A DNA stretch of 64,000 bases from Dokdonia sinensis (lineage in GTDB: Bacteria > Bacteroidota > Bacteroidia > Flavobacteriales > Flavobacteriaceae): contig NZ_REFV01000005.1 of assembly GCF_003688895.1 (NCBI RefSeq), forward strand, positions 124,001 to 188,000, written 5' to 3'. Each line of letters begins with the position of its first letter. Position 1 is the stretch's first letter. The notes beneath the pieces were generated by a model that saw only the letters and a list, made by a program, of their open reading frames with translations, ran no database searches and was not told the origin of the DNA. This document shows, in pieces, positions 1 to 64,000 of the stretch. The position numbers and the translations under genes are program-made.

Positions 1-912
1 GCGCGTAGTGAGGAAACGGTAAACGAGATCAATGAACATCATACCAATCATAAATATCTACCTGGTGCAACATTGCACAAAGGGTTAAAAGCATCGACCA
101 GTTTTGAGGAGGTCGTAGGAAACGCAGACGTGTTGATAATGGGTGTACCATCGCAACATTTCCGGCAAGTTTTACTGGACGCCAAACCTCACATAAGACC
201 GTGGATTCCTATTGTGAGTCTTGCCAAAGGTCTAGAGTTGGGCACTAAAATGCGTATGACGCAGATCATCCAGGAAGAACTTCCTGGGCACCCAGCTGGG
301 GTCCTGACTGGTCCTAACTTGGCTAAAGAAATACATAGTGGTAAAGCTGCGGCTGCAGTAATCGCAATGGTAGACGATGTTATAGCCAAAGAGCTTCAGG
401 ATATCTTTAATTCTGGCGTGTTCAGAGTATATCGTAATACAGATGTTATAGGATGTGAACTAGGTGGTGCACTTAAAAATATTATGGCAATTGCCACAGG
501 AATGGGAGATGGGGCAAATGCTGGGGATAATACCCGAGCAGCGCTTATAACAAGAGGACTTTCTGAACTTACGCGCTTAGGAACAGCAATGGGAGGGAAG
601 CGGCGCACCTTTGCCGGACTTGCGGGGATGGGCGATCTAGTTGCCACTTGCTCAAGTTCTAAAAGTAGAAACCACCACGTAGGGTTTCAATTGGGCAAAG
701 GAAAGAGTCTGGACGAAATCATCGAAGAAATGAATGAGGTGGCAGAAGGTGTAAAAACAGCTAAAGCGGTTATGGAGCTTTCTAAGGAATATGACGTTCC
801 TATGCCTATATCGGAGCAGGTTTACAATATTCTCTATGAAGGAAGCTCCGTATATGATGCCTTTAAAGGCCTTATCCAGATGGAAAGTGGTTCTGAGGCT
901 GAGCCAGGATAG
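1..912 (+). CDS. gpsA: Glycerol-3-phosphate dehydrogenase [NAD(P)+] (5' end outside window)
   Basis: Cytosolic enzyme that reduces dihydroxyacetone phosphate to sn-glycerol 3-phosphate for phospholipid synthesis. Frame 1 is open from base 1, so the gene starts upstream of the window; 303 codons are visible. Only the first Rossmann-fold residues are missing. Seen: the NKYLPG-type segment (residues 18-23 of the visible part, here HKYLPG), the VPSQ motif, SLAKGLE, TGPNLAKE, and the catalytic-lysine segment GGALKNIMAIATG. The C-terminal domain with NEVAEG and PISEQVY follows. It ends 52 bp before a strong hairpin terminator and about 90 bp before the left end of the island, so it is the intact left-flank gene. 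Identity is secure from family motifs. Confidence 0.96.
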   Translation, partial: ARSEETVNEINEHHTNHKYLPGATLHKGLKASTSFEEVVGNADVLIMGVPSQHFRQVLLDAKPHIRPWIPIVSLAKGLELGTKMRMTQIIQEELPGHPAGVLTGPNLAKEIHSGKAAAAVIAMVDDVIAKELQDIFNSGVFRVYRNTDVIGCELGGALKNIMAIATGMGDGANAGDNTRAALITRGLSELTRLGTAMGGKRRTFAGLAGMGDLVATCSSSKSRNHHVGFQLGKGKSLDEIIEEMNEVAEGVKTAKAVMELSKEYDVPMPISEQVYNILYEGSSVYDAFKGLIQMESGSEAEPG

Positions 913-963
913 CAATGTAATCTATTGCTTGATTTCGATCAGGATGAATATGCCCATAGAACG

Positions 964-997
964 AAAAACCACGTTCAAAAAAATGAACGTGGTTTTT
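964..997. terminator. Bidirectional intrinsic terminator after gpsA
   Basis: A perfect 14-bp inverted repeat (arms 964-977 and 984-997) begins with A5 and ends with T5, so it can terminate in both directions. It serves gpsA. Before the island inserted it would also have been the first terminator downstream of tRNA-Arg. Confidence 0.85.
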
Positions 998-1004
998 AAT
1001 AGTC

Positions 1005-1021
1005 GTGACCTCGACAGGATT
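1005..1021 (+). repeat. attL core (17-bp copy of tRNA-Arg 3' end)
   Basis: Sequence GTGACCTCGACAGGATT is identical to 38038-38054. Rightward from here the match to the tRNA stops at once, as expected where the island sequence begins. Confidence 0.88.
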
Positions 1022-1080
1022 GCCGTAAAACCACGCATTATGCAGTATTTTCAGGGCTTAAACAGTTAGTCAAGATATAC

Positions 1081-1101
1081 AACTGACCGATTAACTACCA
1101 T
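1081..1101 (+). repeat. Left arm repeat of the island
   Basis: A 21-bp stretch starting AACTGACCGATTA matches 37917-37936 with one indel and one substitution and in the same orientation. It lies 60 bp inside attL. Likely an integrase or excisionase arm site, by analogy with CTnDOT; this is inference. Confidence 0.5.
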
Positions 1102-1195
1102 TTTTAATGAACTTGCTTGAATTGTTTTGATACTTTCAAGACTATATAAAGATAACAATTTCCAGTATTCAAACCTACATAAACAGCACTAAATA

Positions 1196-1399
1196 CTATG
1201 AAACTTGCTGTAAATATTCTGTGATAATTTCCTCTTCTATGCCGCTATATTCGGCGAATTCTTTGACGGTTACAAACTGATGGGATTGCTTATCAAAGTG
1301 CCTTCTAATATCATTTAAAAGCTTCCTGCCATAGCGTTCGCTTCTGCCAGTTAGGCAATGCACGTCTTTTGGGAATATGCAGGCTCTTAAAATCTTCAT
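1196..1399 (-). CDS. Small HTH-like protein of unknown function (67 aa)
   Basis: No function recognised with certainty. Residues 9-30 (IFPKDVHCLTGRSERYGRKLL) look like a helix-turn-helix with a Thr-Gly-Arg-Ser turn, and residues 42-66 (VTVKEFAEYSGI...) look like a second small helical DNA-binding unit. I have seen similar short proteins in Bacteroidota accessory regions, but this is memory, not a search. It is divergent from the four-gene operon starting at 1557 and could regulate it. An overlapping ORF in another frame starts 38 bp upstream, so the true N-terminus is uncertain. Confidence 0.6.
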   Translation of the reverse strand: MKILRACIFPKDVHCLTGRSERYGRKLLNDIRRHFDKQSHQFVTVKEFAEYSGIEEEIITEYLQQVS

Positions 1400-1556
1400 A
1401 GTGATACACTATCCATACGTCATCCATAGGGAATCCTTGCTTGAAGTATAGGTCATTCTCGGCAAAAATCGTGCTAATCGGCTGAGGTGGTATGGGTTAT
1501 TTCTCTTTCCTTACAAATCTACTTTGATTTGTTGAGTAATCATAAAATTTTTAAAA

Positions 1557-2312
1557 ATGGCAAGACAAACTGGTATTATCAAACTGAAGGGAACACTTGG
1601 CGACATTTCCTTTTACAAAAGCTCTGACGGGCACTTGGCGCGCACCAAAGGTGGTGTGGATGCCAATCGTATCGCCAATGATCCAGCGTTTCAAAGAACG
1701 CGTGAGAATGGGTCTGAATTTGGACGTGCCGGCAAAGGCGGCAAAGTCATCCGCAATGCTATCCGTGTGCTTTTGCAGAATGCAAAAGACAAGCGTGTGG
1801 TAAGTCGATTGACAAAAGCACTTGTGGCAGTAACCAAAACGGACACGGTCAACGAGCGTGGCGCCAGAACTATCGAAGATGGTGATATGGCAACGCTACA
1901 AGGCTTTGAGTTCAACCTCAATGGGAAACTTGGTGCAACCTTGTTTGCTCCTTATTCCACCACTCTCGACCGTGCAACTGGCGATGTGGAATTGAACTTG
2001 GCACCATTTGCACCAGCGGTGCGAATTGCTGCTCCTGGTGGAACTACACACTTCAAAGTTGTAACTGGTGCTGCAGAGCTTGACTTTGCAAATGAGACCT
2101 CGAGCTTCGAGAGTGCTGAGACGGCAATTTTGCCGTATGACGGTGCAAACACCGCAGCCATCAACCTTGCGGTCGCTCTTCCAGCTGGATCGGCGTTGCC
2201 GATTGTGCAGGTGGTTGGAATCGAATTCTATCAGCAAGTGAACGGGCAGATGTATTCGTTGAAAAATGGTGCATTTAATGCGCTTTCAGTTGCAAATGTA
2301 GATAAGGTTTAA
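1557..2312 (+). CDS. Conserved Bacteroidota protein of unknown function (251 aa)
   Basis: Function not recognised. The basic N-terminus (ARQTGIIKLKGTLGDISFYK) is followed by GGVDANRIANDPAFQRTREN, a segment I recall from many Bacteroidota genomes. No signal peptide, membrane segment or enzymatic motif is seen. The C-terminal half is rich in short beta-type stretches and ends with VNGQMYSLKNGAFNAL. It is the first gene of a tight operon: the DUF5675 gene starts one base after its stop. Base composition is more GC-rich than the A/T-rich DNA to the right. A structural protein is possible but unproven. Confidence 0.75.
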   Translation: MARQTGIIKLKGTLGDISFYKSSDGHLARTKGGVDANRIANDPAFQRTRENGSEFGRAGKGGKVIRNAIRVLLQNAKDKRVVSRLTKALVAVTKTDTVNERGARTIEDGDMATLQGFEFNLNGKLGATLFAPYSTTLDRATGDVELNLAPFAPAVRIAAPGGTTHFKVVTGAAELDFANETSSFESAETAILPYDGANTAAINLAVALPAGSALPIVQVVGIEFYQQVNGQMYSLKNGAFNALSVANVDKV

Positions 2313-2313
2313 G

Positions 2314-2709
2314 ATGGACCTCATCCTGAAGCGAAGCTATTTTGAAAAGGGTACCAACGGTGCCCTTTTCATCAATGGCAGATTCATCTGCTTTACGATT
2401 GAGCTGCCTTGGCAGGACAATCGGCGGAATGTTTCTTGTGTTCCGGAAGGCGCTTATGAGGTTGTACCGAGAATTTCGAAGCGGTTTAGAAATCATCTTC
2501 ACATTTTGAACGTTCCTGGTCGTAGTTTGATTCTCATACACCCTGCAAATGATGCCGCAAAGGAACTGCGCGGCTGTCTATCGCCAGTTTCGCAACTCTC
2601 AGGCATTGGAACGGGCTGGTTATCTCGGGCTGCATTGCAGAAGCTGTTATCGCTCTGCTATCAAGCCTATGACCGAAAAGAAAAAGTAACATTAACTATA
2701 AAATCTTAA
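2314..2709 (+). CDS. DUF5675 family protein (131 aa)
   Basis: Matches my memory of DUF5675, a family found in bacteria and phages. Seen: ELPWQDN (residues 29-35), a PEGAYEV segment, ILIHPAND (residues 73-80) and RGCLSPV (residues 86-92). The His...Gly-Cys pair resembles the arrangement in L,D-transpeptidase or peptidoglycan hydrolase folds, but the canonical SHGC motif is absent, so enzymatic activity is inference. It lacks a signal peptide. Two small membrane proteins follow directly, an order that recalls phage endolysin-holin modules. Confidence 0.7.
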   Translation: MDLILKRSYFEKGTNGALFINGRFICFTIELPWQDNRRNVSCVPEGAYEVVPRISKRFRNHLHILNVPGRSLILIHPANDAAKELRGCLSPVSQLSGIGTGWLSRAALQKLLSLCYQAYDRKEKVTLTIKS

Positions 2710-2713
2710 TACA

Positions 2714-2998
2714 ATGAACCTTGTACAACGTTATAAAAAACCAACACCGAAGTTTTTCAAGACTTTGAGAAATATAGGTATCGCATTGGCCACCGCTGGC
2801 GGTGCCATTATCGCAGCTCCCATTGCACTTCCTGCAGCTGTTGTAACCGTCGCAACCTATATGACCGTCGCTGGCACGGTTGCCACAGCTGTAAGTCAAG
2901 CAGTAGTTTCAGATGATTCCGCTTCCGCGAAAGCGAAAAAAGAAAAGTCTGAGGATATAGGCAAAACTGATTCCCGTCTAAGTAGGAATGAAAAGTAA
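2714..2998 (+). CDS. Small membrane protein of the DUF5675 operon (94 aa)
   Basis: Function unknown. Basic N-terminus (residues 1-20), then an Ala/Gly/Val-rich hydrophobic stretch (about 23-68) that could form two short membrane helices, then a charged Lys-rich tail. Holin-like in overall plan, but Ala-rich helices also occur elsewhere. The tail residues SASAKAK are encoded by a one-mismatch copy of the recurring palindrome. Starts 4 bp after the DUF5675 gene and ends 5 bp before the next gene. Confidence 0.65.
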   Translation: MNLVQRYKKPTPKFFKTLRNIGIALATAGGAIIAAPIALPAAVVTVATYMTVAGTVATAVSQAVVSDDSASAKAKKEKSEDIGKTDSRLSRNEK

Positions 2999-3003
2999 TC
3001 GCT

Positions 3004-3234
3004 ATGCCACACCGATATCTTCCAACGATAATGGGCACTTTTGGTGGTACTATCGCTGCTACTGTTCCGAGTATTGACAGTGAGAGCTTCTTGACCTCAG
3101 CAATTATGGCAGTATTCGGTGCGACTATCAGTTTCATAGTGTCTTTACTTCTCAAGATTTTGGTTAAGAACCGTATTAAGAAGATACTTTCGCGAAGTAC
3201 CAATCGGCAGGTAAAAAAGCGTAAACGAAAATGA
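3004..3234 (+). CDS. Small membrane protein with basic tail (76 aa)
   Basis: Function unknown. One weak and one strong hydrophobic segment (residues 7-22 and 30-52) are followed by a very basic C-terminus ending KKRKRK. Size and topology fit a holin or other small pore-type protein, but nothing proves it. Last gene of the operon; a hairpin terminator begins 15 bp after the stop. Residues ILSRST come from a degraded palindrome copy at about 3187-3198. Confidence 0.65.
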   Translation: MPHRYLPTIMGTFGGTIAATVPSIDSESFLTSAIMAVFGATISFIVSLLLKILVKNRIKKILSRSTNRQVKKRKRK

Positions 3235-3249
3235 CATCGGTAATTGAGT

Positions 3250-3283
3250 AAACCCTGGAATTAGTTCTAGGGTTTTTCTTTTA
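3250..3283 (+). terminator. Terminator of the DUF5675 operon
   Basis: 11-bp arms with one mismatch around a TTAG loop (3250-3275), followed by TTTTCTTTT. Confidence 0.8.
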
Positions 3284-3423
3284 GCAGGATGTTTCTACTT
3301 ACTACCAAAGCCCACCAATATTATTTTAAAAGAAAAACAAAAAAAGAAAGCAATCTCTCTGGTGGCGTGGCGATGCTGTCAAGTTTTTTGGTAAAAATCT
3401 TGCGACCGACCGATAAAGGGTTG

Positions 3424-3460
3424 AAAAAAATGATGCGTTTCTTCGGCGCATTATTTTTTT
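3424..3460. terminator. Bidirectional hairpin
   Basis: Arms 3424-3437 and 3447-3460 pair with one mismatch and end in A7 and T7 tracts. It sits between the operon and the minus-strand ORF at 3535. The stretch 3284-3534 otherwise shows no gene. Confidence 0.7.
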
Positions 3461-3534
3461 CAAAACCGATAGGCCTGAACTTTACTGCATCATAACGCTG
3501 GCCGTAGGAAGCCAACTATATTTGTGACCTTTTT

Positions 3535-4146
3535 TTATTTTATCGATTCTAAGCTTTTGATGAAAGAATCATAAACATCACTGTGCTCTAAGACGAAAAA
3601 TATAGTTGCATTTCTTAATTTATTGATGTCGAATGTGGTTTGATTATATTGTTTTGATACTATATAATTCTCCGGACTCAAATCGAATATTGTTTTGAAA
3701 TGACTAACATTATTCTTTATTAATGGATAAAAGTTTTCAGTAGCGTAGTTGAACCACTTTTTACCGACATCCTTTAATTCTGGTCTGATGGATATTGAAT
3801 ATAAGTGCAACGCATCTACTTTGCCATTGCCAATATTGTTAACTAAATAATCAGTTTTACTAACTGAGGACTTCAAGCAAGATTTTATATCAATATTGCG
3901 GTATAGTGATTCAAATAAGCAGCCGTAAAATGTTTGGGCATATTCTTTAGCACTATTAATTGGGTTGTAACTGCCGGTTGTAGCTTTGTCAGTGGAAATA
4001 CTACCATTGTAAAATTTAGTATTTATTCTTGGTTCAATTTTTAGTCCTATAGCTCTTCTATCATAATTGTATAACCGGAAATTTAACTCTAAGGCAATAA
4101 AATGACCTAATTCGTGTATAAATACTTTTTTGAAATCTTCGTTCAT
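3535..4146 (-). CDS. Putative HELGH-type zinc peptidase-like protein (203 aa)
   Basis: Seen: HELGHFIALEL at residues 11-21, an HExxH zinc motif almost at the N-terminus. The segment INSAKEYAQTFYGCLFESL further on could hold a third ligand. It recalls the M41-like peptidases sometimes found alone in Bacteroidota, but the motif is so close to the start that an N-terminal part may be missing or the start wrong. No signal peptide. Strongly A/T-rich compared with the DNA on both sides. The start codon lies 28 bp from an attC-like structure (4174-4305), as in an integron cassette. Function remains unknown. Confidence 0.6.
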   Translation of the reverse strand: MNEDFKKVFIHELGHFIALELNFRLYNYDRRAIGLKIEPRINTKFYNGSISTDKATTGSYNPINSAKEYAQTFYGCLFESLYRNIDIKSCLKSSVSKTDYLVNNIGNGKVDALHLYSISIRPELKDVGKKWFNYATENFYPLIKNNVSHFKTIFDLSPENYIVSKQYNQTTFDINKLRNATIFFVLEHSDVYDSFIKSLESIK

Positions 4147-4173
4147 TTTCTATTACTAAGTGTATAGGATTAA

Positions 4174-4305
4174 TGTATAACGCAAAGGTCTTTTTATTTG
4201 TTGTTAAGCAGGTAATCCAAAAGGCGCGAGCCGCCTGCGAGATGAGCAAGGGTGCCGTGAGTGGGCGCCTGTAGGCACGGAAGGCGGTCACGGCTATGTT
4301 GTACA
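4174..4305. other. attC-like imperfect palindrome
   Basis: Outer arms TGTATAAC (4174-4181) and GTTGTACA (4298-4305) pair over 8 bp with one G-T wobble. Inside, AGCCG (4229-4233) pairs with CGGCT (4291-4295), leaving bulged bases. Overall length (132 bp) and plan fit an integron attC site. The arms do not fit the strict RYYYAAC/GTTRRRY consensus, and no integron integrase is in the window. Confidence 0.35.
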
Positions 4306-4441
4306 CTAGGTGGCGCAGTTTTTTGATTCTTTTTAATGGAAGGATGAGGTTTCTTGATATGGGTAAGTGCTGTGCGTGAGTGTAGTGGCTGACGATAGGA
4401 AGTCGCGGAAGGAAGGTACAGCTCTTACTTGCCAGGACGGA

Positions 4442-4470
4442 AGCTGTAACACTTTTTCTGTGTTACGGCT
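4442..4470. other. Stem-loop
   Basis: 11-bp arms (4442-4452, 4460-4470) with one wobble pair around a 7-base T-rich loop. No T-tract follows, so it is not a standard terminator. Confidence 0.5.
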
Positions 4471-4568
4471 GTAGGACGTTATTGCATTTACAAGTGTTTA
4501 TTAACTAGACATCAAAAAATGTGACACCGTATAAGCCCGCAGCGACACGCAGGCTCGCAAAACGTGAA

Positions 4569-4642
4569 GCGGCGGTTGTCCCTTACTAATTATGCCGGCG
4601 ATAGCCGTCCTATTTGGGATTTTAAGGGACAATAGTAGCCGC
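4569..4642. other. Long imperfect inverted repeat
   Basis: TTGTCCCTTA (4576-4585) pairs with TAAGGGACAA (4623-4632) and flanking GCGGC (4569-4573) with GCCGC (4638-4642). The loop is about 37 bases. Confidence 0.5.
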
Positions 4643-4715
4643 GAGTGCAGAAGGCGTGGAATGTGTGGAATAAAACAAGCCAGCACTTCTGGATGGCGCG
4701 TTGGACGTGTGGCGG

Positions 4716-4792
4716 TCCCGACAAGGGCAGGCAAGATGTGTGTTTAATTTGAAGACCTATTGCTAATGCCTGTTTATATACCCTTGTCGGGA
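4716..4792. other. 12-bp perfect inverted repeat with 53-bp spacer
   Basis: TCCCGACAAGGG (4716-4727) and CCCTTGTCGGGA (4781-4792) are perfect complements. Confidence 0.55.
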
Positions 4793-5203
4793 TGTTTTAT
4801 GGAACAAAATGGAACAACTGGCGCACACCTTATTACCTGCCTTCCCGAATGTTAATGCTATTACTGCTGTTTAATTGAAAGACAAATCTTTCGACGATTG
4901 TGCGCGCAAAGGCAAAGGGTACGAGCAATGATTATCTAAATGAAGATTTAAAAAAAGATGCGTCATAAATTAACCATAGCAGTTAGTTTATTATTTGAAT
5001 GATTGTGGTAATCATTGCTGGTACCGCGCGGAACCGTAGGCTCTTGTTAGTGAAGAGTGAATGGACGAATGTAGCGTGCGGAATAAGGTAATGAGTGATG
5101 AGCTGGCAAGTGCCGTAGGTGGGGTATTAAAATTGAATTATGAATGGTTGATAGGAATAAAATATAAGTTAATAAGTTTGTTAAAAACGAGCGTAACAAA
5201 AAA

Positions 5204-5269
5204 ATGTATGGATACATCTTTTGCGTATTTTTACAGAAATTCTATAAATAAATTTTTATACATACATCT
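5204..5269 (+). promoter_or_regulatory. Putative operator region of the ImmA-P63C operon
   Basis: ATACATCT occurs at 5212-5219 and 5262-5269, a start-to-start distance of exactly 50 bp; the first copy is part of the palindrome ATGTAT-GG-ATACAT (5204-5217). Between them lies an A/T-rich stretch with a TATTTTTA element that resembles the Bacteroidota -7 box TAnnTTTG. The second copy ends 5 bp before the start codon. Autoregulation by the encoded HTH domain is the likely reading. Confidence 0.45.
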
Positions 5270-5274
5270 GATAT

Positions 5275-6501
5275 ATGAGTAAAAAGCATTCCGATATTGA
5301 CGATATTCTAAGAAAAGTATTTGAACCAAAACCCACACAGATTAAGGAAAATCTTGAAGAATTGTTCGAAAACAGAATCGACAGTTTAAGTATTACTAAA
5401 ACTACCGCACTTAAAATGATGGGGATGACGGTCAGGACCCTTGATGGAATACTCACAGGGCAGCAAAAAATGTTGGATTACACTCAATTGATTAAGCTGT
5501 CTAATTTCTTGGGTGTTGAACTTGAAGAAACTACCGTTTTGTATGTAAAAAAGTTACAAGAGGTTCACAACCCTGAAGAGGACTTAGAAAAGATGAGCCA
5601 GAAAGTAAAATTTGTCAACGAAAAATTCAATCTGGCGGAAATGCGAAAAGTGGGATTAATAAAATCTCTAAGTGATTACGATGATATCATTGAACGCTTA
5701 TGTAACTATTTTGGACTTACAAATATTTTGGACTACAGAGAGCCTGATATAAATGTTGCTTTTAGCTCGGGTAAACGCGCTAAAAGAAATTGCGCTATTA
5801 TGAATTGGATGTATCTCGCCGAGAAAACTTGTATTGAGCTAAGAAACACAAATGAATTCGACCAGGAAAAATTAGTATCTTATTTTCCAGAAATTAGATG
5901 GCAATCTATGGATGTTGACAATGGTTTGGTCAATGTAATTCAACAGCTATATCAACTTGGCGTGACCGTTGTATTTATACCTTCATTTCCCTCACTACAT
6001 ATTCGAGGTGCTACTTTTGAAGTTAATAATAAGCCCTGTATCGCCTTAACAGATTATGTAGGCTTCTATCCAACCTTGTGGTTTGCGTTAGTGCACGAGT
6101 TGTACCACGTATTGTTTGACTGGGACGAAATTAGGCTTTCTTCATATCACATTTCTCAAGAACAACAAAAGAGCCTTGATAGTCATTCTGCAAATGAAGT
6201 TGAAGCTGATGCATTTGCAAGAGAGTACTTCTTTTCTACGAGTAAAACAAATGAGGTGCGTGGTCTTATTAAAAATGACAATTACATTAGAGAATTTGCT
6301 TTGTCTAATAATGTACACCCGAGTTTCATCTATACGTTTTACGCGTGGGATACTCCTGATGCCGACAAATACTCTTGGGCCAGAGCTAAAAAATTTAATC
6401 CTGATACAACGAGACTGCTGCGTAAAATAGATTTTCCGTTTGGTAATAATATGTCATATAGCGAGCACATAAAAAATTTAAGAAGAACGATTTATAACTA
6501 A
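5275..6501 (+). CDS. HTH-ImmA/IrrE family zinc peptidase (408 aa)
   Basis: N-terminal XRE-type helix-turn-helix (about residues 38-80, with ALKMMGMTVRTLDGILTGQ) followed by a long linker and an IrrE/ImmA-type peptidase domain. The zinc motif HELYHVLFDWDE is at about 274-285 and the downstream NEVEADAFAREY at about 308-319 supplies the usual ExxxxD helix. Known: ImmA in ICEBs1 and IrrE in Deinococcus cleave DNA-binding repressors in response to DNA damage or signals. Here sensor, DNA-binding and peptidase parts are in one chain. The next gene starts 4 bp later. Likely a regulator or antitoxin of that gene or of island excision; which one is inference. Confidence 0.85.
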   Translation: MSKKHSDIDDILRKVFEPKPTQIKENLEELFENRIDSLSITKTTALKMMGMTVRTLDGILTGQQKMLDYTQLIKLSNFLGVELEETTVLYVKKLQEVHNPEEDLEKMSQKVKFVNEKFNLAEMRKVGLIKSLSDYDDIIERLCNYFGLTNILDYREPDINVAFSSGKRAKRNCAIMNWMYLAEKTCIELRNTNEFDQEKLVSYFPEIRWQSMDVDNGLVNVIQQLYQLGVTVVFIPSFPSLHIRGATFEVNNKPCIALTDYVGFYPTLWFALVHELYHVLFDWDEIRLSSYHISQEQQKSLDSHSANEVEADAFAREYFFSTSKTNEVRGLIKNDNYIREFALSNNVHPSFIYTFYAWDTPDADKYSWARAKKFNPDTTRLLRKIDFPFGNNMSYSEHIKNLRRTIYN

Positions 6502-6505
6502 AATT

Positions 6506-7099
6506 ATGAAAAAAACAGAGATGACTCCAGAAGAGTTGAGACAGGTACAGGCATTACAACAGAGCAAGAATGCTCAAATGCTCAAGCGTTTTATTCTTGA
6601 TAAAACGGAAGCCAGAGTAAAGGATAAAACCTCGGACGAGTCATTAGACCAAGAGATTCTGAAAAGGAAAATTCTTGATACTATTGAAGACAAATGGAAG
6701 CTAAAAAATCTTGATGCGAAGGTCCTCAAAACACCTGCCGAGTATGAGCCGATTTTTACCCAAGAATATTATAAAGAGATGTTCAGGCTTAAGGGCTGGG
6801 AATATCAAGGGGTAATAGCAGAGAAACCGTGGATGGCGGGAAGACATACTAATGAGATAATCTATTTTCGTTTCTCACAAGAGGTTCTGCCATTTTTGCG
6901 GATTGTAAATCCATTCATAATGCCTGGAATCAGAAAATATAAACATCATCAATATTTGACACAGGGTGAGAGAGAGCTCCTTAAACAGTTTATTGAAGAA
7001 GCGACTGAATGTATGAGAGGGCACGCTGACTGGAATTGCTTTAGGATTGATTATTGCAAAAAATACAATGTACCATATCAATTGAAATTCAGCTTATAA
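6506..7099 (+). CDS. P63C-domain-like protein (197 aa)
   Basis: Residues about 85-185 read like the P63C domain: YYKEMFRLKGWEY, then a Tyr/Phe strand before VLPFLRIVNP, then RKYKHHQYLTQGERELLKQF and a final DWNCFRIDYCKKY. P63C proteins are found in phages and accessory DNA, often beside repressor-like genes; their biochemistry is not settled. The N-terminal 80 residues are charged and helical, possibly coiled coil. It is paired with an ImmA-type peptidase, which suggests a two-gene switch or toxin-antitoxin-like unit. Recognition is from memory of the family pattern. Confidence 0.72.
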   Translation: MKKTEMTPEELRQVQALQQSKNAQMLKRFILDKTEARVKDKTSDESLDQEILKRKILDTIEDKWKLKNLDAKVLKTPAEYEPIFTQEYYKEMFRLKGWEYQGVIAEKPWMAGRHTNEIIYFRFSQEVLPFLRIVNPFIMPGIRKYKHHQYLTQGERELLKQFIEEATECMRGHADWNCFRIDYCKKYNVPYQLKFSL

Positions 7100-7230
7100 A
7101 GCATTTTGTAGCCGTATATGGCATATATAAACGTAATTCTAATTAAATTCATTTCATCTGCTCCCAGCAGGAACTTATAAAGCTATTGTTTAAACCCTTT
7201 TGTCAGCACTATTTTCATCAAACGATATCA

Positions 7231-7337
7231 GGTTAAACATTTACTCGCAGGTTTTCTATTTTCCAAATAGGTGCTCGTGAATGTTCAACCACGCTTATCG
7301 GTGCTATTTGATGGAAAACTAACAAGGTTGAACATTT
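7231..7337. repeat. Three GGTTRAACATT repeats near the DnaC-like gene
   Basis: GGTTAAACATTT at 7231-7242, GGTTGAACATTT at 7326-7337, and the inverted AATGTTCAACC at 7280-7290. The last two also form an inverted repeat overlapping the 3' end of the ATPase gene. They could be iterons or a terminator-like fold. Confidence 0.4.
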
Positions 7338-7968
7338 CCCTCATTCGTGACCTAACTCGCTCGCCGTATTTCTCTTGTAGCTCGTCTGCGTTGAGGTTGG
7401 TGGTGATATGTGTTTTGATGCCTTTCTGTTTGAAGATGTCGTATCTGGAAATGAGGATTTCGCCCATCACATTGCAGTCCTTGCCGTAATAACGGCCTAC
7501 GTGCTCAACACCCAAGTCATCAAAGCAATAGGATTTGTGGTCTTCGTAATCCTGTATCATTTTGAAGCCTATTCCATTAAAACCAAAAACGATATTCCGG
7601 CACGGAATGAAGTTGTAACCGCGCTTGTGTGGAACGATGTGCGGTAACAACCGCATCAATGTGGTTTTACCACATCCTACTGGACCTGTTAATAGCAGGC
7701 CTTTATCTATGTCGATGTCGTACTTCTTACACTCGACTGCATCAGCTACGAAGTAGCTGCAGAGCTTGTACAACAATTGTTTGTCTTCATCGTAAAGTTT
7801 GAAGTTCTTACCGAAAAGTAACTTCCCTTTGGCATCAATGTAGCGAGCTATGCTTGCGAAATCGTATTGGATAAAGCTACCGTCAAACGTACCGAGCTTA
7901 TATTCCACAGCACCTTCAATAATGATATGAGGGTTCTTTGGGTCGAATGTAGTATCCGGTGTTTTCAT
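7285..7968 (-). CDS. DnaC/IstB-like AAA+ ATPase (227 aa)
   Basis: P-loop GPVGCGKTTL (about residues 94-103), Walker B YCFDDLG (about 146-152), sensor-type TTNLNADELQEKYGERVRSRM near the end with an arginine-finger pattern typical of the DnaC/DnaA clade. Such proteins load replicative helicase and are common on Bacteroidota integrative elements. Its start overlaps the stop of the upstream gene by 4 bp (ATGA), so the two are translationally coupled. Cytosolic. Role in island replication after excision is inferred. Confidence 0.82.
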   Translation of the reverse strand: MKTPDTTFDPKNPHIIIEGAVEYKLGTFDGSFIQYDFASIARYIDAKGKLLFGKNFKLYDEDKQLLYKLCSYFVADAVECKKYDIDIDKGLLLTGPVGCGKTTLMRLLPHIVPHKRGYNFIPCRNIVFGFNGIGFKMIQDYEDHKSYCFDDLGVEHVGRYYGKDCNVMGEILISRYDIFKQKGIKTHITTNLNADELQEKYGERVRSRMREMFNLVSFPSNSTDKRG

Positions 7969-8663
7969 AACGGCTTATTATAATTCTTGTTCCGAGTGGT
8001 ATGCAGGTTGTCCTGACCCTTCGACAAGCTCAGGGCAGCGTTTTGGGACAGCTCGTTTTTATTTTTTTCTTGTTTGAGTTCTTCGGCTTTTAGCATCCAA
8101 TTTTTTGCGGAAGCGTGCCAATTCTCAATTTTGATTTTCCCGCCAATCTTCCAGCCGATAGATTGGTAGTGATTGAAGAATTTTTGCGCTTCGACTTCTG
8201 GCCACTCTTCTTTTTTAAAAAATTGTAGAACTTCAATTTCATTTTTAGGCTTGGGTAGTTTATAACTGTTTAGATTAGTTTGTATATGTTTATTATAACG
8301 TACCACTGCTTGTCCTTGATTTGGGACAGCTTGGTACACAGCTTGTTCCAATACTTGTCCAGAAGTTGTCCCGAATTTGAGCATCTTAATTTTTGACCCT
8401 TTAAATGGATTGTGTGATGGCTCATAGACCAAATATTTATAGTGATTTAACTCCTTAACACAACGGTGATAGGTAGATTTTGACCCAATCTTTGAGAGCT
8501 TCATCACATCTTCACGGTTGACGTGAAAGCTTTCGCGAAAGCGATGGTGATTCCAAAGCTGGAACAACGCCAGATATAAGCTGATGTGTGTAGGATTTAA
8601 CCGGCTATCTTCTTGGAATGCTTTGAAAACTGCGTTGAGGTGCTGGATGTAGTTGACTTCCAT
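7965..8663 (-). CDS. Replication-initiator-like (DnaD/HTH) protein (232 aa)
   Basis: The N-terminal 100 residues resemble a winged-helix domain (ISLYLALFQLWN, VMKLSKIGSKSTYHRCVKEL). Residues about 143-190 (FFNHYQSIGWKIGG...WHASAKNWM) match the end of DnaD/DnaB_2-type proteins. It precedes a DnaC-like loader, as in phage and plasmid initiator-loader pairs. Two repeat families are read through: FRESF from the palindrome at 8529-8542 and ALSLSKGQ from 8012-8033, the latter in the variable C-terminal tail. Confidence 0.7.
   Translation of the reverse strand: MEVNYIQHLNAVFKAFQEDSRLNPTHISLYLALFQLWNHHRFRESFHVNREDVMKLSKIGSKSTYHRCVKELNHYKYLVYEPSHNPFKGSKIKMLKFGTTSGQVLEQAVYQAVPNQGQAVVRYNKHIQTNLNSYKLPKPKNEIEVLQFFKKEEWPEVEAQKFFNHYQSIGWKIGGKIKIENWHASAKNWMLKAEELKQEKNKNELSQNAALSLSKGQDNLHTTRNKNYNKPL
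8012..8033. repeat. CTTCGACAAGCTCAG-type dispersed repeat
   Basis: CCCTTCGACAAGCTCAGGG-type sequence, a near-palindrome well known to recur in flavobacterial genomes (from memory). Here it is inside a gene and encodes ALSLSKG. Related copies are at 16410 and 41751. Confidence 0.55.
8529..8542. repeat. Palindrome copy 1 (TTTCGCGAAA core 8531-8540)
   Basis: GCTTTCGCGAAAGC inside the initiator-like gene, read as FRES. Confidence 0.9.
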
Positions 8664-8668
8664 TTCAT

Positions 8669-8947
8669 CTATTGAGAATTATCAATACGGTTCTCGAGAA
8701 TTACTTTGGTAATCTCATCGGCATCGTAGAAAATGATGCCACCAATTTTAGAATAGGGCAGGGTGCCGTTTATTCTCAAATTTTGAAGTGTTCCTGGGCT
8801 TACCTGTAGCAATTCCATAACCTCAGCTGACTTGAGATATTTCTTCTTTTTAGGTTGAACAGGTGTCTGAATAAGTTCTTTTAGGTCCTCGAGTAATTCC
8901 ATTTTGAATTCTCTTAGGTCATCTGATGTGATAATCGATGTGGGCAT
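8669..8947 (-). CDS. Excisionase-like MerR/HTH_17 DNA-binding protein (92 aa)
   Basis: Residues 40-88 (YLKSAEVMELLQVSPGTLQNL...) form an HTH_17-type winged helix typical of Xis and of DNA-binding proteins in Bacteroidota conjugative transposons; GTLPYSKIGGIIFYDADEI is the usual wing and end. The first 36 residues are acidic and helical. It starts the short run xis-initiator-DnaC with 5-bp spacing to the next gene. An intrinsic terminator and a palindrome lie upstream. Role in excision is inferred from family and place. Confidence 0.78.
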   Translation of the reverse strand: MPTSIITSDDLREFKMELLEDLKELIQTPVQPKKKKYLKSAEVMELLQVSPGTLQNLRINGTLPYSKIGGIIFYDADEITKVILENRIDNSQ

Positions 8948-8970
8948 AGTAAAACGGTTTAAAATTAAAA

Positions 8971-9004
8971 CAACCGCCGAACTGATTGCAGTTCAAAGCG
9001 GTTG
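8971..9004 (-). terminator. Terminator or attenuator upstream of the excisionase-like gene
   Basis: Arms CAACCGC/GCGGTTG and GAACTG/CAGTTC form a two-part stem; on the minus strand it is followed by TTTTAATTTT. It lies after rteC and inside the likely leader of the xis-like gene, so it may end rteC transcripts or attenuate read-through. Confidence 0.75.
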
Positions 9005-9063
9005 CTTTGCTTTGCTTTGACTTGACATTCGTTTTACAAATGTGTGGTTGTTTGATGAATTTT

Positions 9064-9080
9064 ATTCCCAAGTTGGGAAT
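9064..9080. promoter_or_regulatory. 17-bp perfect palindrome, possible operator
   Basis: ATTCCCAA-G-TTGGGAAT, 117 bp upstream of the xis-like start codon and 55 bp after the rteC stop. Good symmetry for a dimeric regulator. Confidence 0.45.
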
Positions 9081-9134
9081 GGGTTGGTAAGAGTTTTAAC
9101 ATTTCAAAGTGGTTAAGTTACTCATTCCTTATGT

Positions 9135-9992
9135 CTAATATCTTTCATCATCATTTTTCATTTTTTGTTCAAGATCTGTTTTGAGCTTAGTTAAAAATCT
9201 TGTTCTATCATTTTTACGCTCTTTAATTTCAAAATAGGTGCGATAGAAATTTCCTAATTCTAAATCAAATAATTTTTCACAGACCAATGCCATCTTATTG
9301 ATTTCTGCCTGACCATTTCTAATCGCACCAGACGCTTGCAGTGCATATATAATCTCAACTAAATCAGTCTTGGAAGCGGTCCAGGATAAATTATTAAGAA
9401 TTGCTGGGCTGTCTGGCTCAATTGATAAGTTGAGTTCTTTTTTACGTAGTCTATCCAATTCTTCATTATAATGTTCAATCAACAAATCATAGGCTATTAT
9501 CTGAGCTGCCAAATTATCGTGACTGGTGCTAAATTCTGGATCTGTATAAAAGTGTGAAGAGTCAGACGCTAAGCCTATCTCGTCTTTGCCACGTACGAAA
9601 TAGTATTTGTCTAAATTTTTTTCATCCCTTCGATAGTAACCTACAAAATCAATGTTTTTAAAATTATATGCCTCCAACTTCAATACGGCTTCATCAATGT
9701 GCGCCCGTTGTTTTGCTATACTTCCTTGAGGTTTGAGAAGTAAATATTTATGAAGTTTTACAAAAAACTTTAGTCGTCCATATACATAAGGTTTTGTGTA
9801 TTTGAAGAAATGTACCTCAGCTTTTCTACTTCTAAATTTTGATGATCTAAGAGTAGTTCTGAAACTATGAATACACATTCTTGACTTTGCAATTCCATTG
9901 CTTACGATTGCTATATCTGATAGGTCAGATGTAATGATGGGTTCAATTTCTGTTTTGTAATTTGAAAGTGTAGCGAGTAAATTTTTTTCCAT
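9135..9992 (-). CDS. rteC: RteC-domain protein (285 aa)
   Basis: Matches the RteC pattern: EVHFFKYTKP (about 60-69), a region with NIDFVGYYRRDEKNLDKYYFVR (about 113-134), and a C-terminal LSWTASKTDLVEIIYALQASGAI (about 203-225) followed by RTYFEIKERKNDRTRFL. Known: in CTnDOT RteC activates the xis2c excision operon. Here it lies directly upstream of an xis-like gene in the same orientation, so the same role is likely. No two-component RteA/RteB partners are in the window. Cytosolic, no membrane segments. Confidence 0.8.
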   Translation of the reverse strand: MEKNLLATLSNYKTEIEPIITSDLSDIAIVSNGIAKSRMCIHSFRTTLRSSKFRSRKAEVHFFKYTKPYVYGRLKFFVKLHKYLLLKPQGSIAKQRAHIDEAVLKLEAYNFKNIDFVGYYRRDEKNLDKYYFVRGKDEIGLASDSSHFYTDPEFSTSHDNLAAQIIAYDLLIEHYNEELDRLRKKELNLSIEPDSPAILNNLSWTASKTDLVEIIYALQASGAIRNGQAEINKMALVCEKLFDLELGNFYRTYFEIKERKNDRTRFLTKLKTDLEQKMKNDDERY

Positions 9993-10107
9993 TGGTTGAT
10001 GTTTGCCAAGAAAATTAATTTAAAAACAATTCCTTTCATAACAGAAAACCGTAAATGTAACTTTTGAGTAAGTGAATCATCCAGTTGACTTATTGAATTC
10101 TACAATG

Positions 10108-12072
10108 CTATTCCCACTTCATTTTCTGTAATCGCACAGCATTCAGAATAGCAAGCAATGCGACGCCCACATCTGCAAAGACTGCTTCCCACATTGTGGC
10201 GAGACCTCCAGCGCCTAATATTAATACAATAACTTTCACGCCAAAGGCAAGTATGATATTTTGCCAAACAACCCGACGTGTAGAACGGCCTATTTTTATC
10301 GCTCTTGAGATTTTACTGGGTTGATCTGTTTGTATAATAACATCTGCGGTTTCAATAGCCACATCGCTACCAAGACCGCCCATCGCGATTCCTACATCAC
10401 TAGCCGCAAGTACAGGCGCATCATTAATACCATCACCTATAAAAGCCACCTTAGTATCTGGTTGCTGTTTTAATTTTTCCACCTCATTGAGTTTGTCTTC
10501 TGGAAGCATTCCACCTTTTGCCCAGTCGATGCCTAATTCTTTTGCTACTTCTTGAGTGATAGAATCCTTATCTCCAGAAAGCATAATAATCTTATCGATT
10601 CCTGCTGCCCGTATTTCTTTGATCGCTTGATGCGCATCGTCTTTCAATTCATCGGCGATTGTTACATAACCTGCAAATGCGCCATCTATGCCTACCATCA
10701 CTATAGACTCAACAATGTTATCGGTTGCTGCTGGAACTTCTATCTGATGTGCTGTCATCAATGCTTTGTTCCCAACTAAGACTGTTTTTCCATTTACGCT
10801 ACCTTTCAAACCTTTACCTGCAATTTCAGAAACGTCTGTAGCGTTATAATCTGCTCCTTCAGCTTTATATTCCATAATGGCTATTGCTATTGGATGCGTG
10901 GATTGCTCTTCCATTGCCATTAGGTATTTCATAAATTCTGCTTTCGCGAAAGCGGAACCAGTAACAATTTCTTTAATCTTAAATACTGCTTTAGTGACCG
11001 TTCCCGTCTTATCCATCACTACGGTATTAACTTGAGTCATTGCATCGAGAAAGGACGCACCCTTAAAAAGAATACCATTACGTGAAGCAGCTCCCAAACC
11101 ACCGAAATAACCTAGCGGTATCGAGATAACCAAAGCACAAGGACACGAAATCACGAGGAATATCAATGCACGATATAACCAATCTCTAAACACATAATCA
11201 TCTACAAAAAAGTAAGGAAGAAACGTCAGGCCGATGGCAAGGAATACAACGATAGGCGTATAAATCCGCGCAAATTTTCTAATGAACAATTCCGTTTTTG
11301 ATTTTCTAGCAGTTGCGTTTTGCACCATATCGAGAATACGTGCAATGGAACTGTCCTTAAATTCTTTTGTTGTTTCAACTTCAATAACTCCATCGAGATT
11401 AATACTTCCAGCAAAAACACTATCGCCTTTAGCAATTGTATCAGGCTTGCTTTCACCTGTCAAGGCCGCAGTATTAAAAGATCCCTTTTCAGAAAGCAGA
11501 ATACCATCTAGTGGGACTTTTTCGCCCACACGCACTTGTATCTTTTCGCCAATTTCAACTGTCTCGGGATTTACTGAAACATAATCGCCATCACGATAAA
11601 CTAATGCCTCATTTGGTCTTACATCGAGTAGGGCTTTTATATTTCCTTTTGCACGGTTAACAGCCGCATTCTGGAAGAGTTCGCCCACAGCATAAAACAG
11701 CATTACGGCTACCCCTTCTGGATATTCTCCAATCGCAAATGCACCCAAGGTGGCAATGGACATTAAGAAAAATTCTGTAAAGACGTCTCCACGCATAATA
11801 CTTTTCCAACCTTCTTTAATAACTGGAAAACCTACAGGTAAATAAGCAATGGTGTACCAAACAATCCGTACCCAACCTTTAAAGGCTGGAATGGCATCAA
11901 AATAATCAACAGCTATGCCTAGAATAAGCATTACAAAGCTTACTATCGCAGGGATGTACGTTTTAAATGCACTTCCATCTCCGTGATCGTGATTGTGACC
12001 ATCATCGTGAGAATGTTCGCCTTGATGTTCTTTTGGGTCTATGTCACGTAAGTTTACTTTTTTCTTTTTCAT
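10108..12072 (-). CDS. zntA: Zn/Cd/Pb-exporting P-type ATPase (654 aa)
   Basis: P1B ATPase of the inner membrane that pumps divalent soft metals out of the cytosol. Seen: His-rich N-terminal tail (about residues 14-33, many HDH/HNH) instead of an HMA domain; CPC metal-site helix (about 309), phosphorylation motif DKTGT (about 352), STHPIAIAI, and hinge GDGINDAPVLA (about 545). The CPC helix in SCPCALVIS plus the His-rich tail point to zinc/cadmium rather than copper; the Asp in the last membrane helix (FADVGVALL) also fits the P1B-2 class. Last gene of the zinc-type block. Carries palindrome copy 2 (SAFAKAEF). Confidence 0.9.
   Translation of the reverse strand: MKKKKVNLRDIDPKEHQGEHSHDDGHNHDHGDGSAFKTYIPAIVSFVMLILGIAVDYFDAIPAFKGWVRIVWYTIAYLPVGFPVIKEGWKSIMRGDVFTEFFLMSIATLGAFAIGEYPEGVAVMLFYAVGELFQNAAVNRAKGNIKALLDVRPNEALVYRDGDYVSVNPETVEIGEKIQVRVGEKVPLDGILLSEKGSFNTAALTGESKPDTIAKGDSVFAGSINLDGVIEVETTKEFKDSSIARILDMVQNATARKSKTELFIRKFARIYTPIVVFLAIGLTFLPYFFVDDYVFRDWLYRALIFLVISCPCALVISIPLGYFGGLGAASRNGILFKGASFLDAMTQVNTVVMDKTGTVTKAVFKIKEIVTGSAFAKAEFMKYLMAMEEQSTHPIAIAIMEYKAEGADYNATDVSEIAGKGLKGSVNGKTVLVGNKALMTAHQIEVPAATDNIVESIVMVGIDGAFAGYVTIADELKDDAHQAIKEIRAAGIDKIIMLSGDKDSITQEVAKELGIDWAKGGMLPEDKLNEVEKLKQQPDTKVAFIGDGINDAPVLAASDVGIAMGGLGSDVAIETADVIIQTDQPSKISRAIKIGRSTRRVVWQNIILAFGVKVIVLILGAGGLATMWEAVFADVGVALLAILNAVRLQKMKWE
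10940..10953. repeat. Palindrome copy 2 (core 10942-10951)
   Basis: GCTTTCGCGAAAGC in zntA, read as AFAKA. Confidence 0.9.
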
Positions 12073-12083
12073 CTAATTTTGTG

Positions 12084-12293
12084 TTAGCAACAACTTTTGT
12101 TTTGTTGAATTGGTGGACAAGGAACGGTTCCGTATGAGCAATACACGCAGCAATCTCCTTCCTTTGGTTTGAGAACTATTTTACAATCCTTACATTCATA
12201 AAAGAACTGACAGGCATTTGTTGGCATATTTTCTTCTTTTTTATAACCACAGGCTGGGCAAGTGATTTCCGATTTTAATATGGTTTGCATCAA
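12084..12293 (-). CDS. Cys-rich small protein of metal operons (69 aa)
   Basis: Nine Cys in 69 residues: CPACGYKK at the start (zinc-ribbon-like knuckle), CKDC in the middle, then GDCCVYCSYGTVPCPP and a terminal CC. I recall this GDCC-CSYG pattern from Bacteroidota metal and mercury gene clusters, annotated only as hypothetical. No signal peptide, so cytosolic; a metal sink or chaperone for the ATPase next door is a fair guess. It lies 11 bp upstream of zntA and 2 bp downstream of the merTP stop. Confidence 0.75.
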   Translation of the reverse strand: MMQTILKSEITCPACGYKKEENMPTNACQFFYECKDCKIVLKPKEGDCCVYCSYGTVPCPPIQQNKSCC

Positions 12294-12295
12294 TT

Positions 12296-12883
12296 TTATT
12301 TTTTATCAGTTACTTTATACCCTGTAGCATTAATTGCTTTCTCAATTTCCGTTTCGTTCGTTTTAGTTTTATCATACTTAATAATTGCGTTAGCATTTTC
12401 GTATGATGTTTTTGAATTTACAATTCCGTTGAGTTTATTTACTTCGTGGTTTACGTGTGCTTCACAACTGGCGCAGGTCATACCGCTTATTTTATACTCT
12501 GTTGTTTTGATATTTGAGTTATTAACTATTATGATTTGTTTTTCGGTTTTTGGATATAACATACTTGAGTAGTATGGGAAAGCCAACATCACAATTGCAA
12601 ATGCCGTTACAATACCTAAAAAGGTTTTTGAATACATAAATTTTGGTTTTTCATCCGTTTCACATTCGCAGTCTATTTCTTTTTCTGGTTTCAATTTTTG
12701 ATACCAAGCAAACAGAAGAACCAATATGGTTAGCCCTATTAAGTAAGGTCTAAATGGTTCTATCCAAGAAAAAGTTGAAGCTACACCACTTGTTCCTGCA
12801 ATTAATGCCAAAACAGGTGTGATGCAACACAATGAAGCTGTAATTGCTGTTAGGATACTTGTAACCGCTAATTTATTTTTCAT
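12296..12883 (-). CDS. merTP: MerT-MerP fusion, metal transport protein (195 aa)
   Basis: Start taken at 12883 (MKNKLAVTS...), because the 21 residues upstream do not look conserved. First part: MerT-like, with a vicinal Cys pair SLCCITPVLAL in the first membrane helix and two more helices. Second part: MerP/HMA-like, GMTCASCEAHV with the CxxC, ending ATGYKV. Known: MerT and MerP import Hg(II) toward the MerA reductase. There is no MerA here; the neighbours are efflux genes and a Fur-family regulator, so the metal and even the direction of use are open. Confidence 0.85.
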   Translation of the reverse strand: MKNKLAVTSILTAITASLCCITPVLALIAGTSGVASTFSWIEPFRPYLIGLTILVLLFAWYQKLKPEKEIDCECETDEKPKFMYSKTFLGIVTAFAIVMLAFPYYSSMLYPKTEKQIIIVNNSNIKTTEYKISGMTCASCEAHVNHEVNKLNGIVNSKTSYENANAIIKYDKTKTNETEIEKAINATGYKVTDKK

Positions 12884-12942
12884 TTTATTTAATTCATTAA
12901 GTACAAAAATGCAAAAAATAGTTGCGCAACTGTTGTGCAATG

Positions 12943-13356
12943 TCAACTACTGCACTTTTCACAAACACCTGTCACAACAAGATTTACATCTTCGGCTACG
13001 TAGCCATCTGGAAGGTTGATGTGTGGTATTTTATGTTCTGTCAAGCAAACAGTTTCATCACAATTACTGCAATGAAAATGCAAGTGTAAATCTTGATCTA
13101 TCTCGCAATTGCAACCTGGCTCACAAAGTGCGTACTTATTGATTCCGGTACCATCTTCTATTTGGTGTACAATACCGTTCTCTTCAAAAGTTTTTAATGT
13201 TCTAAAGATGGTAGATCGTTCCGCTTTCGCGAAAGCGGTCTCTATATCAAGCAAAGCCAGTGCAATCTTTTGTTGAGCCAGATATTTGTAGATCAAAATG
13301 CGCATTGCGGTAGGACGCACCTTATGATCGCTCAATGTTTTTTCTATTTCAGTCAT
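12943..13356 (-). CDS. Fur-family transcriptional regulator (137 aa)
   Basis: Start taken at 13356 (MTEIEKTLSDHKVRPTAMR), the normal Fur N-terminus; a longer ORF exists. Winged helix with RSTIFRTLKTFEENGIVH (about 47-64), metal site HLHFHCSNCDETVC (about 92-105) and a final CEKC, i.e. two CxxC structural zinc pairs. The spacing fits Zur-like members better than true Fur, but this is uncertain. It overlaps the CDF gene by 8 bp. It probably controls the zinc-type block. Carries palindrome copy 3 in the HTH (ETAFAKAERS). Confidence 0.85.
   Translation of the reverse strand: MTEIEKTLSDHKVRPTAMRILIYKYLAQQKIALALLDIETAFAKAERSTIFRTLKTFEENGIVHQIEDGTGINKYALCEPGCNCEIDQDLHLHFHCSNCDETVCLTEHKIPHINLPDGYVAEDVNLVVTGVCEKCSS
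13221..13238. repeat. Palindrome copy 3 (18 bp, core 13225-13234)
   Basis: CCGCTTTCGCGAAAGCGG in the Fur-family gene, read as AFAKA. Confidence 0.9.
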
Positions 13357-13990
13357 TTTTCGCGATGTTATAATTGATGTTTCTGGCTTTGTTGTAGGCT
13401 TCCCAGCCTTCTTTTGCCGCATAGGGCACGATAAGCAATGCTGCCACAGGGTCTGCCCACCACCAGCCTAACCAATTGACCAATAGTAAACCTATAAGAA
13501 CGACCACGGTTTGGTATAGACAAATAAAGGTGTCTTTAGCATCGGCCATTAAAGCTGGACTGTCCAGTTTCTTTCCATATTTTCTTTTGAAATATATTAG
13601 AATTGGATTTACAGCGAGGGAAACCAATAATATAATAAGTCCCAAAGTGCTCCAGTTTGCAGTTTCTTGATTTATAAGCTTTGTAATGGAGTCATACGAA
13701 ATGAAAACACAGATGAGCGTAAATGAAATTGCTATTACGTTTAACGTGATTTTTTGTCTTCGTTTTACTTTTTCTTCATCAATACCTTTAATCTCGCCGT
13801 GTAGTCGCCAGCCTAATGTTCCCGCACTTACGACTTCAATTGTGCTGTCTAATCCCCAACCAATCAATGCCGAACTATTGGCCGTAAATCCTGCTATAAG
13901 CGAGACCACTACTTCAATAACATCATAAATAACATTCCAAATCTGTAGTGTCCTGGCTTCTTTTAAATTTTGTTTTCTTGCTTCTTTCAT
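13349..13990 (-). CDS. Cation diffusion facilitator-type transporter (213 aa)
   Basis: Inner-membrane protein with about six helices. The GWGLDSTIEVVSAG segment (about 43-56) holds the usual Asp of the CDF metal site, and DSPALMADAKDTFI (about 142-155) supplies the second HxxxD/DxxxD-type pair, here with Asp where many zinc carriers have His. That pattern belongs to a short CDF subgroup lacking the long cytosolic C-terminal domain; this protein ends soon after the last helix. Exchange of zinc or another divalent cation for protons is likely. Lies 5 bp downstream of czcB. Confidence 0.8.
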   Translation of the reverse strand: MKEARKQNLKEARTLQIWNVIYDVIEVVVSLIAGFTANSSALIGWGLDSTIEVVSAGTLGWRLHGEIKGIDEEKVKRRQKITLNVIAISFTLICVFISYDSITKLINQETANWSTLGLIILLVSLAVNPILIYFKRKYGKKLDSPALMADAKDTFICLYQTVVVLIGLLLVNWLGWWWADPVAALLIVPYAAKEGWEAYNKARNINYNIAKND

Positions 13991-13995
13991 ATCTT

Positions 13996-15222
13996 TTAAT
14001 GTTCGTGTTCAGTTTCTCCCTTTTTCATTTCTCCCATCAGGTAATAGGCATTGTTGAATGCAAAACGTGTGTTAGGATCTGGGGTTTCAAAAAAGCGTAT
14101 GGCTATCCAGTCGCCATCTTTCTCGCCTGTTGTAACCTCTACTGGTTTAAAACTCCAAGCATCGCCTTCCCTTTGCGCTGTAAATACATAATTCTTTCCA
14201 GCTTCTGTAACTATGGCACTTTCAGGTAGTGCAGTAGTCTGTTGGTTATCAACTTCAATTTTACCTTTTATATACATACCAGGGATAAGACCACCTTCTT
14301 TATTCTCAATTTCAGCGTGTACGTGAACCGCTTTTGGATCTTGCTCAAAAGTTTGACTAACCGAATAAATTTCGGCTTCCAACTCTTTTCCTGGCCTCGA
14401 TTGAATACTGAAACGTACTTTTTGGCCTTTCTTCACTTTGTCCACATCTTTTTCAAAAACCATTAAATCTGCGTGCACGTGGTCTGTATCTACTATTTGC
14501 ATTAAGTTGGTCTGTGGCTCCACATATTGCCCAGTCTTTATAAATACTTTTTCTACGACACCTGCTATGGGACTGCGCAATGCCACACTCTGATAGATAG
14601 TACCATTGCGCACACCACTCGTATTGATGTTGTACTGTCGCAACTGCGCTTCAAGCCCTTTTACCATTGCGGTAGATGACTGATAGTCTGCCGTTGCTTT
14701 TTGGAAATTCATTCCTGATGCTACACCAGCTTCATAAAGTCTTTTTTGACGTTCATATTCCTGTTTCAGAAATTTACTATTGCTGTAAGCGTTCAAATAA
14801 TCTGATTGAATCTGGATGATGCTGGGATGTGATAAATAAGCCACCGCTTGATTCTTTTTGACTTCGTCTCCTTCTATAACCTCTATGGATGCCACATTTG
14901 CTCCTGCAAGCGCGGTAATATTTGCTTCGTTTTGCGGTGGTACTTCCAGCGTACCGTTTGCTTCTACATAACCACTCATATTGCGTTGCGCGAGCGTGTC
15001 AATTTCCATTTGTAAGGCATCAAACTGCTGTGCCGTGAGCATTACTTCTTGAGCTTCGCCTTCGTTAAGGTTTTCTTGACCGGTCTCACCCTCAGAATTG
15101 TTTTCTTCTGTATCAGAATGGGTGGCTTCATCGTGGCCATCTTCAGATTTTGTGTCGCCACAGCTGAGTAATGTCAATGCAAAAAACATTGCGGTAATCG
15201 GTATATATTTTATCGTTTTCAT
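13996..15222 (-). CDS. czcB: RND efflux periplasmic adaptor (CzcB-like, 408 aa)
   Basis: Membrane fusion protein linking the CzcA pump to its outer-membrane channel. Lipoprotein signal with FALTLLSCGD (Cys at about 21), then an acidic, His-containing linker, barrel-sandwich halves (LEVPPQNEANITALAGANVASI and GTIYQSVALRSPIAGVVEKVFIKTGQ) around a coiled-coil hairpin (about 128-190), and a beta-barrel domain. It ends in HEH, a small metal-binding tail. Five bp separate it from czcA upstream, so they form one transcript. Confidence 0.9.
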   Translation of the reverse strand: MKTIKYIPITAMFFALTLLSCGDTKSEDGHDEATHSDTEENNSEGETGQENLNEGEAQEVMLTAQQFDALQMEIDTLAQRNMSGYVEANGTLEVPPQNEANITALAGANVASIEVIEGDEVKKNQAVAYLSHPSIIQIQSDYLNAYSNSKFLKQEYERQKRLYEAGVASGMNFQKATADYQSSTAMVKGLEAQLRQYNINTSGVRNGTIYQSVALRSPIAGVVEKVFIKTGQYVEPQTNLMQIVDTDHVHADLMVFEKDVDKVKKGQKVRFSIQSRPGKELEAEIYSVSQTFEQDPKAVHVHAEIENKEGGLIPGMYIKGKIEVDNQQTTALPESAIVTEAGKNYVFTAQREGDAWSFKPVEVTTGEKDGDWIAIRFFETPDPNTRFAFNNAYYLMGEMKKGETEHEH

Positions 15223-15227
15223 CTTTT

Positions 15228-18200
15228 TTAGTTTTGGAAATATTGTAAATCAAACAGGGCTTCTAAATATTTATCAAGTGCATCGAGCGCGTCCATTTCG
15301 GTCTGTATGGCATCACGTATTATTTGCGTGAATGCTGCATAATCCAGCGCTCCTTCTTTGTATGCCAGCAATGCACCTTTGCGCTGGTCTATGGCAAGTG
15401 GCAAAGCTTCGGTTTTATAGAAAAACCAGGTATCCCGCCATCGTGCATAATTTTGTTGTGCCTGTATGAATTGCGATTGTAGCTCACGCTGTTTAAAGGC
15501 TGCATTGGTTTCTGCAATCTGTGCATCGAGTTTAGCAGCCTTTGCACGACTACGGACAGGTCCAGAAAACAGTGGTATGGAAATCCCAGCTTGATAGGTA
15601 TAAAAACCACTATCGCCATTGACACGTTGCAGGCCACCTTGCAGATTAAACTGGGGCAGTAAATTTGCCCTTGCTGCGTCATAGCTTGCTTGTGCTTCGT
15701 CTATACGCTTTCGCGAAAGCGATAACTCAGGATGATCATTCAATGTATTATTAGACTCTAAAATTGAAATTTCACTAGCTCCCAATTCATCAGAAACGCC
15801 GTACATCGCATCTGGTGTCAACCAAAGGTTGAGCTTTTGCAAGGCGATGAAATAGTCTGTTTCTGCCTGCTGAAACTTATTGTTAATTTGTAGTGCTTGA
15901 TTGCGCGCAGCAGCATATTCCAGTCTTGAAATGGCTTCCACTTCATAATTGAGTTCTACAGATTGTGCAAACTGATCATAAATGCTGTCCAGTTCTCGGT
16001 ACAAAACAAACTTCTTCTTTGCCTGAAAAGCTTCTGACCAGGCCTTTTTGACTTCCCGTTCTATCTGGATTTCCGAAAGGTCAAGAGCTGTTTCGGCTAA
16101 CTGGATGCGTTGTTGTTGCAAACGTTTTTTAGCACCTATTCCCAGTAGATCAATATTCTGTTGACCGATACCTATCAAGGTATAAATACCCTGACCATCT
16201 GCCACTTCTTCGCCACCCGTAAAGATCTGTGTACTACCGAAGTCGTAGGCATTGCCTGAGAGTGCATTCTGTCTTTCGATTTCGAGCTGGCTTGCTTTGA
16301 GTACAGGATAATTTTCTTTGGCAATTTCTACAGCTCGTGATAATGTGATGGGCGTGATGCTGTCCTTAGCAATGAGATCTTGCACAGGTGCTTGTGATTG
16401 TTGCGCTCTCCCTTCGACTGCGCTCTGGGCAGGCGCGAAAGCGGTGCCACCTAACATAAAACCAACTATCAAAATCGTAGTCAAGCCTTGCGGATTAAAC
16501 GAACCAATCTTATTCTGCTCTTTGCGCTCGCGTCTCTTTTCTATAAAGGTATATAGTACGGGAAGCACGACCAACGTGAGCAGCGTAGCTGTAAGCATTC
16601 CACCGATAACTACCGTAGCGAGCGGCTGTTGGACTTCTGCACCGGCCGATGTGGAAAATGCCATAGGTAAAAAGCCGAAAATATCAGTGGTGGCCGTGAG
16701 CATAATGGGACGAATACGTTCTTTAGTCCCTTGAAATATTCTATCCTTTATACTTATCACACCTTCTTCTTTTAAGGAATTAAATCGGTTTATAAGTACC
16801 AGTCCGTTAAGAACTGCAACACCAAATAGCACAATAAAGCCGACACCTGCCGAAATACTAAATGGCATATCCCGCAACCATAGGGCAAACACACCACCGA
16901 TGGCCGCCAAGGGAATCGCTATGTAAATCATTAGCGATTGTGAAAAGGATTTTAAGGCAAAGTACAGCAGTATAAATATTAAAAACAGGGCGATGGGCAC
17001 AACGATTATCAAACGATCCTTTGCGCTTTGTAGATTTTCAAACTCACCACCATAGGTAATATAATAGCCTGATGGCAAGTCCAGTTCTTCATCTAATTTT
17101 TGCTGAATATCTTTTACTACAGACTCCACATCCCTGCCTCTTGCATTTACACCTACGTAGGTTCTTCTATACGTATTGTCACGTGAAATTTGCATAGGTC
17201 CAGGGACGTATTCAATTTCGGCTATTTCGATAATGGGTATCTGATTGCCATCCTTAAGATCGATATACATATTGCGTAGGTCATCGATACTTTTTCTATG
17301 GCTTTCATCAAATCGTACCACGAGATCAAATCGTTTCTCGCCTTCAAAAATTACTCCTGCGGTTCCCCCAGCGAATGCGGTACTTATGTAATCATTTACT
17401 TTTTGAATATCCAGTCCATATTGCGCCATTTTATCACGCTTATATTTTACGGTCATCTGTGGTAATCCTGCAGTTCGTTCTGCACTCACATCACCAGCGC
17501 CAGGAACGGTCTGTATAATCGCTGCCATTTCCTGAACCTTTTGTGATAACACCTCTAAATCTTCGCCATACAGCTTTACCGCAATATCTTCTCTTACACC
17601 TTCTAACAGCTCGTTAAATCGTAACTCTACTGGTTGTGTAAAGACTAAATTCACACCTACGAGTTCTTCATCTAATTTGTCTCTAATGGCATCTATCAAA
17701 CCTTCTTTAGTAGTAGCTGTTGTCCACTGGTCCATATTCTTGTTTAGGATGATGTACATATCTGCAATATCCATAGGCATAGGATCGGTAGGAATATCTG
17801 CAACACCTATACGAGCTGTGACTGTTTTAATTTCAGGGAAATTTTCTAATAGGATAGTTTCTATTTTCTTGGAAACTTCAATAGATTCGGATAATGAACT
17901 TCCTGGTCTAATGAGTGCTTGCATTGCTAGGTCTCCTTCATCAAGCTGGGGCACAAATTCTCCACCCATATTAGAAAAGATAAAACCAGCAATAAGAAGT
18001 AATACGGCAGCAGCTGATAAAACAATAAGTTTTAGTTTAAGGGCTCCCTTTAATAATGGCATATATGTACTATGAATAGCACCTATAATTTTATCACTTA
18101 TTTTTTCGAGCCAGCGCTCAAACCTGCCGAACCAGTTTTTGGTATTTTGTACTGGTTTCATAAAAAGCGCTGCCATCATAGGCACATACGTGAGACACAA

Positions 18201-19673
18201 GATGATGGCACCTATCATTGCAAAGCCAAAGGTGTATGCCATAGGTTTAAACATTTTACCTTCTACACCAGTTAGAAAAAGTATAGGCGTAAAAACGATG
18301 AGGATAATTATCTGTCCAAAAAAAGCGGAACCCATCATCGTGCTTCCTGCATCATAAGCTACTTTATCCATCACTCCTTGATTGAATTTTAGCTTGCCAG
18401 ACCTAATTCGTTTTTGGATCTCATAAACCGTTCCTTCTATAATAATTACCGCACCATCTATGATAATCCCAAAATCAATAGCTCCCAAGCTCATTAAGTT
18501 TGCCCATACATTAAACTGCTTCATCAGGATAAAGGCAAAAAGTAAGGACAAGGGTATGGTCGTGGCTGTTATGATTCCACCTCTTAAACTACCCAGCAAT
18601 AACACAAGGGCAAAAATCACTATAAGAGCACCTTCCAGTAAATTAGTTTTAACCGTATCTGTAGTTCTGGCAATAAGCTCACTACGATCAATTATAGGGG
18701 CGATCGTTAAACCTTCTGGCAGGGATTTTTCAATTTCTGCCATACGATCCTTTACATTTTGAATAACTGCATTAGGATTAGAACCCTTGAGCATCATAAT
18801 CATACCGCCCACGGCTTCCTTACCGTCTTGGGTAAATGCACCATAACGTACCTGACTCCCAAAATGGACACGCGTTGCTACATCTCCAATTGTTATGGGA
18901 ATGTTGCCTTCGTTGATAATCGAGATATTCTTGATGTCTTCCAAAGAGCGAATAAGACCTTCACCTCTTATGAAATTTGACATTTTATTTTTTTCTATGT
19001 AAGCACCGCCTGTATTCACATTGTTCCGAGCGAGAGCCTCATACACTTGTGAAATACTAATACCCAAACTATTCAACTTATCTGGGTTGACAGCGACCTC
19101 GTACTGTTTAATACTGCCTCCATAAGAGTTGACCTCTACCACGCCTTCCAGTAATGTGAGTTGTCGTTTGATAACCCAATCTTGCACGGTGCGCAGTTCC
19201 ATAGGCGAATACTTGTTTTCAAAACCCTCCTCTGGCTTTATAGTGTATTCATAGATTTGACCTAAACCAGTAGAGATGGGACCCATAGATGGACTTCCAA
19301 ATTTTTCAGGGATAGATTCGCCCAGTTCGTTTAGTTTTTCCTGTACCAGCTGTCGAGGAAGATAGGTTCCCATATCGTCTTCAAAAACGATGGTTACTAC
19401 AGAGAGTCCGAAACGTGAGATAGATCTTATTTCGGTAACGCCCGGTAAATTACCCATAGATAATTCTACAGGATAGGTCACGAACTGTTCAATATCTTCC
19501 GTTCCCAGATTGGGCGATTGCGTGATGACTTGCACTTGATTATTGGTAATATCTGGCACAGACCCAAGATTTACCGTTGCCATTGACCAGATACCAACTC
19601 CTATAAGAGTCAACGTAAACAAGCCAATAATAAATTTGTTATTGATTGAAAAATCAATGATTCTGTTAATCAT
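15228..19673 (-). CDS. czcA: CzcA-type RND metal pump fused to a TolC-like channel (1481 aa)
   Basis: Residues 1-1050: heavy-metal RND permease with the HME1 proton-relay motif DFGIIIDGAVIIIEG (about 401-415), typical of Zn/Co/Cd pumps. Residues about 1063-1083 (GLTTILIVGFMLGGTAFAPA) are an extra hydrophobic, signal-like segment; residues about 1095-1481 are an outer membrane factor (TolC family) with two coiled-coil repeats. Such fusions occur in Bacteroidota. The extra segment would carry the channel part across the inner membrane; whether it is then cut is unknown. Repeats sit at the junction (16410) and in the channel part (15706, LSRKR). Confidence 0.92.
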   Translation of the reverse strand: MINRIIDFSINNKFIIGLFTLTLIGVGIWSMATVNLGSVPDITNNQVQVITQSPNLGTEDIEQFVTYPVELSMGNLPGVTEIRSISRFGLSVVTIVFEDDMGTYLPRQLVQEKLNELGESIPEKFGSPSMGPISTGLGQIYEYTIKPEEGFENKYSPMELRTVQDWVIKRQLTLLEGVVEVNSYGGSIKQYEVAVNPDKLNSLGISISQVYEALARNNVNTGGAYIEKNKMSNFIRGEGLIRSLEDIKNISIINEGNIPITIGDVATRVHFGSQVRYGAFTQDGKEAVGGMIMMLKGSNPNAVIQNVKDRMAEIEKSLPEGLTIAPIIDRSELIARTTDTVKTNLLEGALIVIFALVLLLGSLRGGIITATTIPLSLLFAFILMKQFNVWANLMSLGAIDFGIIIDGAVIIIEGTVYEIQKRIRSGKLKFNQGVMDKVAYDAGSTMMGSAFFGQIIILIVFTPILFLTGVEGKMFKPMAYTFGFAMIGAIILCLTYVPMMAALFMKPVQNTKNWFGRFERWLEKISDKIIGAIHSTYMPLLKGALKLKLIVLSAAAVLLLIAGFIFSNMGGEFVPQLDEGDLAMQALIRPGSSLSESIEVSKKIETILLENFPEIKTVTARIGVADIPTDPMPMDIADMYIILNKNMDQWTTATTKEGLIDAIRDKLDEELVGVNLVFTQPVELRFNELLEGVREDIAVKLYGEDLEVLSQKVQEMAAIIQTVPGAGDVSAERTAGLPQMTVKYKRDKMAQYGLDIQKVNDYISTAFAGGTAGVIFEGEKRFDLVVRFDESHRKSIDDLRNMYIDLKDGNQIPIIEIAEIEYVPGPMQISRDNTYRRTYVGVNARGRDVESVVKDIQQKLDEELDLPSGYYITYGGEFENLQSAKDRLIIVVPIALFLIFILLYFALKSFSQSLMIYIAIPLAAIGGVFALWLRDMPFSISAGVGFIVLFGVAVLNGLVLINRFNSLKEEGVISIKDRIFQGTKERIRPIMLTATTDIFGFLPMAFSTSAGAEVQQPLATVVIGGMLTATLLTLVVLPVLYTFIEKRRERKEQNKIGSFNPQGLTTILIVGFMLGGTAFAPAQSAVEGRAQQSQAPVQDLIAKDSITPITLSRAVEIAKENYPVLKASQLEIERQNALSGNAYDFGSTQIFTGGEEVADGQGIYTLIGIGQQNIDLLGIGAKKRLQQQRIQLAETALDLSEIQIEREVKKAWSEAFQAKKKFVLYRELDSIYDQFAQSVELNYEVEAISRLEYAAARNQALQINNKFQQAETDYFIALQKLNLWLTPDAMYGVSDELGASEISILESNNTLNDHPELSLSRKRIDEAQASYDAARANLLPQFNLQGGLQRVNGDSGFYTYQAGISIPLFSGPVRSRAKAAKLDAQIAETNAAFKQRELQSQFIQAQQNYARWRDTWFFYKTEALPLAIDQRKGALLAYKEGALDYAAFTQIIRDAIQTEMDALDALDKYLEALFDLQYFQN
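15706..15721. repeat. Palindrome copy 4 (16 bp, core 15709-15718)
   Basis: CGCTTTCGCGAAAGCG in the channel part of the CzcA fusion, read as LSRKR. Confidence 0.9.
16410..16430. repeat. CTTCGACTGCGCTC-type dispersed repeat at the fusion junction
   Basis: CCCTTCGACTGCGCTCTGGG, related to 8012 and 41751. A half copy of the other palindrome (GCGCGAAAGCGG, about 16433-16444) follows at once. Both fall just after the signal-like segment of the CzcA-TolC fusion. Confidence 0.5.
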
Positions 19674-19792
19674 AGATTAATGTATTAATTCAGTTAAAAA
19701 ACGAGTTTGCGTTTTCGCGTAGCAAAAACATAGTTGAGCATTCCCATTAGGAAAACTTCAAAAAAGGATATAGTTATCCTATGAAAACTGAA

Positions 19793-20101
19793 TTATGCCC
19801 GAGGTGGCTGAAAAAGGGAATGGGGAATATCTTTGCCAAGGTCATCGAAATGGGCAAAGAATTCTTGAGGAATAGCAGGCTGTAGCGGTTGAAATGCAAC
19901 AAGCCCAAAATTTATCGTGTGAACGTGACAACAATGGCATTGGCAAAAAGGCGAGCATAACTCACAGTCTTGGTCGTGGTCGCCATCAATATCGATTACT
20001 GTAACTACTTGGGTATCATCAGCTCTATTTGCCGCATCGCTACAAGGCACTACATTGAGTGCCAAGAAATAAAACGATAAAATGATTGCTACAACTTTCA
20101 C
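19793..20101 (-). CDS. DUF6660 family secreted Cys/His-rich protein (102 aa)
   Basis: Short protein with an N-terminal signal peptide (MKVVAIILSFYFLALNVVPC) and a centre with DHDQDCELCSPFCQCHC, giving six Cys and several His within about 20 residues. Family assigned as DUF6660 from memory; these sit in front of Bacteroidota metal RND operons. Likely periplasmic metal binding, perhaps as sensor or chaperone. It is 119 bp upstream of czcA in the same direction and may be first gene of the block. Confidence 0.78.
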   Translation of the reverse strand: MKVVAIILSFYFLALNVVPCSDAANRADDTQVVTVIDIDGDHDQDCELCSPFCQCHCCHVHTINFGLVAFQPLQPAIPQEFFAHFDDLGKDIPHSLFQPPRA

Positions 20102-20148
20102 AATGCAAAGATAAAATTTTTTTGGTGCAACTGTGTTGCAAATGATTT

Positions 20149-21876
20149 TTACAACGAATCAATCACACTTCCGCAAGTCAACATTGCATCGCCATAGTAT
20201 GGATTTCTTATTTCTTCTTCCATACTTAGCCATACCGCACCTTTATTGTTATTTGCCATAGGGCATTTCTGAATGTAATAATTTATCGAGTTTTTTATGC
20301 TCATTGCAATAGGCACGATATTCTCGTTTAGAATGACGAAGTGAGCGCGCTGGTTTTCCAGATTATCATTGTTTGCAACGGCATCCAGCATCTCAATACT
20401 TTTGGTTAAGTGTTGTTTTTCCATCGTACTTAAATCATCAGTCGATATTGCTTTTAATTTTAATGATGTCGCTTTCGCGAAAGCGGAAACTTGACTTGCA
20501 TCGCTTGCTACAAGGGCATCTTTCATTTTGAGATATGATGGTAATGCTTTGTCGAAATCAGAACTAAACGCATTGCTGAAACTCATTTCCATATCGCCCA
20601 TCATTGCTGATTCGTCCTGCATCATTTGCTGATTCATCATTGATTTTTTACCCTGTAACTGTGCCGCTGCATCTACTGTAAATGTTCCATTGGTAACAAT
20701 TTCATCGCCATTATTTAATCCGGCCGATACTTGGTAAGTTTCGCCAGAGCGATTGCCCAAGGTTACTTCGTGCATTTCAAATACAGGCTCGTTAGGATTG
20801 GTTTTCACATATACCAATGAGCGCTCGCCCGTCCATAACACAGCACTTGCAGGCACGGTAAGGGTGTTTTCCATAGTTTGTGTTGCGCCTTTAACCTTAC
20901 CTGTAACAAACATTCCTGGTTTAAATAGGTCGTCTCTATTTTGAAGGGTTGCACGTACCGTTACCGTTCTTGTAGCATTATTTAAAATTGGGTCAATAAA
21001 TGAAATTGTTCCCTCAAATTCTTTATTTGGATAGGCATTGGTCGTGATGTTGATTTTTTGCCTAACGTTGAATAGCGCTATTTGATTTTCATAGGCATCA
21101 AATTCTGCCCAAACCGAATTGAGGTTGCTCAACTTCACAATAGGCTGTCCTTGATTTACATAATCGCCTTGTGCTGCCATTACTTCTGAAACCGTTCCGG
21201 AAACCGTTGCATAAATCGGGAAATTCTCTCGTACCGTTCCACTTTCTTCAATAGCATTGATTTGTGTATCTGAAAGTTTCCAGTTTTTGAGTTTATTGCG
21301 AACTGCTTTATACAAAGCGGGTTGCGATTCTTTCAACGATGCTGCGGTAATCAATTCCTGTTGTGCCGCTACAAGGTCTGGTGCGTAAATGGTTGCGAGC
21401 AGCTGACCACGATTTACTTGTTGACCTTCGTAGTTGACGTTGAGTCTTTCTATTCTTCCTTTGAAATAGCTGGCTTGCACAGTATTGTTTTCTTCATTAG
21501 CAGCTATTTTTCCAGAAAGGGATGTCATCCCATCATCATCGCTGGCTTCTGCATTGCCCACGATAGTGGTTTGAATATTTGCTAATGCCATAGCATTTTC
21601 GGTCATTTTTATCTCGTTTGCTGCGAGACCTTCAGCACCAGCTTCAGCAGGGATTAAGTCCATTCCACATATAGGACAATCACCAGCTTCGGGTTGCATT
21701 ATCTTTGGGTGCATCGAGCACGTCCACATCCGGTCTGCGCTCTCACCAGAGTGGTCGTGGTCTGACATTTCGGACATATCCTTATTTGAATCACTTGACC
21801 CATTTCCAAAAATGAGCCAGCCTGCGCCCAAACCTATGATTACGGCTATTGCTATATATAAAATGTTCTTATTCAT
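20149..21876 (-). CDS. cusB: CusB-like RND adaptor with heavy-metal-binding and DUF3347 domains (575 aa)
   Basis: Periplasmic adaptor of a copper/silver efflux pump. Order: N-terminal membrane anchor (about 5-25); HMBD zinc-ribbon-like segment WTCSMHPKIMQPEAGDCPICG (about 50-70, with MHP and CPICGMDL); adaptor barrel-sandwich and coiled coil (about 125-400); Met-rich link MMNQQMMQDESAMMGDMEM; and a C-terminal DUF3347 domain (about 438-575) ending in the CPMANNNKGAVWLS...EIRNPYYGDAMLTCG pattern shared with the gene at 27298. Its cusA and cusC partners lie 9-16 kb away. Carries palindrome copy 5 (VSAFAKA). Confidence 0.9.
   Translation of the reverse strand: MNKNILYIAIAVIIGLGAGWLIFGNGSSDSNKDMSEMSDHDHSGESADRMWTCSMHPKIMQPEAGDCPICGMDLIPAEAGAEGLAANEIKMTENAMALANIQTTIVGNAEASDDDGMTSLSGKIAANEENNTVQASYFKGRIERLNVNYEGQQVNRGQLLATIYAPDLVAAQQELITAASLKESQPALYKAVRNKLKNWKLSDTQINAIEESGTVRENFPIYATVSGTVSEVMAAQGDYVNQGQPIVKLSNLNSVWAEFDAYENQIALFNVRQKINITTNAYPNKEFEGTISFIDPILNNATRTVTVRATLQNRDDLFKPGMFVTGKVKGATQTMENTLTVPASAVLWTGERSLVYVKTNPNEPVFEMHEVTLGNRSGETYQVSAGLNNGDEIVTNGTFTVDAAAQLQGKKSMMNQQMMQDESAMMGDMEMSFSNAFSSDFDKALPSYLKMKDALVASDASQVSAFAKATSLKLKAISTDDLSTMEKQHLTKSIEMLDAVANNDNLENQRAHFVILNENIVPIAMSIKNSINYYIQKCPMANNNKGAVWLSMEEEIRNPYYGDAMLTCGSVIDSL
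20470..20485. repeat. Palindrome copy 5 (core 20473-20482)
   Basis: CGCTTTCGCGAAAGCG in cusB, read as AFAKA. Confidence 0.9.
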
Positions 21877-21880
21877 AATC

Positions 21881-22372
21881 TTATTTTTCGTTTTCTAAAC
21901 GTTCAATCATTTCTTTCATTTCGGCAATTTCTCGTCGTTGTGCCTTAATAATATCTTCTGCCAGTTTTTTTACTTCTGGGTCTTTAATATCTGCACGCTC
22001 ACTTGTTAAAATTGCTATAGAATGGTGCGGTATCATTGCTTTCATCCAAAGTACATCGCCCACGGTTGATTTTTGGTCGCGTACCAGTCCTAATGCTCCC
22101 AAAAACAATATAACACTACCTGCGAGAATTGCAATATTCTTTTTCTTGTCTTTATACATATTCAACATAAATAACAACATAATAACAGCCATAGTAGCTA
22201 TTCCTAAACACACCATATAAAATCGTGTAAGACTGAACCACACGTGGTCAAACTCGTAGGTATTTAAATACATTGTGATGTACATTGCTATAAATGATGA
22301 CCCTAGCATAAGGAAGAATTTAGTGTATTGGCTCATTCCTTTGTTCTTGTTTTCGTGTTCGTTTGAATTCAT
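21881..22372 (-). CDS. DUF305 domain membrane protein (163 aa)
   Basis: Four hydrophobic helices in the first two thirds, then a DUF305-like segment with MKAMIPHHSIAILTSE (about 110-125), whose paired His and Met residues suit copper, and a helical end KAQRREIAEMKEMI. DUF305 proteins occur in many copper clusters; their exact chemistry is not established. Four bp upstream of cusB, in the same transcript. Confidence 0.85.
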   Translation of the reverse strand: MNSNEHENKNKGMSQYTKFFLMLGSSFIAMYITMYLNTYEFDHVWFSLTRFYMVCLGIATMAVIMLLFMLNMYKDKKKNIAILAGSVILFLGALGLVRDQKSTVGDVLWMKAMIPHHSIAILTSERADIKDPEVKKLAEDIIKAQRREIAEMKEMIERLENEK

Positions 22373-22397
22373 AATTTTTGGTTTTATTTGTTACTAA

Positions 22398-23105
22398 TTA
22401 TTTAATTTTCTTTTTTAGTTTTCTGATTGATGGGGAGCTGATATACCACAAAACGAAACCGCTTAAGACAGTTATCAATCCCAAAAGTGAAAATGCCCTT
22501 AACAACAACGTGTTGAAATTATCCCTTCCCTGATAATCCATCGTATGGGTCATCCATAGAAAATCAAACCAGCGCCAGTCTCTGTGTCTCACCGTTTGAA
22601 AAGCGCCATTTTCAACCGCCACATAGGCTTTTAAATTTTGTGGTGTCTCATACGAGATTTCATAAGCTGGAAGTGGGCGACCTCGATATTCGTGATGTGG
22701 CCCTACAGAATCGACTAATTGAATTTTTGCTATTTCTAAATCGTCCAACATATACCTATTTGCAACTTGTTGTGCCTCTTCTTTAGTAATTCCATTTTTC
22801 CTTTGACCGGTTCTTGCATTATAAAGCTGTGCATCATTAATCCAATAATAAGGTTCATTGGCTATTTCCAGTAATTCCAAAGATTGTATGGGTTCTTTAA
22901 TAGCCAGTTGGGATGTGCCGAGCAAATTATTAAATGTGGTCTTTAAAGGTGCTTCTTTCTTAAAATGGTCGCCGTGTATCTCGTCGATGTCTGTCCAGCT
23001 GAAATACATCCCACTAATCGTCCACATCAGAAACTGAATCCCTAAAAAGATACCCAAATAGCGGTGCGCTTTTCTAATCCATTTCGCTGTTTTTCTGTTC
23101 ACCAT
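22398..23105 (-). CDS. PepSY domain membrane protein (235 aa)
   Basis: N-terminal helix KWIRKAHRYLGIFLGIQFLMWTISG with a His typical of PepSY-TM proteins, a periplasmic PepSY domain (ITKEEAQQVANRYM, about 109-122), and a C-terminal helix pair after FLWMTHTMDYQGRDNFN, with further conserved His. Such proteins act in haem or metal redox at the membrane in some families; here the role in copper handling is inferred from neighbours. One bp separates its start from the DUF2911 stop. Confidence 0.82.
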   Translation of the reverse strand: MVNRKTAKWIRKAHRYLGIFLGIQFLMWTISGMYFSWTDIDEIHGDHFKKEAPLKTTFNNLLGTSQLAIKEPIQSLELLEIANEPYYWINDAQLYNARTGQRKNGITKEEAQQVANRYMLDDLEIAKIQLVDSVGPHHEYRGRPLPAYEISYETPQNLKAYVAVENGAFQTVRHRDWRWFDFLWMTHTMDYQGRDNFNTLLLRAFSLLGLITVLSGFVLWYISSPSIRKLKKKIK

Positions 23106-23106
23106 T

Positions 23107-23691
23107 TTACTTTATTTCAAAAGGAAATTCAATCGTGACTTTTTCCCAACTCATTGATATTGTTCCGGAAGTCTCAGTTGTTTTGTTTACTTTATACTCT
23201 AAATGTTCCTTGATTTCCTCGGAAATTTTAGGTGTCACTTTAAATCGTAATACATCATCATTTTCAGTATAGTCGTCCTTACCGTGTTGGTTCCAATTCC
23301 TGTTGAAAATGACAGTCCATTCTTCTTGATTCGGAATTACAAAAAATCCATATTTCCCAGCTTTTAATTCTTTACCGTCAATTTGTATATCCTTGTTTGT
23401 TTCCAACCAAGTAGCCATATGGGCACCAGCCTGCCAGACTTGGTCGTAAGCCAACAATCCACCGAAAATGATTCTATTCCGCACGCCTGGCGACGAATAA
23501 TCTATATGGATATGTGTATCGCCTATCATCGCCATTGCCGATGTATGTGGACTTAGGGTTTTTTTGTTCTCAGATGTAGGTTCACTTGGGGTATGATTGT
23601 GTTCTGTCTCTATTTTGGGATTATTCTTTTCTTCATTTTTACAGCCGATGACAGCAACGACCAATAGAATTATCAAAATTTTGTATTTCAT
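23107..23691 (-). CDS. DUF2911 lipoprotein (194 aa)
   Basis: Signal with lipobox ILLVVAVIGC (Cys about 17), His-containing linker, then the DUF2911 domain: HIDYSSPGVRNRIIFGGL (about 63-80), WQAGAHMATW, and GKYGFFVIPNQEEWTVIFN. Periplasmic. Function of the family unknown; it recurs next to copper genes in Bacteroidota (memory). Twenty bp downstream of the CopA ATPase stop. Confidence 0.83.
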   Translation of the reverse strand: MKYKILIILLVVAVIGCKNEEKNNPKIETEHNHTPSEPTSENKKTLSPHTSAMAMIGDTHIHIDYSSPGVRNRIIFGGLLAYDQVWQAGAHMATWLETNKDIQIDGKELKAGKYGFFVIPNQEEWTVIFNRNWNQHGKDDYTENDDVLRFKVTPKISEEIKEHLEYKVNKTTETSGTISMSWEKVTIEFPFEIK

Positions 23692-23710
23692 AATTATTCA
23701 ATTAGTTAGA

Positions 23711-26212
23711 TTATATGTTTTTACTTTTTAGACGTAATGAGTTGGCAATTACCGATACCGAACTGAAGCTCATCGCCAAAGCCGCAATCATTGGCGATAA
23801 GAGTATTCCAAAAAACGGATACAGTAGTCCTGCTGCAATAGGGATACCCAGCGTGTTATAAATCATTGCAAAAAAGAGGTTTTGTTTGATATTGCGCATT
23901 ACTGCATCACTTAGGTTTCTTGCCTTTACGATTCCGTGTAAATCGCCTTTCACCAAGGTAATTGCTGCACTTTCAATGGCAACATCTGTTCCTGTACCCA
24001 TTGCGATACCTACGTCACTTTTTGCCAACGCTGGGGCATCGTTTATACCATCACCTGCCATTGCAACCACCTTGCCTTGTTCTTGTAATTTCTCGACTTC
24101 TTGTAATTTATTTTCCGGTAGCATACTTGCCTGAAAATCGGCGAGGTTAAGTTCGTCCGCGACAGCCTGTGCAGTATCGTGATTATCACCCGTAAGCATT
24201 ATGACTGCAATTCCCTTATCCTGCAAATCCTTTATAGCTTTTGCGCTCGTTTCCTTGATTTTATCACCTATGACCACGTAACCAGAAATTTTACCATCAA
24301 TGGCGAGATAGGAAACCGTCTTACCTTGCTTTTGATAAGATTGCGCTTCGTTTTCCATCACTTGAGTAAGTGTAGCATTCGCCTGTTCCATCATTTTGGC
24401 ATTTCCTAAAGCCACTTCTTTTCCGTTCACTTTCCCTTCAACACCTTTTCCAGTAACCGCACTAAAACTATCAGCTTTTAAAAATTCTGCGCTTTGTTCT
24501 TTTCCATATTTTACCGTTGCTTCCGCCAAAGGATGTTCACTTTGGCTATTAAGGGATACAATGTATTGTAGCACTTCGCTTTCGCGAAAGCTTTCATCAA
24601 AAGAAACCACTTTTTCAACTGTAGGTTTTCCTTCGGTAATAGTTCCAGTTTTATCCACGATTAAGGTATCAACCTTATCCATTTTTTCAAGTGCTTCGGC
24701 ATTTTTGATGAGCACACCATTTTGTGCGCCTTTGCCGACACCCACCATTACAGACATTGGTGTAGCAAGTCCCAAAGCACACGGACAGGCGATAATCAAT
24801 ACGGCGATTGCATTGACCAAGGCATAAACATAGGCTGGTTCTGGACCCCAAATTGCCCAAACGCCAAATGTAACAACAGCGATTATAACAACGATTGGCA
24901 CGAAATATCCCGAAACGGTATCGGCCAACTTTTGGATGGGTGCACGGCTTCGACTGGCATCGTTGACCATCTGTATTATCTGTGATAACAAGGTATCGGA
25001 ACCTACCTTTTCAGCTTTCATTAAAAAGGACTGATTGCCATTAATAGTTCCGCTACTTACTTTATCATCTACTGATTTGTTTACGGGAATGGGTTCACCA
25101 GTAATCATCGATTCGTCGATGGAAGTTTCACCTTCGGTAATCACGCCATCCACGGGAATCTTATCGCCCGGCTTCACACGTAGGATATCGCCCAATTCAA
25201 TTTCATCGATGGCCACTTCCTGTTCTTCCCCATCAACTACCTTTATAGCCTTGTTAGGTGCCAATTTTAAAAGTTCCTTGACTGCGGAATTGGTCTTGCT
25301 ATGCGCACGAGCTTCGAGGACTTGACCAAGTAGAACCAAAGTTAGAATCACCGTAGCAGCCTCAAAATAGACGTGAACCGTACCGGCTTCGGTCTTGAAT
25401 TGGTCAGGGAAAAAATCGGGTACGAGCATCCCGAACACGCTGAAGAGCCAAGCAACGCCAGCACCGATACCGATAAGCGTAAACATATTTAAGTTCCACG
25501 TCTTTATACTGCGGTAGGCACGGTCAAAGAACATCCAAGTAGCGTAGAATACCACAGGAATAGAAAGCGCAAATTGAATCCAGTTCCAATATTTTAATTC
25601 TAAAACATCATATAAGGGGTTGTTGGGCAGCATTTCGGACATTGCAATGATAAAAATGGGCAATGTGAAAGCGACCGCTATCCAGAACTTTTTAAGAAGT
25701 TTTTTATAGGTCTTTTCCTCTGCGGATAAATCGGGTTCCATAGGAACTAAATCCATTCCACAAATTGGACAGCTTCCCGGTTCGTCCTTAATAATTTCTG
25801 GGTGCATCGGGCAGGTATATTGGGTGTCGGAAGTAGCCGTTAGGTTAACTTCTTCAACCAAATCCATTCCGCAAACAGGACAGTCGCCTGGTTTGTCGTA
25901 AGTCTTGTCGCCCTCGCAATGCATCGGACAGTAAAATGTTCCCGTTCCTTGACTTTTGGGTTTCTCAACTTTCTTCTTATCGTGGGTATGCTGCTGTTCG
26001 CCATTTTGATGGATACTGTATTGCCCACCATCCGCTTTTAGAGCCTCTTGAAATTTTTCGATGGGAATATGTGCTTGCATTTCGATGGTCACTTCGGCTT
26101 TTTCTAAATTGACAGATGCATTAGTTACACCTTCTATTTTGGAAAGCGTCTGTTCGACGTGGTTTCGGCAACCGTTACAGGTCATTCCGTGTATGTGATA
26201 GGTGTGTGTCAT
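23711..26212 (-). CDS. copA: Copper-exporting P1B-type ATPase (833 aa)
   Basis: Inner-membrane Cu(I) pump. N-terminal HMA domain with GMTCNGC (about 9-15); two HMBD knuckles, YCPMHCEG...GDCPVCGMDL (about 93-118) and YTCPMHPE...GSCPICGMDL (about 132-157); eight membrane helices; CPC in IIACPCALGLATP (about 476), DKTGTITEG (about 520), SEHPLAEA, and GDGINDAPALAKS (about 720). The class P1B-1 pattern supports copper/silver. Two HMBD units in one chain are common in Bacteroidota. Carries palindrome copy 6 (SFRESEV) in the ATP-binding domain. Confidence 0.94.
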   Translation of the reverse strand: MTHTYHIHGMTCNGCRNHVEQTLSKIEGVTNASVNLEKAEVTIEMQAHIPIEKFQEALKADGGQYSIHQNGEQQHTHDKKKVEKPKSQGTGTFYCPMHCEGDKTYDKPGDCPVCGMDLVEEVNLTATSDTQYTCPMHPEIIKDEPGSCPICGMDLVPMEPDLSAEEKTYKKLLKKFWIAVAFTLPIFIIAMSEMLPNNPLYDVLELKYWNWIQFALSIPVVFYATWMFFDRAYRSIKTWNLNMFTLIGIGAGVAWLFSVFGMLVPDFFPDQFKTEAGTVHVYFEAATVILTLVLLGQVLEARAHSKTNSAVKELLKLAPNKAIKVVDGEEQEVAIDEIELGDILRVKPGDKIPVDGVITEGETSIDESMITGEPIPVNKSVDDKVSSGTINGNQSFLMKAEKVGSDTLLSQIIQMVNDASRSRAPIQKLADTVSGYFVPIVVIIAVVTFGVWAIWGPEPAYVYALVNAIAVLIIACPCALGLATPMSVMVGVGKGAQNGVLIKNAEALEKMDKVDTLIVDKTGTITEGKPTVEKVVSFDESFRESEVLQYIVSLNSQSEHPLAEATVKYGKEQSAEFLKADSFSAVTGKGVEGKVNGKEVALGNAKMMEQANATLTQVMENEAQSYQKQGKTVSYLAIDGKISGYVVIGDKIKETSAKAIKDLQDKGIAVIMLTGDNHDTAQAVADELNLADFQASMLPENKLQEVEKLQEQGKVVAMAGDGINDAPALAKSDVGIAMGTGTDVAIESAAITLVKGDLHGIVKARNLSDAVMRNIKQNLFFAMIYNTLGIPIAAGLLYPFFGILLSPMIAALAMSFSSVSVIANSLRLKSKNI
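24578..24591. repeat. Palindrome copy 6 (core 24580-24589)
   Basis: GCTTTCGCGAAAGC in the copper ATPase gene, read as FRES. Confidence 0.9.
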
Positions 26213-26230
26213 TTTATGATTGGCTAAAAA

Positions 26231-26707
26231 TTATTTAACATTTCTGGATGATGAATGTATTTTTACTATCTGCCATTTTTCATCTATCTTCTTAAGGATA
26301 GAAGTCGCCACCCCTTTTTTCTTTATGGTTCGAGTATTGCCTTTATCATCGGGATTGAGAACTATGGTGTAGACATAAGTTTCGGTAGTAAACGCATAGG
26401 GCAAATCTACTTCTGCATCAATTTCATAATCTGAAAATTCAAACTTCTTGAAATGCCCCAATTCTGGACCTAAATGATGTTCTATATAGTGGGCATAGGT
26501 GCCTTCAACACCACCAGATTCAAAAACCTCGGAATCTTCTGTAAATAAGTCAAAAGTACCTTCGGTTGTCAAGTTTTGTAGCGCATCTTTGTAGGTTTTC
26601 ATTACTTTAAGCACGGCTTGCTTTTCTGTGTTTGTATCTTGTCCGAACACTTGGCTTGTTGCTATTATAATTAATGCGAATATTGTAGTTTTTCTAAGTG
26701 CATTCAT
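26231..26707 (-). CDS. Secreted NTF2/SnoaL-like protein (158 aa)
   Basis: Signal peptide (residues 1-22, ending VFGQ), then a cone-shaped alpha+beta fold pattern of the NTF2-like superfamily: VMKTYKDALQNL, a LFTEDSEVFESGG strand, and a final KIDEKWQIVKIHSS. No catalytic residues can be assigned. Periplasmic partner of the copper genes by position (18 bp upstream of copA). Confidence 0.75.
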   Translation of the reverse strand: MNALRKTTIFALIIIATSQVFGQDTNTEKQAVLKVMKTYKDALQNLTTEGTFDLFTEDSEVFESGGVEGTYAHYIEHHLGPELGHFKKFEFSDYEIDAEVDLPYAFTTETYVYTIVLNPDDKGNTRTIKKKGVATSILKKIDEKWQIVKIHSSSRNVK

Positions 26708-26780
26708 CCTGTTTATTTTTAAGAATTTTTACTCAAATTCATTTATATCATTATTCATTTTTCTAATATTTTTTATTGTG

Positions 26781-26838
26781 CCTGACAAGGGAAGGGCTAC
26801 TAACTAACCAACCATCAACTTTCCCTTCCCATATCAGG
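26781..26838 (-). terminator. Large hairpin between haem-binding and NTF2-like genes
   Basis: Arms 26781-26796 and 26823-26838 pair at 14 of 16 positions. On the minus strand a T-rich stretch follows after a few bases. It probably ends or weakens transcription from the upstream copper operon. Confidence 0.6.
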
Positions 26839-26841
26839 ACT

Positions 26842-27297
26842 TTATTCCAAACTGTCTTTTAACGCTTTCATATAATCTATTATCATCCTCTTATCTTCAT
26901 CTGAAAGAATTGCATCTTTATGAATGAGTGTATAAGAATCCAAGGGCATTTTATCTTCTTCGATTTGGCTTATAATAGACCGAAGTTTACTATTCTTTCG
27001 CCGGTCTGAATATGTTGCCCATTCATTAAAATTAAGTTCGTCCTTACCTTCTTGTATGTGATCTTCCAGAAACCAAGTCGCAGGCTGTATCTTACTATAC
27101 CACGGATAATCTGTATTATTACTGTGGCAATCGTAGCAAGAAACCTGCAACCGATTTTTTATCGTTGCAGGCACTTGATTTTCGACCATAAAATCACTTT
27201 GCGGTACATAATCGCTCTCGTTCAGAATTATTGGAAAGAACTGAATCACTATCAATGCCACAAGGGCAAGCCACGCTATGATTTTTAAAAACTTCAA
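26842..27297 (-). CDS. Haem-binding domain protein, cytochrome c-like (151 aa)
   Basis: Membrane anchor or signal (residues 4-20), then SCYDCHSNNTDYPWYSKIQP (about 53-72) with a CxxCH haem site, HIQEGKDELNFNEW, and a final DEDKRMIIDYMKAL. This is the haem_bd-type family. It would act as a periplasmic electron carrier or haem sensor. Next to DUF3347 and the multicopper oxidase, an electron-transfer role in Cu(I) oxidation is conceivable but unproven. Confidence 0.82.
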   Translation of the reverse strand: MKFLKIIAWLALVALIVIQFFPIILNESDYVPQSDFMVENQVPATIKNRLQVSCYDCHSNNTDYPWYSKIQPATWFLEDHIQEGKDELNFNEWATYSDRRKNSKLRSIISQIEEDKMPLDSYTLIHKDAILSDEDKRMIIDYMKALKDSLE

Positions 27298-27894
27298 TTA
27301 GTTGATTTCTCGCTGTACTTTACCGCATTTCAACATTTTGTCACCGAAATAGGGGTTTCTAATTTCTTCGTTCATACTAAGCCAAGCACCACCCTCATTA
27401 TTATTATACATAGGGCAGAATTGCTCGTATATCTTCATCTCTGTTCCAGTAATGGCAACCATATCGGTAACATCCTTGCTTAATATCTTAAAGTGCTCAC
27501 GTTGGTGTGCCATATCACTTTCTGAAATGTGTTCTGCGTGTTCAATTGCGTCTTCCATAATATCCTTGAGTTCTTGTTGCTCACTATCTGAATAGCTCGA
27601 TGCATCAAAACTGCCTAAAGTGCTTGCCAGCGTGGCGCCCAGTTGTTTTGCTTTGTCATTGTCATCGCCTACAAGAGCATCTTTTAAGTTGAAATAGTCA
27701 TTCAAGATTGCTTCTGCTTTTGCATCTTGGTTGTCATTCATCGCCATATCGTCTTTGTCATCCATAGACTCTTGATGCATCTCATTACTCATAGGTGCAG
27801 CCGGTTCGTTCTTGTTTACATCTTTGCAGGAAACCGTTAGTACCGTTGTAGCAGCAAGTGCCATCATACCTAGTGTTCTTTTTACTTTTTTCAT
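27298..27894 (-). CDS. DUF3347 domain protein (198 aa)
   Basis: Signal or lipoprotein N-terminus (TTVLTVSC, Cys about 23), acidic Met/His linker, then DUF3347 (about 60-198) ending [14 protein letters not shown] and [12 protein letters not shown]. The same end is found fused to cusB at 20149, which supports a shared copper-binding role through its Cys, Met and His residues. It directly follows the multicopper oxidase gene (30 bp). Confidence 0.85.
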
Positions 27895-27924
27895 CTTTGT
27901 TGTTTATTTAAGTTAATTATTGTT

Positions 27925-30339
27925 TTAAAATCTTAATGAAAGTCCGCCACCCCATCCAAAACGGTTGTCATAGCTTCCCATTAAAGAGAAATCTCTACTC
28001 AGTACATATTCAAGTCCTACTTGCCAAGTCGTTTCTTCTTCAAAATCAGTCCCTTCTTCAAAGTCATTTACCCAACCAAAATCCATTTGGTATTCATACT
28101 CACCATAAAGGGCAACATTTCTAAATATCATAGTCGCTGTCGCAAAAGAGATAGTAGGACGTAACTTGTTATCAATCCGTAAATCGGAATCGATTAGAAG
28201 TGGAAGCAAATAACGAACACCTACGACACCTGTGGTAGATATTTCTTCAAGGCTATCCACGCCTTCGTTTTCAACATTTACACCTCCAAAAACCCTGAAA
28301 TAACTATTGAGCCAACGCTCGTATGTAAACTCTGCTTCTAAATTTTCATTCCAGCCATATTCTCCTCTTAAGGTAAACTGATTACGAATGTTCGTTGCCG
28401 TATAATATAATTCTGTCATATGGCTTGCCCCAGTGACTTCTCCCCAAGTGAACATATGATTTGCCTCATTGGTAAGATTGGTCAAAGGATATCCTTCTAA
28501 TCGTTCATCTCGTGGTGTATCGTAGCTAAAAATTCTAGCCATACCACTGTTTACGTGATATAGAACGTGACAATGAAAATACCAATCACCCTTTTCATCC
28601 GCAGCAAACTCAATGACTACCTTTTGCATCGGTGCAACATTAACCGTGTGTTTTAATGGACTGCGCTCACCATTTTCATTAAGTACCCTAAAAAAGTGTC
28701 CGTGTAGATGCATTGGGTGGTGCATCATTGTCATATTGTTAAGCGTTATTCTTACAACTTCTCCCTGATTGATTTTTATTTTATCGGTTTCTGAAAGAGG
28801 TACTCCGTTTATTGACCATACATATCGGTTCATATTACCAGTTAGGTTAAATAGCATCTCACGTGTAGGTCTGTCTTCGTCAAATTCGGTACTTTCTGGC
28901 GCTTTTAAATAGTGATAATTAAATTCAGGATTACCACCTGTTTTCATATTATTACCTATCACTTTGTCTTTTGGAACCATATAGCCCATTTTCATTCCAC
29001 CATCCATTTGCATCTTATCGTCTTTCATTTTCATATCCTGATGAGCCATACCGTTGTCTTTCATTTTGATGGAATCTTTATCTTTCTGCATCCCATCCAT
29101 CTGCATTTTGTCATCTTTCATATTCATTCCATCCATTTGCATTCCATCCATTTGCATTCCATCCATTTGCATTCCATCCATCTTCATTGCGTATTTCTTC
29201 ATTTTTTCAATACTATCATTTTTTGAAGGGTTGAACTTAACTGCTGGGGCTCCCATTTTCATATCCATTGACATCATCTCTTGCATCTGTTTAATCAAAT
29301 CAGGTCTAGGAACTTCTGGAGCTTTCAATGTATTGCCTGTTCCTAAAAAGGTAGATGCTTTACCAGAACCGTCTTGTGAAGTTGCAAGGATTTCCAGCTT
29401 TCCGCTTTCTGGAATAGTTACTATAAAGTCATATGTTTCGGCAACTCCGATTAATGTTTTATTGTGTGGTACAGGAACAACATCTAACCCATCCGCTGCT
29501 ACTAGCGTAGGGTCTTCGCCACCGAATGTAAGCCAGAAATAAGTGGCAGCAGCTGCATTTACAAAACGTACCCTTACCTTTTCACCAGGTTTAAAATCAG
29601 TATAGTTCTGTTCAGGTTTTCCATTTATAAAAAAATAATCGTAGTAATTGTCAAGTATAGCCATATCTGGCATACGTTGCCACATCATTTTCAACTTAGC
29701 TCCAACAGCACCTCTGGCGATTACTTTATCCCAACTTTGTACTTGATTTTTCTTAATGAGGTACCATTCATTACCTCGTTTTAAGTTACGGAGTTGTGTT
29801 TTAGGATTTTCATCCATCCAGTCCGAAAGTACGAGTACCAAATCTTTATCATACTCTAATGTGGTCTCTTTAGGATTGATTTGAATTGAGCCATAAACAC
29901 CACGTTGCTCTTGCAATCCCGTATGTGAGTGATACCAATAAGTTCCAGATTGTTTGAGCGCAAATTTGTACTGTTGAGTTTCGCCTGGCTTAATAGGTGG
30001 TGTATTTAGATAAGGTACACCATCGTAAAAATGTGGAAGTATTAAACCGTGCCAGTGCACAGATGTTTCTACATCCATTTTATTGGTTACGTTAATAATA
30101 GCAAATTCCCCTTCATTAAATTCTAAAGTTGGACCAGGAATACTACCATTAAAGGTCATCGCTTTTATATCTTTACCCGTGTAGTTTACAGTCTCATAAT
30201 CAATAGTTAAATCATAGACACGTTCTGGCCAATTATCAACATTTTCTTCCGTTTTGTTAGCTACAAAAGGATTATCTGGTTTTTGTGCTTGCACTGCAAA
30301 TCCAAATAATATTAAAAAGATTATTAATATTTTTTTCAT
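27925..30339 (-). CDS. Multicopper oxidase fused to a CopB-like outer-membrane barrel (804 aa)
   Basis: Start taken at 30339 (MKKILIIFLILFGFAVQAQ), a clean signal peptide. Cupredoxin domains with Cu ligands HWHG (about 94), YWYHSH (about 133), HHPMHLHGHFF (about 540) and HCHVLYH (about 590): a PcoA/CopA-type periplasmic cuprous oxidase. A Met/Asp-rich insert with MQMDG repeats (about 373-455) probably binds Cu(I). After residue about 617 the sequence (FTWGEVTGASHMTELYY, then alternating aromatic strands, final GGGLSLRF) reads as PcoB/CopB. So oxidase and outer-membrane partner are one chain. Confidence 0.88.
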   Translation of the reverse strand: MKKILIIFLILFGFAVQAQKPDNPFVANKTEENVDNWPERVYDLTIDYETVNYTGKDIKAMTFNGSIPGPTLEFNEGEFAIINVTNKMDVETSVHWHGLILPHFYDGVPYLNTPPIKPGETQQYKFALKQSGTYWYHSHTGLQEQRGVYGSIQINPKETTLEYDKDLVLVLSDWMDENPKTQLRNLKRGNEWYLIKKNQVQSWDKVIARGAVGAKLKMMWQRMPDMAILDNYYDYFFINGKPEQNYTDFKPGEKVRVRFVNAAAATYFWLTFGGEDPTLVAADGLDVVPVPHNKTLIGVAETYDFIVTIPESGKLEILATSQDGSGKASTFLGTGNTLKAPEVPRPDLIKQMQEMMSMDMKMGAPAVKFNPSKNDSIEKMKKYAMKMDGMQMDGMQMDGMQMDGMNMKDDKMQMDGMQKDKDSIKMKDNGMAHQDMKMKDDKMQMDGGMKMGYMVPKDKVIGNNMKTGGNPEFNYHYLKAPESTEFDEDRPTREMLFNLTGNMNRYVWSINGVPLSETDKIKINQGEVVRITLNNMTMMHHPMHLHGHFFRVLNENGERSPLKHTVNVAPMQKVVIEFAADEKGDWYFHCHVLYHVNSGMARIFSYDTPRDERLEGYPLTNLTNEANHMFTWGEVTGASHMTELYYTATNIRNQFTLRGEYGWNENLEAEFTYERWLNSYFRVFGGVNVENEGVDSLEEISTTGVVGVRYLLPLLIDSDLRIDNKLRPTISFATATMIFRNVALYGEYEYQMDFGWVNDFEEGTDFEEETTWQVGLEYVLSRDFSLMGSYDNRFGWGGGLSLRF
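29084..29190 (-). repeat. 15-bp tandem repeats encoding MQMDG units
   Basis: The unit ATCCATTTGCATTCC is repeated about four times with slightly changed copies on both sides. It codes for MDGMQ units of the Met-rich insert. Copy number is prone to change by slippage. Confidence 0.8.
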
Positions 30340-30407
30340 ATTTCTTTTAGTTTTTACCAAAATTAAAGCTGTTTTTGAGCGAGCTGTGTCATAATTCTGG
30401 TTGTTAT

Positions 30408-30974
30408 CTATACAATTTGGTCTAATGAATTCCTAAAATTTTTATGGTCATCCTTGTATTTTGTCAAGCTCATTCCTGTTTCGGTCTTAAATTGTCTACT
30501 CAAATGATTGATATGGCTATAATCCAATAGTTGACTTATCTCGGTAAAATTCTTTTCCTGTGTTTGTATGAGTTCCTTGACCTTTTCGATTTTCAGTTTA
30601 ATGAAGTATTTTTCAATGGTATTTCCTTGTGTGAATGAGAATACCTTACTGATTTTTGAATAGTCTTGATGTAATTTTTCTGATAGGTGCTTAGATAATT
30701 TGTCGCTTAGTTGGATGGGTAGATTTTCCATCATTTTTATAAGAATTATTTTCACCTGCTCAGTTAGTGTATCCTCAGCAGAATCGATAATTGCGAAGCC
30801 GTTATTACTCAGAATTTCCTTAAAAGCATATCGCTCATCGTCGTTCTTGATGTCAAGTTTTACACGTCCCAATTCAATTTCTTTTAGTTCAATGCCCTGC
30901 AATTCAATTTCAGATTTGAGCACCTTGATACATCTATCACAAACCATATTTTTTATGTAAAAATCCTTGACCAT
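30408..30974 (-). CDS. HMA-like/AraC-type regulator (188 aa)
   Basis: N-terminal 70 residues resemble a small heavy-metal-associated fold with NMVCDRCIKVL (CxxC at about 11-14) and end GFAIID. The C-terminal part (about 95-185) has an AraC-type double helix-turn-helix: KVKELIQTQEKNFTEISQLLDYSHINHLSRQFKTETGMSLTKYK. A regulator that senses Cu(I) through the CxxC is a natural reading. It lies between cusC and the oxidase, 2 bp after cusC, so it is part of the operon it may control. Confidence 0.82.
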   Translation of the reverse strand: MVKDFYIKNMVCDRCIKVLKSEIELQGIELKEIELGRVKLDIKNDDERYAFKEILSNNGFAIIDSAEDTLTEQVKIILIKMMENLPIQLSDKLSKHLSEKLHQDYSKISKVFSFTQGNTIEKYFIKLKIEKVKELIQTQEKNFTEISQLLDYSHINHLSRQFKTETGMSLTKYKDDHKNFRNSLDQIV

Positions 30975-30976
30975 AA

Positions 30977-32194
30977 TTAATTGATTAAATAGTTAATAAT
31001 GGCCGATTGTACATAGTACATTTGCACCGACTCGATTTGATTCATTTGAAATTTTAATTGCAGTTCCTGAATGTCCAGCACATCATTAAAATCGATGGTG
31101 CCTGTTTCATAATTTTTTACCAGAATTTCTTCGGCATCTTGCGCTTGCTTCAGGTTGCTGTCTTGGGTGTTATAAGCGATGCGGCCTTGGTTGCGTTGTG
31201 ATTGCGCTTTCGCGAAAGCGGATTCCAGCACATTCAATCGCTGTTCCCGTTGGGTTTCTATTTCTTGCTGACGCAACTCGTTTTGCCTTGAAATGGATTT
31301 ATAACGGTTGTTGAAAATGGGGATGGATACCGAAACCATTGGCATCAATACATCTTTCCCATTATCGCTAAAGTTCACATCGCTACGTTCCGTTACGGGC
31401 AAGTAATCCACACCAAAACCAATCATAGGCAAACTCTCACGCTGGTTGAGCAGTTCGGATTGTGCTACCGATTCATAGAGTTTGTCATATTTGAGCAGTT
31501 CAGGATTGAGTGATAGCGCATCATTAGAATAAAATGGGTCTTCCTGCGGGATTTCCATTTCTGGAACTACGTCAACCGTCATCATTGATTCACGGTTGAG
31601 CAAATTGTTAAAAGCTGTTTGTTCTGCCGTAAATTCTTCTTCCAGCACTTCCTTTTGTTGTTGTAATTCATTTTGCCGTATTTGAAGTCGCAACACATCT
31701 ACGGCACTCGCTTTACCTACTTCTACAGACGTGAGTGCAAGTTGCTCATAGGTTTGCAATAGCTGTATATTTTCATCCAGCACAGCTTGCTTGGCACGTA
31801 TAGAATACAGGCTATAATAGGATTGTGCGACCGAAAGTGCGAGCTTGCGCTTTGCAATCGTGATGTCCACATATTCAGCATCTGCCATTGCGGTGGCATA
31901 ATTTTCACGAGCTGTAATAGTACCAAACCACGGCAACATCTGTTTTACACCTATCCGTGCACGTTGTGCGCCCACTCTGGTTTCTGGCTCGCTCACAAAG
32001 TAGCCGGCACTTACTTCGGTATTGGGAATCCAGTTGGCTTCGTTTACCTTTTCTTCGGCGATATTATAGCGCAGTTCAAAAGCTTGAATTTCTGGATTGT
32101 TGGCTTCAGCTTCTTGGATGTAGGATTGTAGCTGTTGCGCTTTCGCGAAAGCGGAAACAAACAAAAACACGAGTATATATTTTAATTTTTTCAT
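30977..32194 (-). CDS. cusC: TolC-family outer membrane channel, CusC-like (405 aa)
   Basis: Signal peptide MKKLKYILVFLFVSAFAKAQ, then the TolC repeat with coiled coils (about 100-200 and 295-370) and the common LNPELLKYDKLY and GTIDFNDVLDIQELQ motifs. It provides the exit duct for cusA; the two genes overlap by 4 bp (ATGA). Two palindrome copies lie in this one gene, one in the signal peptide (AFAKAQ, 32138) and one in the coiled coil (SAFAKAQ, 31205). Confidence 0.88.
   Translation of the reverse strand: MKKLKYILVFLFVSAFAKAQQLQSYIQEAEANNPEIQAFELRYNIAEEKVNEANWIPNTEVSAGYFVSEPETRVGAQRARIGVKQMLPWFGTITARENYATAMADAEYVDITIAKRKLALSVAQSYYSLYSIRAKQAVLDENIQLLQTYEQLALTSVEVGKASAVDVLRLQIRQNELQQQKEVLEEEFTAEQTAFNNLLNRESMMTVDVVPEMEIPQEDPFYSNDALSLNPELLKYDKLYESVAQSELLNQRESLPMIGFGVDYLPVTERSDVNFSDNGKDVLMPMVSVSIPIFNNRYKSISRQNELRQQEIETQREQRLNVLESAFAKAQSQRNQGRIAYNTQDSNLKQAQDAEEILVKNYETGTIDFNDVLDIQELQLKFQMNQIESVQMYYVQSAIINYLIN
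31205..31220. repeat. Palindrome copy 7 (core 31208-31217)
   Basis: CGCTTTCGCGAAAGCG in cusC, read as AFAKA. Confidence 0.9.
32138..32153. repeat. Palindrome copy 8 (core 32141-32150)
   Basis: CGCTTTCGCGAAAGCG coding for the end of the cusC signal peptide (SAFAKAQ). Confidence 0.9.
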
Positions 32195-35100
32195 CTGTTT
32201 GCTTTTTTAAGTTGGTATTCCTTTTTCCAGCTGTATAAAACTGGTAATAGGAAATAAGACGTAATGTCGATTATCATTCCGCCAAAAATGGGTATCGCCA
32301 TCGGTATCATTATATCGCTTCCCTTGCCTGTGGATGTGAGTACGGGAAGTAGTGCCAGCACCGTTGTTACGGTAGTCATCAAACACGGACGAATGCGTTT
32401 ACCTGCGGCTTCCAAAGTGGCGAGTCTTATACTTTTTTTATTGTCTGGTTCGTTGCTTTTGAAAGATTGGTCTAAATAGGTGGCCATTACCACGCCATCA
32501 TCCGTTGCAATACCGAACAGGGCAATAAAACCTACCCAAACAGCCACACTTAAATTGATGGTTTTCATATTAAACAAGTCCCGCAGATTTTCGCCGAAAA
32601 AGCTAAAATTGAAAAACCACTCTTGCCCATATAACCATATCATTATAAAGCCACCTGCAAAGGCTACGGCGATTGCGGTAAACACCATTAGCGATGTAGA
32701 AACCGACCTAAATTGGAAATACAGAATCAAGAAAATAACCAGCAAACAAAGTGGTACAACTACCGACAGCGTTTTTTCTGCTCGCAACTGATTTTCATAG
32801 GTTCCCGTAAATCGATAGCTCACGCCTTGCGGCACGACAAGCGAACCATTATCAATATTTTCTTGAATCAAGGCTTGGGCATTTTCTACCACATCTACTT
32901 CGGCAAAGCCGTCCAGTTTGTCAAACAGCACGTAGCCAATAAGAAAAGTGTCTTCACTCTTAATGACCTGTGGTCCTTGCTCGTAGCGAATATCTACCAA
33001 TTCGCCCAGCGGTACAGGACTTCCTTTTTCAACAGGAACATAGATGTTTCGCAAGTCGTCTGGATTTGCCCTTAATTCTCTTGGATAGCGGACACGCACG
33101 GCGTAGCGTTCACGGCCTTCCACGGTTTGCGTTAGTGGCATACCGCCCACGGCCACTTGAAGGATTTCCTGAACGTCCATAATGGATATGCCATATCGAG
33201 CCAATTGGTCTCGCTTAATATCGATGAGCAAGTAGGGTTTGCCCACGATACGGTCTGCAAAGACAGCTTGTTCTTTAACGCCTTCGGCTTGTTTCAAGAT
33301 GTCTTCCAGTTGCAGTCCAAAATTTTCTATGGACTTTAAATCCGGACCTTTTACCTTGATACCCATAGGCGCACGCATTCCCGTTTGTAGCATTACCAAA
33401 CGTGTTTCGATGGGTTGCAACTTGGGTGCAGATGTCACGCCTGGTAGTTTGGTTACTCGAACTATCTCGTTCCAAATATCATCTGGACTCTCGATGTCTG
33501 GTCGCCAGTTTCGGTAATACTCGCCGTTTTCATCTTCAATCAACTCTTCGCGTGTAGCGGTAGTCTTGAGCGATGCTTTGTCATAATTGACATCTTCGTC
33601 TATCTCATTATTTGGGTTAATAATAAATTTGTCGTTCTTCAGTACAAACAATCCATCGTCATTGACCTTATAGCGTTGTCGTTGGCCAGATGCATTGCGC
33701 ATATATTCAGATTTATACTGAATCACATTCTCATACATCGAGAGTGGTGCCGGGTCGAGTGCGCTTTCCGTTCGTCCTGCTTTTCCTACTACGGTTTCAA
33801 TTTCAGGGATGCTCGCCACCGCCATATCGAGCTGTTGCAACACACGCTTGTTTTCTTCCACACCAGCGTGTGGTAAGGATGTAGGCATCAGCAGGAAAGA
33901 GCCTTCATTCAGCGCTGGCATAAACTCTTTGCCCGTATTTCGCATAATAATGATACCCAACGTGAGCACCGTAGCCGGAACGATTAAGAATAGATATCGG
34001 TTCTGAAGTGCCCATCGCAAAATACGCTCATAGTATATCCTGAAAATCGAGAACACACCAAGCAGTCCAAAACAGATAATGGAAACAAATAAAAAGTTCA
34101 TCACAATACTTCGGTCAAAGCCTAACGGTCGCCAGTAGGTAGCGAGCAAGAATACGATGGCAACCGATGAAATGATGATATCCAGTAGATTTTTACGCTT
34201 TCGCGAAAGCTTACCACGCATCTTTAAAAATGATGTGATAGCAAAGGCGATAAGAATTAGTCCTAACCAATAACCGTAAACAATGGCGATAATTCCCAAT
34301 AAAACAAGCAAGCCATTAATGGCATACTGTGTACCTTCTCGCACACTCGTCTTGCGGAACAGGAATGCCGCGATGGGTGGAATGAGAAATAACGCAATGA
34401 TGAGTGATGCCGTGAGTGCCATTGTTTTGGTAAAAGCAAGTGGGCGGAACAGTTTTCCTTCGGCACCTATCATCGTAAATACGGGCAGGAAACTGATAAT
34501 GGTCGTCAGGACAGCTGTTAGGATAGCACCAGAAACTTCGGCAGTTGCGTTGTAGATGATTTCGTTTGTGGTGTATTCCTTACCGTTTTCATTAAGCCGC
34601 AACTTTTCATCTTCCAAGTGCCGAATCATATTTTCGGCGAGTATCACGCCCACGTCCACCATAGTTCCGATGGCAATAGCGATACCAGAAAGTGCGACGA
34701 TGTTTGCATCTACATTAAAGAGCTTCATCGTGATAAAAACCATCAAAACTGCTACGGGTAATAGTCCTGAAATAAGGATGGATGCACGTAGATTGAACAC
34801 CATAATGATAATAACTAAAATGGTAATCAAGATTTCCAAAGTCAAAGCTTCGTTGAGTGTGCCCAAAGTTTCCTGAATGAGTTCGGTACGGTCGTAAAAT
34901 GGCACGATAGTTACTTGCGAAGTGCGCCCATCTTTCAAGGTTTTTGTTGGAAGTCCAGAGCTTATTTCGGCGATTTGTGCTTTGACATTATTGATGACTT
35001 CCAGCGGATTTGCACCATAGCGAGCGACTACAACACCACCTACAACTTCGGCACCTTCCTTATCGAGAATACCACGTCTTGCGGCTGGTCCCAGATGAAC

Positions 35101-35943
35101 GTTTGCCACATCCTTAATGCGTATGGATGTAAAGTTTTCAGAATCTACTACCGCATTTTCAATATCTGCTATGGACTTTATGTAGCCCAATCCGCGCACG
35201 AGATATTCCGCTTGATTGATTTCGAGCGTTTGTGCGCCTATATCTTGATTGCTCTGCTTTACAGCTTTGACTACATCGCCCATACTCACGTTGTACTGGC
35301 GCATTTTTTCTGGGTCGATATCCACTTGGTATTCCTGAACATAGCCACCAATGGAAGCTACTTCAGAAACACCACTTGCCGATGACAATCCATATTTCAC
35401 ATAGTAATCCTGTATGCTACGCAATTCCTGTAAATCCCATCCGCCAGTTACGTTGCCGTCTTTATCACGACCTTCCAGCGTGTACCAAAATATCTGTCCG
35501 AGACCCGTGGCATCTGGTCCTAATGATGGATTGACACCATCAGGTAATAGGTTTGCAGGAAGTGAGTTCAGTTTTTCAAGTATGCGACTGCGTGACCAGT
35601 AGAACTCGATGTCTTCTTCAAAAATGATATAGATGCTTGAAAATCCAAACATAGATGAACTACGGATGGTTTTCACACCTGGAATACCGAGAAGCGAAGT
35701 GGTAAGAGGATATGTGATTTGGTCTTCAATGTCCTGTGGCGAGCGACCTTGCCACTTGGTAAAAACAATTTGCTGGTTCTCGCCAATATCAGGTATGGCA
35801 TCAACGGCAACTGGGTCTGTAGGTAAAAAGCCCGTTTCCCAATTAAAGGGTGCGTTGACCACGCCCCAACCCACAAATAGGGCGAATAGTAGAACGGCAA
35901 CAAGTTTGTTTTCTATGAGAAATTTAATGCTCTTATTCAGCAT
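32191..35943 (-). CDS. cusA: CusA-type Cu/Ag RND efflux permease (1250 aa)
   Basis: Inner-membrane proton-driven pump. Seen: N-terminal helix, DAIPDIGENQQIVFTKW, GIAIAIGTMVDVGVILAEN (about 415-435), the HME4 relay motif of copper/silver pumps, in contrast to the HME1 motif of czcA. The protein is about 200 residues longer than typical CusA, with an extra stretch around residues 740-830 (KYNVNDDGL-like, actually RYKVNDDGLFVLKND) in the periplasmic part and extra hydrophobic sequence near 545-600. Long forms are usual in Bacteroidota. First gene of cusA-cusC-regulator-oxidase. Palindrome copy 9 (LSRKR) lies in a cytosolic loop. Confidence 0.92.
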   Translation of the reverse strand: MLNKSIKFLIENKLVAVLLFALFVGWGVVNAPFNWETGFLPTDPVAVDAIPDIGENQQIVFTKWQGRSPQDIEDQITYPLTTSLLGIPGVKTIRSSSMFGFSSIYIIFEEDIEFYWSRSRILEKLNSLPANLLPDGVNPSLGPDATGLGQIFWYTLEGRDKDGNVTGGWDLQELRSIQDYYVKYGLSSASGVSEVASIGGYVQEYQVDIDPEKMRQYNVSMGDVVKAVKQSNQDIGAQTLEINQAEYLVRGLGYIKSIADIENAVVDSENFTSIRIKDVANVHLGPAARRGILDKEGAEVVGGVVVARYGANPLEVINNVKAQIAEISSGLPTKTLKDGRTSQVTIVPFYDRTELIQETLGTLNEALTLEILITILVIIIMVFNLRASILISGLLPVAVLMVFITMKLFNVDANIVALSGIAIAIGTMVDVGVILAENMIRHLEDEKLRLNENGKEYTTNEIIYNATAEVSGAILTAVLTTIISFLPVFTMIGAEGKLFRPLAFTKTMALTASLIIALFLIPPIAAFLFRKTSVREGTQYAINGLLVLLGIIAIVYGYWLGLILIAFAITSFLKMRGKLSRKRKNLLDIIISSVAIVFLLATYWRPLGFDRSIVMNFLFVSIICFGLLGVFSIFRIYYERILRWALQNRYLFLIVPATVLTLGIIIMRNTGKEFMPALNEGSFLLMPTSLPHAGVEENKRVLQQLDMAVASIPEIETVVGKAGRTESALDPAPLSMYENVIQYKSEYMRNASGQRQRYKVNDDGLFVLKNDKFIINPNNEIDEDVNYDKASLKTTATREELIEDENGEYYRNWRPDIESPDDIWNEIVRVTKLPGVTSAPKLQPIETRLVMLQTGMRAPMGIKVKGPDLKSIENFGLQLEDILKQAEGVKEQAVFADRIVGKPYLLIDIKRDQLARYGISIMDVQEILQVAVGGMPLTQTVEGRERYAVRVRYPRELRANPDDLRNIYVPVEKGSPVPLGELVDIRYEQGPQVIKSEDTFLIGYVLFDKLDGFAEVDVVENAQALIQENIDNGSLVVPQGVSYRFTGTYENQLRAEKTLSVVVPLCLLVIFLILYFQFRSVSTSLMVFTAIAVAFAGGFIMIWLYGQEWFFNFSFFGENLRDLFNMKTINLSVAVWVGFIALFGIATDDGVVMATYLDQSFKSNEPDNKKSIRLATLEAAGKRIRPCLMTTVTTVLALLPVLTSTGKGSDIMIPMAIPIFGGMIIDITSYFLLPVLYSWKKEYQLKKANR
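34197..34210. repeat. Palindrome copy 9 (core 34199-34208)
   Basis: GCTTTCGCGAAAGC in cusA, read as LSRK. Confidence 0.9.
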
Positions 35944-36004
35944 AACATTTGATGTATTAGATAATTGGAATTACGTGTTGCGGAAAATGGCAAACACGAG
36001 TTTT

Positions 36005-36031
36005 AGCCCACGACAGCGTAGCTGTTGGGCT
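36005..36031. other. Hairpin in the cusA leader
   Basis: AGCCCA...TGGGCT (36005-36010, 36026-36031) with inner CAGC/GCTG. It lies 62 bp before the cusA start and after the HYC_CC_PP gene; no T-tract, so more likely processing or regulation than termination. Confidence 0.45.
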
Positions 36032-36051
36032 TCATTATAAAATCTAACAAA

Positions 36052-36471
36052 TCAAATTAAGAAAGTCTGGTGCAGCACTTGCACATCCCGTTTGACAAAG
36101 GGTCGCGGGTAATCTTCAAAAGGAACTTCTTTAGATTCTGTTCCTTCAAAAAGGTTTATATAAGAATATGTAAAAGCAGCGATGAACGTTTGCTGCTCAA
36201 AGGTTAACTTAGTAAAGTCTTGCTTTAAATTATCCTGTCCTTCAATAATTAATTGCTCATCAGAGCAACAGGAATTTTTGGTAAGCATCGAATTTTCACA
36301 ACCTATACTTGACTGCTCTTTTTCCATTCCACAGGTTTCTGCTGATTGGAACAATGAAAAATCTACAAGAGAATCCCCACAATAATGCATATCCACAGTA
36401 AATGACATCGTGGTAAAAAGTACCACGACTGCCATTAAAATAGCCATCGATTTGTGGAGGAATTTCTTCAT
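36052..36471 (-). CDS. HYC_CC_PP family small secreted protein (139 aa)
   Basis: Start taken at 36471 (MKKFLHKSMAILMAVVVLF). Signal peptide, then the name-giving MHYCGDSLVDFSLF (about 28-41), a CENSMLTKNSCCSDE pair of motifs (about 57-71) and a Pro-rich end (EDYPRPFVKRDVQVLHQTFLI). Cys, His and Met suggest copper binding outside the cytosol. It is the promoter-proximal member of the copper block, 108 bp upstream of cusA. Confidence 0.82.
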   Translation of the reverse strand: MKKFLHKSMAILMAVVVLFTTMSFTVDMHYCGDSLVDFSLFQSAETCGMEKEQSSIGCENSMLTKNSCCSDEQLIIEGQDNLKQDFTKLTFEQQTFIAAFTYSYINLFEGTESKEVPFEDYPRPFVKRDVQVLHQTFLI

Positions 36472-36552
36472 TAAGTACAAAAATAATAAAATTTGATATA
36501 ATTTGTTGTACTTTCTTATTTAGAATGCTTCTTGAAAGTATAAATTTGGTTA

Positions 36553-37806
36553 TTAGTCTGCTTTTTTAATGCGTTCATTTTTATTCTTCAACAACTTGTT
36601 TTTCAAGATATCCATATCATTGCTAACCTTATGCTCGAGTACTCGAGCATAAATTTGAGTAGTAGCAATTTTACTATGTCCTAAGAGTTTTGATACCGTT
36701 TCTATAGGAACACCATTGGAAAGCGTTATGGTAGTTGCAAAGGTATGGCGTGCCATATGAAACGTTAGATTTTTAGTTATACCAACATAGTGAGCAACTT
36801 CCTTTAGATACACGTTCAATTTCTCATTAGTGATTACTGGCAAAAGTGTTCCTGTTACTTCTGTCATAGGATGCCCTTCATATTTAGAAATGATTTCTTC
36901 TGCTTTTCCAAGTAACGGGACTTTGACTGAAGATTTTGTTTTTTGACGTTTGGTATATATCCAATTTCCGCCATCCATACCAAGCACCAAATTATCTTCT
37001 GTCAAATTCATTATATCCACATAGCTGATACCGGTGTAGCAGCTAAACACAAATAAGTCACGCACTCTGTCCAGGCGTTCGATAGAAAACTGAAAGTTTT
37101 CCATATTGGAAAGCTCATTTTCAGAAAGAAACTCACGTTGCTTCTTCTCGTAAACTGGTTTCCATCTTACAAATGGGTCCCGTGGAATCCATTCCATATG
37201 ATAAGCCAACGTTACTATTTTACGTAAACGTTGAATATGCTTCATTATAGTATTCTGGCTTAAGGCTTTTGGATGACCAGCTGGCCAGTAGTTGGCTAAG
37301 TAATTTTCGAAGTCGCACAGGAATTTATAATCGAGCTCTTTTAAATAGATATCGGTTGTTTTCTTGACTTTGTTGAGAAATCTGTTGAGGTAGTTTTCGG
37401 TCACTCCGAAGTTTCTAATCGTTCCCTTTGCCAGAGTATTTTCAATTTTTTTACTGTGATAGGCGATGAGGTTTTGAAGTGATTTGGATTGCTCGTTCTC
37501 GCCTGTGTAGTGGGCTTTTATGAGCTTGGCCGTTATCAATTTTTCTTGAAATTTTAAGTCTTGGTATATCTGGAAGAGCTTAGTGTAAGTCTGGTCGATA
37601 TACTGATTGAGTTGGCGAGCTTGTGCAGAGTTACCCTTACTTCGGTTTTTCTTAGGGTCCCAAAGTTTTACCGGCACTCGTCTTTTTAAACTGATGTTAG
37701 CTCGTTTTTGGTTTACCGTGATTCTGGCATAAACCAGAGCTTCGCCATCTGTGGCGTTCTTTTGGTCTGCCCAAAAGAGAATTGAGAATGTGTTTGTTGA
37801 CCGCAT
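36553..37806 (-). CDS. int: IntDOT-type tyrosine recombinase (417 aa)
   Basis: Start taken at 37806 (MRSTNTFSILFWADQ); a TTG start 24 bp upstream is possible. Order: arm-binding N-terminus (about 1-90), core-binding SAM-like domain (about 110-215), catalytic domain. Catalytic box I reads CYTGISYVD (about 252-260), with Ser where most relatives have Arg, as known for IntDOT. HMARHTF (about 350), LLGHSKI (about 373) and the Tyr in TTQIYARV (about 383) are present. It catalyses integration and excision at the tRNA-Arg core and sits 232 bp from attR. Confidence 0.93.
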   Translation of the reverse strand: MRSTNTFSILFWADQKNATDGEALVYARITVNQKRANISLKRRVPVKLWDPKKNRSKGNSAQARQLNQYIDQTYTKLFQIYQDLKFQEKLITAKLIKAHYTGENEQSKSLQNLIAYHSKKIENTLAKGTIRNFGVTENYLNRFLNKVKKTTDIYLKELDYKFLCDFENYLANYWPAGHPKALSQNTIMKHIQRLRKIVTLAYHMEWIPRDPFVRWKPVYEKKQREFLSENELSNMENFQFSIERLDRVRDLFVFSCYTGISYVDIMNLTEDNLVLGMDGGNWIYTKRQKTKSSVKVPLLGKAEEIISKYEGHPMTEVTGTLLPVITNEKLNVYLKEVAHYVGITKNLTFHMARHTFATTITLSNGVPIETVSKLLGHSKIATTQIYARVLEHKVSNDMDILKNKLLKNKNERIKKAD

Positions 37807-37884
37807 AGTTGTCGTCTTTAGATTATACAAATCGTCTTGACGAATGTCAAATCAACTATAGCAAGTATTTCAAAGCTTTTCTTG

Positions 37885-37909
37885 AAAGTGTCAGTTCAAC
37901 TGACACTTT
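37885..37909. promoter_or_regulatory. 25-bp perfect inverted repeat upstream of int
   Basis: AAAGTGTCAGTT-C-AACTGACACTTT, 79 bp before the integrase start. Its AACTGAC half recurs at 37917 and 1081. It can be an operator for int or a pair of opposed integrase arm sites. Confidence 0.6.
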
Positions 37910-37916
37910 GAAAATT

Positions 37917-37936
37917 AACTGACGATTAGCTACCAT
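37917..37936 (+). repeat. Right arm repeat of the island
   Basis: AACTGACGATTAGCTACCAT, partner of 1081-1101, about 100 bp inside attR. Confidence 0.5.
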
Positions 37937-37980
37937 ATAGAAGCAAATCGTTTCATTTCAAATGTTGGTCTAAAAACCAG

Positions 37981-38014
37981 AAAACCACGCAAATCATAGT
38001 GATTGCGTGGCTTT
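37981..38014 (-). terminator. Island-borne terminator for tRNA-Arg
   Basis: Stem CCACGCAAATC / GATTGCGTGG (one bulged base) with loop ATAGT. In tRNA direction it ends in TTTTC. It takes the place of the native hairpin at 964-997, now 37 kb away. Confidence 0.65.
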
Positions 38015-38037
38015 GTTGTCATTTTGCAATGACTAAA

Positions 38038-38054
38038 GTGACCTCGACAGGATT
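38038..38054 (+). repeat. attR core (tRNA-Arg 3' end)
   Basis: Identical to 1005-1021. Covers the acceptor 3' strand and half of the T-arm. Confidence 0.88.
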
Positions 38055-38112
38055 CAAACCTGTAACCTCTTGAGCCGTAATCAAGTGCGCTATTCAGTTG
38101 CGCCACGAGGCC
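38039..38112 (-). tRNA. tRNA-Arg (anticodon ACG)
   Basis: On the minus strand: acceptor GGCCTCG pairs with CGAGGTC (one G-T), D-arm GCGC/GCGC, anticodon arm CTTGA-TTACGGC-TCAAG with anticodon ACG, T-arm ACAGG-TTTGAAT-CCTGT, discriminator A; 74 nt. CCA is not encoded. It reads CGN arginine codons after A-to-I editing. It is the insertion site of the island and is intact. Confidence 0.95.
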
Positions 38113-38241
38113 TTTAATAATTCCCAAACTCAGAATAAATGTTCTTTGTTTCGGGGTGCAAATATAAAACAATACTATAAATATAAAACAAGTATTGTAA
38201 AAAAATTTGAAGTATTCTTAATCTATTTATAGTCCGTAGTT

Positions 38242-38991
38242 CTAGTAAATAGCAAGAACCGAAACGGTATCGCGATCCTGACCAAATACTGCAGTAAACG
38301 CCTCTTTAGTATCTGTGTTAATACTACTATAGACCAGAGCGTTAAACTCAATATAATAATTTCCTGCGGGAAGTATTCTTGTAAAACTGCCATTGTTGTA
38401 AAGATATCCCCCTACGGCCTCTATGTCACCAGTAGCATTGGTATAAGTTTGTCCAGATACACCCAGTCCACCACCTAAAGTCGTATAAACTGTGCCAGAA
38501 ACAGGGTCGTTGATAAAACTGTAAAGCGTTAGAAAATTCTGTACGAGTTTAGGGGATGGATCACTTATATTAGAGGTGTTTGTATAATCCTTACAATCAA
38601 AACTCAATGAGTAATTTACCATTACTATTGCATCTTGTTCTAATGTAAAAAAAGTATTTCCTATTACATTTATCACCTGTCCACCTGTTGCGCTGGTTCT
38701 TACTTGAACTGGAGCAGCATTATTTATAAGGTCAAATTCAGGTCGTATAAGTTCACCATCAGCAGGAGCAGTTGGGATTATAAAATCTCCATTAGTATCC
38801 ACGTGCACAGGCGCGCTGCGCGTTCCTAGGTTACGGGCATTGTTTGTACTGTTAAGTCCATCCACACGCACACCACTCGTGGCACCAGCGATATGAATTG
38901 TATTTTGTGGGTCTGTCGTATTAACTCCCACCTGCGCGTTGCAATAAGAAATAGCACCTAACGTAAGTGCTAACATTGTATTTTTAAACAT
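38242..38991 (-). CDS. Secreted protein of unknown function (249 aa)
   Basis: Signal peptide (MFKNTMLALTLGAISYCNAQ), then VGVNTTDPQNTIHI, a start shared by many Bacteroidota cell-surface proteins of the 'trimeric spike/fibre-like' kind (memory). The rest is beta-rich (VGGYLYNNGSFTRILPAGNYYIEF, then FTAVFGQDRDTVSVLAIY). No sorting signal is seen. It follows the tRNA in the same direction with 129 bp between. Function not recognised. Confidence 0.75.
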   Translation of the reverse strand: MFKNTMLALTLGAISYCNAQVGVNTTDPQNTIHIAGATSGVRVDGLNSTNNARNLGTRSAPVHVDTNGDFIIPTAPADGELIRPEFDLINNAAPVQVRTSATGGQVINVIGNTFFTLEQDAIVMVNYSLSFDCKDYTNTSNISDPSPKLVQNFLTLYSFINDPVSGTVYTTLGGGLGVSGQTYTNATGDIEAVGGYLYNNGSFTRILPAGNYYIEFNALVYSSINTDTKEAFTAVFGQDRDTVSVLAIY

Positions 38992-39132
38992 CTTTAATGA
39001 TTTTAGGGAAATTAAAATTAATGAACTATTCGATCCTGTGGCGGATGTCTATTTACAATTGCCGAAATTTGACATTTTTTAAACCCATTTTGAACAAAAT
39101 CAATCTTTCGGGAATTGAGATATTATAAAACT

Positions 39133-39648
39133 ATGATAGATTTAAAGGAGTACATCCGTGACATTGAGGACTTTCCTAAAGAGGGGATTACTTTTAAAGA
39201 TATAACACCGTTGTTAGGTAATGCGTCCGCTTTCGCGAAAGCGGCAACAGCTCTCCTTGAATTAGTACCAGATGTACAAATAGACAAGGTCGTGGGGATT
39301 GAAGCACGGGGATTCTTTTTTGGAACCCTACTCGCCGAAAAACTGGGTGCAGGATTTGTCCCAGTGCGCAAGCCAAAAAAGCTTCCGCATACTACCATCG
39401 CCCAAACCTACGAACTAGAATACGGAACAGATACCCTAGAAATGCACGTAGATGCAATTTCTAAAGGAGATAAAGTATTATTGCACGATGATGTTCTTGC
39501 TACGGGAGGAACGGCTGCCGCGGTAATACAGCTGATTGAAAAGGCGGGTGGCGCGATCGTACAGTGTAATTTTTTGGGCGAAATCGCATTTCTCGAAGGA
39601 AGGAAGAAACTTGAAGGTCAGGAAGTAAAAGCGCTGTTTCAGTTTTAA
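39133..39648 (+). CDS. apt: Adenine phosphoribosyltransferase (171 aa)
   Basis: Salvages adenine with PRPP to AMP. Start taken at 39133 (MIDLKEYIRDIEDFPKEGI), as in the family, rather than the upstream TTG. PRPP-binding motif VLLHDDVLATGGTA (about 115-128), KLPHTT, and EARGFFFG (about 57-64). Palindrome copy 10 (ASAFAKAATA) lies near residue 35 where other Apt proteins vary freely. Confidence 0.95.
   Translation: MIDLKEYIRDIEDFPKEGITFKDITPLLGNASAFAKAATALLELVPDVQIDKVVGIEARGFFFGTLLAEKLGAGFVPVRKPKKLPHTTIAQTYELEYGTDTLEMHVDAISKGDKVLLHDDVLATGGTAAAVIQLIEKAGGAIVQCNFLGEIAFLEGRKKLEGQEVKALFQF
39227..39244. repeat. Palindrome copy 10 (18 bp, core 39231-39240)
   Basis: CCGCTTTCGCGAAAGCGG in apt, read as AFAKA. 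Confidence 0.9.
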
Positions 39649-39741
39649 TTGCAGGGCGATAGCCATAACGTTAAATTTCCCAATCATTCCTTTTTTTTGG
39701 TTTTTACATTCCCTAGGCGAGCATTAATATAGTTTATTAAA

Positions 39742-39783
39742 AAACCAGCCATAGTTTTGGGAATGGAACACTAGGCTGGCTTT
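39742..39783. terminator. Terminator between convergent apt and peroxidase genes
   Basis: AACCAGCC / GGCTGGCTT arms with a 23-base loop; A-run before and T-run after, so usable from both sides. Confidence 0.65.
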
Positions 39784-39805
39784 AGAATTGAGTAGGGCGC
39801 TATTT

Positions 39806-41206
39806 CTAACTGAATGTGAGAAGATCTTTCATTGTAAAATCTCCGTTATTTGTTAGGTTGGGTATCCAATTTCGGTCTACGCTCAAGAAAGAAGTCGTGT
39901 CGAGTTCTAAAAGTCCTATCAACGTTTCTCCTACAATGCGACCGCCTAGAGGACCCAAGCCTTCACCTGGTTTATTTCCTCCAGCATCTTTACGGCCTAT
40001 ACACTCTGCCTCGGCAAGGATATAATACCAAAGTGGGGTTCCGTTAGATAGGTCTATTCCAGCAGTATTTCCCTTGACGTGTGCTGTTACCTTGTCAATT
40101 ATTGTTTGGTCTATTCCGGCAGCCTGGGAGGCTTTCTCACCAGAAGGTAGTAGGAAACTTTGCCCACGGAGCAGATTGCGCGTTGCGAGAGAGTTTTCAC
40201 TTCCGGCCGGTATAAAAGGCAACGCAAGCAAGTCCGTAGGCATTTTTGTATCTAATTTATCTGTAGTCTGGAATGGTGTAGCGTCTATGTTAAAAAGTAC
40301 TTCCCACTCAATGATTTGCTTGTCGTCAGAGATAGGCTGAAAACCAAACCCAAGTGTTCCCCCGAAGAGTTCAAAATCGTGTGTCTGTGCTTTTCTAACT
40401 TTGAGCTTTTGAGGAGCTAGCGAATGTCCAAAACGATATGCAGCAGCACTAAATTCAATTGGAATCTGTCCCTTATGTGGGGTAAACAGTTGGCGACCTT
40501 CGCTCATTATTTCTTGCACAAGTGGTGCTCCTATCATTGTAGGAAGAAACTCATTGAGTATCATCCAGTGGTAGTGCCAGCGGACTTCCTCATTTGCCTT
40601 CTCATAGAGTGCTCCATGATTAAGGCTAGGGTCTGCTGCTTGTAAATGCGCTACAACGTGGTTATGGAAGTTTATAAAAGCCAATTGCAGTTGAGCAATC
40701 ACGCGATTCTCATCGTTGCGAGGGTCACCTATAATTGCTGTACCGGTGCTTGTGCGAGCAACATCGTTATCGCGATGATTTTGTGACTGTGAGGCTAGGG
40801 CTGTGCCATCCTTGCCAGTAAGTAGTGATACTCCATCCTTAAATAGGAAATTGGAAGCTTCTGGACCGAGACCGTAAACACAATCTAAATCTAGCGCAGG
40901 AGTTCTAAAATTAAAGATTGCATTGGGATCGTTTACTTTATCTAGTCTTGATGTAGTATCTAGCGTGATGTCGTGATCAATAAATTGTCCCAAAAATACC
41001 ATTCCCATAGGAATTGTTTGAGAGTCGTTACGAGCTTTACCACCATCCATAGGACCGCCTTGAGCACCTAGTTTTTTGAGTTCGCTAGGTTTTGTGTACA
41101 AAGCCGGAAGTCCTGAGAATAGTCGCCCAAAGCGTCCTTCGTTGTGATTGTCTTTTTCGCACATAGCCATAATGCCATGCTGTGGTTTCATACCGTGATG
41201 TGCCAT
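39806..41206 (-). CDS. Animal-type haem peroxidase family protein (466 aa)
   Basis: Matches the An_peroxidase superfamily: GQFIDHDITLD (about 74-84) with the distal His, RNDENRVIAQLQLAFINFHNHVVAHL (about 158-183) with the proximal His, and NLLRGQSFLLPSGE further on. No signal peptide is visible, although many relatives are secreted. Substrate unknown: halide or organic oxidation with H2O2. Alone in its transcription unit. Bacterial members are sporadic, so horizontal origin is possible, but base use looks like the neighbours. Confidence 0.85.
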   Translation of the reverse strand: MAHHGMKPQHGIMAMCEKDNHNEGRFGRLFSGLPALYTKPSELKKLGAQGGPMDGGKARNDSQTIPMGMVFLGQFIDHDITLDTTSRLDKVNDPNAIFNFRTPALDLDCVYGLGPEASNFLFKDGVSLLTGKDGTALASQSQNHRDNDVARTSTGTAIIGDPRNDENRVIAQLQLAFINFHNHVVAHLQAADPSLNHGALYEKANEEVRWHYHWMILNEFLPTMIGAPLVQEIMSEGRQLFTPHKGQIPIEFSAAAYRFGHSLAPQKLKVRKAQTHDFELFGGTLGFGFQPISDDKQIIEWEVLFNIDATPFQTTDKLDTKMPTDLLALPFIPAGSENSLATRNLLRGQSFLLPSGEKASQAAGIDQTIIDKVTAHVKGNTAGIDLSNGTPLWYYILAEAECIGRKDAGGNKPGEGLGPLGGRIVGETLIGLLELDTTSFLSVDRNWIPNLTNNGDFTMKDLLTFS

Positions 41207-41382
41207 TGTATTGAGTTTTTAAGTGTGTTACAAAACAATGAGGGAAGGAGGGATAGTGAGAGATAACCGTAGTTGTTATTTCTTGACGACAAATATAGTG
41301 TAGTGCAACTTGTTGTAAATCAGTTAAATGCCCCTTTTTTGAGGAGTCTTTAAAACGATAACCATTAAATGGAAAGAGGTGG

Positions 41383-41532
41383 TTAGAGCGCCCTTTTGGT
41401 CACCCAAGCGCGAAAACCAATAATGGCAAGTTGCCATTTTTTTGCTTTGGCGAGGTCTAGTTCCTTTTTTGAGTAAGATGGTAGGACGGCTTTGTTAATT
41501 TTGGCCAGCGTCTTAAAGAACTGTTTTTTCAT
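41383..41532 (-). CDS. Small basic conserved protein (49 aa)
   Basis: MKKQFFKTLAKINKAVLPSY...AIIGFRAWVTKRAL: a short basic helical protein I recall as widespread in Flavobacteriaceae, sometimes misnamed SsrA-binding protein. Function unknown. No signal or clear membrane helix. Confidence 0.65.
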   Translation of the reverse strand: MKKQFFKTLAKINKAVLPSYSKKELDLAKAKKWQLAIIGFRAWVTKRAL

Positions 41533-41550
41533 ACCCGAAAAATACAAAAA

Positions 41551-41668
41551 AAACCTCCCAATGTTCGATCAAGAGCAGGGAGGTTTTATGGTGAGCGGAA
41601 AACGCAAGTGCTCACCATATAATTGGGCTAATCACTTATGTTTTGCTCATTTTAGGATGTAAACATCC
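41551..41668. other. Three hairpins in a row
   Basis: Arms AAACCTCCC/GGGAGGTTT (41551-41586, A/T tracts outside, terminator type), TATGGTGAGC/GCTCACCATA (41587-41619, perfect 10 bp) and GGATGT/ACATCC (41654-41667). They lie between two minus-strand small ORFs. The remaining sequence 41670-41920 shows only repeat remnants. Confidence 0.55.
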
Positions 41669-41734
41669 GTACGACAATGGGTCGCAAAGCAATATTGACA
41701 TAAAATTTGTGGAATTTGTGTGCGGTTTTAAAAT

Positions 41735-41744
41735 TTTCGCGAAA
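41735..41744. repeat. Palindrome copy 11, core only
   Basis: TTTCGCGAAA between genes; flanks no longer symmetric. Confidence 0.7.
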
Positions 41745-41750
41745 CCTGGA

Positions 41751-41766
41751 CTGAGCGCAGTCGAAG
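41751..41766. repeat. CTGAGCGCAGTCGAAG dispersed repeat
   Basis: Reverse orientation relative of the copies at 8012 and 16410; lies 6 bp after palindrome copy 11. Confidence 0.6.
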
Positions 41767-41920
41767 TTGCGTAATTCAAAACCTAATTAGGGGAAACGGC
41801 TACCAGATAGGCCTTTGTCTGGTTCAGTAAGGGTCAAGTTTATCCGAAGATAAGTTCAAGTGCAGTAATGATTAATTGTACCATGTGATTGATGTTTTAG
41901 TGGTTAGTAAAAAAGTTTGA

Positions 41921-42040
41921 TTAGTGACTCAGATGTTGTACGTATGTTGCAATCGTATAACTGATGCTCAGACTTACCATAAAGATGGTGTACAATCCTA
42001 ATACTTTGTTTGTTCTGGTAGTTGTGTTTTGCGTTTTCAT
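41921..42040 (-). CDS. Tiny single-helix membrane peptide (39 aa)
   Basis: MKTQNTTTRTNKVLGLYTIFMVSLSISYTI...: one hydrophobic helix after a Thr-rich head. Clean ATG and stop; no family known to me. It may be real, but short ORFs like this need expression data. Confidence 0.4.
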   Translation of the reverse strand: MKTQNTTTRTNKVLGLYTIFMVSLSISYTIATYVQHLSH

Positions 42041-42189
42041 AATAGTAAAGTTTTATAGTTGTTTGTTATTGATGAAACAAAGAAGTACCCTTTTGCCAGA
42101 ATGACCAAAGAAATTATAAGCTTTTAATACAATTAACTATAAAATTGTAAGTATAAAGATGAATTGTATTTCAATATTGTTAGTTACGC

Positions 42190-42199
42190 TTTCGCGAAA
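42190..42199. repeat. Palindrome copy 12
   Basis: CGCTTTCGCGAAAATA: left half complete, right flank degenerate; intergenic. Confidence 0.8.
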
Positions 42200-42357
42200 A
42201 TATCAACTCATAACCCACAATCCAGTATTGTGGAAAATCTGTAAGAACTCAAGGGCCGTTTTGACCCCTCTGCAAAAATCCTAGGGGAAAACTGTCTTAA
42301 AAGTGGCTGATTTCCGTGTTTTCATCATTGAGACCTTCAAATGTTAGTAAAAAAAGA

Positions 42358-42385
42358 AGCCCCATTTGCAATGGCAAATAGGGCT
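42358..42385 (-). terminator. Terminator of the TlpA-like gene
   Basis: 12-bp arms (42358-42369, 42374-42385) with one mismatch and an AATG loop; on the minus strand a T-rich run follows. Confidence 0.75.
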
Positions 42386-42410
42386 GATTTATCTTTTGAT
42401 ATGGTAGTAG

Positions 42411-43619
42411 CTAATCCGAAAGCACAAGAAAATCTATATTCCTTTTGGCTTTTATAACTTCGAGACCATACTTTTTAAGTTCGTCCATACCTTTTTTAGT
42501 GTTCTCTATATACCATTTTACAGTAATGTCGTATACATCATTATATCCAGTATTATCCATAACTGGCAATCCTAACACTTCTTCATAATAATTTACAAGT
42601 GTTGTTATAGGTTCACCTTGTAGTGTGACACCCTCGCCATATCTGGTAATACCGTTGGGATCGGGTTTTTGTGTAGATATGGGCAATGTTATGGAAGTGT
42701 TTGGGATTTTCTGGAGCAGGTATACATCCGTGAGTTGCGTTTCGACTTTGGCGGTTATGTTTGAAAGGTTGGCTAATTCTTTTTGCATCAGCTCGAGTCT
42801 ACTTTCGCGCAAGCGGTTTGGAAAAATCATTTCATAACAGTATAACTGTTCTTTATTGTCATAGCTATATATGTCTGGGTCTTTAAAGTTTTCTTTTACC
42901 CTTGTCCAGCGATATCCATAAGCCATTTTAAATAATGAAGGCATCGTAAGATTGTAGGCAAATAGTCTATTACCGTTCCTACCATCATTACTCATCCCGG
43001 GAGCGCTTGGGTTGTAGGGGAGGAGCGTGCTTTGAAAAATAGGTTGTGAAGTATTTGTAACTAGAGAAATGCTAGGATCAAAATCTACATCTTCTTTTTT
43101 TACCTCAAATTCCATTTCCTGGCCAGATAGCAGACGTTCTATATTCTCTTGAGTAATTGCATCACCACTTGTAATGGCACGAACAATTTTATCTTTATCT
43201 AGAATGACATAATGGGGAATCACTCGGTGCTTAAAATAGCTGTTGATACTTCCATCAATATCTATCGCGATGGTAAAGGATTGTGGTCGATTCTCAAGGA
43301 AAGTGGCGATGCGTTCTTTAGACTCATCTGTAACGGCAATGATTTTAAGTTGATTACCGTAGGTTTCTTGTAGTTTACTCATCTTAGGGAAGCTACTCAG
43401 GCAAGGACCGCACCACGTCGCCCAGAAGTCTAGAATGACAACATCGGCCTCGATATCATACAAGGACAGTTTTTCCTTCTCGTCATTGAGTAGTTGATTA
43501 AACTTGAGGTTAGGTACTTGAGCACCTATGGTTGCTTCCTCAGTATTAAGCATAGCAGTTTCTTGCTTGCAACTCCATAGAATGAGGATTGCAAGACAAC
43601 TTAAGATTGTCTTTTCCAT
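42411..43619 (-). CDS. TlpA/ResA-like thioredoxin lipoprotein with DUF3738-type C-terminus (402 aa)
   Basis: Lipobox LILWSC (Cys about 17). Thioredoxin fold of the TlpA type with WATWCGPC (about 66-73) and a cis-Pro region HRVIPHYVI. Residues about 180-402 resemble DUF3738 (TIGR03435): SLFKMAYGYRWTRVK, PDIYSYDN, and a closing NYYEEVLGLPVMDNTGY. So a periplasmic thiol reductase is joined to a domain often linked to BlaR1 genes. It is 58 bp downstream of the BlaR1-like gene. Reduction of which target is unknown. Confidence 0.85.
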   Translation of the reverse strand: MEKTILSCLAILILWSCKQETAMLNTEEATIGAQVPNLKFNQLLNDEKEKLSLYDIEADVVILDFWATWCGPCLSSFPKMSKLQETYGNQLKIIAVTDESKERIATFLENRPQSFTIAIDIDGSINSYFKHRVIPHYVILDKDKIVRAITSGDAITQENIERLLSGQEMEFEVKKEDVDFDPSISLVTNTSQPIFQSTLLPYNPSAPGMSNDGRNGNRLFAYNLTMPSLFKMAYGYRWTRVKENFKDPDIYSYDNKEQLYCYEMIFPNRLRESRLELMQKELANLSNITAKVETQLTDVYLLQKIPNTSITLPISTQKPDPNGITRYGEGVTLQGEPITTLVNYYEEVLGLPVMDNTGYNDVYDITVKWYIENTKKGMDELKKYGLEVIKAKRNIDFLVLSD

Positions 43620-43677
43620 AAATTAAAGTTTAAACCGCTACGGGAAGTAGCGGTGGTAAAGGTGGTTTGTAAAGGTT

Positions 43678-46473
43678 TTATTGATCTCCCGTATAGCCTA
43701 ACCAGACTGTTGTGATGGGATCCTTCTTATTTCCAAAAGTTGACGAGGTTCTATTGCCAGATCGACCTATCAGTAACAGAGTGATTTGAGTGATTTCTCC
43801 ATTTGGGTTCCGTTCAATAGTCGTTTTTTGAACGGTAATGCCTTCTTTTTGAAAAGTTGCTTTTATATTATCGATATCTTGATCTGTGGCGTCTTTGTCA
43901 ATTTTGGCTTGTGTAACTCCGCCAAAGTTTGCATTACTTTTTATTCCCGTGTCGCCTTGAACTAAAAATAATTTTTGACCACTCACATCTACCGCAAATT
44001 TGTTATTACTGGGTTTTAGTTTCTTTATTGTAGCATATTTAGGGTTGCTCTTTGTGGTAATTTCAATCGCACCATACTTTGCAGTTTCTCCATAGGCTAC
44101 AAGTGCTTTTTCTCCTTTTAGGATATTCATATGCCCTATATGATCAGGATCAAGCGTATTCATAGCATCATATGATATGACTTCGCCGTCTAGGATAACT
44201 AGTGGTTTTGTAGAATTGTCTAATTTTCCAAATTCCGACAACTTTAGTTTAGGTTTTTCTTGAGAGAATAATCTTTTACTTCCTATTTTATCATTACTGT
44301 CCTTATCAGTTTGTGCGCGACCATAAACTCTCCGTTCTGCTCGTTTTTCTTTCATTTCGTTCATTCTGGCTTCCATCTGAGCTTTGCGTTCTTCTATTTG
44401 AGTTTGCATTTGTTCCCTGCGCTCCTGTGACTGGACTTCCATCTGCGTGCGTCGCTCTTCCATTCTAGCTTTCATTTCCACCATACGTTCTTCCATTTCG
44501 GCGCGGGAACTAGCGTTACCCATTCCTGTGCGACCATCTGCATCACGGTAAATGAAGATATCGCTTATAGGAGAATCACTACTCGTGCTGTAATTCTTAC
44601 TGTTACCATTTGCATCTTTAAAAGTGAGTTGAATACTCGTGATTTCATTTTGCGCGTTAAAATCCACATTTTTAAAATCTAATGTTGCGTTGTGCTTTTC
44701 TTTGAGCATTTGTTTTAATGCTTTGAGCTCTTCGATTGTTGTTTTTTTTGTGATTTTAAAGCGGTAGGTGTCTTGTGGCATATTCACATCAAATTCAATT
44801 GCTGTGGGTGTGGTAGTATCATTTGCTGGGAATTTTACTGCTTTATCTAGAAAGACAAGTTTTTCGGCATCTATTTTAAATGACTGACCTATCTTACCTT
44901 TTTCAATAACCACGATTTCTTGAGCTGGTGTAATTTTTATTTCATATCCATCCCAATCAGTAGGTAAGTCACTATTCCTGTCAAAACGAGTAAAAAATCT
45001 AGATTGTCCTGTGAATTTTGTTTGAAACGCAAATCGTTGTAGTTTACCGTCAGTTGCAAATTTGCGGTTGCTAAATCTAAATGTAGATTCCGGATATTTT
45101 TGAGCTACTATTTTCTCTATACGGTCTAATTCTGAAGCGGTGCTTGTGGAGTTTATACCAAAAATGTTCTGAATGCTAGTGGAGGTTTTGCCTCTATTCA
45201 CTGTACCATCTTTGTCAATACTAAAAGTATCAACTGTTGCAATTTGTGTGGTGACCGTAGCCTTAAGGGTTTCCTTATCAAAAGTGAGTGTAGCGTCTTC
45301 AATTCCTTTTCCCACAACTTTTTCTTTAAGGGTGTGCCTTGTTTGTTCACCACTTCCCGCAGGATGCGTGATCACATACATAGAAGCAATTGTTCCATTC
45401 TCGTTTCTTACAACCTCTCCATAAGTAAAGACGATTCCTTTGGTAAAAAGGTCTACGGTGACGTTGTTGAAATCATCAAGAACAAAGTCTTTCTTGATGG
45501 TTACATTTAAGGTGTTTAGAGGGGTTTCCGCTACTTCGGCTCCGCTCAGCACAGGTTTCGCGAAAGCGTAATTATCCCCATCCACTTCTTCAAATTGTAC
45601 TACTTCTTTCGTGTGAAAGGAATACATAAATAGTGCGAGTGCGGGAAGGATGAGTCCCAGTTTCAAAAGGTTGCGTCGTTGTGACGCGGGTTTGTTGAGC
45701 ATAACGATTCGTTTTTTGATGAATGAATGATAAAAATTAGTAGTAAGTGCTGGTCTGTATGAGGTTGATGAGACCTTGACCAGTGTGCGTTGATATTTTT
45801 TGTGTGACTGCGCTTGCTGGGCGGCAGTACTATCGGCTATATATTCTAGATTTTGCTCGATGCTGTTTTTGTAAAGCCAGGCGATGGGATTGCACCATTG
45901 CAATGCAAGTGCAACTTGAGTGAGCAATACATCTATGGAATGCAGTTGGCTAGCGTGTACTTGCTCGTGTGCAAGAATCATTTCTTGATCTTCTTGAGAA
46001 TGTAACTGCGGGTTGTAAACGATATACTTAAAGAAAGAAAAAGGGGTAATATCCTGATCAACGGCGATATAGGTAAACCTATTTCTTGCAACAACAGTTC
46101 CTGATTTAATGAGGCGTTGCAGTGAGAAGAGTTGTATAAAAAAGCGTGTAATCATAACGGAAACACCTATACAGTAAATAACAAAAAGTACTTGGAACCA
46201 ATCGATGGTAAATTGTGCCTCAGCAGGAGTCATTGTCTCCCATTGTGCGCTGTCAAAGTTGTTTATAAATGGAAGTTCTTCTACCACGGGAGCGGGGACA
46301 TAAGTGATGGTTTCAAATTCCAAGAAGGGTAGGAGAATAGCAGCAAGAATTCCTCCTATGAGATAATGCCTATTTGCAGTAAAAAATGTGTCCCGTCGCA
46401 ATACAATCATGTAGATGACATAAAAAATACCTAAGATCGCAATGCTTTTTATGATGTAGGTTAGTGTTTCCAT
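43678..46473 (-). CDS. M56 BlaR1-like membrane metallopeptidase with long C-terminus (931 aa)
   Basis: N-terminus with four membrane helices and the cytosolic zinc motif AHEQVHASQLHS (about 165-176). Known: BlaR1/MecR1 proteases signal to the BlaI repressor. The sensor part is not a penicillin-binding fold: there are beta-rich repeats (about 260-640), a long charged coiled coil with EERMVEMKARMEERR (about 655-720), then LVILDGEVISYDAMNTLDPD...GAIEITTKS (about 745-815), which reads like a TonB-receptor plug strand. No beta-lactamase gene is nearby. Palindrome copy 13 encodes YAFAKPV. Confidence 0.85.
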   Translation of the reverse strand: METLTYIIKSIAILGIFYVIYMIVLRRDTFFTANRHYLIGGILAAILLPFLEFETITYVPAPVVEELPFINNFDSAQWETMTPAEAQFTIDWFQVLFVIYCIGVSVMITRFFIQLFSLQRLIKSGTVVARNRFTYIAVDQDITPFSFFKYIVYNPQLHSQEDQEMILAHEQVHASQLHSIDVLLTQVALALQWCNPIAWLYKNSIEQNLEYIADSTAAQQAQSHKKYQRTLVKVSSTSYRPALTTNFYHSFIKKRIVMLNKPASQRRNLLKLGLILPALALFMYSFHTKEVVQFEEVDGDNYAFAKPVLSGAEVAETPLNTLNVTIKKDFVLDDFNNVTVDLFTKGIVFTYGEVVRNENGTIASMYVITHPAGSGEQTRHTLKEKVVGKGIEDATLTFDKETLKATVTTQIATVDTFSIDKDGTVNRGKTSTSIQNIFGINSTSTASELDRIEKIVAQKYPESTFRFSNRKFATDGKLQRFAFQTKFTGQSRFFTRFDRNSDLPTDWDGYEIKITPAQEIVVIEKGKIGQSFKIDAEKLVFLDKAVKFPANDTTTPTAIEFDVNMPQDTYRFKITKKTTIEELKALKQMLKEKHNATLDFKNVDFNAQNEITSIQLTFKDANGNSKNYSTSSDSPISDIFIYRDADGRTGMGNASSRAEMEERMVEMKARMEERRTQMEVQSQERREQMQTQIEERKAQMEARMNEMKEKRAERRVYGRAQTDKDSNDKIGSKRLFSQEKPKLKLSEFGKLDNSTKPLVILDGEVISYDAMNTLDPDHIGHMNILKGEKALVAYGETAKYGAIEITTKSNPKYATIKKLKPSNNKFAVDVSGQKLFLVQGDTGIKSNANFGGVTQAKIDKDATDQDIDNIKATFQKEGITVQKTTIERNPNGEITQITLLLIGRSGNRTSSTFGNKKDPITTVWLGYTGDQ
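45556..45565. repeat. Palindrome copy 13
   Basis: GGTTTCGCGAAAGCG: core plus one half; inside the BlaR1-like gene, read as AFAKP. Confidence 0.85.
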
Positions 46474-46508
46474 AACAACAATTAATTTATCGTCTGTTCT
46501 AAGGTAAT

Positions 46509-46862
46509 TTATTTTTTTTCAATGATTTCCAAAATCTCTCTCAACTCAGCGGCCGATATTTTTTCCTCCTTTGCAAAGAAAGAGACCATATTCTTATAAG
46601 AGCTGTTAAAGTATTTTTGAGAGGCTGTATGCATAAACGACTTTCTGTAGTCCTGAAGTTTTACAACTGGGAAATACTGATGCGTTTTACCAAAGGCTTG
46701 GTGTGCCACATAACCTTTATCCTCAAGGTTGCGGATAATCGTGGAAACGGTGTTATAATGATTTCCATCTGGTAATGCCGCGACGACCTCTTTTACAAAT
46801 GCACGTTCTAAATTCCAAAGGGCATGCATTACTTCTTCTTCTTTATTTGTGAGCTTTTCCAT
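46509..46862 (-). CDS. BlaI/MecI/CopY-family repressor (117 aa)
   Basis: Start taken at 46862 (MEKLTNKEEEVMHALWNLE). Winged helix with NTVSTIIRNLEDKGYVAHQAFGKTHQYFP (about 38-66) and a helical dimer end (YKNMVSFFAKEEKISAAELREIL). Known relatives are cleaved by BlaR1 proteases. It precedes blaR1 by 35 bp in the same direction; candidate operators lie about 100 bp upstream. Confidence 0.93.
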   Translation of the reverse strand: MEKLTNKEEEVMHALWNLERAFVKEVVAALPDGNHYNTVSTIIRNLEDKGYVAHQAFGKTHQYFPVVKLQDYRKSFMHTASQKYFNSSYKNMVSFFAKEEKISAAELREILEIIEKK

Positions 46863-46960
46863 AAGTATAAATCGCTGTAAGCGCAATTTTTAGTGATATC
46901 TCTGGAGGTAGATAACTCCTTTGTGGTTAAATCATATTCTGATTGATAATTCAAACATAC

Positions 46961-47016
46961 AACGATATTTTTAGTTAAACAACTATTTTTGTAGTTATTC
47001 AACTAAAAAAGTAGTA
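46961..47016. promoter_or_regulatory. Three BlaI-type operator boxes at 20-bp spacing
   Basis: AACGATATTTTTAGTT (46961), AACTATTTTTGTAGTT (46981) and AACTAAAAAAGTAGTA (47001) share AAC-N-A...TAGT dyad ends and start exactly 20 bp apart. BlaI/MecI boxes elsewhere use a TACA/TGTA dyad, so this is a family-like but different sequence. The remaining intergenic DNA to 47254 shows no gene. Confidence 0.6.
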
Positions 47017-47254
47017 TTCAGACGTGTTTGTGCTACTTTCAATTAGTTTTTAAGGGTACAATAAAGGTTAATAGAGAGCATTTCTATGAAATGAAAATTT
47101 TCAGAATAGCTTTATGAATCGCATCTAACATCGTTCTGTAGGTTTTCTCTGGTTAATAATAGGTTCAATGAGGTTCAAAACACCATCCTAAATCGTTTAA
47201 AGGTTGCCGATCCATTTTAAATGGTTTAGTTTTCTACTTCCAAATCAAAATCCT

Positions 47255-50200
47255 ATGCAACTACGCTTACTACTCTTTTGCTTTTTAATTACCTGTATCT
47301 CATTTTCTGCAATGGGTCAAATAGATGTAGATACCTACTTTCCGACAGCTACTGCAACTCACATAGCGACTCAAGATGGAGATTGGGATGAAGCAACCAC
47401 TTGGGGAAGTGCTGGAATTCCGCCAGACGGAGCAATCGTTCATATCCCTGCAGGAATCACTGTCAATTATAATCATAATTCGACAGTACACATTTTTGCA
47501 ATACGTGTGGATGGTACGTTTATCTGCCAAGAGGATGTGGCAAGTCAGACTACAGCATTAAAGTTTGATACGTTTATTGGAACTATGAGTTCCGATGTAC
47601 AGTTTCTAGCAAATGGCTCTACAGATGGTGAAATAGAGGTTAATATCGAAGCCTATGACCTGTCTAACCCTCCTGCAATTTGGAATACGCAAGCCCTAGG
47701 ACATTTTACAGACAATGAGACGGTAAAGAATATGGAGATTACGGCCTCTGGACAAGATAGATACGATTCCTATCAAGAAGCTATTACGAGTGCAGACCCC
47801 CTAACAATTACTAGAACAGCAAATGGAGATGTAGCTGATGGAATAGGAGTGCTGGGCCGTTACAATTGGGATCCCACCCAAGTAAGCTTGGGAATAATGA
47901 CAATGGGAGACGTAAAAATTGAAGGAAAGGAGAAGCTCAATATGTCACAGTTACAAAATGATGCGCTTGTTGGAACAACCACAATTCGACTAGCTCAAGT
48001 GCCTACTGGTTGGGAAGTGGGCGATTTTATCATTATAAGTAGCGGGGGAAATAAGGATGCTGCAAACAATGGGGAAGACCGTAGACGAATCACAGGTATT
48101 TCTGGCAACGATATTACACTAAACAATGGTCTTTCAAATAGTCATGAAGGAAGACCTGCTGAAGGTTTACACTGCTATGTTGGGAATTTAACGAGGAACA
48201 TAACATTCCAATCACCAAATAATGTACCCATAGACGAGCGTGGTCATTTTATGGCAATGAATGGAGCAAAAGAGCATCTTATCAAAAATGCTACGTTCCT
48301 GAGAATGGGAAGAACAGATAAGTCGAGACCTACGGATGACTTCTATTTTGATAAATGGGTAGAACCCGTTGTTTTTCAGTCTAAAATCTCAACATTAGGT
48401 CAAGAATGTGCGGAGACGATTCAAAGTCCAGTAGATGAGATATCAAATATGCGCGGTCGGTACTCCATTCACCTACATAAATTAGGTGCTGAAAATGGGG
48501 CTAATAAGGCAGAGGTAATCGGCAATGTGGTTTGGGATAATCCAGGTTGGGGAATAACCCAGCACGACTCCCACGCAGATATTTCAAAGAATGTCGTTTA
48601 TAAGGTAACAGGTGCTGCCATAGTCTCTGAGTCTGGAAGCGAGACAGGTCTTTGGGCAGATAACCTAGTGGTAAATGTCTCGTCAGGTCACGATGGCGAT
48701 GTTTATGAATCCTCCCTTTACTACGATGATATCCTATTTTCCGGTGTAGGATTGGGGATGAAAGGAAGAGCAGTATTATGTAGGAACAATGTCATTGCAA
48801 ATGCAACTTTTGGTATACGAGTAATCAACTTCAATAATTCTAAAACACATCTTGACAGGCTTGATGCTGCTGCATTGGCAAACACGAGAGTAGGGTACGA
48901 GGTAGATAATTTCCCACTGAGCACATTAGGATATAGTAAGGAAGGTGATGGCGTTATTCCGTTAGAGGCTGCGCTCATACTCGAGAATACCATTGTGATA
49001 GACTGTAGTCAGGCAATGAAATCCATAGAGCGCGATATGGGCGTAAACCACGAGTCTCGATCTATATTCAAAGGATTTAAAGCCTGGGGGGTAAACGTAG
49101 GTTTAGCCATTACCTATCAAGCAGATTATACCTACGAGGATGTTTACATTTCGGGAAAAAATAGTAATTCCTTGGGAATCGATCTTTGGAAACACTCTCA
49201 TAACCAAGTATTTAACAATATTAAATTGGAAGATTTAGGCTATGGTGTAAAGGTCTCAAAAGTCGTGTTGAGCAATAATTCAAGTCGCCAGCCCAAACAG
49301 CGTAATAACGGATTTACACCTTGGTTTTTTATAGATTTGGTAACCAGTAATGTGGACCACCTCTATAAATTAGAACTAGATACAGAAAGTGCAGAACCGT
49401 CGTATCCCTACACAGAAGTTACGGATAACACCCTTATAATGAACTCTACAGATTTTTCTGATCGTGATGTGACCTTCACAATATTAGATGAAACAGCCGT
49501 GCGGGTAGATTGGAATGAAAGTGATCCAGAAAAATTACTCAAGTTTGAAATCGACGGTATCATTACCGATGACCTTGGAAGTTACAATATGGGAATTCAA
49601 CAGGCACTAGCACAAGGAGACTTGCGACTAGGCTATCCTACGAGAATATATCAGTTTGCTTCTAAGGCAAAATTTAGGGAGTACATTACAAACAATGGCG
49701 TATACAAGCATCCAGATACTAATGAAACGTATATCATTATAGAGGAATCGCTCCCTAATCGTCTGACTTACGATTATGAAACTTTCCCAGTAAGAGTTTA
49801 TGTAGATAATGCACCTACGGGAGGAGTATTTGCATCACCCCTTACAGAAAGTGCGATAGACCTAGCTCCAAAAGCTCAAATGATAAGTCGGTTTGCAACA
49901 GTATCTCAAAGCTCAACACGCACAGATGTGACTTATGACGATGGATATTCGGGCACTAATGTTATGCCTTACGGCGAAATTGCAATTGACGTTGCTGCAA
50001 GCAAGGCCGTGGATGGCAACAATAATGGTCGTATAAATGCACAGTATTACCAGCGTGGTTTAGTTCCAGTAGGAAGTTTTTCTGAAACTACCGTCGAAGA
50101 AGAGCCTTGGTATGCTCTTGATTTTGAGGAACCAAAAATCATACAACACATTGACCTATGGAATACTGTGGAGCTCAATGGTGATGCACAAGAAACACTG

Positions 50201-52186
50201 TCAGATCATTTTACAAATTTTTATGTACTGCTTTCTAACTCATCATTTGATGGAATGACCCTTGAGGAAGCACGTTGTAACGCAATTTTTGAAGCGTCAC
50301 ATAGTGGCGCCCCAATCCGAAAATTTTCTACGGATAATATAAATCTTACAGCAAGATATATGCGTATTCAGGCTTCTGGAACTACAAAAATTAAACTGGC
50401 CGAAGTTGAGGTCATAGGAAAGTCTATTGCAGACACCTGTGATAATACTGCCACGTTTGCGGGCGGTAGCTGGTCTCCAACAATTCCTGACGAAAACACA
50501 AAAGCAATTATAACGGAAGATTATAACACCACAGACGATGGCAATATAAATGCTTGTGAATTAATTGTGAATCAAGATGTAACGCTCACAATAAATGCCT
50601 CAAACTATGCTAAGGTGGAGCACAATGTGAAGGTGGCCGGAACTTTAATTGTGGAACACGAAGGAAGTTTAGTCCAAGTAGACGATGAAGCAGCTGTTGT
50701 TAAGGAAAGCACAGGACATATAGAAATAAGAAAGACAACCCTACCTATGAAACCTCGGGATTTTCTGTTTGCCAGCAGTCCGATGACTACAGAAAAAAGA
50801 GATGGTGTTTATGGAAATGTAGTAGATGCCGCAGCGCAGACGGTAGATCAAGCTTTTAGGGTAATCTATGTAATACCAGAAAATTTTGAGGCAGACCCAG
50901 CAGTAACAAATTTTCCAGCTTATAGTGGAGCAGAGACATTTCTCAGTTTGGATAATACTTTTTTAGGAAATCATACGGCAAATGAACCTATGGTGCCCGG
51001 CCAGGGACTTATCATATATCCCCAGGATTCATATCACGCTGGTGGAGTGACAACTACTTATGATTTTACATATGAGAAGGGTTCAGTTAACAATGGTGTA
51101 ATAAAGCATCCAGTTCAATATAATGGGACTACTCAGAATAACTTTAATTTATTGGGGAATCCATATCCATCTGCAATTGATGCTGTTGCGCTTATTACAG
51201 AAAACCCGATGATTAATGAAGTATATTTTTGGGAACATGTAACTACGCCTACCACTGCATTACCAGGATATCTCGGCGCAAATCCCTCGATGCTGGATTT
51301 CTCAATGCGTAATCTTACAACCGGGATGGCGTCACCAAATAGACCAGGTAGCACACCGTCTAGATATATTGCATCAGGTCAGGGATTTGCCATAAAGGCA
51401 GATGAGGTAGCCAGTGCAACACCAGATGTTATCTTCAATAATGCAATGCGCGTTACTACGGGTAATGATCAGTATCGTAATGAAGATGATAGAGATCTTT
51501 TATGGCTTTCTGTAAGTCTAGATGAATACGAGTTAACGAGTAAGACGGCAGTAGGTTTCTTACCTCAAGCATCAGAAAATATCGATAAAGGTTACGACAG
51601 TAAAAGACTGGCAACACCTGTCTCAATTTACACTAAAAGTAAAGCTGATGAGCAGTTAGGAATACAAGCTAGAGAAACGTTTAAAAAGGACATGGTTATT
51701 CCAGTAGGAGTTGCCACTGCCATCGAAGAGCGTAAGAGCTACCGCATTTCCCTCGATCAATTTCAAGGAAGTTTACTCAATGATGCTCCCATATACTTAA
51801 TTGATTTGAAAGAAGAAGTTTACGTTAACCTTAAGGAGGATAGCTATACGTTTTCATTTCAATCTTCAAATGTTGATTCAAGGTTTATTCTTGTATTTCA
51901 GGAACCTGAAATATTGGGTCTCACAGAGCAAACGCCATTTGGAACAGGTTTATCATTAGTGCCTAATCCTGCGAATAATGTAACAATTTTATCCTCAGAT
52001 GTTGAAATGCTTCCTTCTAGCCTTAGAATCATTGATGTTCAAGGTAGAGTTGTGAGTAGTTTATCCTTGTCACAACCTGCTGTAGAATACCGGATAGATG
52101 TCAGTGGTTTCTCTCCTGGAGTATACTTTGTTGAGGTGAGTAATGGCTCGTCTGTAGTAATTAAAAGACTACTTATAAAAAGGTAA
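47255..52186 (+). CDS. Giant G8-domain surface protein with T9SS sorting signal (1643 aa)
   Basis: Start taken at 47255 (MQLRLLLFCFLITCISFSAMGQ), a clean signal peptide. G8-type domain near the start (DWDEATTWGSAGIPPDGAIVHI, about 45-66), then a long right-handed beta-helix-like part with IHLHKLGAENGANKAEVIGN, as in CEMIP/TMEM2-type proteins that act on hyaluronan. Residues about 875-1058 look like a discoidin (F5/8 C) fold. The final 80 residues (SLVPNPANN...GVYFVEVSNG...KRLLIKR) are a type A T9SS sorting domain, so it is exported to the surface. Polysaccharide binding or cleavage is inferred. Confidence 0.85.
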   Translation: MQLRLLLFCFLITCISFSAMGQIDVDTYFPTATATHIATQDGDWDEATTWGSAGIPPDGAIVHIPAGITVNYNHNSTVHIFAIRVDGTFICQEDVASQTTALKFDTFIGTMSSDVQFLANGSTDGEIEVNIEAYDLSNPPAIWNTQALGHFTDNETVKNMEITASGQDRYDSYQEAITSADPLTITRTANGDVADGIGVLGRYNWDPTQVSLGIMTMGDVKIEGKEKLNMSQLQNDALVGTTTIRLAQVPTGWEVGDFIIISSGGNKDAANNGEDRRRITGISGNDITLNNGLSNSHEGRPAEGLHCYVGNLTRNITFQSPNNVPIDERGHFMAMNGAKEHLIKNATFLRMGRTDKSRPTDDFYFDKWVEPVVFQSKISTLGQECAETIQSPVDEISNMRGRYSIHLHKLGAENGANKAEVIGNVVWDNPGWGITQHDSHADISKNVVYKVTGAAIVSESGSETGLWADNLVVNVSSGHDGDVYESSLYYDDILFSGVGLGMKGRAVLCRNNVIANATFGIRVINFNNSKTHLDRLDAAALANTRVGYEVDNFPLSTLGYSKEGDGVIPLEAALILENTIVIDCSQAMKSIERDMGVNHESRSIFKGFKAWGVNVGLAITYQADYTYEDVYISGKNSNSLGIDLWKHSHNQVFNNIKLEDLGYGVKVSKVVLSNNSSRQPKQRNNGFTPWFFIDLVTSNVDHLYKLELDTESAEPSYPYTEVTDNTLIMNSTDFSDRDVTFTILDETAVRVDWNESDPEKLLKFEIDGIITDDLGSYNMGIQQALAQGDLRLGYPTRIYQFASKAKFREYITNNGVYKHPDTNETYIIIEESLPNRLTYDYETFPVRVYVDNAPTGGVFASPLTESAIDLAPKAQMISRFATVSQSSTRTDVTYDDGYSGTNVMPYGEIAIDVAASKAVDGNNNGRINAQYYQRGLVPVGSFSETTVEEEPWYALDFEEPKIIQHIDLWNTVELNGDAQETLSDHFTNFYVLLSNSSFDGMTLEEARCNAIFEASHSGAPIRKFSTDNINLTARYMRIQASGTTKIKLAEVEVIGKSIADTCDNTATFAGGSWSPTIPDENTKAIITEDYNTTDDGNINACELIVNQDVTLTINASNYAKVEHNVKVAGTLIVEHEGSLVQVDDEAAVVKESTGHIEIRKTTLPMKPRDFLFASSPMTTEKRDGVYGNVVDAAAQTVDQAFRVIYVIPENFEADPAVTNFPAYSGAETFLSLDNTFLGNHTANEPMVPGQGLIIYPQDSYHAGGVTTTYDFTYEKGSVNNGVIKHPVQYNGTTQNNFNLLGNPYPSAIDAVALITENPMINEVYFWEHVTTPTTALPGYLGANPSMLDFSMRNLTTGMASPNRPGSTPSRYIASGQGFAIKADEVASATPDVIFNNAMRVTTGNDQYRNEDDRDLLWLSVSLDEYELTSKTAVGFLPQASENIDKGYDSKRLATPVSIYTKSKADEQLGIQARETFKKDMVIPVGVATAIEERKSYRISLDQFQGSLLNDAPIYLIDLKEEVYVNLKEDSYTFSFQSSNVDSRFILVFQEPEILGLTEQTPFGTGLSLVPNPANNVTILSSDVEMLPSSLRIIDVQGRVVSSLSLSQPAVEYRIDVSGFSPGVYFVEVSNGSSVVIKRLLIKR

Positions 52187-52405
52187 ATGAGAATACGACA
52201 TTTTTTTCTTGATGTTAACTAGCTGAGTATCCTAAGTGACGATGGGGATTTACCTCTAATCGACATATTTTTGTGCTGACAAATTATAAGTTATAATCCT
52301 CGATACGTCTAATAATTTATGGACACACAGTCAATAAAGATTTTATAAAGCTTCATTCTACTATCTGCAAGTAACCCAGTATCTTTGCAACACTCAAAAA
52401 AGACT

Positions 52406-53770
52406 ATGGAATACGCAGAAAATATATTAGGAACCATCGGTAATACACCTATGGTTAAGATGAATGCTTTGGTAAAAGAGGTGCCCTGTTTAGTACTTGC
52501 CAAGTATGAAACCTTTAATCCAGGAAACTCTGTGAAGGACCGCATGGCCCTTCAAATGATAGAAGATGCTGAAGCAGCAGGTGCGCTAAAGCCTGGAGGA
52601 ACAATAATTGAAGGAACATCGGGTAATACAGGAATGGGATTAGCCCTTGCTGCTATTATTAAAGGCTATAAAATGATATGCGTGATTTCAGATAAGCAGT
52701 CTAAGGAAAAAATGGATATTCTACGCGCCGTAGGAAGTCAAGTAATTGTGTGCCCTACAAATGTAGAGCCAGATGATCCAAGGTCTTACTATTCGACTTC
52801 AAAACGTCTGGCAGAAGAAACACCGAATAGTTGGTATGTTAACCAATATGACAATCCCTCTAATTGCAAAGCACATTTCAATAGTACAGGCCCAGAAATA
52901 TGGGAACAGACTGCCGGTAAAGTAACTCATTTTATTGTGGGAGTAGGTACTGGAGGAACAATTTCTGGCGTAGGAAGTTATCTTAAAATGAAAAATCCAA
53001 ATGTAAAAATTTGGGGTATAGATACTTACGGATCTGTTTTTAAAAAATATAAAGAGACTGGTATATTTGATGAAAATGAAGTTTACCCCTATATAACAGA
53101 AGGGATAGGTGAAGATATTTTACCTCTTAATGTAAATTTTAGTGTTATTGACGGGTTTACGAAAGTAACAGATAAGGATGCAGCAGTCTACACTAGACGT
53201 CTTGCAAAGGAAGAAGGTATGTTTTTAGGAAACTCAGCAGGTGCGGCAATTAAGGGACTATTGCAACTCAATGAGCAAGGAAAATTTCATAAAGATGACG
53301 TAATTGTCATCTTGTATCACGACCACGGGAGTCGCTACGTAGGAAAGATGTTTAACGATGACTGGATGCGCGAGCGTGGATTCTTAGACGAAGAAATTAA
53401 AGTTGCCGAAGATTTAATCAAAAATCACATCGATAAACCGCTCATCACGGTAAAAACAGAAGAGCTCGTTTCACACGCTATAGAGCGTATGAAACATTAT
53501 AAAATATCGCAAATCCCAGTTGAGGATACTTCTGGAATCGTAGGCTCTGTGGACGAGGCAGACCTTTTCCGTGCCTATATGGAAAATCAGGATATTGCAG
53601 AGACTCCTATCAAGGAAGTAATGGGGAAACCATATCCTGTGGTAAATCGCAAGGCATCAGTAGCTTCCGTTTCTAAGCTTATTACTAAAGAGAACAACGC
53701 AGTTCTCGTAGATTTGGGAGACGGTAAGCACCACATCATTACCAAGCACGACATTATAAGCGCTATATAA
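52406..53770 (+). CDS. PLP-dependent cysteine/cystathionine beta-synthase with CBS pair (454 aa)
   Basis: Start taken at 52406 (MEYAENILGTIGNTPMV). PLP fold type II: NPGNSVKDRMA with the Schiff-base Lys (about 43), EGTSGNTGMGLA (about 71-82), GVGTGGTISG (about 180-189). Two CBS domains follow (about 345-454). CBS-domain versions act as cystathionine beta-synthase; without assays O-acetylserine or serine as substrate cannot be decided. Monocistronic with a downstream hairpin. Confidence 0.9.
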   Translation: MEYAENILGTIGNTPMVKMNALVKEVPCLVLAKYETFNPGNSVKDRMALQMIEDAEAAGALKPGGTIIEGTSGNTGMGLALAAIIKGYKMICVISDKQSKEKMDILRAVGSQVIVCPTNVEPDDPRSYYSTSKRLAEETPNSWYVNQYDNPSNCKAHFNSTGPEIWEQTAGKVTHFIVGVGTGGTISGVGSYLKMKNPNVKIWGIDTYGSVFKKYKETGIFDENEVYPYITEGIGEDILPLNVNFSVIDGFTKVTDKDAAVYTRRLAKEEGMFLGNSAGAAIKGLLQLNEQGKFHKDDVIVILYHDHGSRYVGKMFNDDWMRERGFLDEEIKVAEDLIKNHIDKPLITVKTEELVSHAIERMKHYKISQIPVEDTSGIVGSVDEADLFRAYMENQDIAETPIKEVMGKPYPVVNRKASVASVSKLITKENNAVLVDLGDGKHHIITKHDIISAI

Positions 53771-53782
53771 TTTGACAACAAG

Positions 53783-53815
53783 CCTGTTAGGTCTCACAGA
53801 TCCGACAGGTTTTTT
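53783..53815 (+). terminator. Terminator of the PLP synthase gene
   Basis: CCTGT...ACAGG stem with wobble pairs, CAC loop and a T6 tail (53783-53815). Confidence 0.75.
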
Positions 53816-53881
53816 CTTTACTGGTTTATCATATCACAAAAAATCTTCTACCTTAGTCTTTCACAAGCTCACGGTTAAAAA

Positions 53882-55159
53882 TTGCAAGAAGATTTTTTAC
53901 ATTACGTATGGAAGTTTAAGAAGTACGCTTTCGCGAAAGCGCACACTACCTCAAATCTCCCCATCACCCTCGTACAAGTAGGTCATCACAACACCCTCGC
54001 TGGCCCCGATTTCTTTAACGCAAAACTGCATATCGCAGACCAGCTATGGGCTGGAAACGTAGAAATACACTTGAAATCATCAGACTGGTATGCCCACCGT
54101 CACGAGGAAGACCCAGCCTATGAAAATGTTATCCTGCACGTGGTCTGGGAGCACGATGTGGACGTTTTCCGAAAGGACAACACGCCCATTCCCACATTAG
54201 AATTGAAACATTTTGTTTCCAAAGAAGCGCTACATAACTATCAAGAACTTTTTGCAAACCAAAAGTCAAAATGGATTAACTGCGAGGAAGATCTTGCTCA
54301 AGTTCCTTCATATACTCAAGAAAATTGGCTAGAACGACTCTATTTTGAAAGACTCAGCAGGAAAACAGAGCATATTAAAACTATTTTAGAATCTTTAAAT
54401 AATGATTGGGAGGCCACGCTTTTTACAATGCTTGCGCGCAATTTTGGCACCAAAGTAAACGGCGCCTCCTTTGAGAGCATTGCTCAAAGTTTAAATTTTT
54501 CCATCGTGAGAAAATGTGCAAATGAGCCTTTCCGTCTGGAAGCATTACTTTTTGGATTGGGTGGACTGCTTCCCGAAGACACAACAGACTCCTACGCCTT
54601 ACAGTTAGAAACCGAATATGAGTTTCTAAAGCATAAACACAATCTCAATAACGGCGGAGTAATGCCCGTTCAATTTTTTAAACTGAGACCTGATAATTTT
54701 CCGACCATAAGATTGTCACAATTGGCTCAGTTGTATTTCACTCATAGCTATCTGTTCCAGAAACTAATGACCACTTCATCGGTGAAGGAAATTTATGAGC
54801 TGTTTGCAGTTCAAGCATCGCCCTACTTTGACACGCATTTCTCATTTGGAACACAGCAGAAGAAGAGAGCAAAGAAGCTTACAAAATCATTTATTGACCT
54901 TATCATCATTAACACAATTATTCCTTTGCGGTTTTACTACGCACAACATCAAGGCAAGGATGAAAACGAGCTCATTCTGGAAATGATTCAATCTATAAAA
55001 CCAGAGCAAAATACGATTATTAAGAAATTCAACACGTTGCGACCTAAAGCCACAAATGCTCAAGAAACTCAAGCGCTTATTGAGTTAAAGGCTAATTATT
55101 GCGATCCAAATCGATGTTTGCAATGTGGGATCGGGAACTGGTTGTTAGGGCGCAATTAA
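53882..55159 (+). CDS. DUF2851 family protein (425 aa)
   Basis: The start is probably TTG at 53882 (MQEDFLHYVWKFKK), because family members begin with the same EDFLHYLW segment and no ATG lies nearby. Motifs: GPDFFNAKLHI (about 41-51), GNVEIHLKSSDW and HVVWEHD (about 61-92), and a C-terminal CDPNRCLQCGIGNWLLG with a Cys triplet. Cytosolic, widespread in Bacteroidota, function unknown. Its end overlaps the convergent M23 gene by 4 bp. Palindrome copy 14 encodes YAFAKAH right behind the start region. Confidence 0.88.
   Translation: MQEDFLHYVWKFKKYAFAKAHTTSNLPITLVQVGHHNTLAGPDFFNAKLHIADQLWAGNVEIHLKSSDWYAHRHEEDPAYENVILHVVWEHDVDVFRKDNTPIPTLELKHFVSKEALHNYQELFANQKSKWINCEEDLAQVPSYTQENWLERLYFERLSRKTEHIKTILESLNNDWEATLFTMLARNFGTKVNGASFESIAQSLNFSIVRKCANEPFRLEALLFGLGGLLPEDTTDSYALQLETEYEFLKHKHNLNNGGVMPVQFFKLRPDNFPTIRLSQLAQLYFTHSYLFQKLMTTSSVKEIYELFAVQASPYFDTHFSFGTQQKKRAKKLTKSFIDLIIINTIIPLRFYYAQHQGKDENELILEMIQSIKPEQNTIIKKFNTLRPKATNAQETQALIELKANYCDPNRCLQCGIGNWLLGRN
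53926..53941. repeat. Palindrome copy 14 (core 53929-53938)
   Basis: CGCTTTCGCGAAAGCG in the DUF2851 gene, read as AFAKA. Confidence 0.9.
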
Positions 55160-55974
55160 TCTAAATTCGGATCTCCTTGACCTTTATACCTTTTTCCAGT
55201 TTTTAACCATTTCCTATATCCGCTAAACCGAAATTCTTGCGAAATACCTAAACCGTTTTTTACCACAAAATGCAAATGAGGTCTTGTTGAAAATCCAGTA
55301 TGCCCAGAATATCCTATGTGTTGACCTGCTTTGACAATATCATTTTGTTTTACAATCACTCCTTTATAATCGAGGTGAAGATATTGTGCAAACGTACCAT
55401 CTTCGTGGAGGATATAAATATAGTTTGCACTATCAAAGAGCTCACGCCCTCCAGCTTCCTTAAAAGAGTCTTCTGTTTGTATAACAACACCATCACGCGA
55501 AGCAGTAATGGGTGTCCTAATGGGTAACGCAAAATCTACCGCGTAAAATGAGGTAGGTTTATCGTGACTAAAACTTTGTTTAAACGTCTGTATTACTTCA
55601 AATTTGGAGGTACTACTATAAGGTATTTTGTAAGGGTAAGACACTTCGTGTTGAGCCTTAGGGTCTGCGCCTCTTAATTTAAAATCTAGAAAATCAGATA
55701 TTTGCAGATTTATGGTGTCTATTGTTTCCTGTTGAGGTATTTTGACTAGAGAAAACACGGTGTCTTTAGAATGTAATTTTCCATAGGAGATGAAATTAGA
55801 GGTTACATTCAGGCTGTCTATTGTACTTATTTGCCACCAAAGAGGAGTCTCGCGTAGACTAATTAAGTCAAAGTAAACTGAATCATTTTCAATTGATTTG
55901 GTGACTTCGTACTGTTGCGCTAGTCCGACTACGCTATTCAGAATGCAAAACAATATGGCAAAAACTCTTTTCAT
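55156..55974 (-). CDS. M23-family peptidase-like protein (272 aa)
   Basis: Signal peptide (residues 1-20). LytM/M23 domain from about 140: SRDGVVIQTED, YIYILHEDGTFAQYLHLD, IGYSGHTGFSTRPHLHFVV (HxH at about 238-240). The first zinc motif HxxxD reads FYAVDFALP here, without the usual His, so hydrolase activity is doubtful; it may act as a scaffold or activator of amidases. Periplasmic. Confidence 0.85.
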   Translation of the reverse strand: MKRVFAILFCILNSVVGLAQQYEVTKSIENDSVYFDLISLRETPLWWQISTIDSLNVTSNFISYGKLHSKDTVFSLVKIPQQETIDTINLQISDFLDFKLRGADPKAQHEVSYPYKIPYSSTSKFEVIQTFKQSFSHDKPTSFYAVDFALPIRTPITASRDGVVIQTEDSFKEAGGRELFDSANYIYILHEDGTFAQYLHLDYKGVIVKQNDIVKAGQHIGYSGHTGFSTRPHLHFVVKNGLGISQEFRFSGYRKWLKTGKRYKGQGDPNLD

Positions 55975-56018
55975 TTATTATAGACAAGTTATGATTGAGG
56001 TTATCACATTATGATTAT

Positions 56019-58187
56019 CTATTTCTTCTTACTTTTTACAAGCTCCAGTCTATCCACAGCAACGCTTGTGGTAAACATACCATAATTTACAATCGCTTTT
56101 CCTTTTTCCATTGAGTCTATGGTTCCCACGGCACGGCCGTCTTCCATACGCACTTGGTCGCCTACCTTAAGAGTAGGTTTTGGTTTCACTTCTACAGGTG
56201 CAACTTTTTTTGCCTCTTTCTTCTTCTCTCGTATTTTTTCTACGTGCTTTTCGGCTTCTTTTTTGGCGACTACTTTTTTTGCCTTTTCGGCTTTGGCTTG
56301 TTTGACGCTTTGTTTTTTGCGTTTGGAGTTTTCTATCTGGACGATTTTAAAGAGTTCGGCCATTAACTCGCGTTTTTTCTTGTCACGATAAAACTTCTCG
56401 CTGGCGCTGTCTATTTTAGTTCCTAAATAAATAAGTCTTTGATTACTGTCGTACAATTCTTGGTAGCTCTCCAGTTTTTGTTGGATTTTGGCATTAATGT
56501 CCTTGAGCTGTTCCTCTTGTTTAGATGCTTCTTGCTCTTTCGCTTTAAGCGTACTTGTAGTTTTTGCCAGTTTGCTACGCTCCTTTTGCAAGTTTGCAAT
56601 GCTTTTATCAAAACGTATTTTACCTCGCTCCACCTTTTTCTTAGAGCGGTTTATAAGCGAGTAGGGGATGCCATTTTTTTGAGCCACTTCAAAGGTAAAC
56701 GAGCTTCCAGCCTCTCCCATATGGAGTTTAAAAAGTGGTTTGAGCGTCCTCGCGTCAAAAAGCATATTTGCATTTACAATCTCTGGCGTCTCATTTGCCA
56801 TCATTTTGAGATTTGCGTAGTGCGTGGTCACGATGCCAAAACATTCCTTCTCGTGGAAGACTTCCAGAAAGGTCTCCGCCAGCGCGCCACCCAGCTCTGG
56901 GTCTGACCCTGTACCAAATTCGTCTATGAGAATTAAGGTCTTGTCATCACACTTACGCAGGAAATAATTCATATTCTTGAGCCTATAGCTATACGTACTC
57001 AAGTGGTTTTCTATACTCTGATTGTCACCTATGTCGGTTAGGATTTTATCAAAAAGGCACATTCTCGTATACTCGTGCACGGGAATAAGCATACCACACT
57101 GTAACATAACTTGGAGCAATCCTACGGTTTTAAGAGTAATACTTTTTCCACCTGCATTAGGTCCAGAAATAACAATGATCCTACTTTCTTTATCTAGCTT
57201 TATATCCTGCGGATACGTTTTTTCACCCTTACGCTTATTGCTTAAATACAAGAGTGGGTGGTATGCCTCTTTAAGAGACAGTTCTCTGTCCGTAGTAATT
57301 TTAGGAAGCACACCATTCATAGACTGTCCGTATTTTGCCTTGGCCGAAATGACATCGATGGTACTCAGCAATTCCTGATATTCTTTAAACAACTCGATGT
57401 AAGGTCGCATCGCATTCGTAAGTGCTTTAAGAATACGCTTTACTTCCTCATCTTCTTCAAAAATTAAGTTATTTAGTTCCCGTTGCGCCTGCATTGTGGC
57501 TTCTGGCTGGATGTAAGTGATGCTTCCAGTCTTTGAGCTTCCCATTATGGAGCCTTTCACCTTTCGGCGATGCATTGCCGTCACAGCAAGCACACGTACA
57601 TTCTCCACCACAGACTCTCTAATGTCATCCAGATAACCGTAACCTGCATATTGTCCCAAAGCACTTGCAAAACTCGAGTTAATCCGCCCCTTTACCTGAT
57701 TGATAGACCGTCGCATCACCTGCAATTGTGGCGAAGCATCATCGCGCACTTCTCCATATTTATCTATCACAGCATTTACAGCGTCAACAATTGCCGTAGT
57801 AAGTTGCGTGTGTCGGACTGTATTATGAAGTGTGGGATAACGCTCATTAAACTTGTTAAAAAACTTTAAGTGAATATTTACGGTTTCAGATAGGCTAGAA
57901 AGTTTCTTAAAACTCCCTTTCTCTAGCACGCTATCTTCTATGTCAAGCATTTTGAGCTCGTGGTGCACAGCGTCAAACCCGTGATTGGGAATCGTGGTGT
58001 CGTGCAGGTAGGAACTGCTGTATTCACTCGTTTGATGGAGCCCAAAAATGGCTTTATCATACGTTGTATACGGAACAATAGCTAGTGCTTTTTCCTTTCC
58101 CATTTCGGTCACGCAACGTTCTGAAAGTTGGGAGCAAACGGTATCGAATTCTAAATCTTGAAGTGACTTTGGATTGATTTTAATCAT
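56019..58187 (-). CDS. mutS2: MutS2-like ATPase without Smr domain (722 aa)
   Basis: MutS-family ABC ATPase: Walker A SGPNAGGKSITLK (about 340-352), signature and Walker B LILIDEFGTGSDPELGGAL (about 416-434), long helical clamp (about 510-660) very rich in Lys, and a short KOW-like end (LKVGDQVRMEDGRAVGTID). Known MutS2 proteins usually end in an Smr nuclease domain; none is present, as in other Bacteroidota short forms. Roles in ribosome rescue or recombination control are reported for the family. Divergent from ung. Confidence 0.88.
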   Translation of the reverse strand: MIKINPKSLQDLEFDTVCSQLSERCVTEMGKEKALAIVPYTTYDKAIFGLHQTSEYSSSYLHDTTIPNHGFDAVHHELKMLDIEDSVLEKGSFKKLSSLSETVNIHLKFFNKFNERYPTLHNTVRHTQLTTAIVDAVNAVIDKYGEVRDDASPQLQVMRRSINQVKGRINSSFASALGQYAGYGYLDDIRESVVENVRVLAVTAMHRRKVKGSIMGSSKTGSITYIQPEATMQAQRELNNLIFEEDEEVKRILKALTNAMRPYIELFKEYQELLSTIDVISAKAKYGQSMNGVLPKITTDRELSLKEAYHPLLYLSNKRKGEKTYPQDIKLDKESRIIVISGPNAGGKSITLKTVGLLQVMLQCGMLIPVHEYTRMCLFDKILTDIGDNQSIENHLSTYSYRLKNMNYFLRKCDDKTLILIDEFGTGSDPELGGALAETFLEVFHEKECFGIVTTHYANLKMMANETPEIVNANMLFDARTLKPLFKLHMGEAGSSFTFEVAQKNGIPYSLINRSKKKVERGKIRFDKSIANLQKERSKLAKTTSTLKAKEQEASKQEEQLKDINAKIQQKLESYQELYDSNQRLIYLGTKIDSASEKFYRDKKKRELMAELFKIVQIENSKRKKQSVKQAKAEKAKKVVAKKEAEKHVEKIREKKKEAKKVAPVEVKPKPTLKVGDQVRMEDGRAVGTIDSMEKGKAIVNYGMFTTSVAVDRLELVKSKKK

Positions 58188-58198
58188 ATGGGTTCCGC

Positions 58199-58208
58199 TT
58201 TCGCGAAA
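58199..58208. repeat. Palindrome copy 15 in the mutS2-ung divergent region
   Basis: CCGCTTTCGCGAAAAT; 12 bp upstream of the mutS2 start. Left half complete. Confidence 0.8.
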
Positions 58209-58299
58209 ATGTTAACGGTTCTTACCCCGTCGTTTTCTTTTTCTTTTTAGCTTTGAAAGTGGCTTACAAACGCCCGTTTCTCTCACAAAAATACGCATA

Positions 58300-58965
58300 A
58301 TGGATGTAAATATACACCCCAGCTGGAAAGCCCAACTCGCCGAAGAATTTGAAAAAGAATACTTTAAAAATCTCATCGATTTTGTGAAGCAAGAGTATAC
58401 GGAGCATCGTTGTTTTCCGCCAGGGAAGGAGATTTTTTCGGCATTTGATCATTGTCCTTTTGATGAGGTGAAAGTGGTCATTATCGGTCAAGACCCTTAT
58501 CATAACGTGGGTCAGGCAAATGGTTTATGTTTTTCGGTAAGAGACGGAATCCCACATCCTCCATCGCTTATCAATATTTTTAAGGAAATAGAACGCGACT
58601 TGGAACAGCCGTATCCAGAATCTGGAAATCTAGAGCGATGGGCTAAGCAGGGTGTACTATTGCTCAATGCCACTTTGACCGTGAGAGCTCACCAGGCTGG
58701 TTCTCATCAGGGTAAAGGTTGGGAAAAGTTTACGGATGCGGTGATAAGTACGCTTTCGCGAAAGCGTGAAAATATTATTTTCCTCCTTTGGGGTGGATAT
58801 GCAAAAAAGAAAGGAGCAAAAATTGATAAAACAAAGCACCAAATCTTAGAATCGGGGCATCCATCACCATTAAGTGCAAACCGTGGCTACTGGTTCGGTA
58901 ACGAGCATTTTAGTCAGACAAACGGAATGTTGCGAGGGATGGGGGAAGATGAGATAGTTTGGTAA
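58300..58965 (+). CDS. ung: Uracil-DNA glycosylase (221 aa)
   Basis: Family 1 UDG that removes uracil from DNA. Seen: catalytic water-activating motif GQDPYHNVGQANGLCFSV (about 64-81), LLLNATLTVR (about 120-129) and the leucine loop HPSPLSANRG (about 187-196). Normal length. Palindrome copy 16 encodes STLSRKREN near residue 152. Confidence 0.97.
   Translation: MDVNIHPSWKAQLAEEFEKEYFKNLIDFVKQEYTEHRCFPPGKEIFSAFDHCPFDEVKVVIIGQDPYHNVGQANGLCFSVRDGIPHPPSLINIFKEIERDLEQPYPESGNLERWAKQGVLLLNATLTVRAHQAGSHQGKGWEKFTDAVISTLSRKRENIIFLLWGGYAKKKGAKIDKTKHQILESGHPSPLSANRGYWFGNEHFSQTNGMLRGMGEDEIVW
58750..58767. repeat. Palindrome copy 16 (18 bp, core 58754-58763)
   Basis: ACGCTTTCGCGAAAGCGT in ung, read as LSRKR. 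Confidence 0.9.
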
Positions 58966-58975
58966 GAGCATAAAA

Positions 58976-59015
58976 AAACGACCCCGAAAATTTGAATTAA
59001 GCTTCAGGGCCGTTT
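58976..59015. terminator. Terminator after ung
   Basis: AAACGACCC / GGGCCGTTT arms (one mismatch) with A-run before and T-run behind. Confidence 0.7.
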
Positions 59016-59039
59016 TGTAGTGTATAAATCGATAAAATT

Positions 59040-59144
59040 CTATTCTTCTCCTTCCTCTGGTTCTGTACTTTTATTACAGCTAAAAGTGAGCAATGCAAAA
59101 TTAAGCACAAGCAAACAACCGATGATGATAAGGAAAGTGGTCAT
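59040..59144 (-). CDS. Small membrane peptide (34 aa)
   Basis: MTTFLIIIGCLLVLNFALLTFSCNKSTEPE...: one membrane helix, a lipobox-like LLTFSC and an acidic tail. I recall similar short proteins with FSCN in other flavobacteria. Function unknown. Confidence 0.6.
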   Translation of the reverse strand: MTTFLIIIGCLLVLNFALLTFSCNKSTEPEEGEE

Positions 59145-59218
59145 AGAGTTTTGATTGGTTTCTACTATGTAGATACTCAAGATTCTAAAAGGTTGCGTAA
59201 AAACTTAAAAAAAATTAA

Positions 59219-60073
59219 TTATTTTATTGAGGCCTTGTATTCTCTAGGTTCCAGCTTGTTATCAATCATATCTAAATCTAATAATCTGCTTTGAACACGT
59301 TCAATTTCGTCGTTAGAAATCTGTTGTTGAGACCAAGTTGTCATCCCTAACCATTTCTGAATGTCTTCTAGTTTTTGCTCATAACGATGTGCGAGCGTGC
59401 GGTCTATGGACGGGATTTTCTTGAAATCTTCGGTCACGATGTTTACTATATCCAGTATTTCTTTAAGTTCATTCGGGTATTGAGCGATAATCTCGTCGTG
59501 GGATGCAACCGCAAAACAACTCCACGGCGTGGGGAAGTCTCCTAGTCTCCTAAAAATTCCAGCATCTACCACAGGTTTTGTGGTAAAGTGTTCCCACATA
59601 AAATAATCTGCGGTACCATCAGTCAGCGCTTTAATGGCTCCTTCTAATGTGTTTACAACTTCAAATTTTAACTTCGTTGTATCCCAACCTCTCTGTCTGG
59701 CTTGCACATAGGCCATTACGTGCGAACCAGAGCCATAACGACTTATGGCGCAGGTTGTATTTTCTAGTTCATCTATAGATTGGAAATTACTTTTTGCACC
59801 TACGTGAACGCCCCATTGTAAAGGAGAGGAAACAAAAACTTGTAAGATCTTAGATGGATTTCCGTGGGCAATATCTTTTATAACACCGCCAGTAAGGATA
59901 ACGGCCATATCAATTTCTCGATTGCGCAATGCTTTGTTCATCGCTCCCGTACCTTCAGGAAATTCTGTCCACTCTAAGTTGATTCCTTGCGCTTCAAACA
60001 TTCCATCTTCAATGGCAAGATGCCAAGGTAAATTAAAATGTTCTGGAACGCCTCCTACACGTATTGTTGTCAT
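59219..60073 (-). CDS. Solute-binding-like (NMT1/SsuA-type) protein without signal peptide (284 aa)
   Basis: Starts directly with TTIRVGGVPEHFNLPWHLA, the first strand of a periplasmic binding fold, then GAMNKALRNREIDMAVILTGG (about 42-62), SRYGSGSHVMAY (about 110-121) and YFMWEHFTTKPVVD (about 156-169). No signal peptide and no ABC transporter genes nearby, so it probably acts in the cytosol. Its ATG overlaps the ppk1 stop (TAATG), implying coupled translation. Ligand unknown. Confidence 0.82.
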   Translation of the reverse strand: MTTIRVGGVPEHFNLPWHLAIEDGMFEAQGINLEWTEFPEGTGAMNKALRNREIDMAVILTGGVIKDIAHGNPSKILQVFVSSPLQWGVHVGAKSNFQSIDELENTTCAISRYGSGSHVMAYVQARQRGWDTTKLKFEVVNTLEGAIKALTDGTADYFMWEHFTTKPVVDAGIFRRLGDFPTPWSCFAVASHDEIIAQYPNELKEILDIVNIVTEDFKKIPSIDRTLAHRYEQKLEDIQKWLGMTTWSQQQISNDEIERVQSRLLDLDMIDNKLEPREYKASIK

Positions 60074-62127
60074 TAAGTATGCTGTTCTTTTAAAAAGTCA
60101 AAAATAGCATATTGTGAGCGAATTTTTACTGCGTCTGTATCCCTTTTCACGAAAGTGTTATCCTCCTTCGCATTCTGTATACGCGCTTTACAGTTATCAT
60201 TTATCTGAATGTCCAGAATCGCTTTGAGTTCGTTCTTGCAATCCTTGTCTATGATAGGAACAAGAACTTCAATTCTTCTGTCTAGATTACGGGTCATCCA
60301 GTCTGCAGAGCCTATGTATAGCTTCTCATCACCATCATTATGAAAATGATAAATGCGACCGTGTTCTAAATATCTATCTAGTACGCTAGTCATATATATG
60401 TTCTCACTCAAGCCTTTTACGCCAGGAACGAGCGAGGTAAAACCGCGTACTAGCATTCTAATTTTTACGCCTTCTTGACTCGCTTTGTAAAGCAATCGTA
60501 TCATCTCTTTATCTTCGAGACTATTCATTTTGATTCGGATTTCGGCCCTTTTACCTTGTCTAGCGTGGTCTATTTCTTCGTTAATCATTCTCTCAAACGT
60601 GCGACGTGTGGTAAATGGAGAAACAAGTAAGTGCTTGTTGCGAGGCACAATAAGCTCTCCGTCCAGCACTCTAAAAACCCGGTTGAGCTCTTTCCCAATC
60701 TTCTTATTTGCCGAAAACAGGCCGTGGTCGCTGTAAATTTTTGAAGTTTTGGCATTAAAATTTCCGGTGCCTATGTAAACGTAGTTACGTTTTTTACCAT
60801 CTTCAAGCCTACGAATAAGTAGAATTTTAGAATGCACTTTTATACGCGGATAACTGTAAATAACTTTTGCACCTTTCTCCTCAAATTTTCTTCCCCAGGT
60901 AATGTTGTTCTTTTCGTCAAAACGGGCTTTGGCTTCAATAAATATGAGTACCTTCTTTCCGTTCTCCAGCGCTTTGAGTAGGGCTGTAGTGAGCGGGGAT
61001 TCGTCTGCGACGCGATACAGCGATATTTTAATATCTGTCACCTCTAGGTCGGTAGAAGCTTGTGCTACAAATCGTTCCACATAATTAAAGGTCATAAAAG
61101 GAAAGTGCACCAGCTGATCTTTTTCTCTAATGGTTTTAAAATAATCTTCAGAATCCTCTAACGCTTTGTGATGAATAGTTGTCTGCTTTTTAAAATGCAA
61201 ATCTGCATTACCTGATGGGTCTGGAAAGCTAAAAAAGTCATTAAAGTTATGGTAACGCCCACCAGGCATCATATCTACTTTTCCTACATTAAGCAGTTTG
61301 CGTAAACTCTTCACATCTTCTGGTGACATAGAGGCATCATAAAGTAAGCGTGTAGGTTGTCCCTGATGACGTTGCTTTAGAGAGGCATAAATCTTATCTG
61401 CTAGTATGCCATCCATCTCGTCATCTAGATATAGTTCTGCATCTCGAGACATTTTTATCTCGTGTATAGCTCTGACAGTTTGATCGGGGAAAAGCTCCTT
61501 TATTCTGGTATGGATGATATCGTCTATAAACGTGATGTAGTGCTCTTCATTATTTTGCGCAAGCGTAATGAATCTTTCTATCTTGTCTGACGGAATATTT
61601 ACAAAACCGATTTGTTTATCGTCTTTAAAACGTACACAGAAATACAAGGACTGATTTTCTAGAAAAATACTCTCGTCAGTATCCGTCGCTACTGTCCGTA
61701 CTTCTAGGTGTTCCTTAATATGGGATTTAAAATATGCGTCAATTTCTTCTTTTTGTGCCTCGTTATAATCCTTTGAGGTAAGCAGATGAATATGATTTTC
61801 CTTAAGTTCAGGAATGATTTGCTTTCTAAAAATGTCGCCAAAGCGCTCCTGCTGTTCCTGAACGGTTTTTTTAATTTCCTTTACAATTTTATTGGGCTCG
61901 AGTGACAGTTGTTTGCGCACACTTTTTTTGACACGCTTTAACTGTCTTAACTGCGAGACACGCACACGAAAAAACTCGTCGAGATTTGTGGAATAGATGG
62001 CAAGAAACTTTAGCCTTTCGTAAACTGGGTTGTGCTCGACATCCTCAGCTTCTTGAAGGACACGTTCATTAAACGAGAGCCAGTTAAGGTCTCTATGTCT
62101 GTAATTTGTATCGTCCAGTTTGATCAT
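60073..62127 (-). CDS. ppk1: Polyphosphate kinase 1 (684 aa)
   Basis: Transfers the gamma phosphate of ATP to polyphosphate. N-terminal domain LNWLSFNERVLQEA (about 14-27), then two PLD-like domains: FIEAKARFDEKNNI (about 396-409) and VHSKILLI with the autophosphorylated His (about 430), plus a second LYIGSADWMTRNLDRRIEV (about 597-615). Normal length. Upstream gene of a two-gene unit. Confidence 0.96.
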   Translation of the reverse strand: MIKLDDTNYRHRDLNWLSFNERVLQEAEDVEHNPVYERLKFLAIYSTNLDEFFRVRVSQLRQLKRVKKSVRKQLSLEPNKIVKEIKKTVQEQQERFGDIFRKQIIPELKENHIHLLTSKDYNEAQKEEIDAYFKSHIKEHLEVRTVATDTDESIFLENQSLYFCVRFKDDKQIGFVNIPSDKIERFITLAQNNEEHYITFIDDIIHTRIKELFPDQTVRAIHEIKMSRDAELYLDDEMDGILADKIYASLKQRHQGQPTRLLYDASMSPEDVKSLRKLLNVGKVDMMPGGRYHNFNDFFSFPDPSGNADLHFKKQTTIHHKALEDSEDYFKTIREKDQLVHFPFMTFNYVERFVAQASTDLEVTDIKISLYRVADESPLTTALLKALENGKKVLIFIEAKARFDEKNNITWGRKFEEKGAKVIYSYPRIKVHSKILLIRRLEDGKKRNYVYIGTGNFNAKTSKIYSDHGLFSANKKIGKELNRVFRVLDGELIVPRNKHLLVSPFTTRRTFERMINEEIDHARQGKRAEIRIKMNSLEDKEMIRLLYKASQEGVKIRMLVRGFTSLVPGVKGLSENIYMTSVLDRYLEHGRIYHFHNDGDEKLYIGSADWMTRNLDRRIEVLVPIIDKDCKNELKAILDIQINDNCKARIQNAKEDNTFVKRDTDAVKIRSQYAIFDFLKEQHT

Positions 62128-62189
62128 TATCGGGCTTTTGCGTCAAATCTACAAAAGCCCCACTACCTTTAAATTAAGCTTTTGTTAAA

Positions 62190-63077
62190 CTAATCTTGTA
62201 CGATTTTATTCAGCGCAAAGGCAATTAATTTTTCGGTTGTCTGAGTAGGTGAGGAGCTAAATTTCATCGTGGCTCTGTTTGCAAGAATTGCGTTTAAAGA
62301 AACGGCGCGATGGCCTAAGAGTTTGGCAAGTCCGTAGATGCCTGATGTTTCCATTTCTAAATTTGTGATGCGAATATTTTTTCCGCTTTCGCGAAAGCGG
62401 AATTCACCCATCTTCCTATTCATCATTGCATCACTAGTTTTTAACCGAAGTTTCCGTCCCTGAGGACCATAAAAACCGATGTTTGTCGCCGTAAATCCCT
62501 CAATCAACTCATCAGAAGTAAACTTAAGTGCAAGCGAACTATCACAACTCACCACATAAGGAGCACTTTTGTCCGAAGACCAATCCATTTGCTTTATGAA
62601 AGCTTCTTGAATTTCGGGATGTTGCACGTGCTTGCTGTCGTAAAAGTAAAGTAGCGCATCGAGTCCAATAGCATACCTACTAATCAAAAAGCTATCTATC
62701 GATATATCTTCTTGTATTGCGCCACTTGTACCAATGCGGATGATATCTAGGCTGGTGTGCTTTTCCTTAATCGTTCGAGTTTGTAAATCAATATTAACCA
62801 GCGCATCGAGTTCATTGAGTACAATGTCGATATTATCTGTACCAATTCCTGTTGAGATCACGGTGATTTCCTTGCCTTTGTAGGTTCCTGTGCTGGTTTT
62901 GAATTCGCGTTTTTGGGTTGTAAATCGTATGTTATCAAAATGCTTCGTAACCGAATCTACACGGTCCGGATCTCCTACGGTGATGATGGTCGTGGCAATG
63001 TCTTCGGGTTGCAAGTGCAAGTGATATACACTTCCATTAGGATTAAGTATAAGTTCTGAGGGTGCGATGGTCATCAT
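62190..63077 (-). CDS. Nucleoside phosphorylase (295 aa)
   Basis: Phosphorolysis of nucleosides for salvage. TVGDPDRVDSVTKHFD (about 33-48), GIGTDNIDIVLNEL (about 76-89), IRIGTSGAIQEDI (about 112-124) and NLEMETSGIYGLAKLLGH (about 238-255) are PNP/UDP-family motifs; the MET segment favours uridine phosphorylase-like members. The start overlaps the DUF1835 stop as TAATG. Palindrome copy 17 encodes FRFRESG. A second Met one codon later is an equal start. Confidence 0.9.
   Translation of the reverse strand: MMTIAPSELILNPNGSVYHLHLQPEDIATTIITVGDPDRVDSVTKHFDNIRFTTQKREFKTSTGTYKGKEITVISTGIGTDNIDIVLNELDALVNIDLQTRTIKEKHTSLDIIRIGTSGAIQEDISIDSFLISRYAIGLDALLYFYDSKHVQHPEIQEAFIKQMDWSSDKSAPYVVSCDSSLALKFTSDELIEGFTATNIGFYGPQGRKLRLKTSDAMMNRKMGEFRFRESGKNIRITNLEMETSGIYGLAKLLGHRAVSLNAILANRATMKFSSSPTQTTEKLIAFALNKIVQD
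62383..62400. repeat. Palindrome copy 17 (18 bp, core 62387-62396)
   Basis: CCGCTTTCGCGAAAGCGG in the phosphorylase gene, read as RFRES. Confidence 0.9.
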
Positions 63078-64000
63078 TATCGTCGTCTTCGGATGAGTTT
63101 ATTTTTTGTGGCATCATAAACATATCCATATTTATCATTTCCCCCAAATCGCATATCATCTTCCATCGTTTTGAAGAAATTATCTGTGCCATTAATAGCT
63201 TGTTCCCCCTTATTGTTAAGCTTAAATACACCGTCTTGCTTATCATAAAAACGTTCCATTTTATCGATGATCCTGAACAATTGCATATCGCCAAAACCAT
63301 AGTAACCCTGATGTTGCAAAGCATATCCACACAACTGATTCCTACTTACGATGCGCTCCTTTTTAATGAGTTTGAGAATTGTTGTTTCTAGTGTGTTCAA
63401 GCCTGTTACACTATCTGGAAAGCGTTCTTTATGTGCTCGGAGACAACTAGATAAATATTTAAAGTTTGATTTTTTTGCAATTTTAGGTTTGAGTCTACGC
63501 ACCCGACCCTTCGAGTAGTAGGACCAGACTAAATGGGCGAGATCAAGGTCGCTTTCTGTCAGTTCTACACGCTCTTCGTAGTGTTTTTTCAACTGCGCGT
63601 CGCTCAGTTCTGAAAGCCCCAAAAGTTCATTTGAGCCTGAAACACGACCACTACATACTAATGTAATTTTCTCTTTTCGTTTTAGTTTTTTCAGGAAGCG
63701 TAAGCACGCCATCATATTAAGATGACAGAAGAGGTCGTACTCGAACCAGAGTATGATTTCGTCATATTTCTTTGCATTTTGAAGCAATTCCAATTGCGAT
63801 ACAAAAGAATGCTCATAATTATCTGGTGGAATACTATAGGTCTCTTCTAGAAATTGTTTGCGCTTATCCGTAAAACGTTTGTTGAGAAGATTGGTAGTGG
63901 TGGGACCTTCACAGAGCATTTCGCGCCAAGTCACGTAATCTCCAGCATACTGGAGTGTTTGCAGTTTACGGCCTAGGCTATCCCCATTTACGATGTGTAG
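63077..64000 (-). CDS. DUF1835 domain protein (5' end outside window)
   Basis: The frame stays open to the window edge and reads LHIVNGDSLGRKL, the typical DUF1835 start, so only a few residues are missing; a GTG at 63934 would cut this motif off and is not the start. WREMLCEGP (about 25-33 of the visible part) and FEYDLFCHLNMMA follow. Cytosolic, function unknown; in Bacteroidota it often neighbours salvage or tRNA-related genes (memory). Translationally coupled to the phosphorylase. Confidence 0.88.
   Translation of the reverse strand, partial: LHIVNGDSLGRKLQTLQYAGDYVTWREMLCEGPTTTNLLNKRFTDKRKQFLEETYSIPPDNYEHSFVSQLELLQNAKKYDEIILWFEYDLFCHLNMMACLRFLKKLKRKEKITLVCSGRVSGSNELLGLSELSDAQLKKHYEERVELTESDLDLAHLVWSYYSKGRVRRLKPKIAKKSNFKYLSSCLRAHKERFPDSVTGLNTLETTILKLIKKERIVSRNQLCGYALQHQGYYGFGDMQLFRIIDKMERFYDKQDGVFKLNNKGEQAINGTDNFFKTMEDDMRFGGNDKYGYVYDATKNKLIRRRR

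Follow-up and report, generated by a model that had tools for sequence, protein, structure and literature searches.

One palindrome, near-invariant over 14 bp, recurs through the genome of Dokdonia sinensis at intervals of typically ~3–5 kb, and its copies keep apart from one another and carry flanks phased in steps of three bases. We put the probability at roughly 0.38 that it is a two-directional Chi-like recombination or self-recognition site, which would be read by a putative dimer with RecA loaded on either side. How a single word comes to fill a genome is an old question, raised by HIP1, Chi and the uptake sequences (USS). The spacing rule, the unit palindrome, the phased flanks and the sharp presence or absence by genus make that question testable here, and such a pattern calls for a protein that reads the site. 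Neither the even spacing nor the triplet phasing of the flanks had come into the view of a first-pass annotation that had drawn attention to the word, and both change the picture of the motif.

Abundance in the window and the genome

Exact word search finds the 10-bp core TTTCGCGAAA 17 times in the window, that is, the whole 64-kb stretch analysed here, each time where the first-pass annotation had placed it; dinucleotide shuffles of the window contain 0.11 cores on average, and 0/100 shuffles got to 17. That annotation had also described most copies as extending to perfect palindromes of 14–18 bp, which holds for 12 of the 17. One further copy reaches 22 bp, bringing those of at least 14 bp to 13/17, and the other four are bare 10-bp palindromes. 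As it had further noted, the sites lie in unrelated genes of island and chromosome alike; some are also intergenic. The features of the window are as follows.

7373..36472: metal-resistance island, carrying sites 1–9
8529..8542: site 1, 14-bp perfect palindrome, inside ORF 7965-8663 (reverse strand)
10940..10953: site 2, 14 bp, in P-type ATPase gene 10108-12072 (reverse strand)
13221..13238: site 3, 18 bp, in Fur-family gene 12943-13422 (reverse strand), an ORF omitted by the greedy ORF caller
15706..15721: site 4, 16 bp, in efflux (AcrB/OEP) gene 15228-19673 (reverse strand)
20470..20485: site 5, 16 bp, in HlyD-type gene 20149-21876 (reverse strand)
24578..24591: site 6, 14 bp, in metal P-type ATPase gene 23711-26212 (reverse strand)
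31205..31220: site 7, 16 bp, in outer membrane efflux gene 30977-32194 (reverse strand)
32138..32153: site 8, 16 bp, in the same gene 30977-32194 (reverse strand), 933 bp from site 7
34197..34210: site 9, 14 bp, in ORF 32191-35943 (reverse strand)
36553-37830: integrase gene adjoining the island
38038-38112: tRNA-Arg adjoining the island
39227..39244: site 10, 18 bp, in unconfirmed ORF 39133-39648 (forward strand, ATG start)
41735..41744: site 11, 10-bp core only, intergenic
42190..42199: site 12, 10-bp core and one full half-site, intergenic
45556..45565: site 13, 10-bp core and one full half-site, in peptidase M56 gene 43678-46473 (reverse strand)
53926..53941: site 14, 16 bp, close to the start of DUF2851 ORF 53882-55159 (forward strand, TTG start)
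58199..58208: site 15, core and one full half-site, between divergent genes; core kept in Dokdonia loci L021 and L048
58750..58767: site 16, 18 bp, in uracil-DNA glycosylase-family gene 58300-58965 (forward strand); core kept in L021 and L048
62381..62402: site 17, 22 bp, in phosphorylase-family gene 62190-63077 (reverse strand); core kept in L021

Over the whole genome (3,647,482 bases in 43 contigs), the core occurs 1107 times and a reversed control word 15 times. The near-invariant part of the site is the 14-mer GCTTTCGCGAAAGC, with 857 copies against 0 for its control, and single mismatches to the 16-mer fall mainly at the outermost base (18/25 in D. sinensis, 4/7 in genus g11, 12/12 in genus g210). 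Both words exceed their controls widely. A count close to chance expectation would have spoken against the first-pass view; that view was right in seeing a genome-wide iterated palindrome, like HIP1 in kind, and a likely protein site. Window shuffles and genome counts together rule out a chance origin. Full-text literature searches with the core and four 10-mers, and topic searches, with subscription journals mostly outside their coverage, showed no report of the element among the papers listed.

Distribution among genomes

All 18 genomes of the genus Dokdonia, that of D. sinensis included, contain 481–1195 copies of the core. Among 397 genomes from 237 genera of the family, six are high, namely G000 and G011 (g1, Dokdonia), G027, G281 and G433 (g11) and G230 (g210), and the other 391 hold 0–34 copies. 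In a search of 395 genomes of the phylum with the 14-mer, D. sinensis alone is high (857) and the other 394 have 0–6; fifteen family genomes from the upper end of the site-poor range hold 0–19 copies of the 14-mer. The count in relatives proposed at first pass thus yields a motif abundant in 18/18 Dokdonia and two more genera and rare elsewhere in the family. The same holds locally: two polyphosphate kinase loci of Dokdonia carry 11 sites in 22 kb and 6 sites in 9.7 kb, and eight Leeuwenhoekiella and eight Salegentibacter loci carry 0 or 1.

In a tree of five genes, g210 joins Dokdonia (98/98) and g11 stands apart with weak support; the genes of this tree, partly by their length and the look of their sequences, we take to be ParA, DapB, LepB and Kbl among others. 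The RecA tree places all ten positive genomes, with G184, in one group (85/87). Judging from these trees, the motif may have had either one origin followed by losses or two origins.

Spacing and placement

In 400 kb of contig 1 of D. sinensis, 117 sites are separated by gaps with a coefficient of variation (CV) of 0.58, compared with 0.99 (sd 0.09) for random placement. None of 5000 random simulations was as even, and 3/116 gaps are shorter than 1 kb where 29 are expected, so the spacing test suggested at first pass reveals that sites repel one another. G433 behaves alike (86 sites in 400 kb, CV 0.45 vs 0.98 random; gaps under 1.5 kb, 1/85 vs 23.5 expected), as does G027 (CV 0.45; gaps under 1 kb, 0 vs 5.5 expected), and the rule is weaker in g210 (CV 0.76; close gaps, 3 vs 8.1 expected). 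In the single contig of G016, 20 spread 20-kb samples, unplaced relative to origin and terminus, hold 5–9 sites each (141 in total; variance/mean ~0.2), with no visible trend in site density along the chromosome.

Imperfect sites, called by a weight matrix trained on another genome at scores unreached by shuffled controls, follow the same rule. The 14 such sites of G433 (score ≥18) fall in the gaps, at a median of 2434 bp from a perfect site compared with 1176 bp for random points; 7% lie within 1 kb of a perfect site (random, 43%), and the joint CV is 0.41. The 11 imperfect sites of D. sinensis show the same trend more weakly (median 1374 vs 907 bp; 27% vs 54% within 1 kb), and the CV with them included is still 0.58, at a threshold that also loses 20/117 perfect sites.

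Called ORFs cover 88.7% of this 400-kb part of contig 1 of D. sinensis and contain 71/117 sites, while 46/117 lie outside or partly in ORFs; the sites are enriched between genes. The repulsion is not produced by random mutation or composition, and its source could be a requirement for one site per stretch or a molecular drive. According to an excerpt of PMC7811141, Haemophilus uptake sequences are also relatively evenly spread, as expected under drive, and are rarer in coding DNA, and spacing alone is therefore not decisive. Regular spacing would also be expected of an architectural protein or an uptake receptor.

Conservation across species

Stretches of the Dokdonia genomes G003, G006 and G016 aligned with D. 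sinensis over 57 kb at 72.4% identity retain the sites far more often than control words: 10/11 sites of these stretches are intact in D. sinensis and 10/14 D. sinensis sites are intact in them, compared with 6.5% of 7780 control 10-mers, although alignment seeding on the site may raise the conservation figure somewhat. Near polyphosphate kinase, 3/3 alignable window sites are kept in L021 and 2/2 in L048. L048 has one extra site of its own. The sites thus hold their position across species, and we tentatively regard the motif as kept by strong selection.

Two sites coincide with differences in the encoded proteins. At 62387, the window protein and that of L021 are four residues longer, round FRES, than all 18 non-Dokdonia relatives aligned. 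At 58754, the residues LSRK are common to the window, L021 and L048, and the same place is variable in 19 other relatives. These alignments show that sites remodel proteins.

The palindrome as a unit and its flanks

Outside palindromes, GAAAGCG occurs about as often as expected (Dokdonia, 103 vs 113; g11, 67 vs 63; g210, 29 vs 42), and so do the half-sites GAAAGCGT and GAAAGCGG in Dokdonia (31 vs 30 and 19 vs 21). The longer word GCGAAAGCG, which spans the centre, is in excess (Dokdonia, 14 vs 4.2; g11, 14 vs 1.2; g210, 6 vs 2.0). With short half-sites at expectation and centre-spanning words in excess, the palindrome appears to be a single unit, of the kind that a dimer would read in duplex DNA. 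The half-site counts also lead us to reject a Chi formed by the half-site. Many of the centre-spanning excess words are visibly imperfect palindromes in their contexts.

In Dokdonia and g11, positions of roughly −10 to −26, 5' of the site on either strand, are poor in C (mostly 0.02–0.13) and rich in G+T, and the 3' flank is AC-rich and has no T run. T recurs every third base at −11, −14, −17 and −20, in a register locked to the palindrome. Intergenic sites, taken by themselves, show this rhythm in Dokdonia (64 sites; odds ratio 2.2, p 2.8e-13) and g11 (25 sites; odds ratio 3.7, p 1.9e-13), p values that take flank positions as independent. In genic sites the register is kept in 6/6 classes of reading frame and side in g11 and in 5/6 in Dokdonia, where frame 0 on the left side is without it. 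The leading in-phase triplets are TTG and TGG in g11 (each 5.0 times background) and TGA (3.8), TGG (2.5) and TTG (2.2) in Dokdonia. The rhythm is absent from the 34 genic sites of g210, where intergenic sites number just 4. Left and right flanks show no base pairing beyond composition in 134 sites; the flanks are therefore not hairpin arms, which rules out an extended hairpin.

Phages and mobile islands

Stretches of the island (within ~7.4–36.5 kb) recur at 65–88% identity, and with sites inside, in three genomes from site-poor genera, G200 (9 cores), G141 (14 cores) and G029 (12 cores). The pair at 31208 and 32141 recurs at an equal distance of 933 bp in G200 and G141. The site is a tracer of DNA that passed through the site-rich genera, and it is clustered in islands of site-poor ones.

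Sites also occur in at least five IMG/VR contigs that encode a terminase, a major head protein, a portal, a tape-measure-like protein or transposition functions. Eight pieces of five phage contigs (82 kb) hold 13 sites, 11 of them the full 14-mer, a figure that is no density, as the pieces were chosen by having a site. The phage flanks share the rhythm, with T at 0.62 in phase vs 0.39 off phase (odds ratio 2.5, p 2e-4, from rounded counts).

Candidate machinery

Candidate readers were surveyed by profile cut-offs in 10 positive and 22 negative genomes; the names AddA and AddB are assigned from domain, length and neighbourhood. An AddB-like PF12705 protein of ~900–940 aa is present in 10/10 positives and 22/22 negatives, and an AddA-like frame lies beside it in 7/10 positives. 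In g11 (G027, G281 and G433) no AddA-like gene was found beside addB, the view in G027 and G281 being of the adjoining frames; in G433 an AddA-like gene (35.6% over 1049 aa) stands on another contig than addB. The AddB-like tree sets the ten positives on one side of a weak branch (65/96, 66% of bootstraps), a topology that would neither prove nor exclude a linked change.

RecA gives a single match in each of the 10 positives, which rules out an extra RecA paralogue. ParB gives one match in 9/10 positives and two in G011, and an extra ParB/Noc-type reader is rejected, as no ParB paralogue is common to the positives. Column 166 of the ParB helix-turn-helix is N or S in positives, K in 8/10 negatives and N in G024 and G293; a changed recognition helix is weakened as a candidate, no residue being peculiar to the positives. 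No parS-like core was found in ~1.76 Mb of five positives, nor near parB in negatives (10 with 10.3 kb, 12 with 3.3 kb).

The methylase families examined were PF00145 and PF01555. PF00145 is present in 4/10 positives and absent in 6/10, and PF01555 is over the cut-off in 2/10 and not in the other 8/10, so that a single shared methylase is rejected for both families, and the methylation-guided site suggested at first pass has lost ground. Uptake in the known pilus-driven sense, another role suggested there, is weakened in turn: a ComEC-like gene occurs in 10/10 positives and 21/22 negatives, and the PF00437 pilus/secretion ATPase is over the cut-off in 2/10 positives and 7/22 negatives, with none in the single-contig genomes G006, G016 and G230. 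The nucleoid, segregation and repair roles that were also suggested at first pass stay plausible. No reader protein was found among the families surveyed (PF12705, RecA, ParB, PF00145, PF01555, ComEC-like, PF00437): none separates positives from negatives, and therefore none is shown to be the reader.

A proposed symmetric Chi-like site and its alternatives

The data call for a function that is needed per kilobase of the resident DNA, for a reader that binds the duplex as a dimer and, in two of the three genera, for a neighbour that reads bases in threes and favours T and G. In a symmetric Chi-like site, the palindrome and both flanks would form one composite site, near-regular because every few kilobases of resident DNA would need one. 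The putative dimeric protein would bind the palindrome in its double-stranded form; DNA ends, whether left by a break or brought in from outside, would be processed from either side as far as the site and no further. RecA, with three bases per subunit, would then be loaded in fixed register on the strand with the GT-rich tract 5' of the site. The site may so combine a start for repair and recombination with a mark of self, the symmetric equivalent of Chi. GT-rich tracts do lie 5' of the site on both strands, a polarity that fits RecA loading after stopped end-processing. GT-rich islands around Chi in Escherichia coli have reportedly been ascribed to codon usage. An excerpt of PMC3763553 states that RecA holds DNA in triplets and that its monomers leave TGG repeats most slowly, CCA being least stable; it reports no preferred nucleation on TG-rich or Chi DNA, just slower dissociation. 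We favour the symmetric Chi-like site because RecA reads triplets and leaves TGG slowly, and because the GT-rich side would be the loading side.

Even spacing, imperfect sites in gaps, conservation, phased flanks, phage sites with the same phase, and AddB-like and RecA proteins in 10/10 positives argue for this Chi-like reading. Against it stand the survey, which found no reader, and the short half-sites at expectation, unlike an AddAB Chi read on one strand. AddB-like proteins also occur in 22/22 negatives, AddA-like genes are unlinked in g11, g210 and frame 0 left in Dokdonia lack the rhythm, and TGA tops TGG and TTG in Dokdonia. The lack of preferred RecA nucleation in PMC3763553 and the codon-usage account of GT-rich islands at Chi also count against it. 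In its fullest form the proposal is tentative: the motif would be a new genome-wide DNA lattice, in which a dimer-read palindrome is joined on both strands to a register-locked triplet tract seating a RecA-type filament, at a spacing that would leave few parts of the chromosome, or of resident phages and islands, without a site. Such a lattice would serve symmetric recombination and self-recognition, be strongly selected, be distinct from Chi, USS and HIP1, and be found in 3 of the 237 sampled genera of the family.

A nucleoid-organising role, in which a dimeric protein on ~1000 near-regular sites folds the chromosome in units of ~3–5 kb, is less probable but deserves attention: it would suit a regular lattice with no visible chromosome trend, short half-sites that are not enriched, and deep conservation. 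However, it does not by itself explain the phage sites or the three-base flank rhythm, the positives share no extra ParB/Noc-type protein, and their ParB helix-turn-helix is unremarkable. Somewhat more doubtful is a DNA uptake sequence, with palindrome-bearing DNA preferred and spread by molecular drive. The 46/117 sites outside or partly in ORFs, the ComEC-like gene in every positive genome and the likeness to Haemophilus in evenness and coding under-representation are in its favour, but PF00437 is over the cut-off in 2/10 positives, ComEC-like genes occur in 21/22 negatives as well, phages carry the site, and its palindromic form sets the site apart from the known uptake sequences. Taken with the triplet rhythm, the presence of sites in phages favours an intracellular role in DNA processing over architecture or uptake.

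The remaining alternatives are much weaker. An element made or kept by methylation-linked mismatch repair, as HIP1 may be, would likewise be an iterated palindrome restricted to few lineages, and an excerpt of PMC4390886 reports a methyltransferase for the sequence wherever HIP1 is frequent. PF00145 is missing in 6/10 positives, however, PF01555 over the cut-off is missing in 8/10, and a mutational source predicts neither repulsion nor phased flanks. The motif does not behave like a mutational HIP1, because its sites repel one another and stay in place across species, and we consider this origin very improbable. An RNA hairpin or terminator acting in transcripts is more improbable still: in its favour are the enrichment of sites between genes and the potential of the palindrome to form a hairpin, but 71/117 sites lie in ORFs, the flanks are unpaired and the AC-rich 3' flank has no T run. 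A chance, codon or composition effect as the cause of the abundance is practically negligible, given 1107 copies against 15 of the control, rarity in relatives and non-random spacing.

Comparison with known systems

Chi sites are short and one-sided and are read on a single strand. The present site resembles Chi of RecBCD/AddAB in its frequency of one per few kilobases, its presence in host and phages, and GT-rich 5' DNA suited to RecA (Chi features in part from an excerpt of PMC3763553), and an AddB-like protein is present in 32/32 genomes. Unlike Chi, it is a 14–16-bp palindrome with strict spacing, and its short half is not enriched outside palindromes, as a short site acting alone on one strand would be.

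Like the USS/DUS of Pasteurellaceae and Neisseriaceae, the site is present in several hundred to about a thousand copies, has weaker flanks around its core, is spread relatively evenly and is rarer in coding DNA (46/117 sites outside or partly in ORFs that cover 88.7%). In contrast to them, it is palindromic and occurs in phages, and a type IV pilus-type motor is not general, 8/10 positives being without PF00437 over the cut-off.

ParB/Noc sites (parS, NBS) are palindromes built on TTTC/GAAA, as is this one, but the half-site spacing differs by 2 bp, and no dedicated ParB-family reader or extra ParB is common to the positives.

With HIP1 the motif shares high iteration, palindromic form and patchiness across lineages. 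HIP1 is denser, whereas the motif described here is longer and sparser, with repulsive spacing, phased flanks and no common PF00145 or PF01555 methylase. The HIP1 octamer GCGATCGC is not the word here; high frequency is reached by a different, longer palindrome.

Stretches of the metal-resistance island in the window, sites included, are present in three genera whose genomes are otherwise poor in the palindrome, and the motif may therefore mark DNA that once resided in Dokdonia-like hosts. The island is placed as follows:

7373-36472, metal-resistance island, adjoining tRNA-Arg and an integrase gene

Small site clusters also occur in four otherwise site-poor genomes, namely G376 (contig 5, 46469-60943), G216 (contig 12), G082 (contig 2) and G359 (contig 3), and these are possibly more transferred islands. 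The palindrome is likewise present on two IMG/VR contigs, L144 and L175, both of which encode transposase-type phage proteins (PHROG 310 matched in both, PHROG 296 additionally in L175) that we infer to be Mu-like. Four other IMG/VR contigs (L135, L139, L153 and L177) have a common site with one flank identical in sequence, and this site adjoins a gene encoding a 211-aa protein, whose L135 copy, the sole one of the four scanned, had no PHROG match.

Close site pairs are rare and run counter to the overall repulsion between sites. Such pairs are separated by just 47 bp in G000 (contig 1, 386160/386207) and just 33 bp in G016 (contig 1, 101679/101712), both Dokdonia genomes.

The parS-like core TTTCACGTGAAA was absent near parB in the site-rich and site-poor genomes examined (D. 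sinensis contig 1, 1-400000, and the parB neighbourhoods). At alignment column 370, in the C-terminal part of RecA, all 10 site-rich genomes have H or M and all 20 site-poor genomes have K or R, a difference that may reflect phylogeny alone. The site-rich genome G433 carries its two AddAB-like genes on separate contigs. Judged by sequence identity, the AddAB-like proteins evolve very fast: they share just 47-53% within Dokdonia, compared with 86-93% for ParA/ParB (loci L306-L311).
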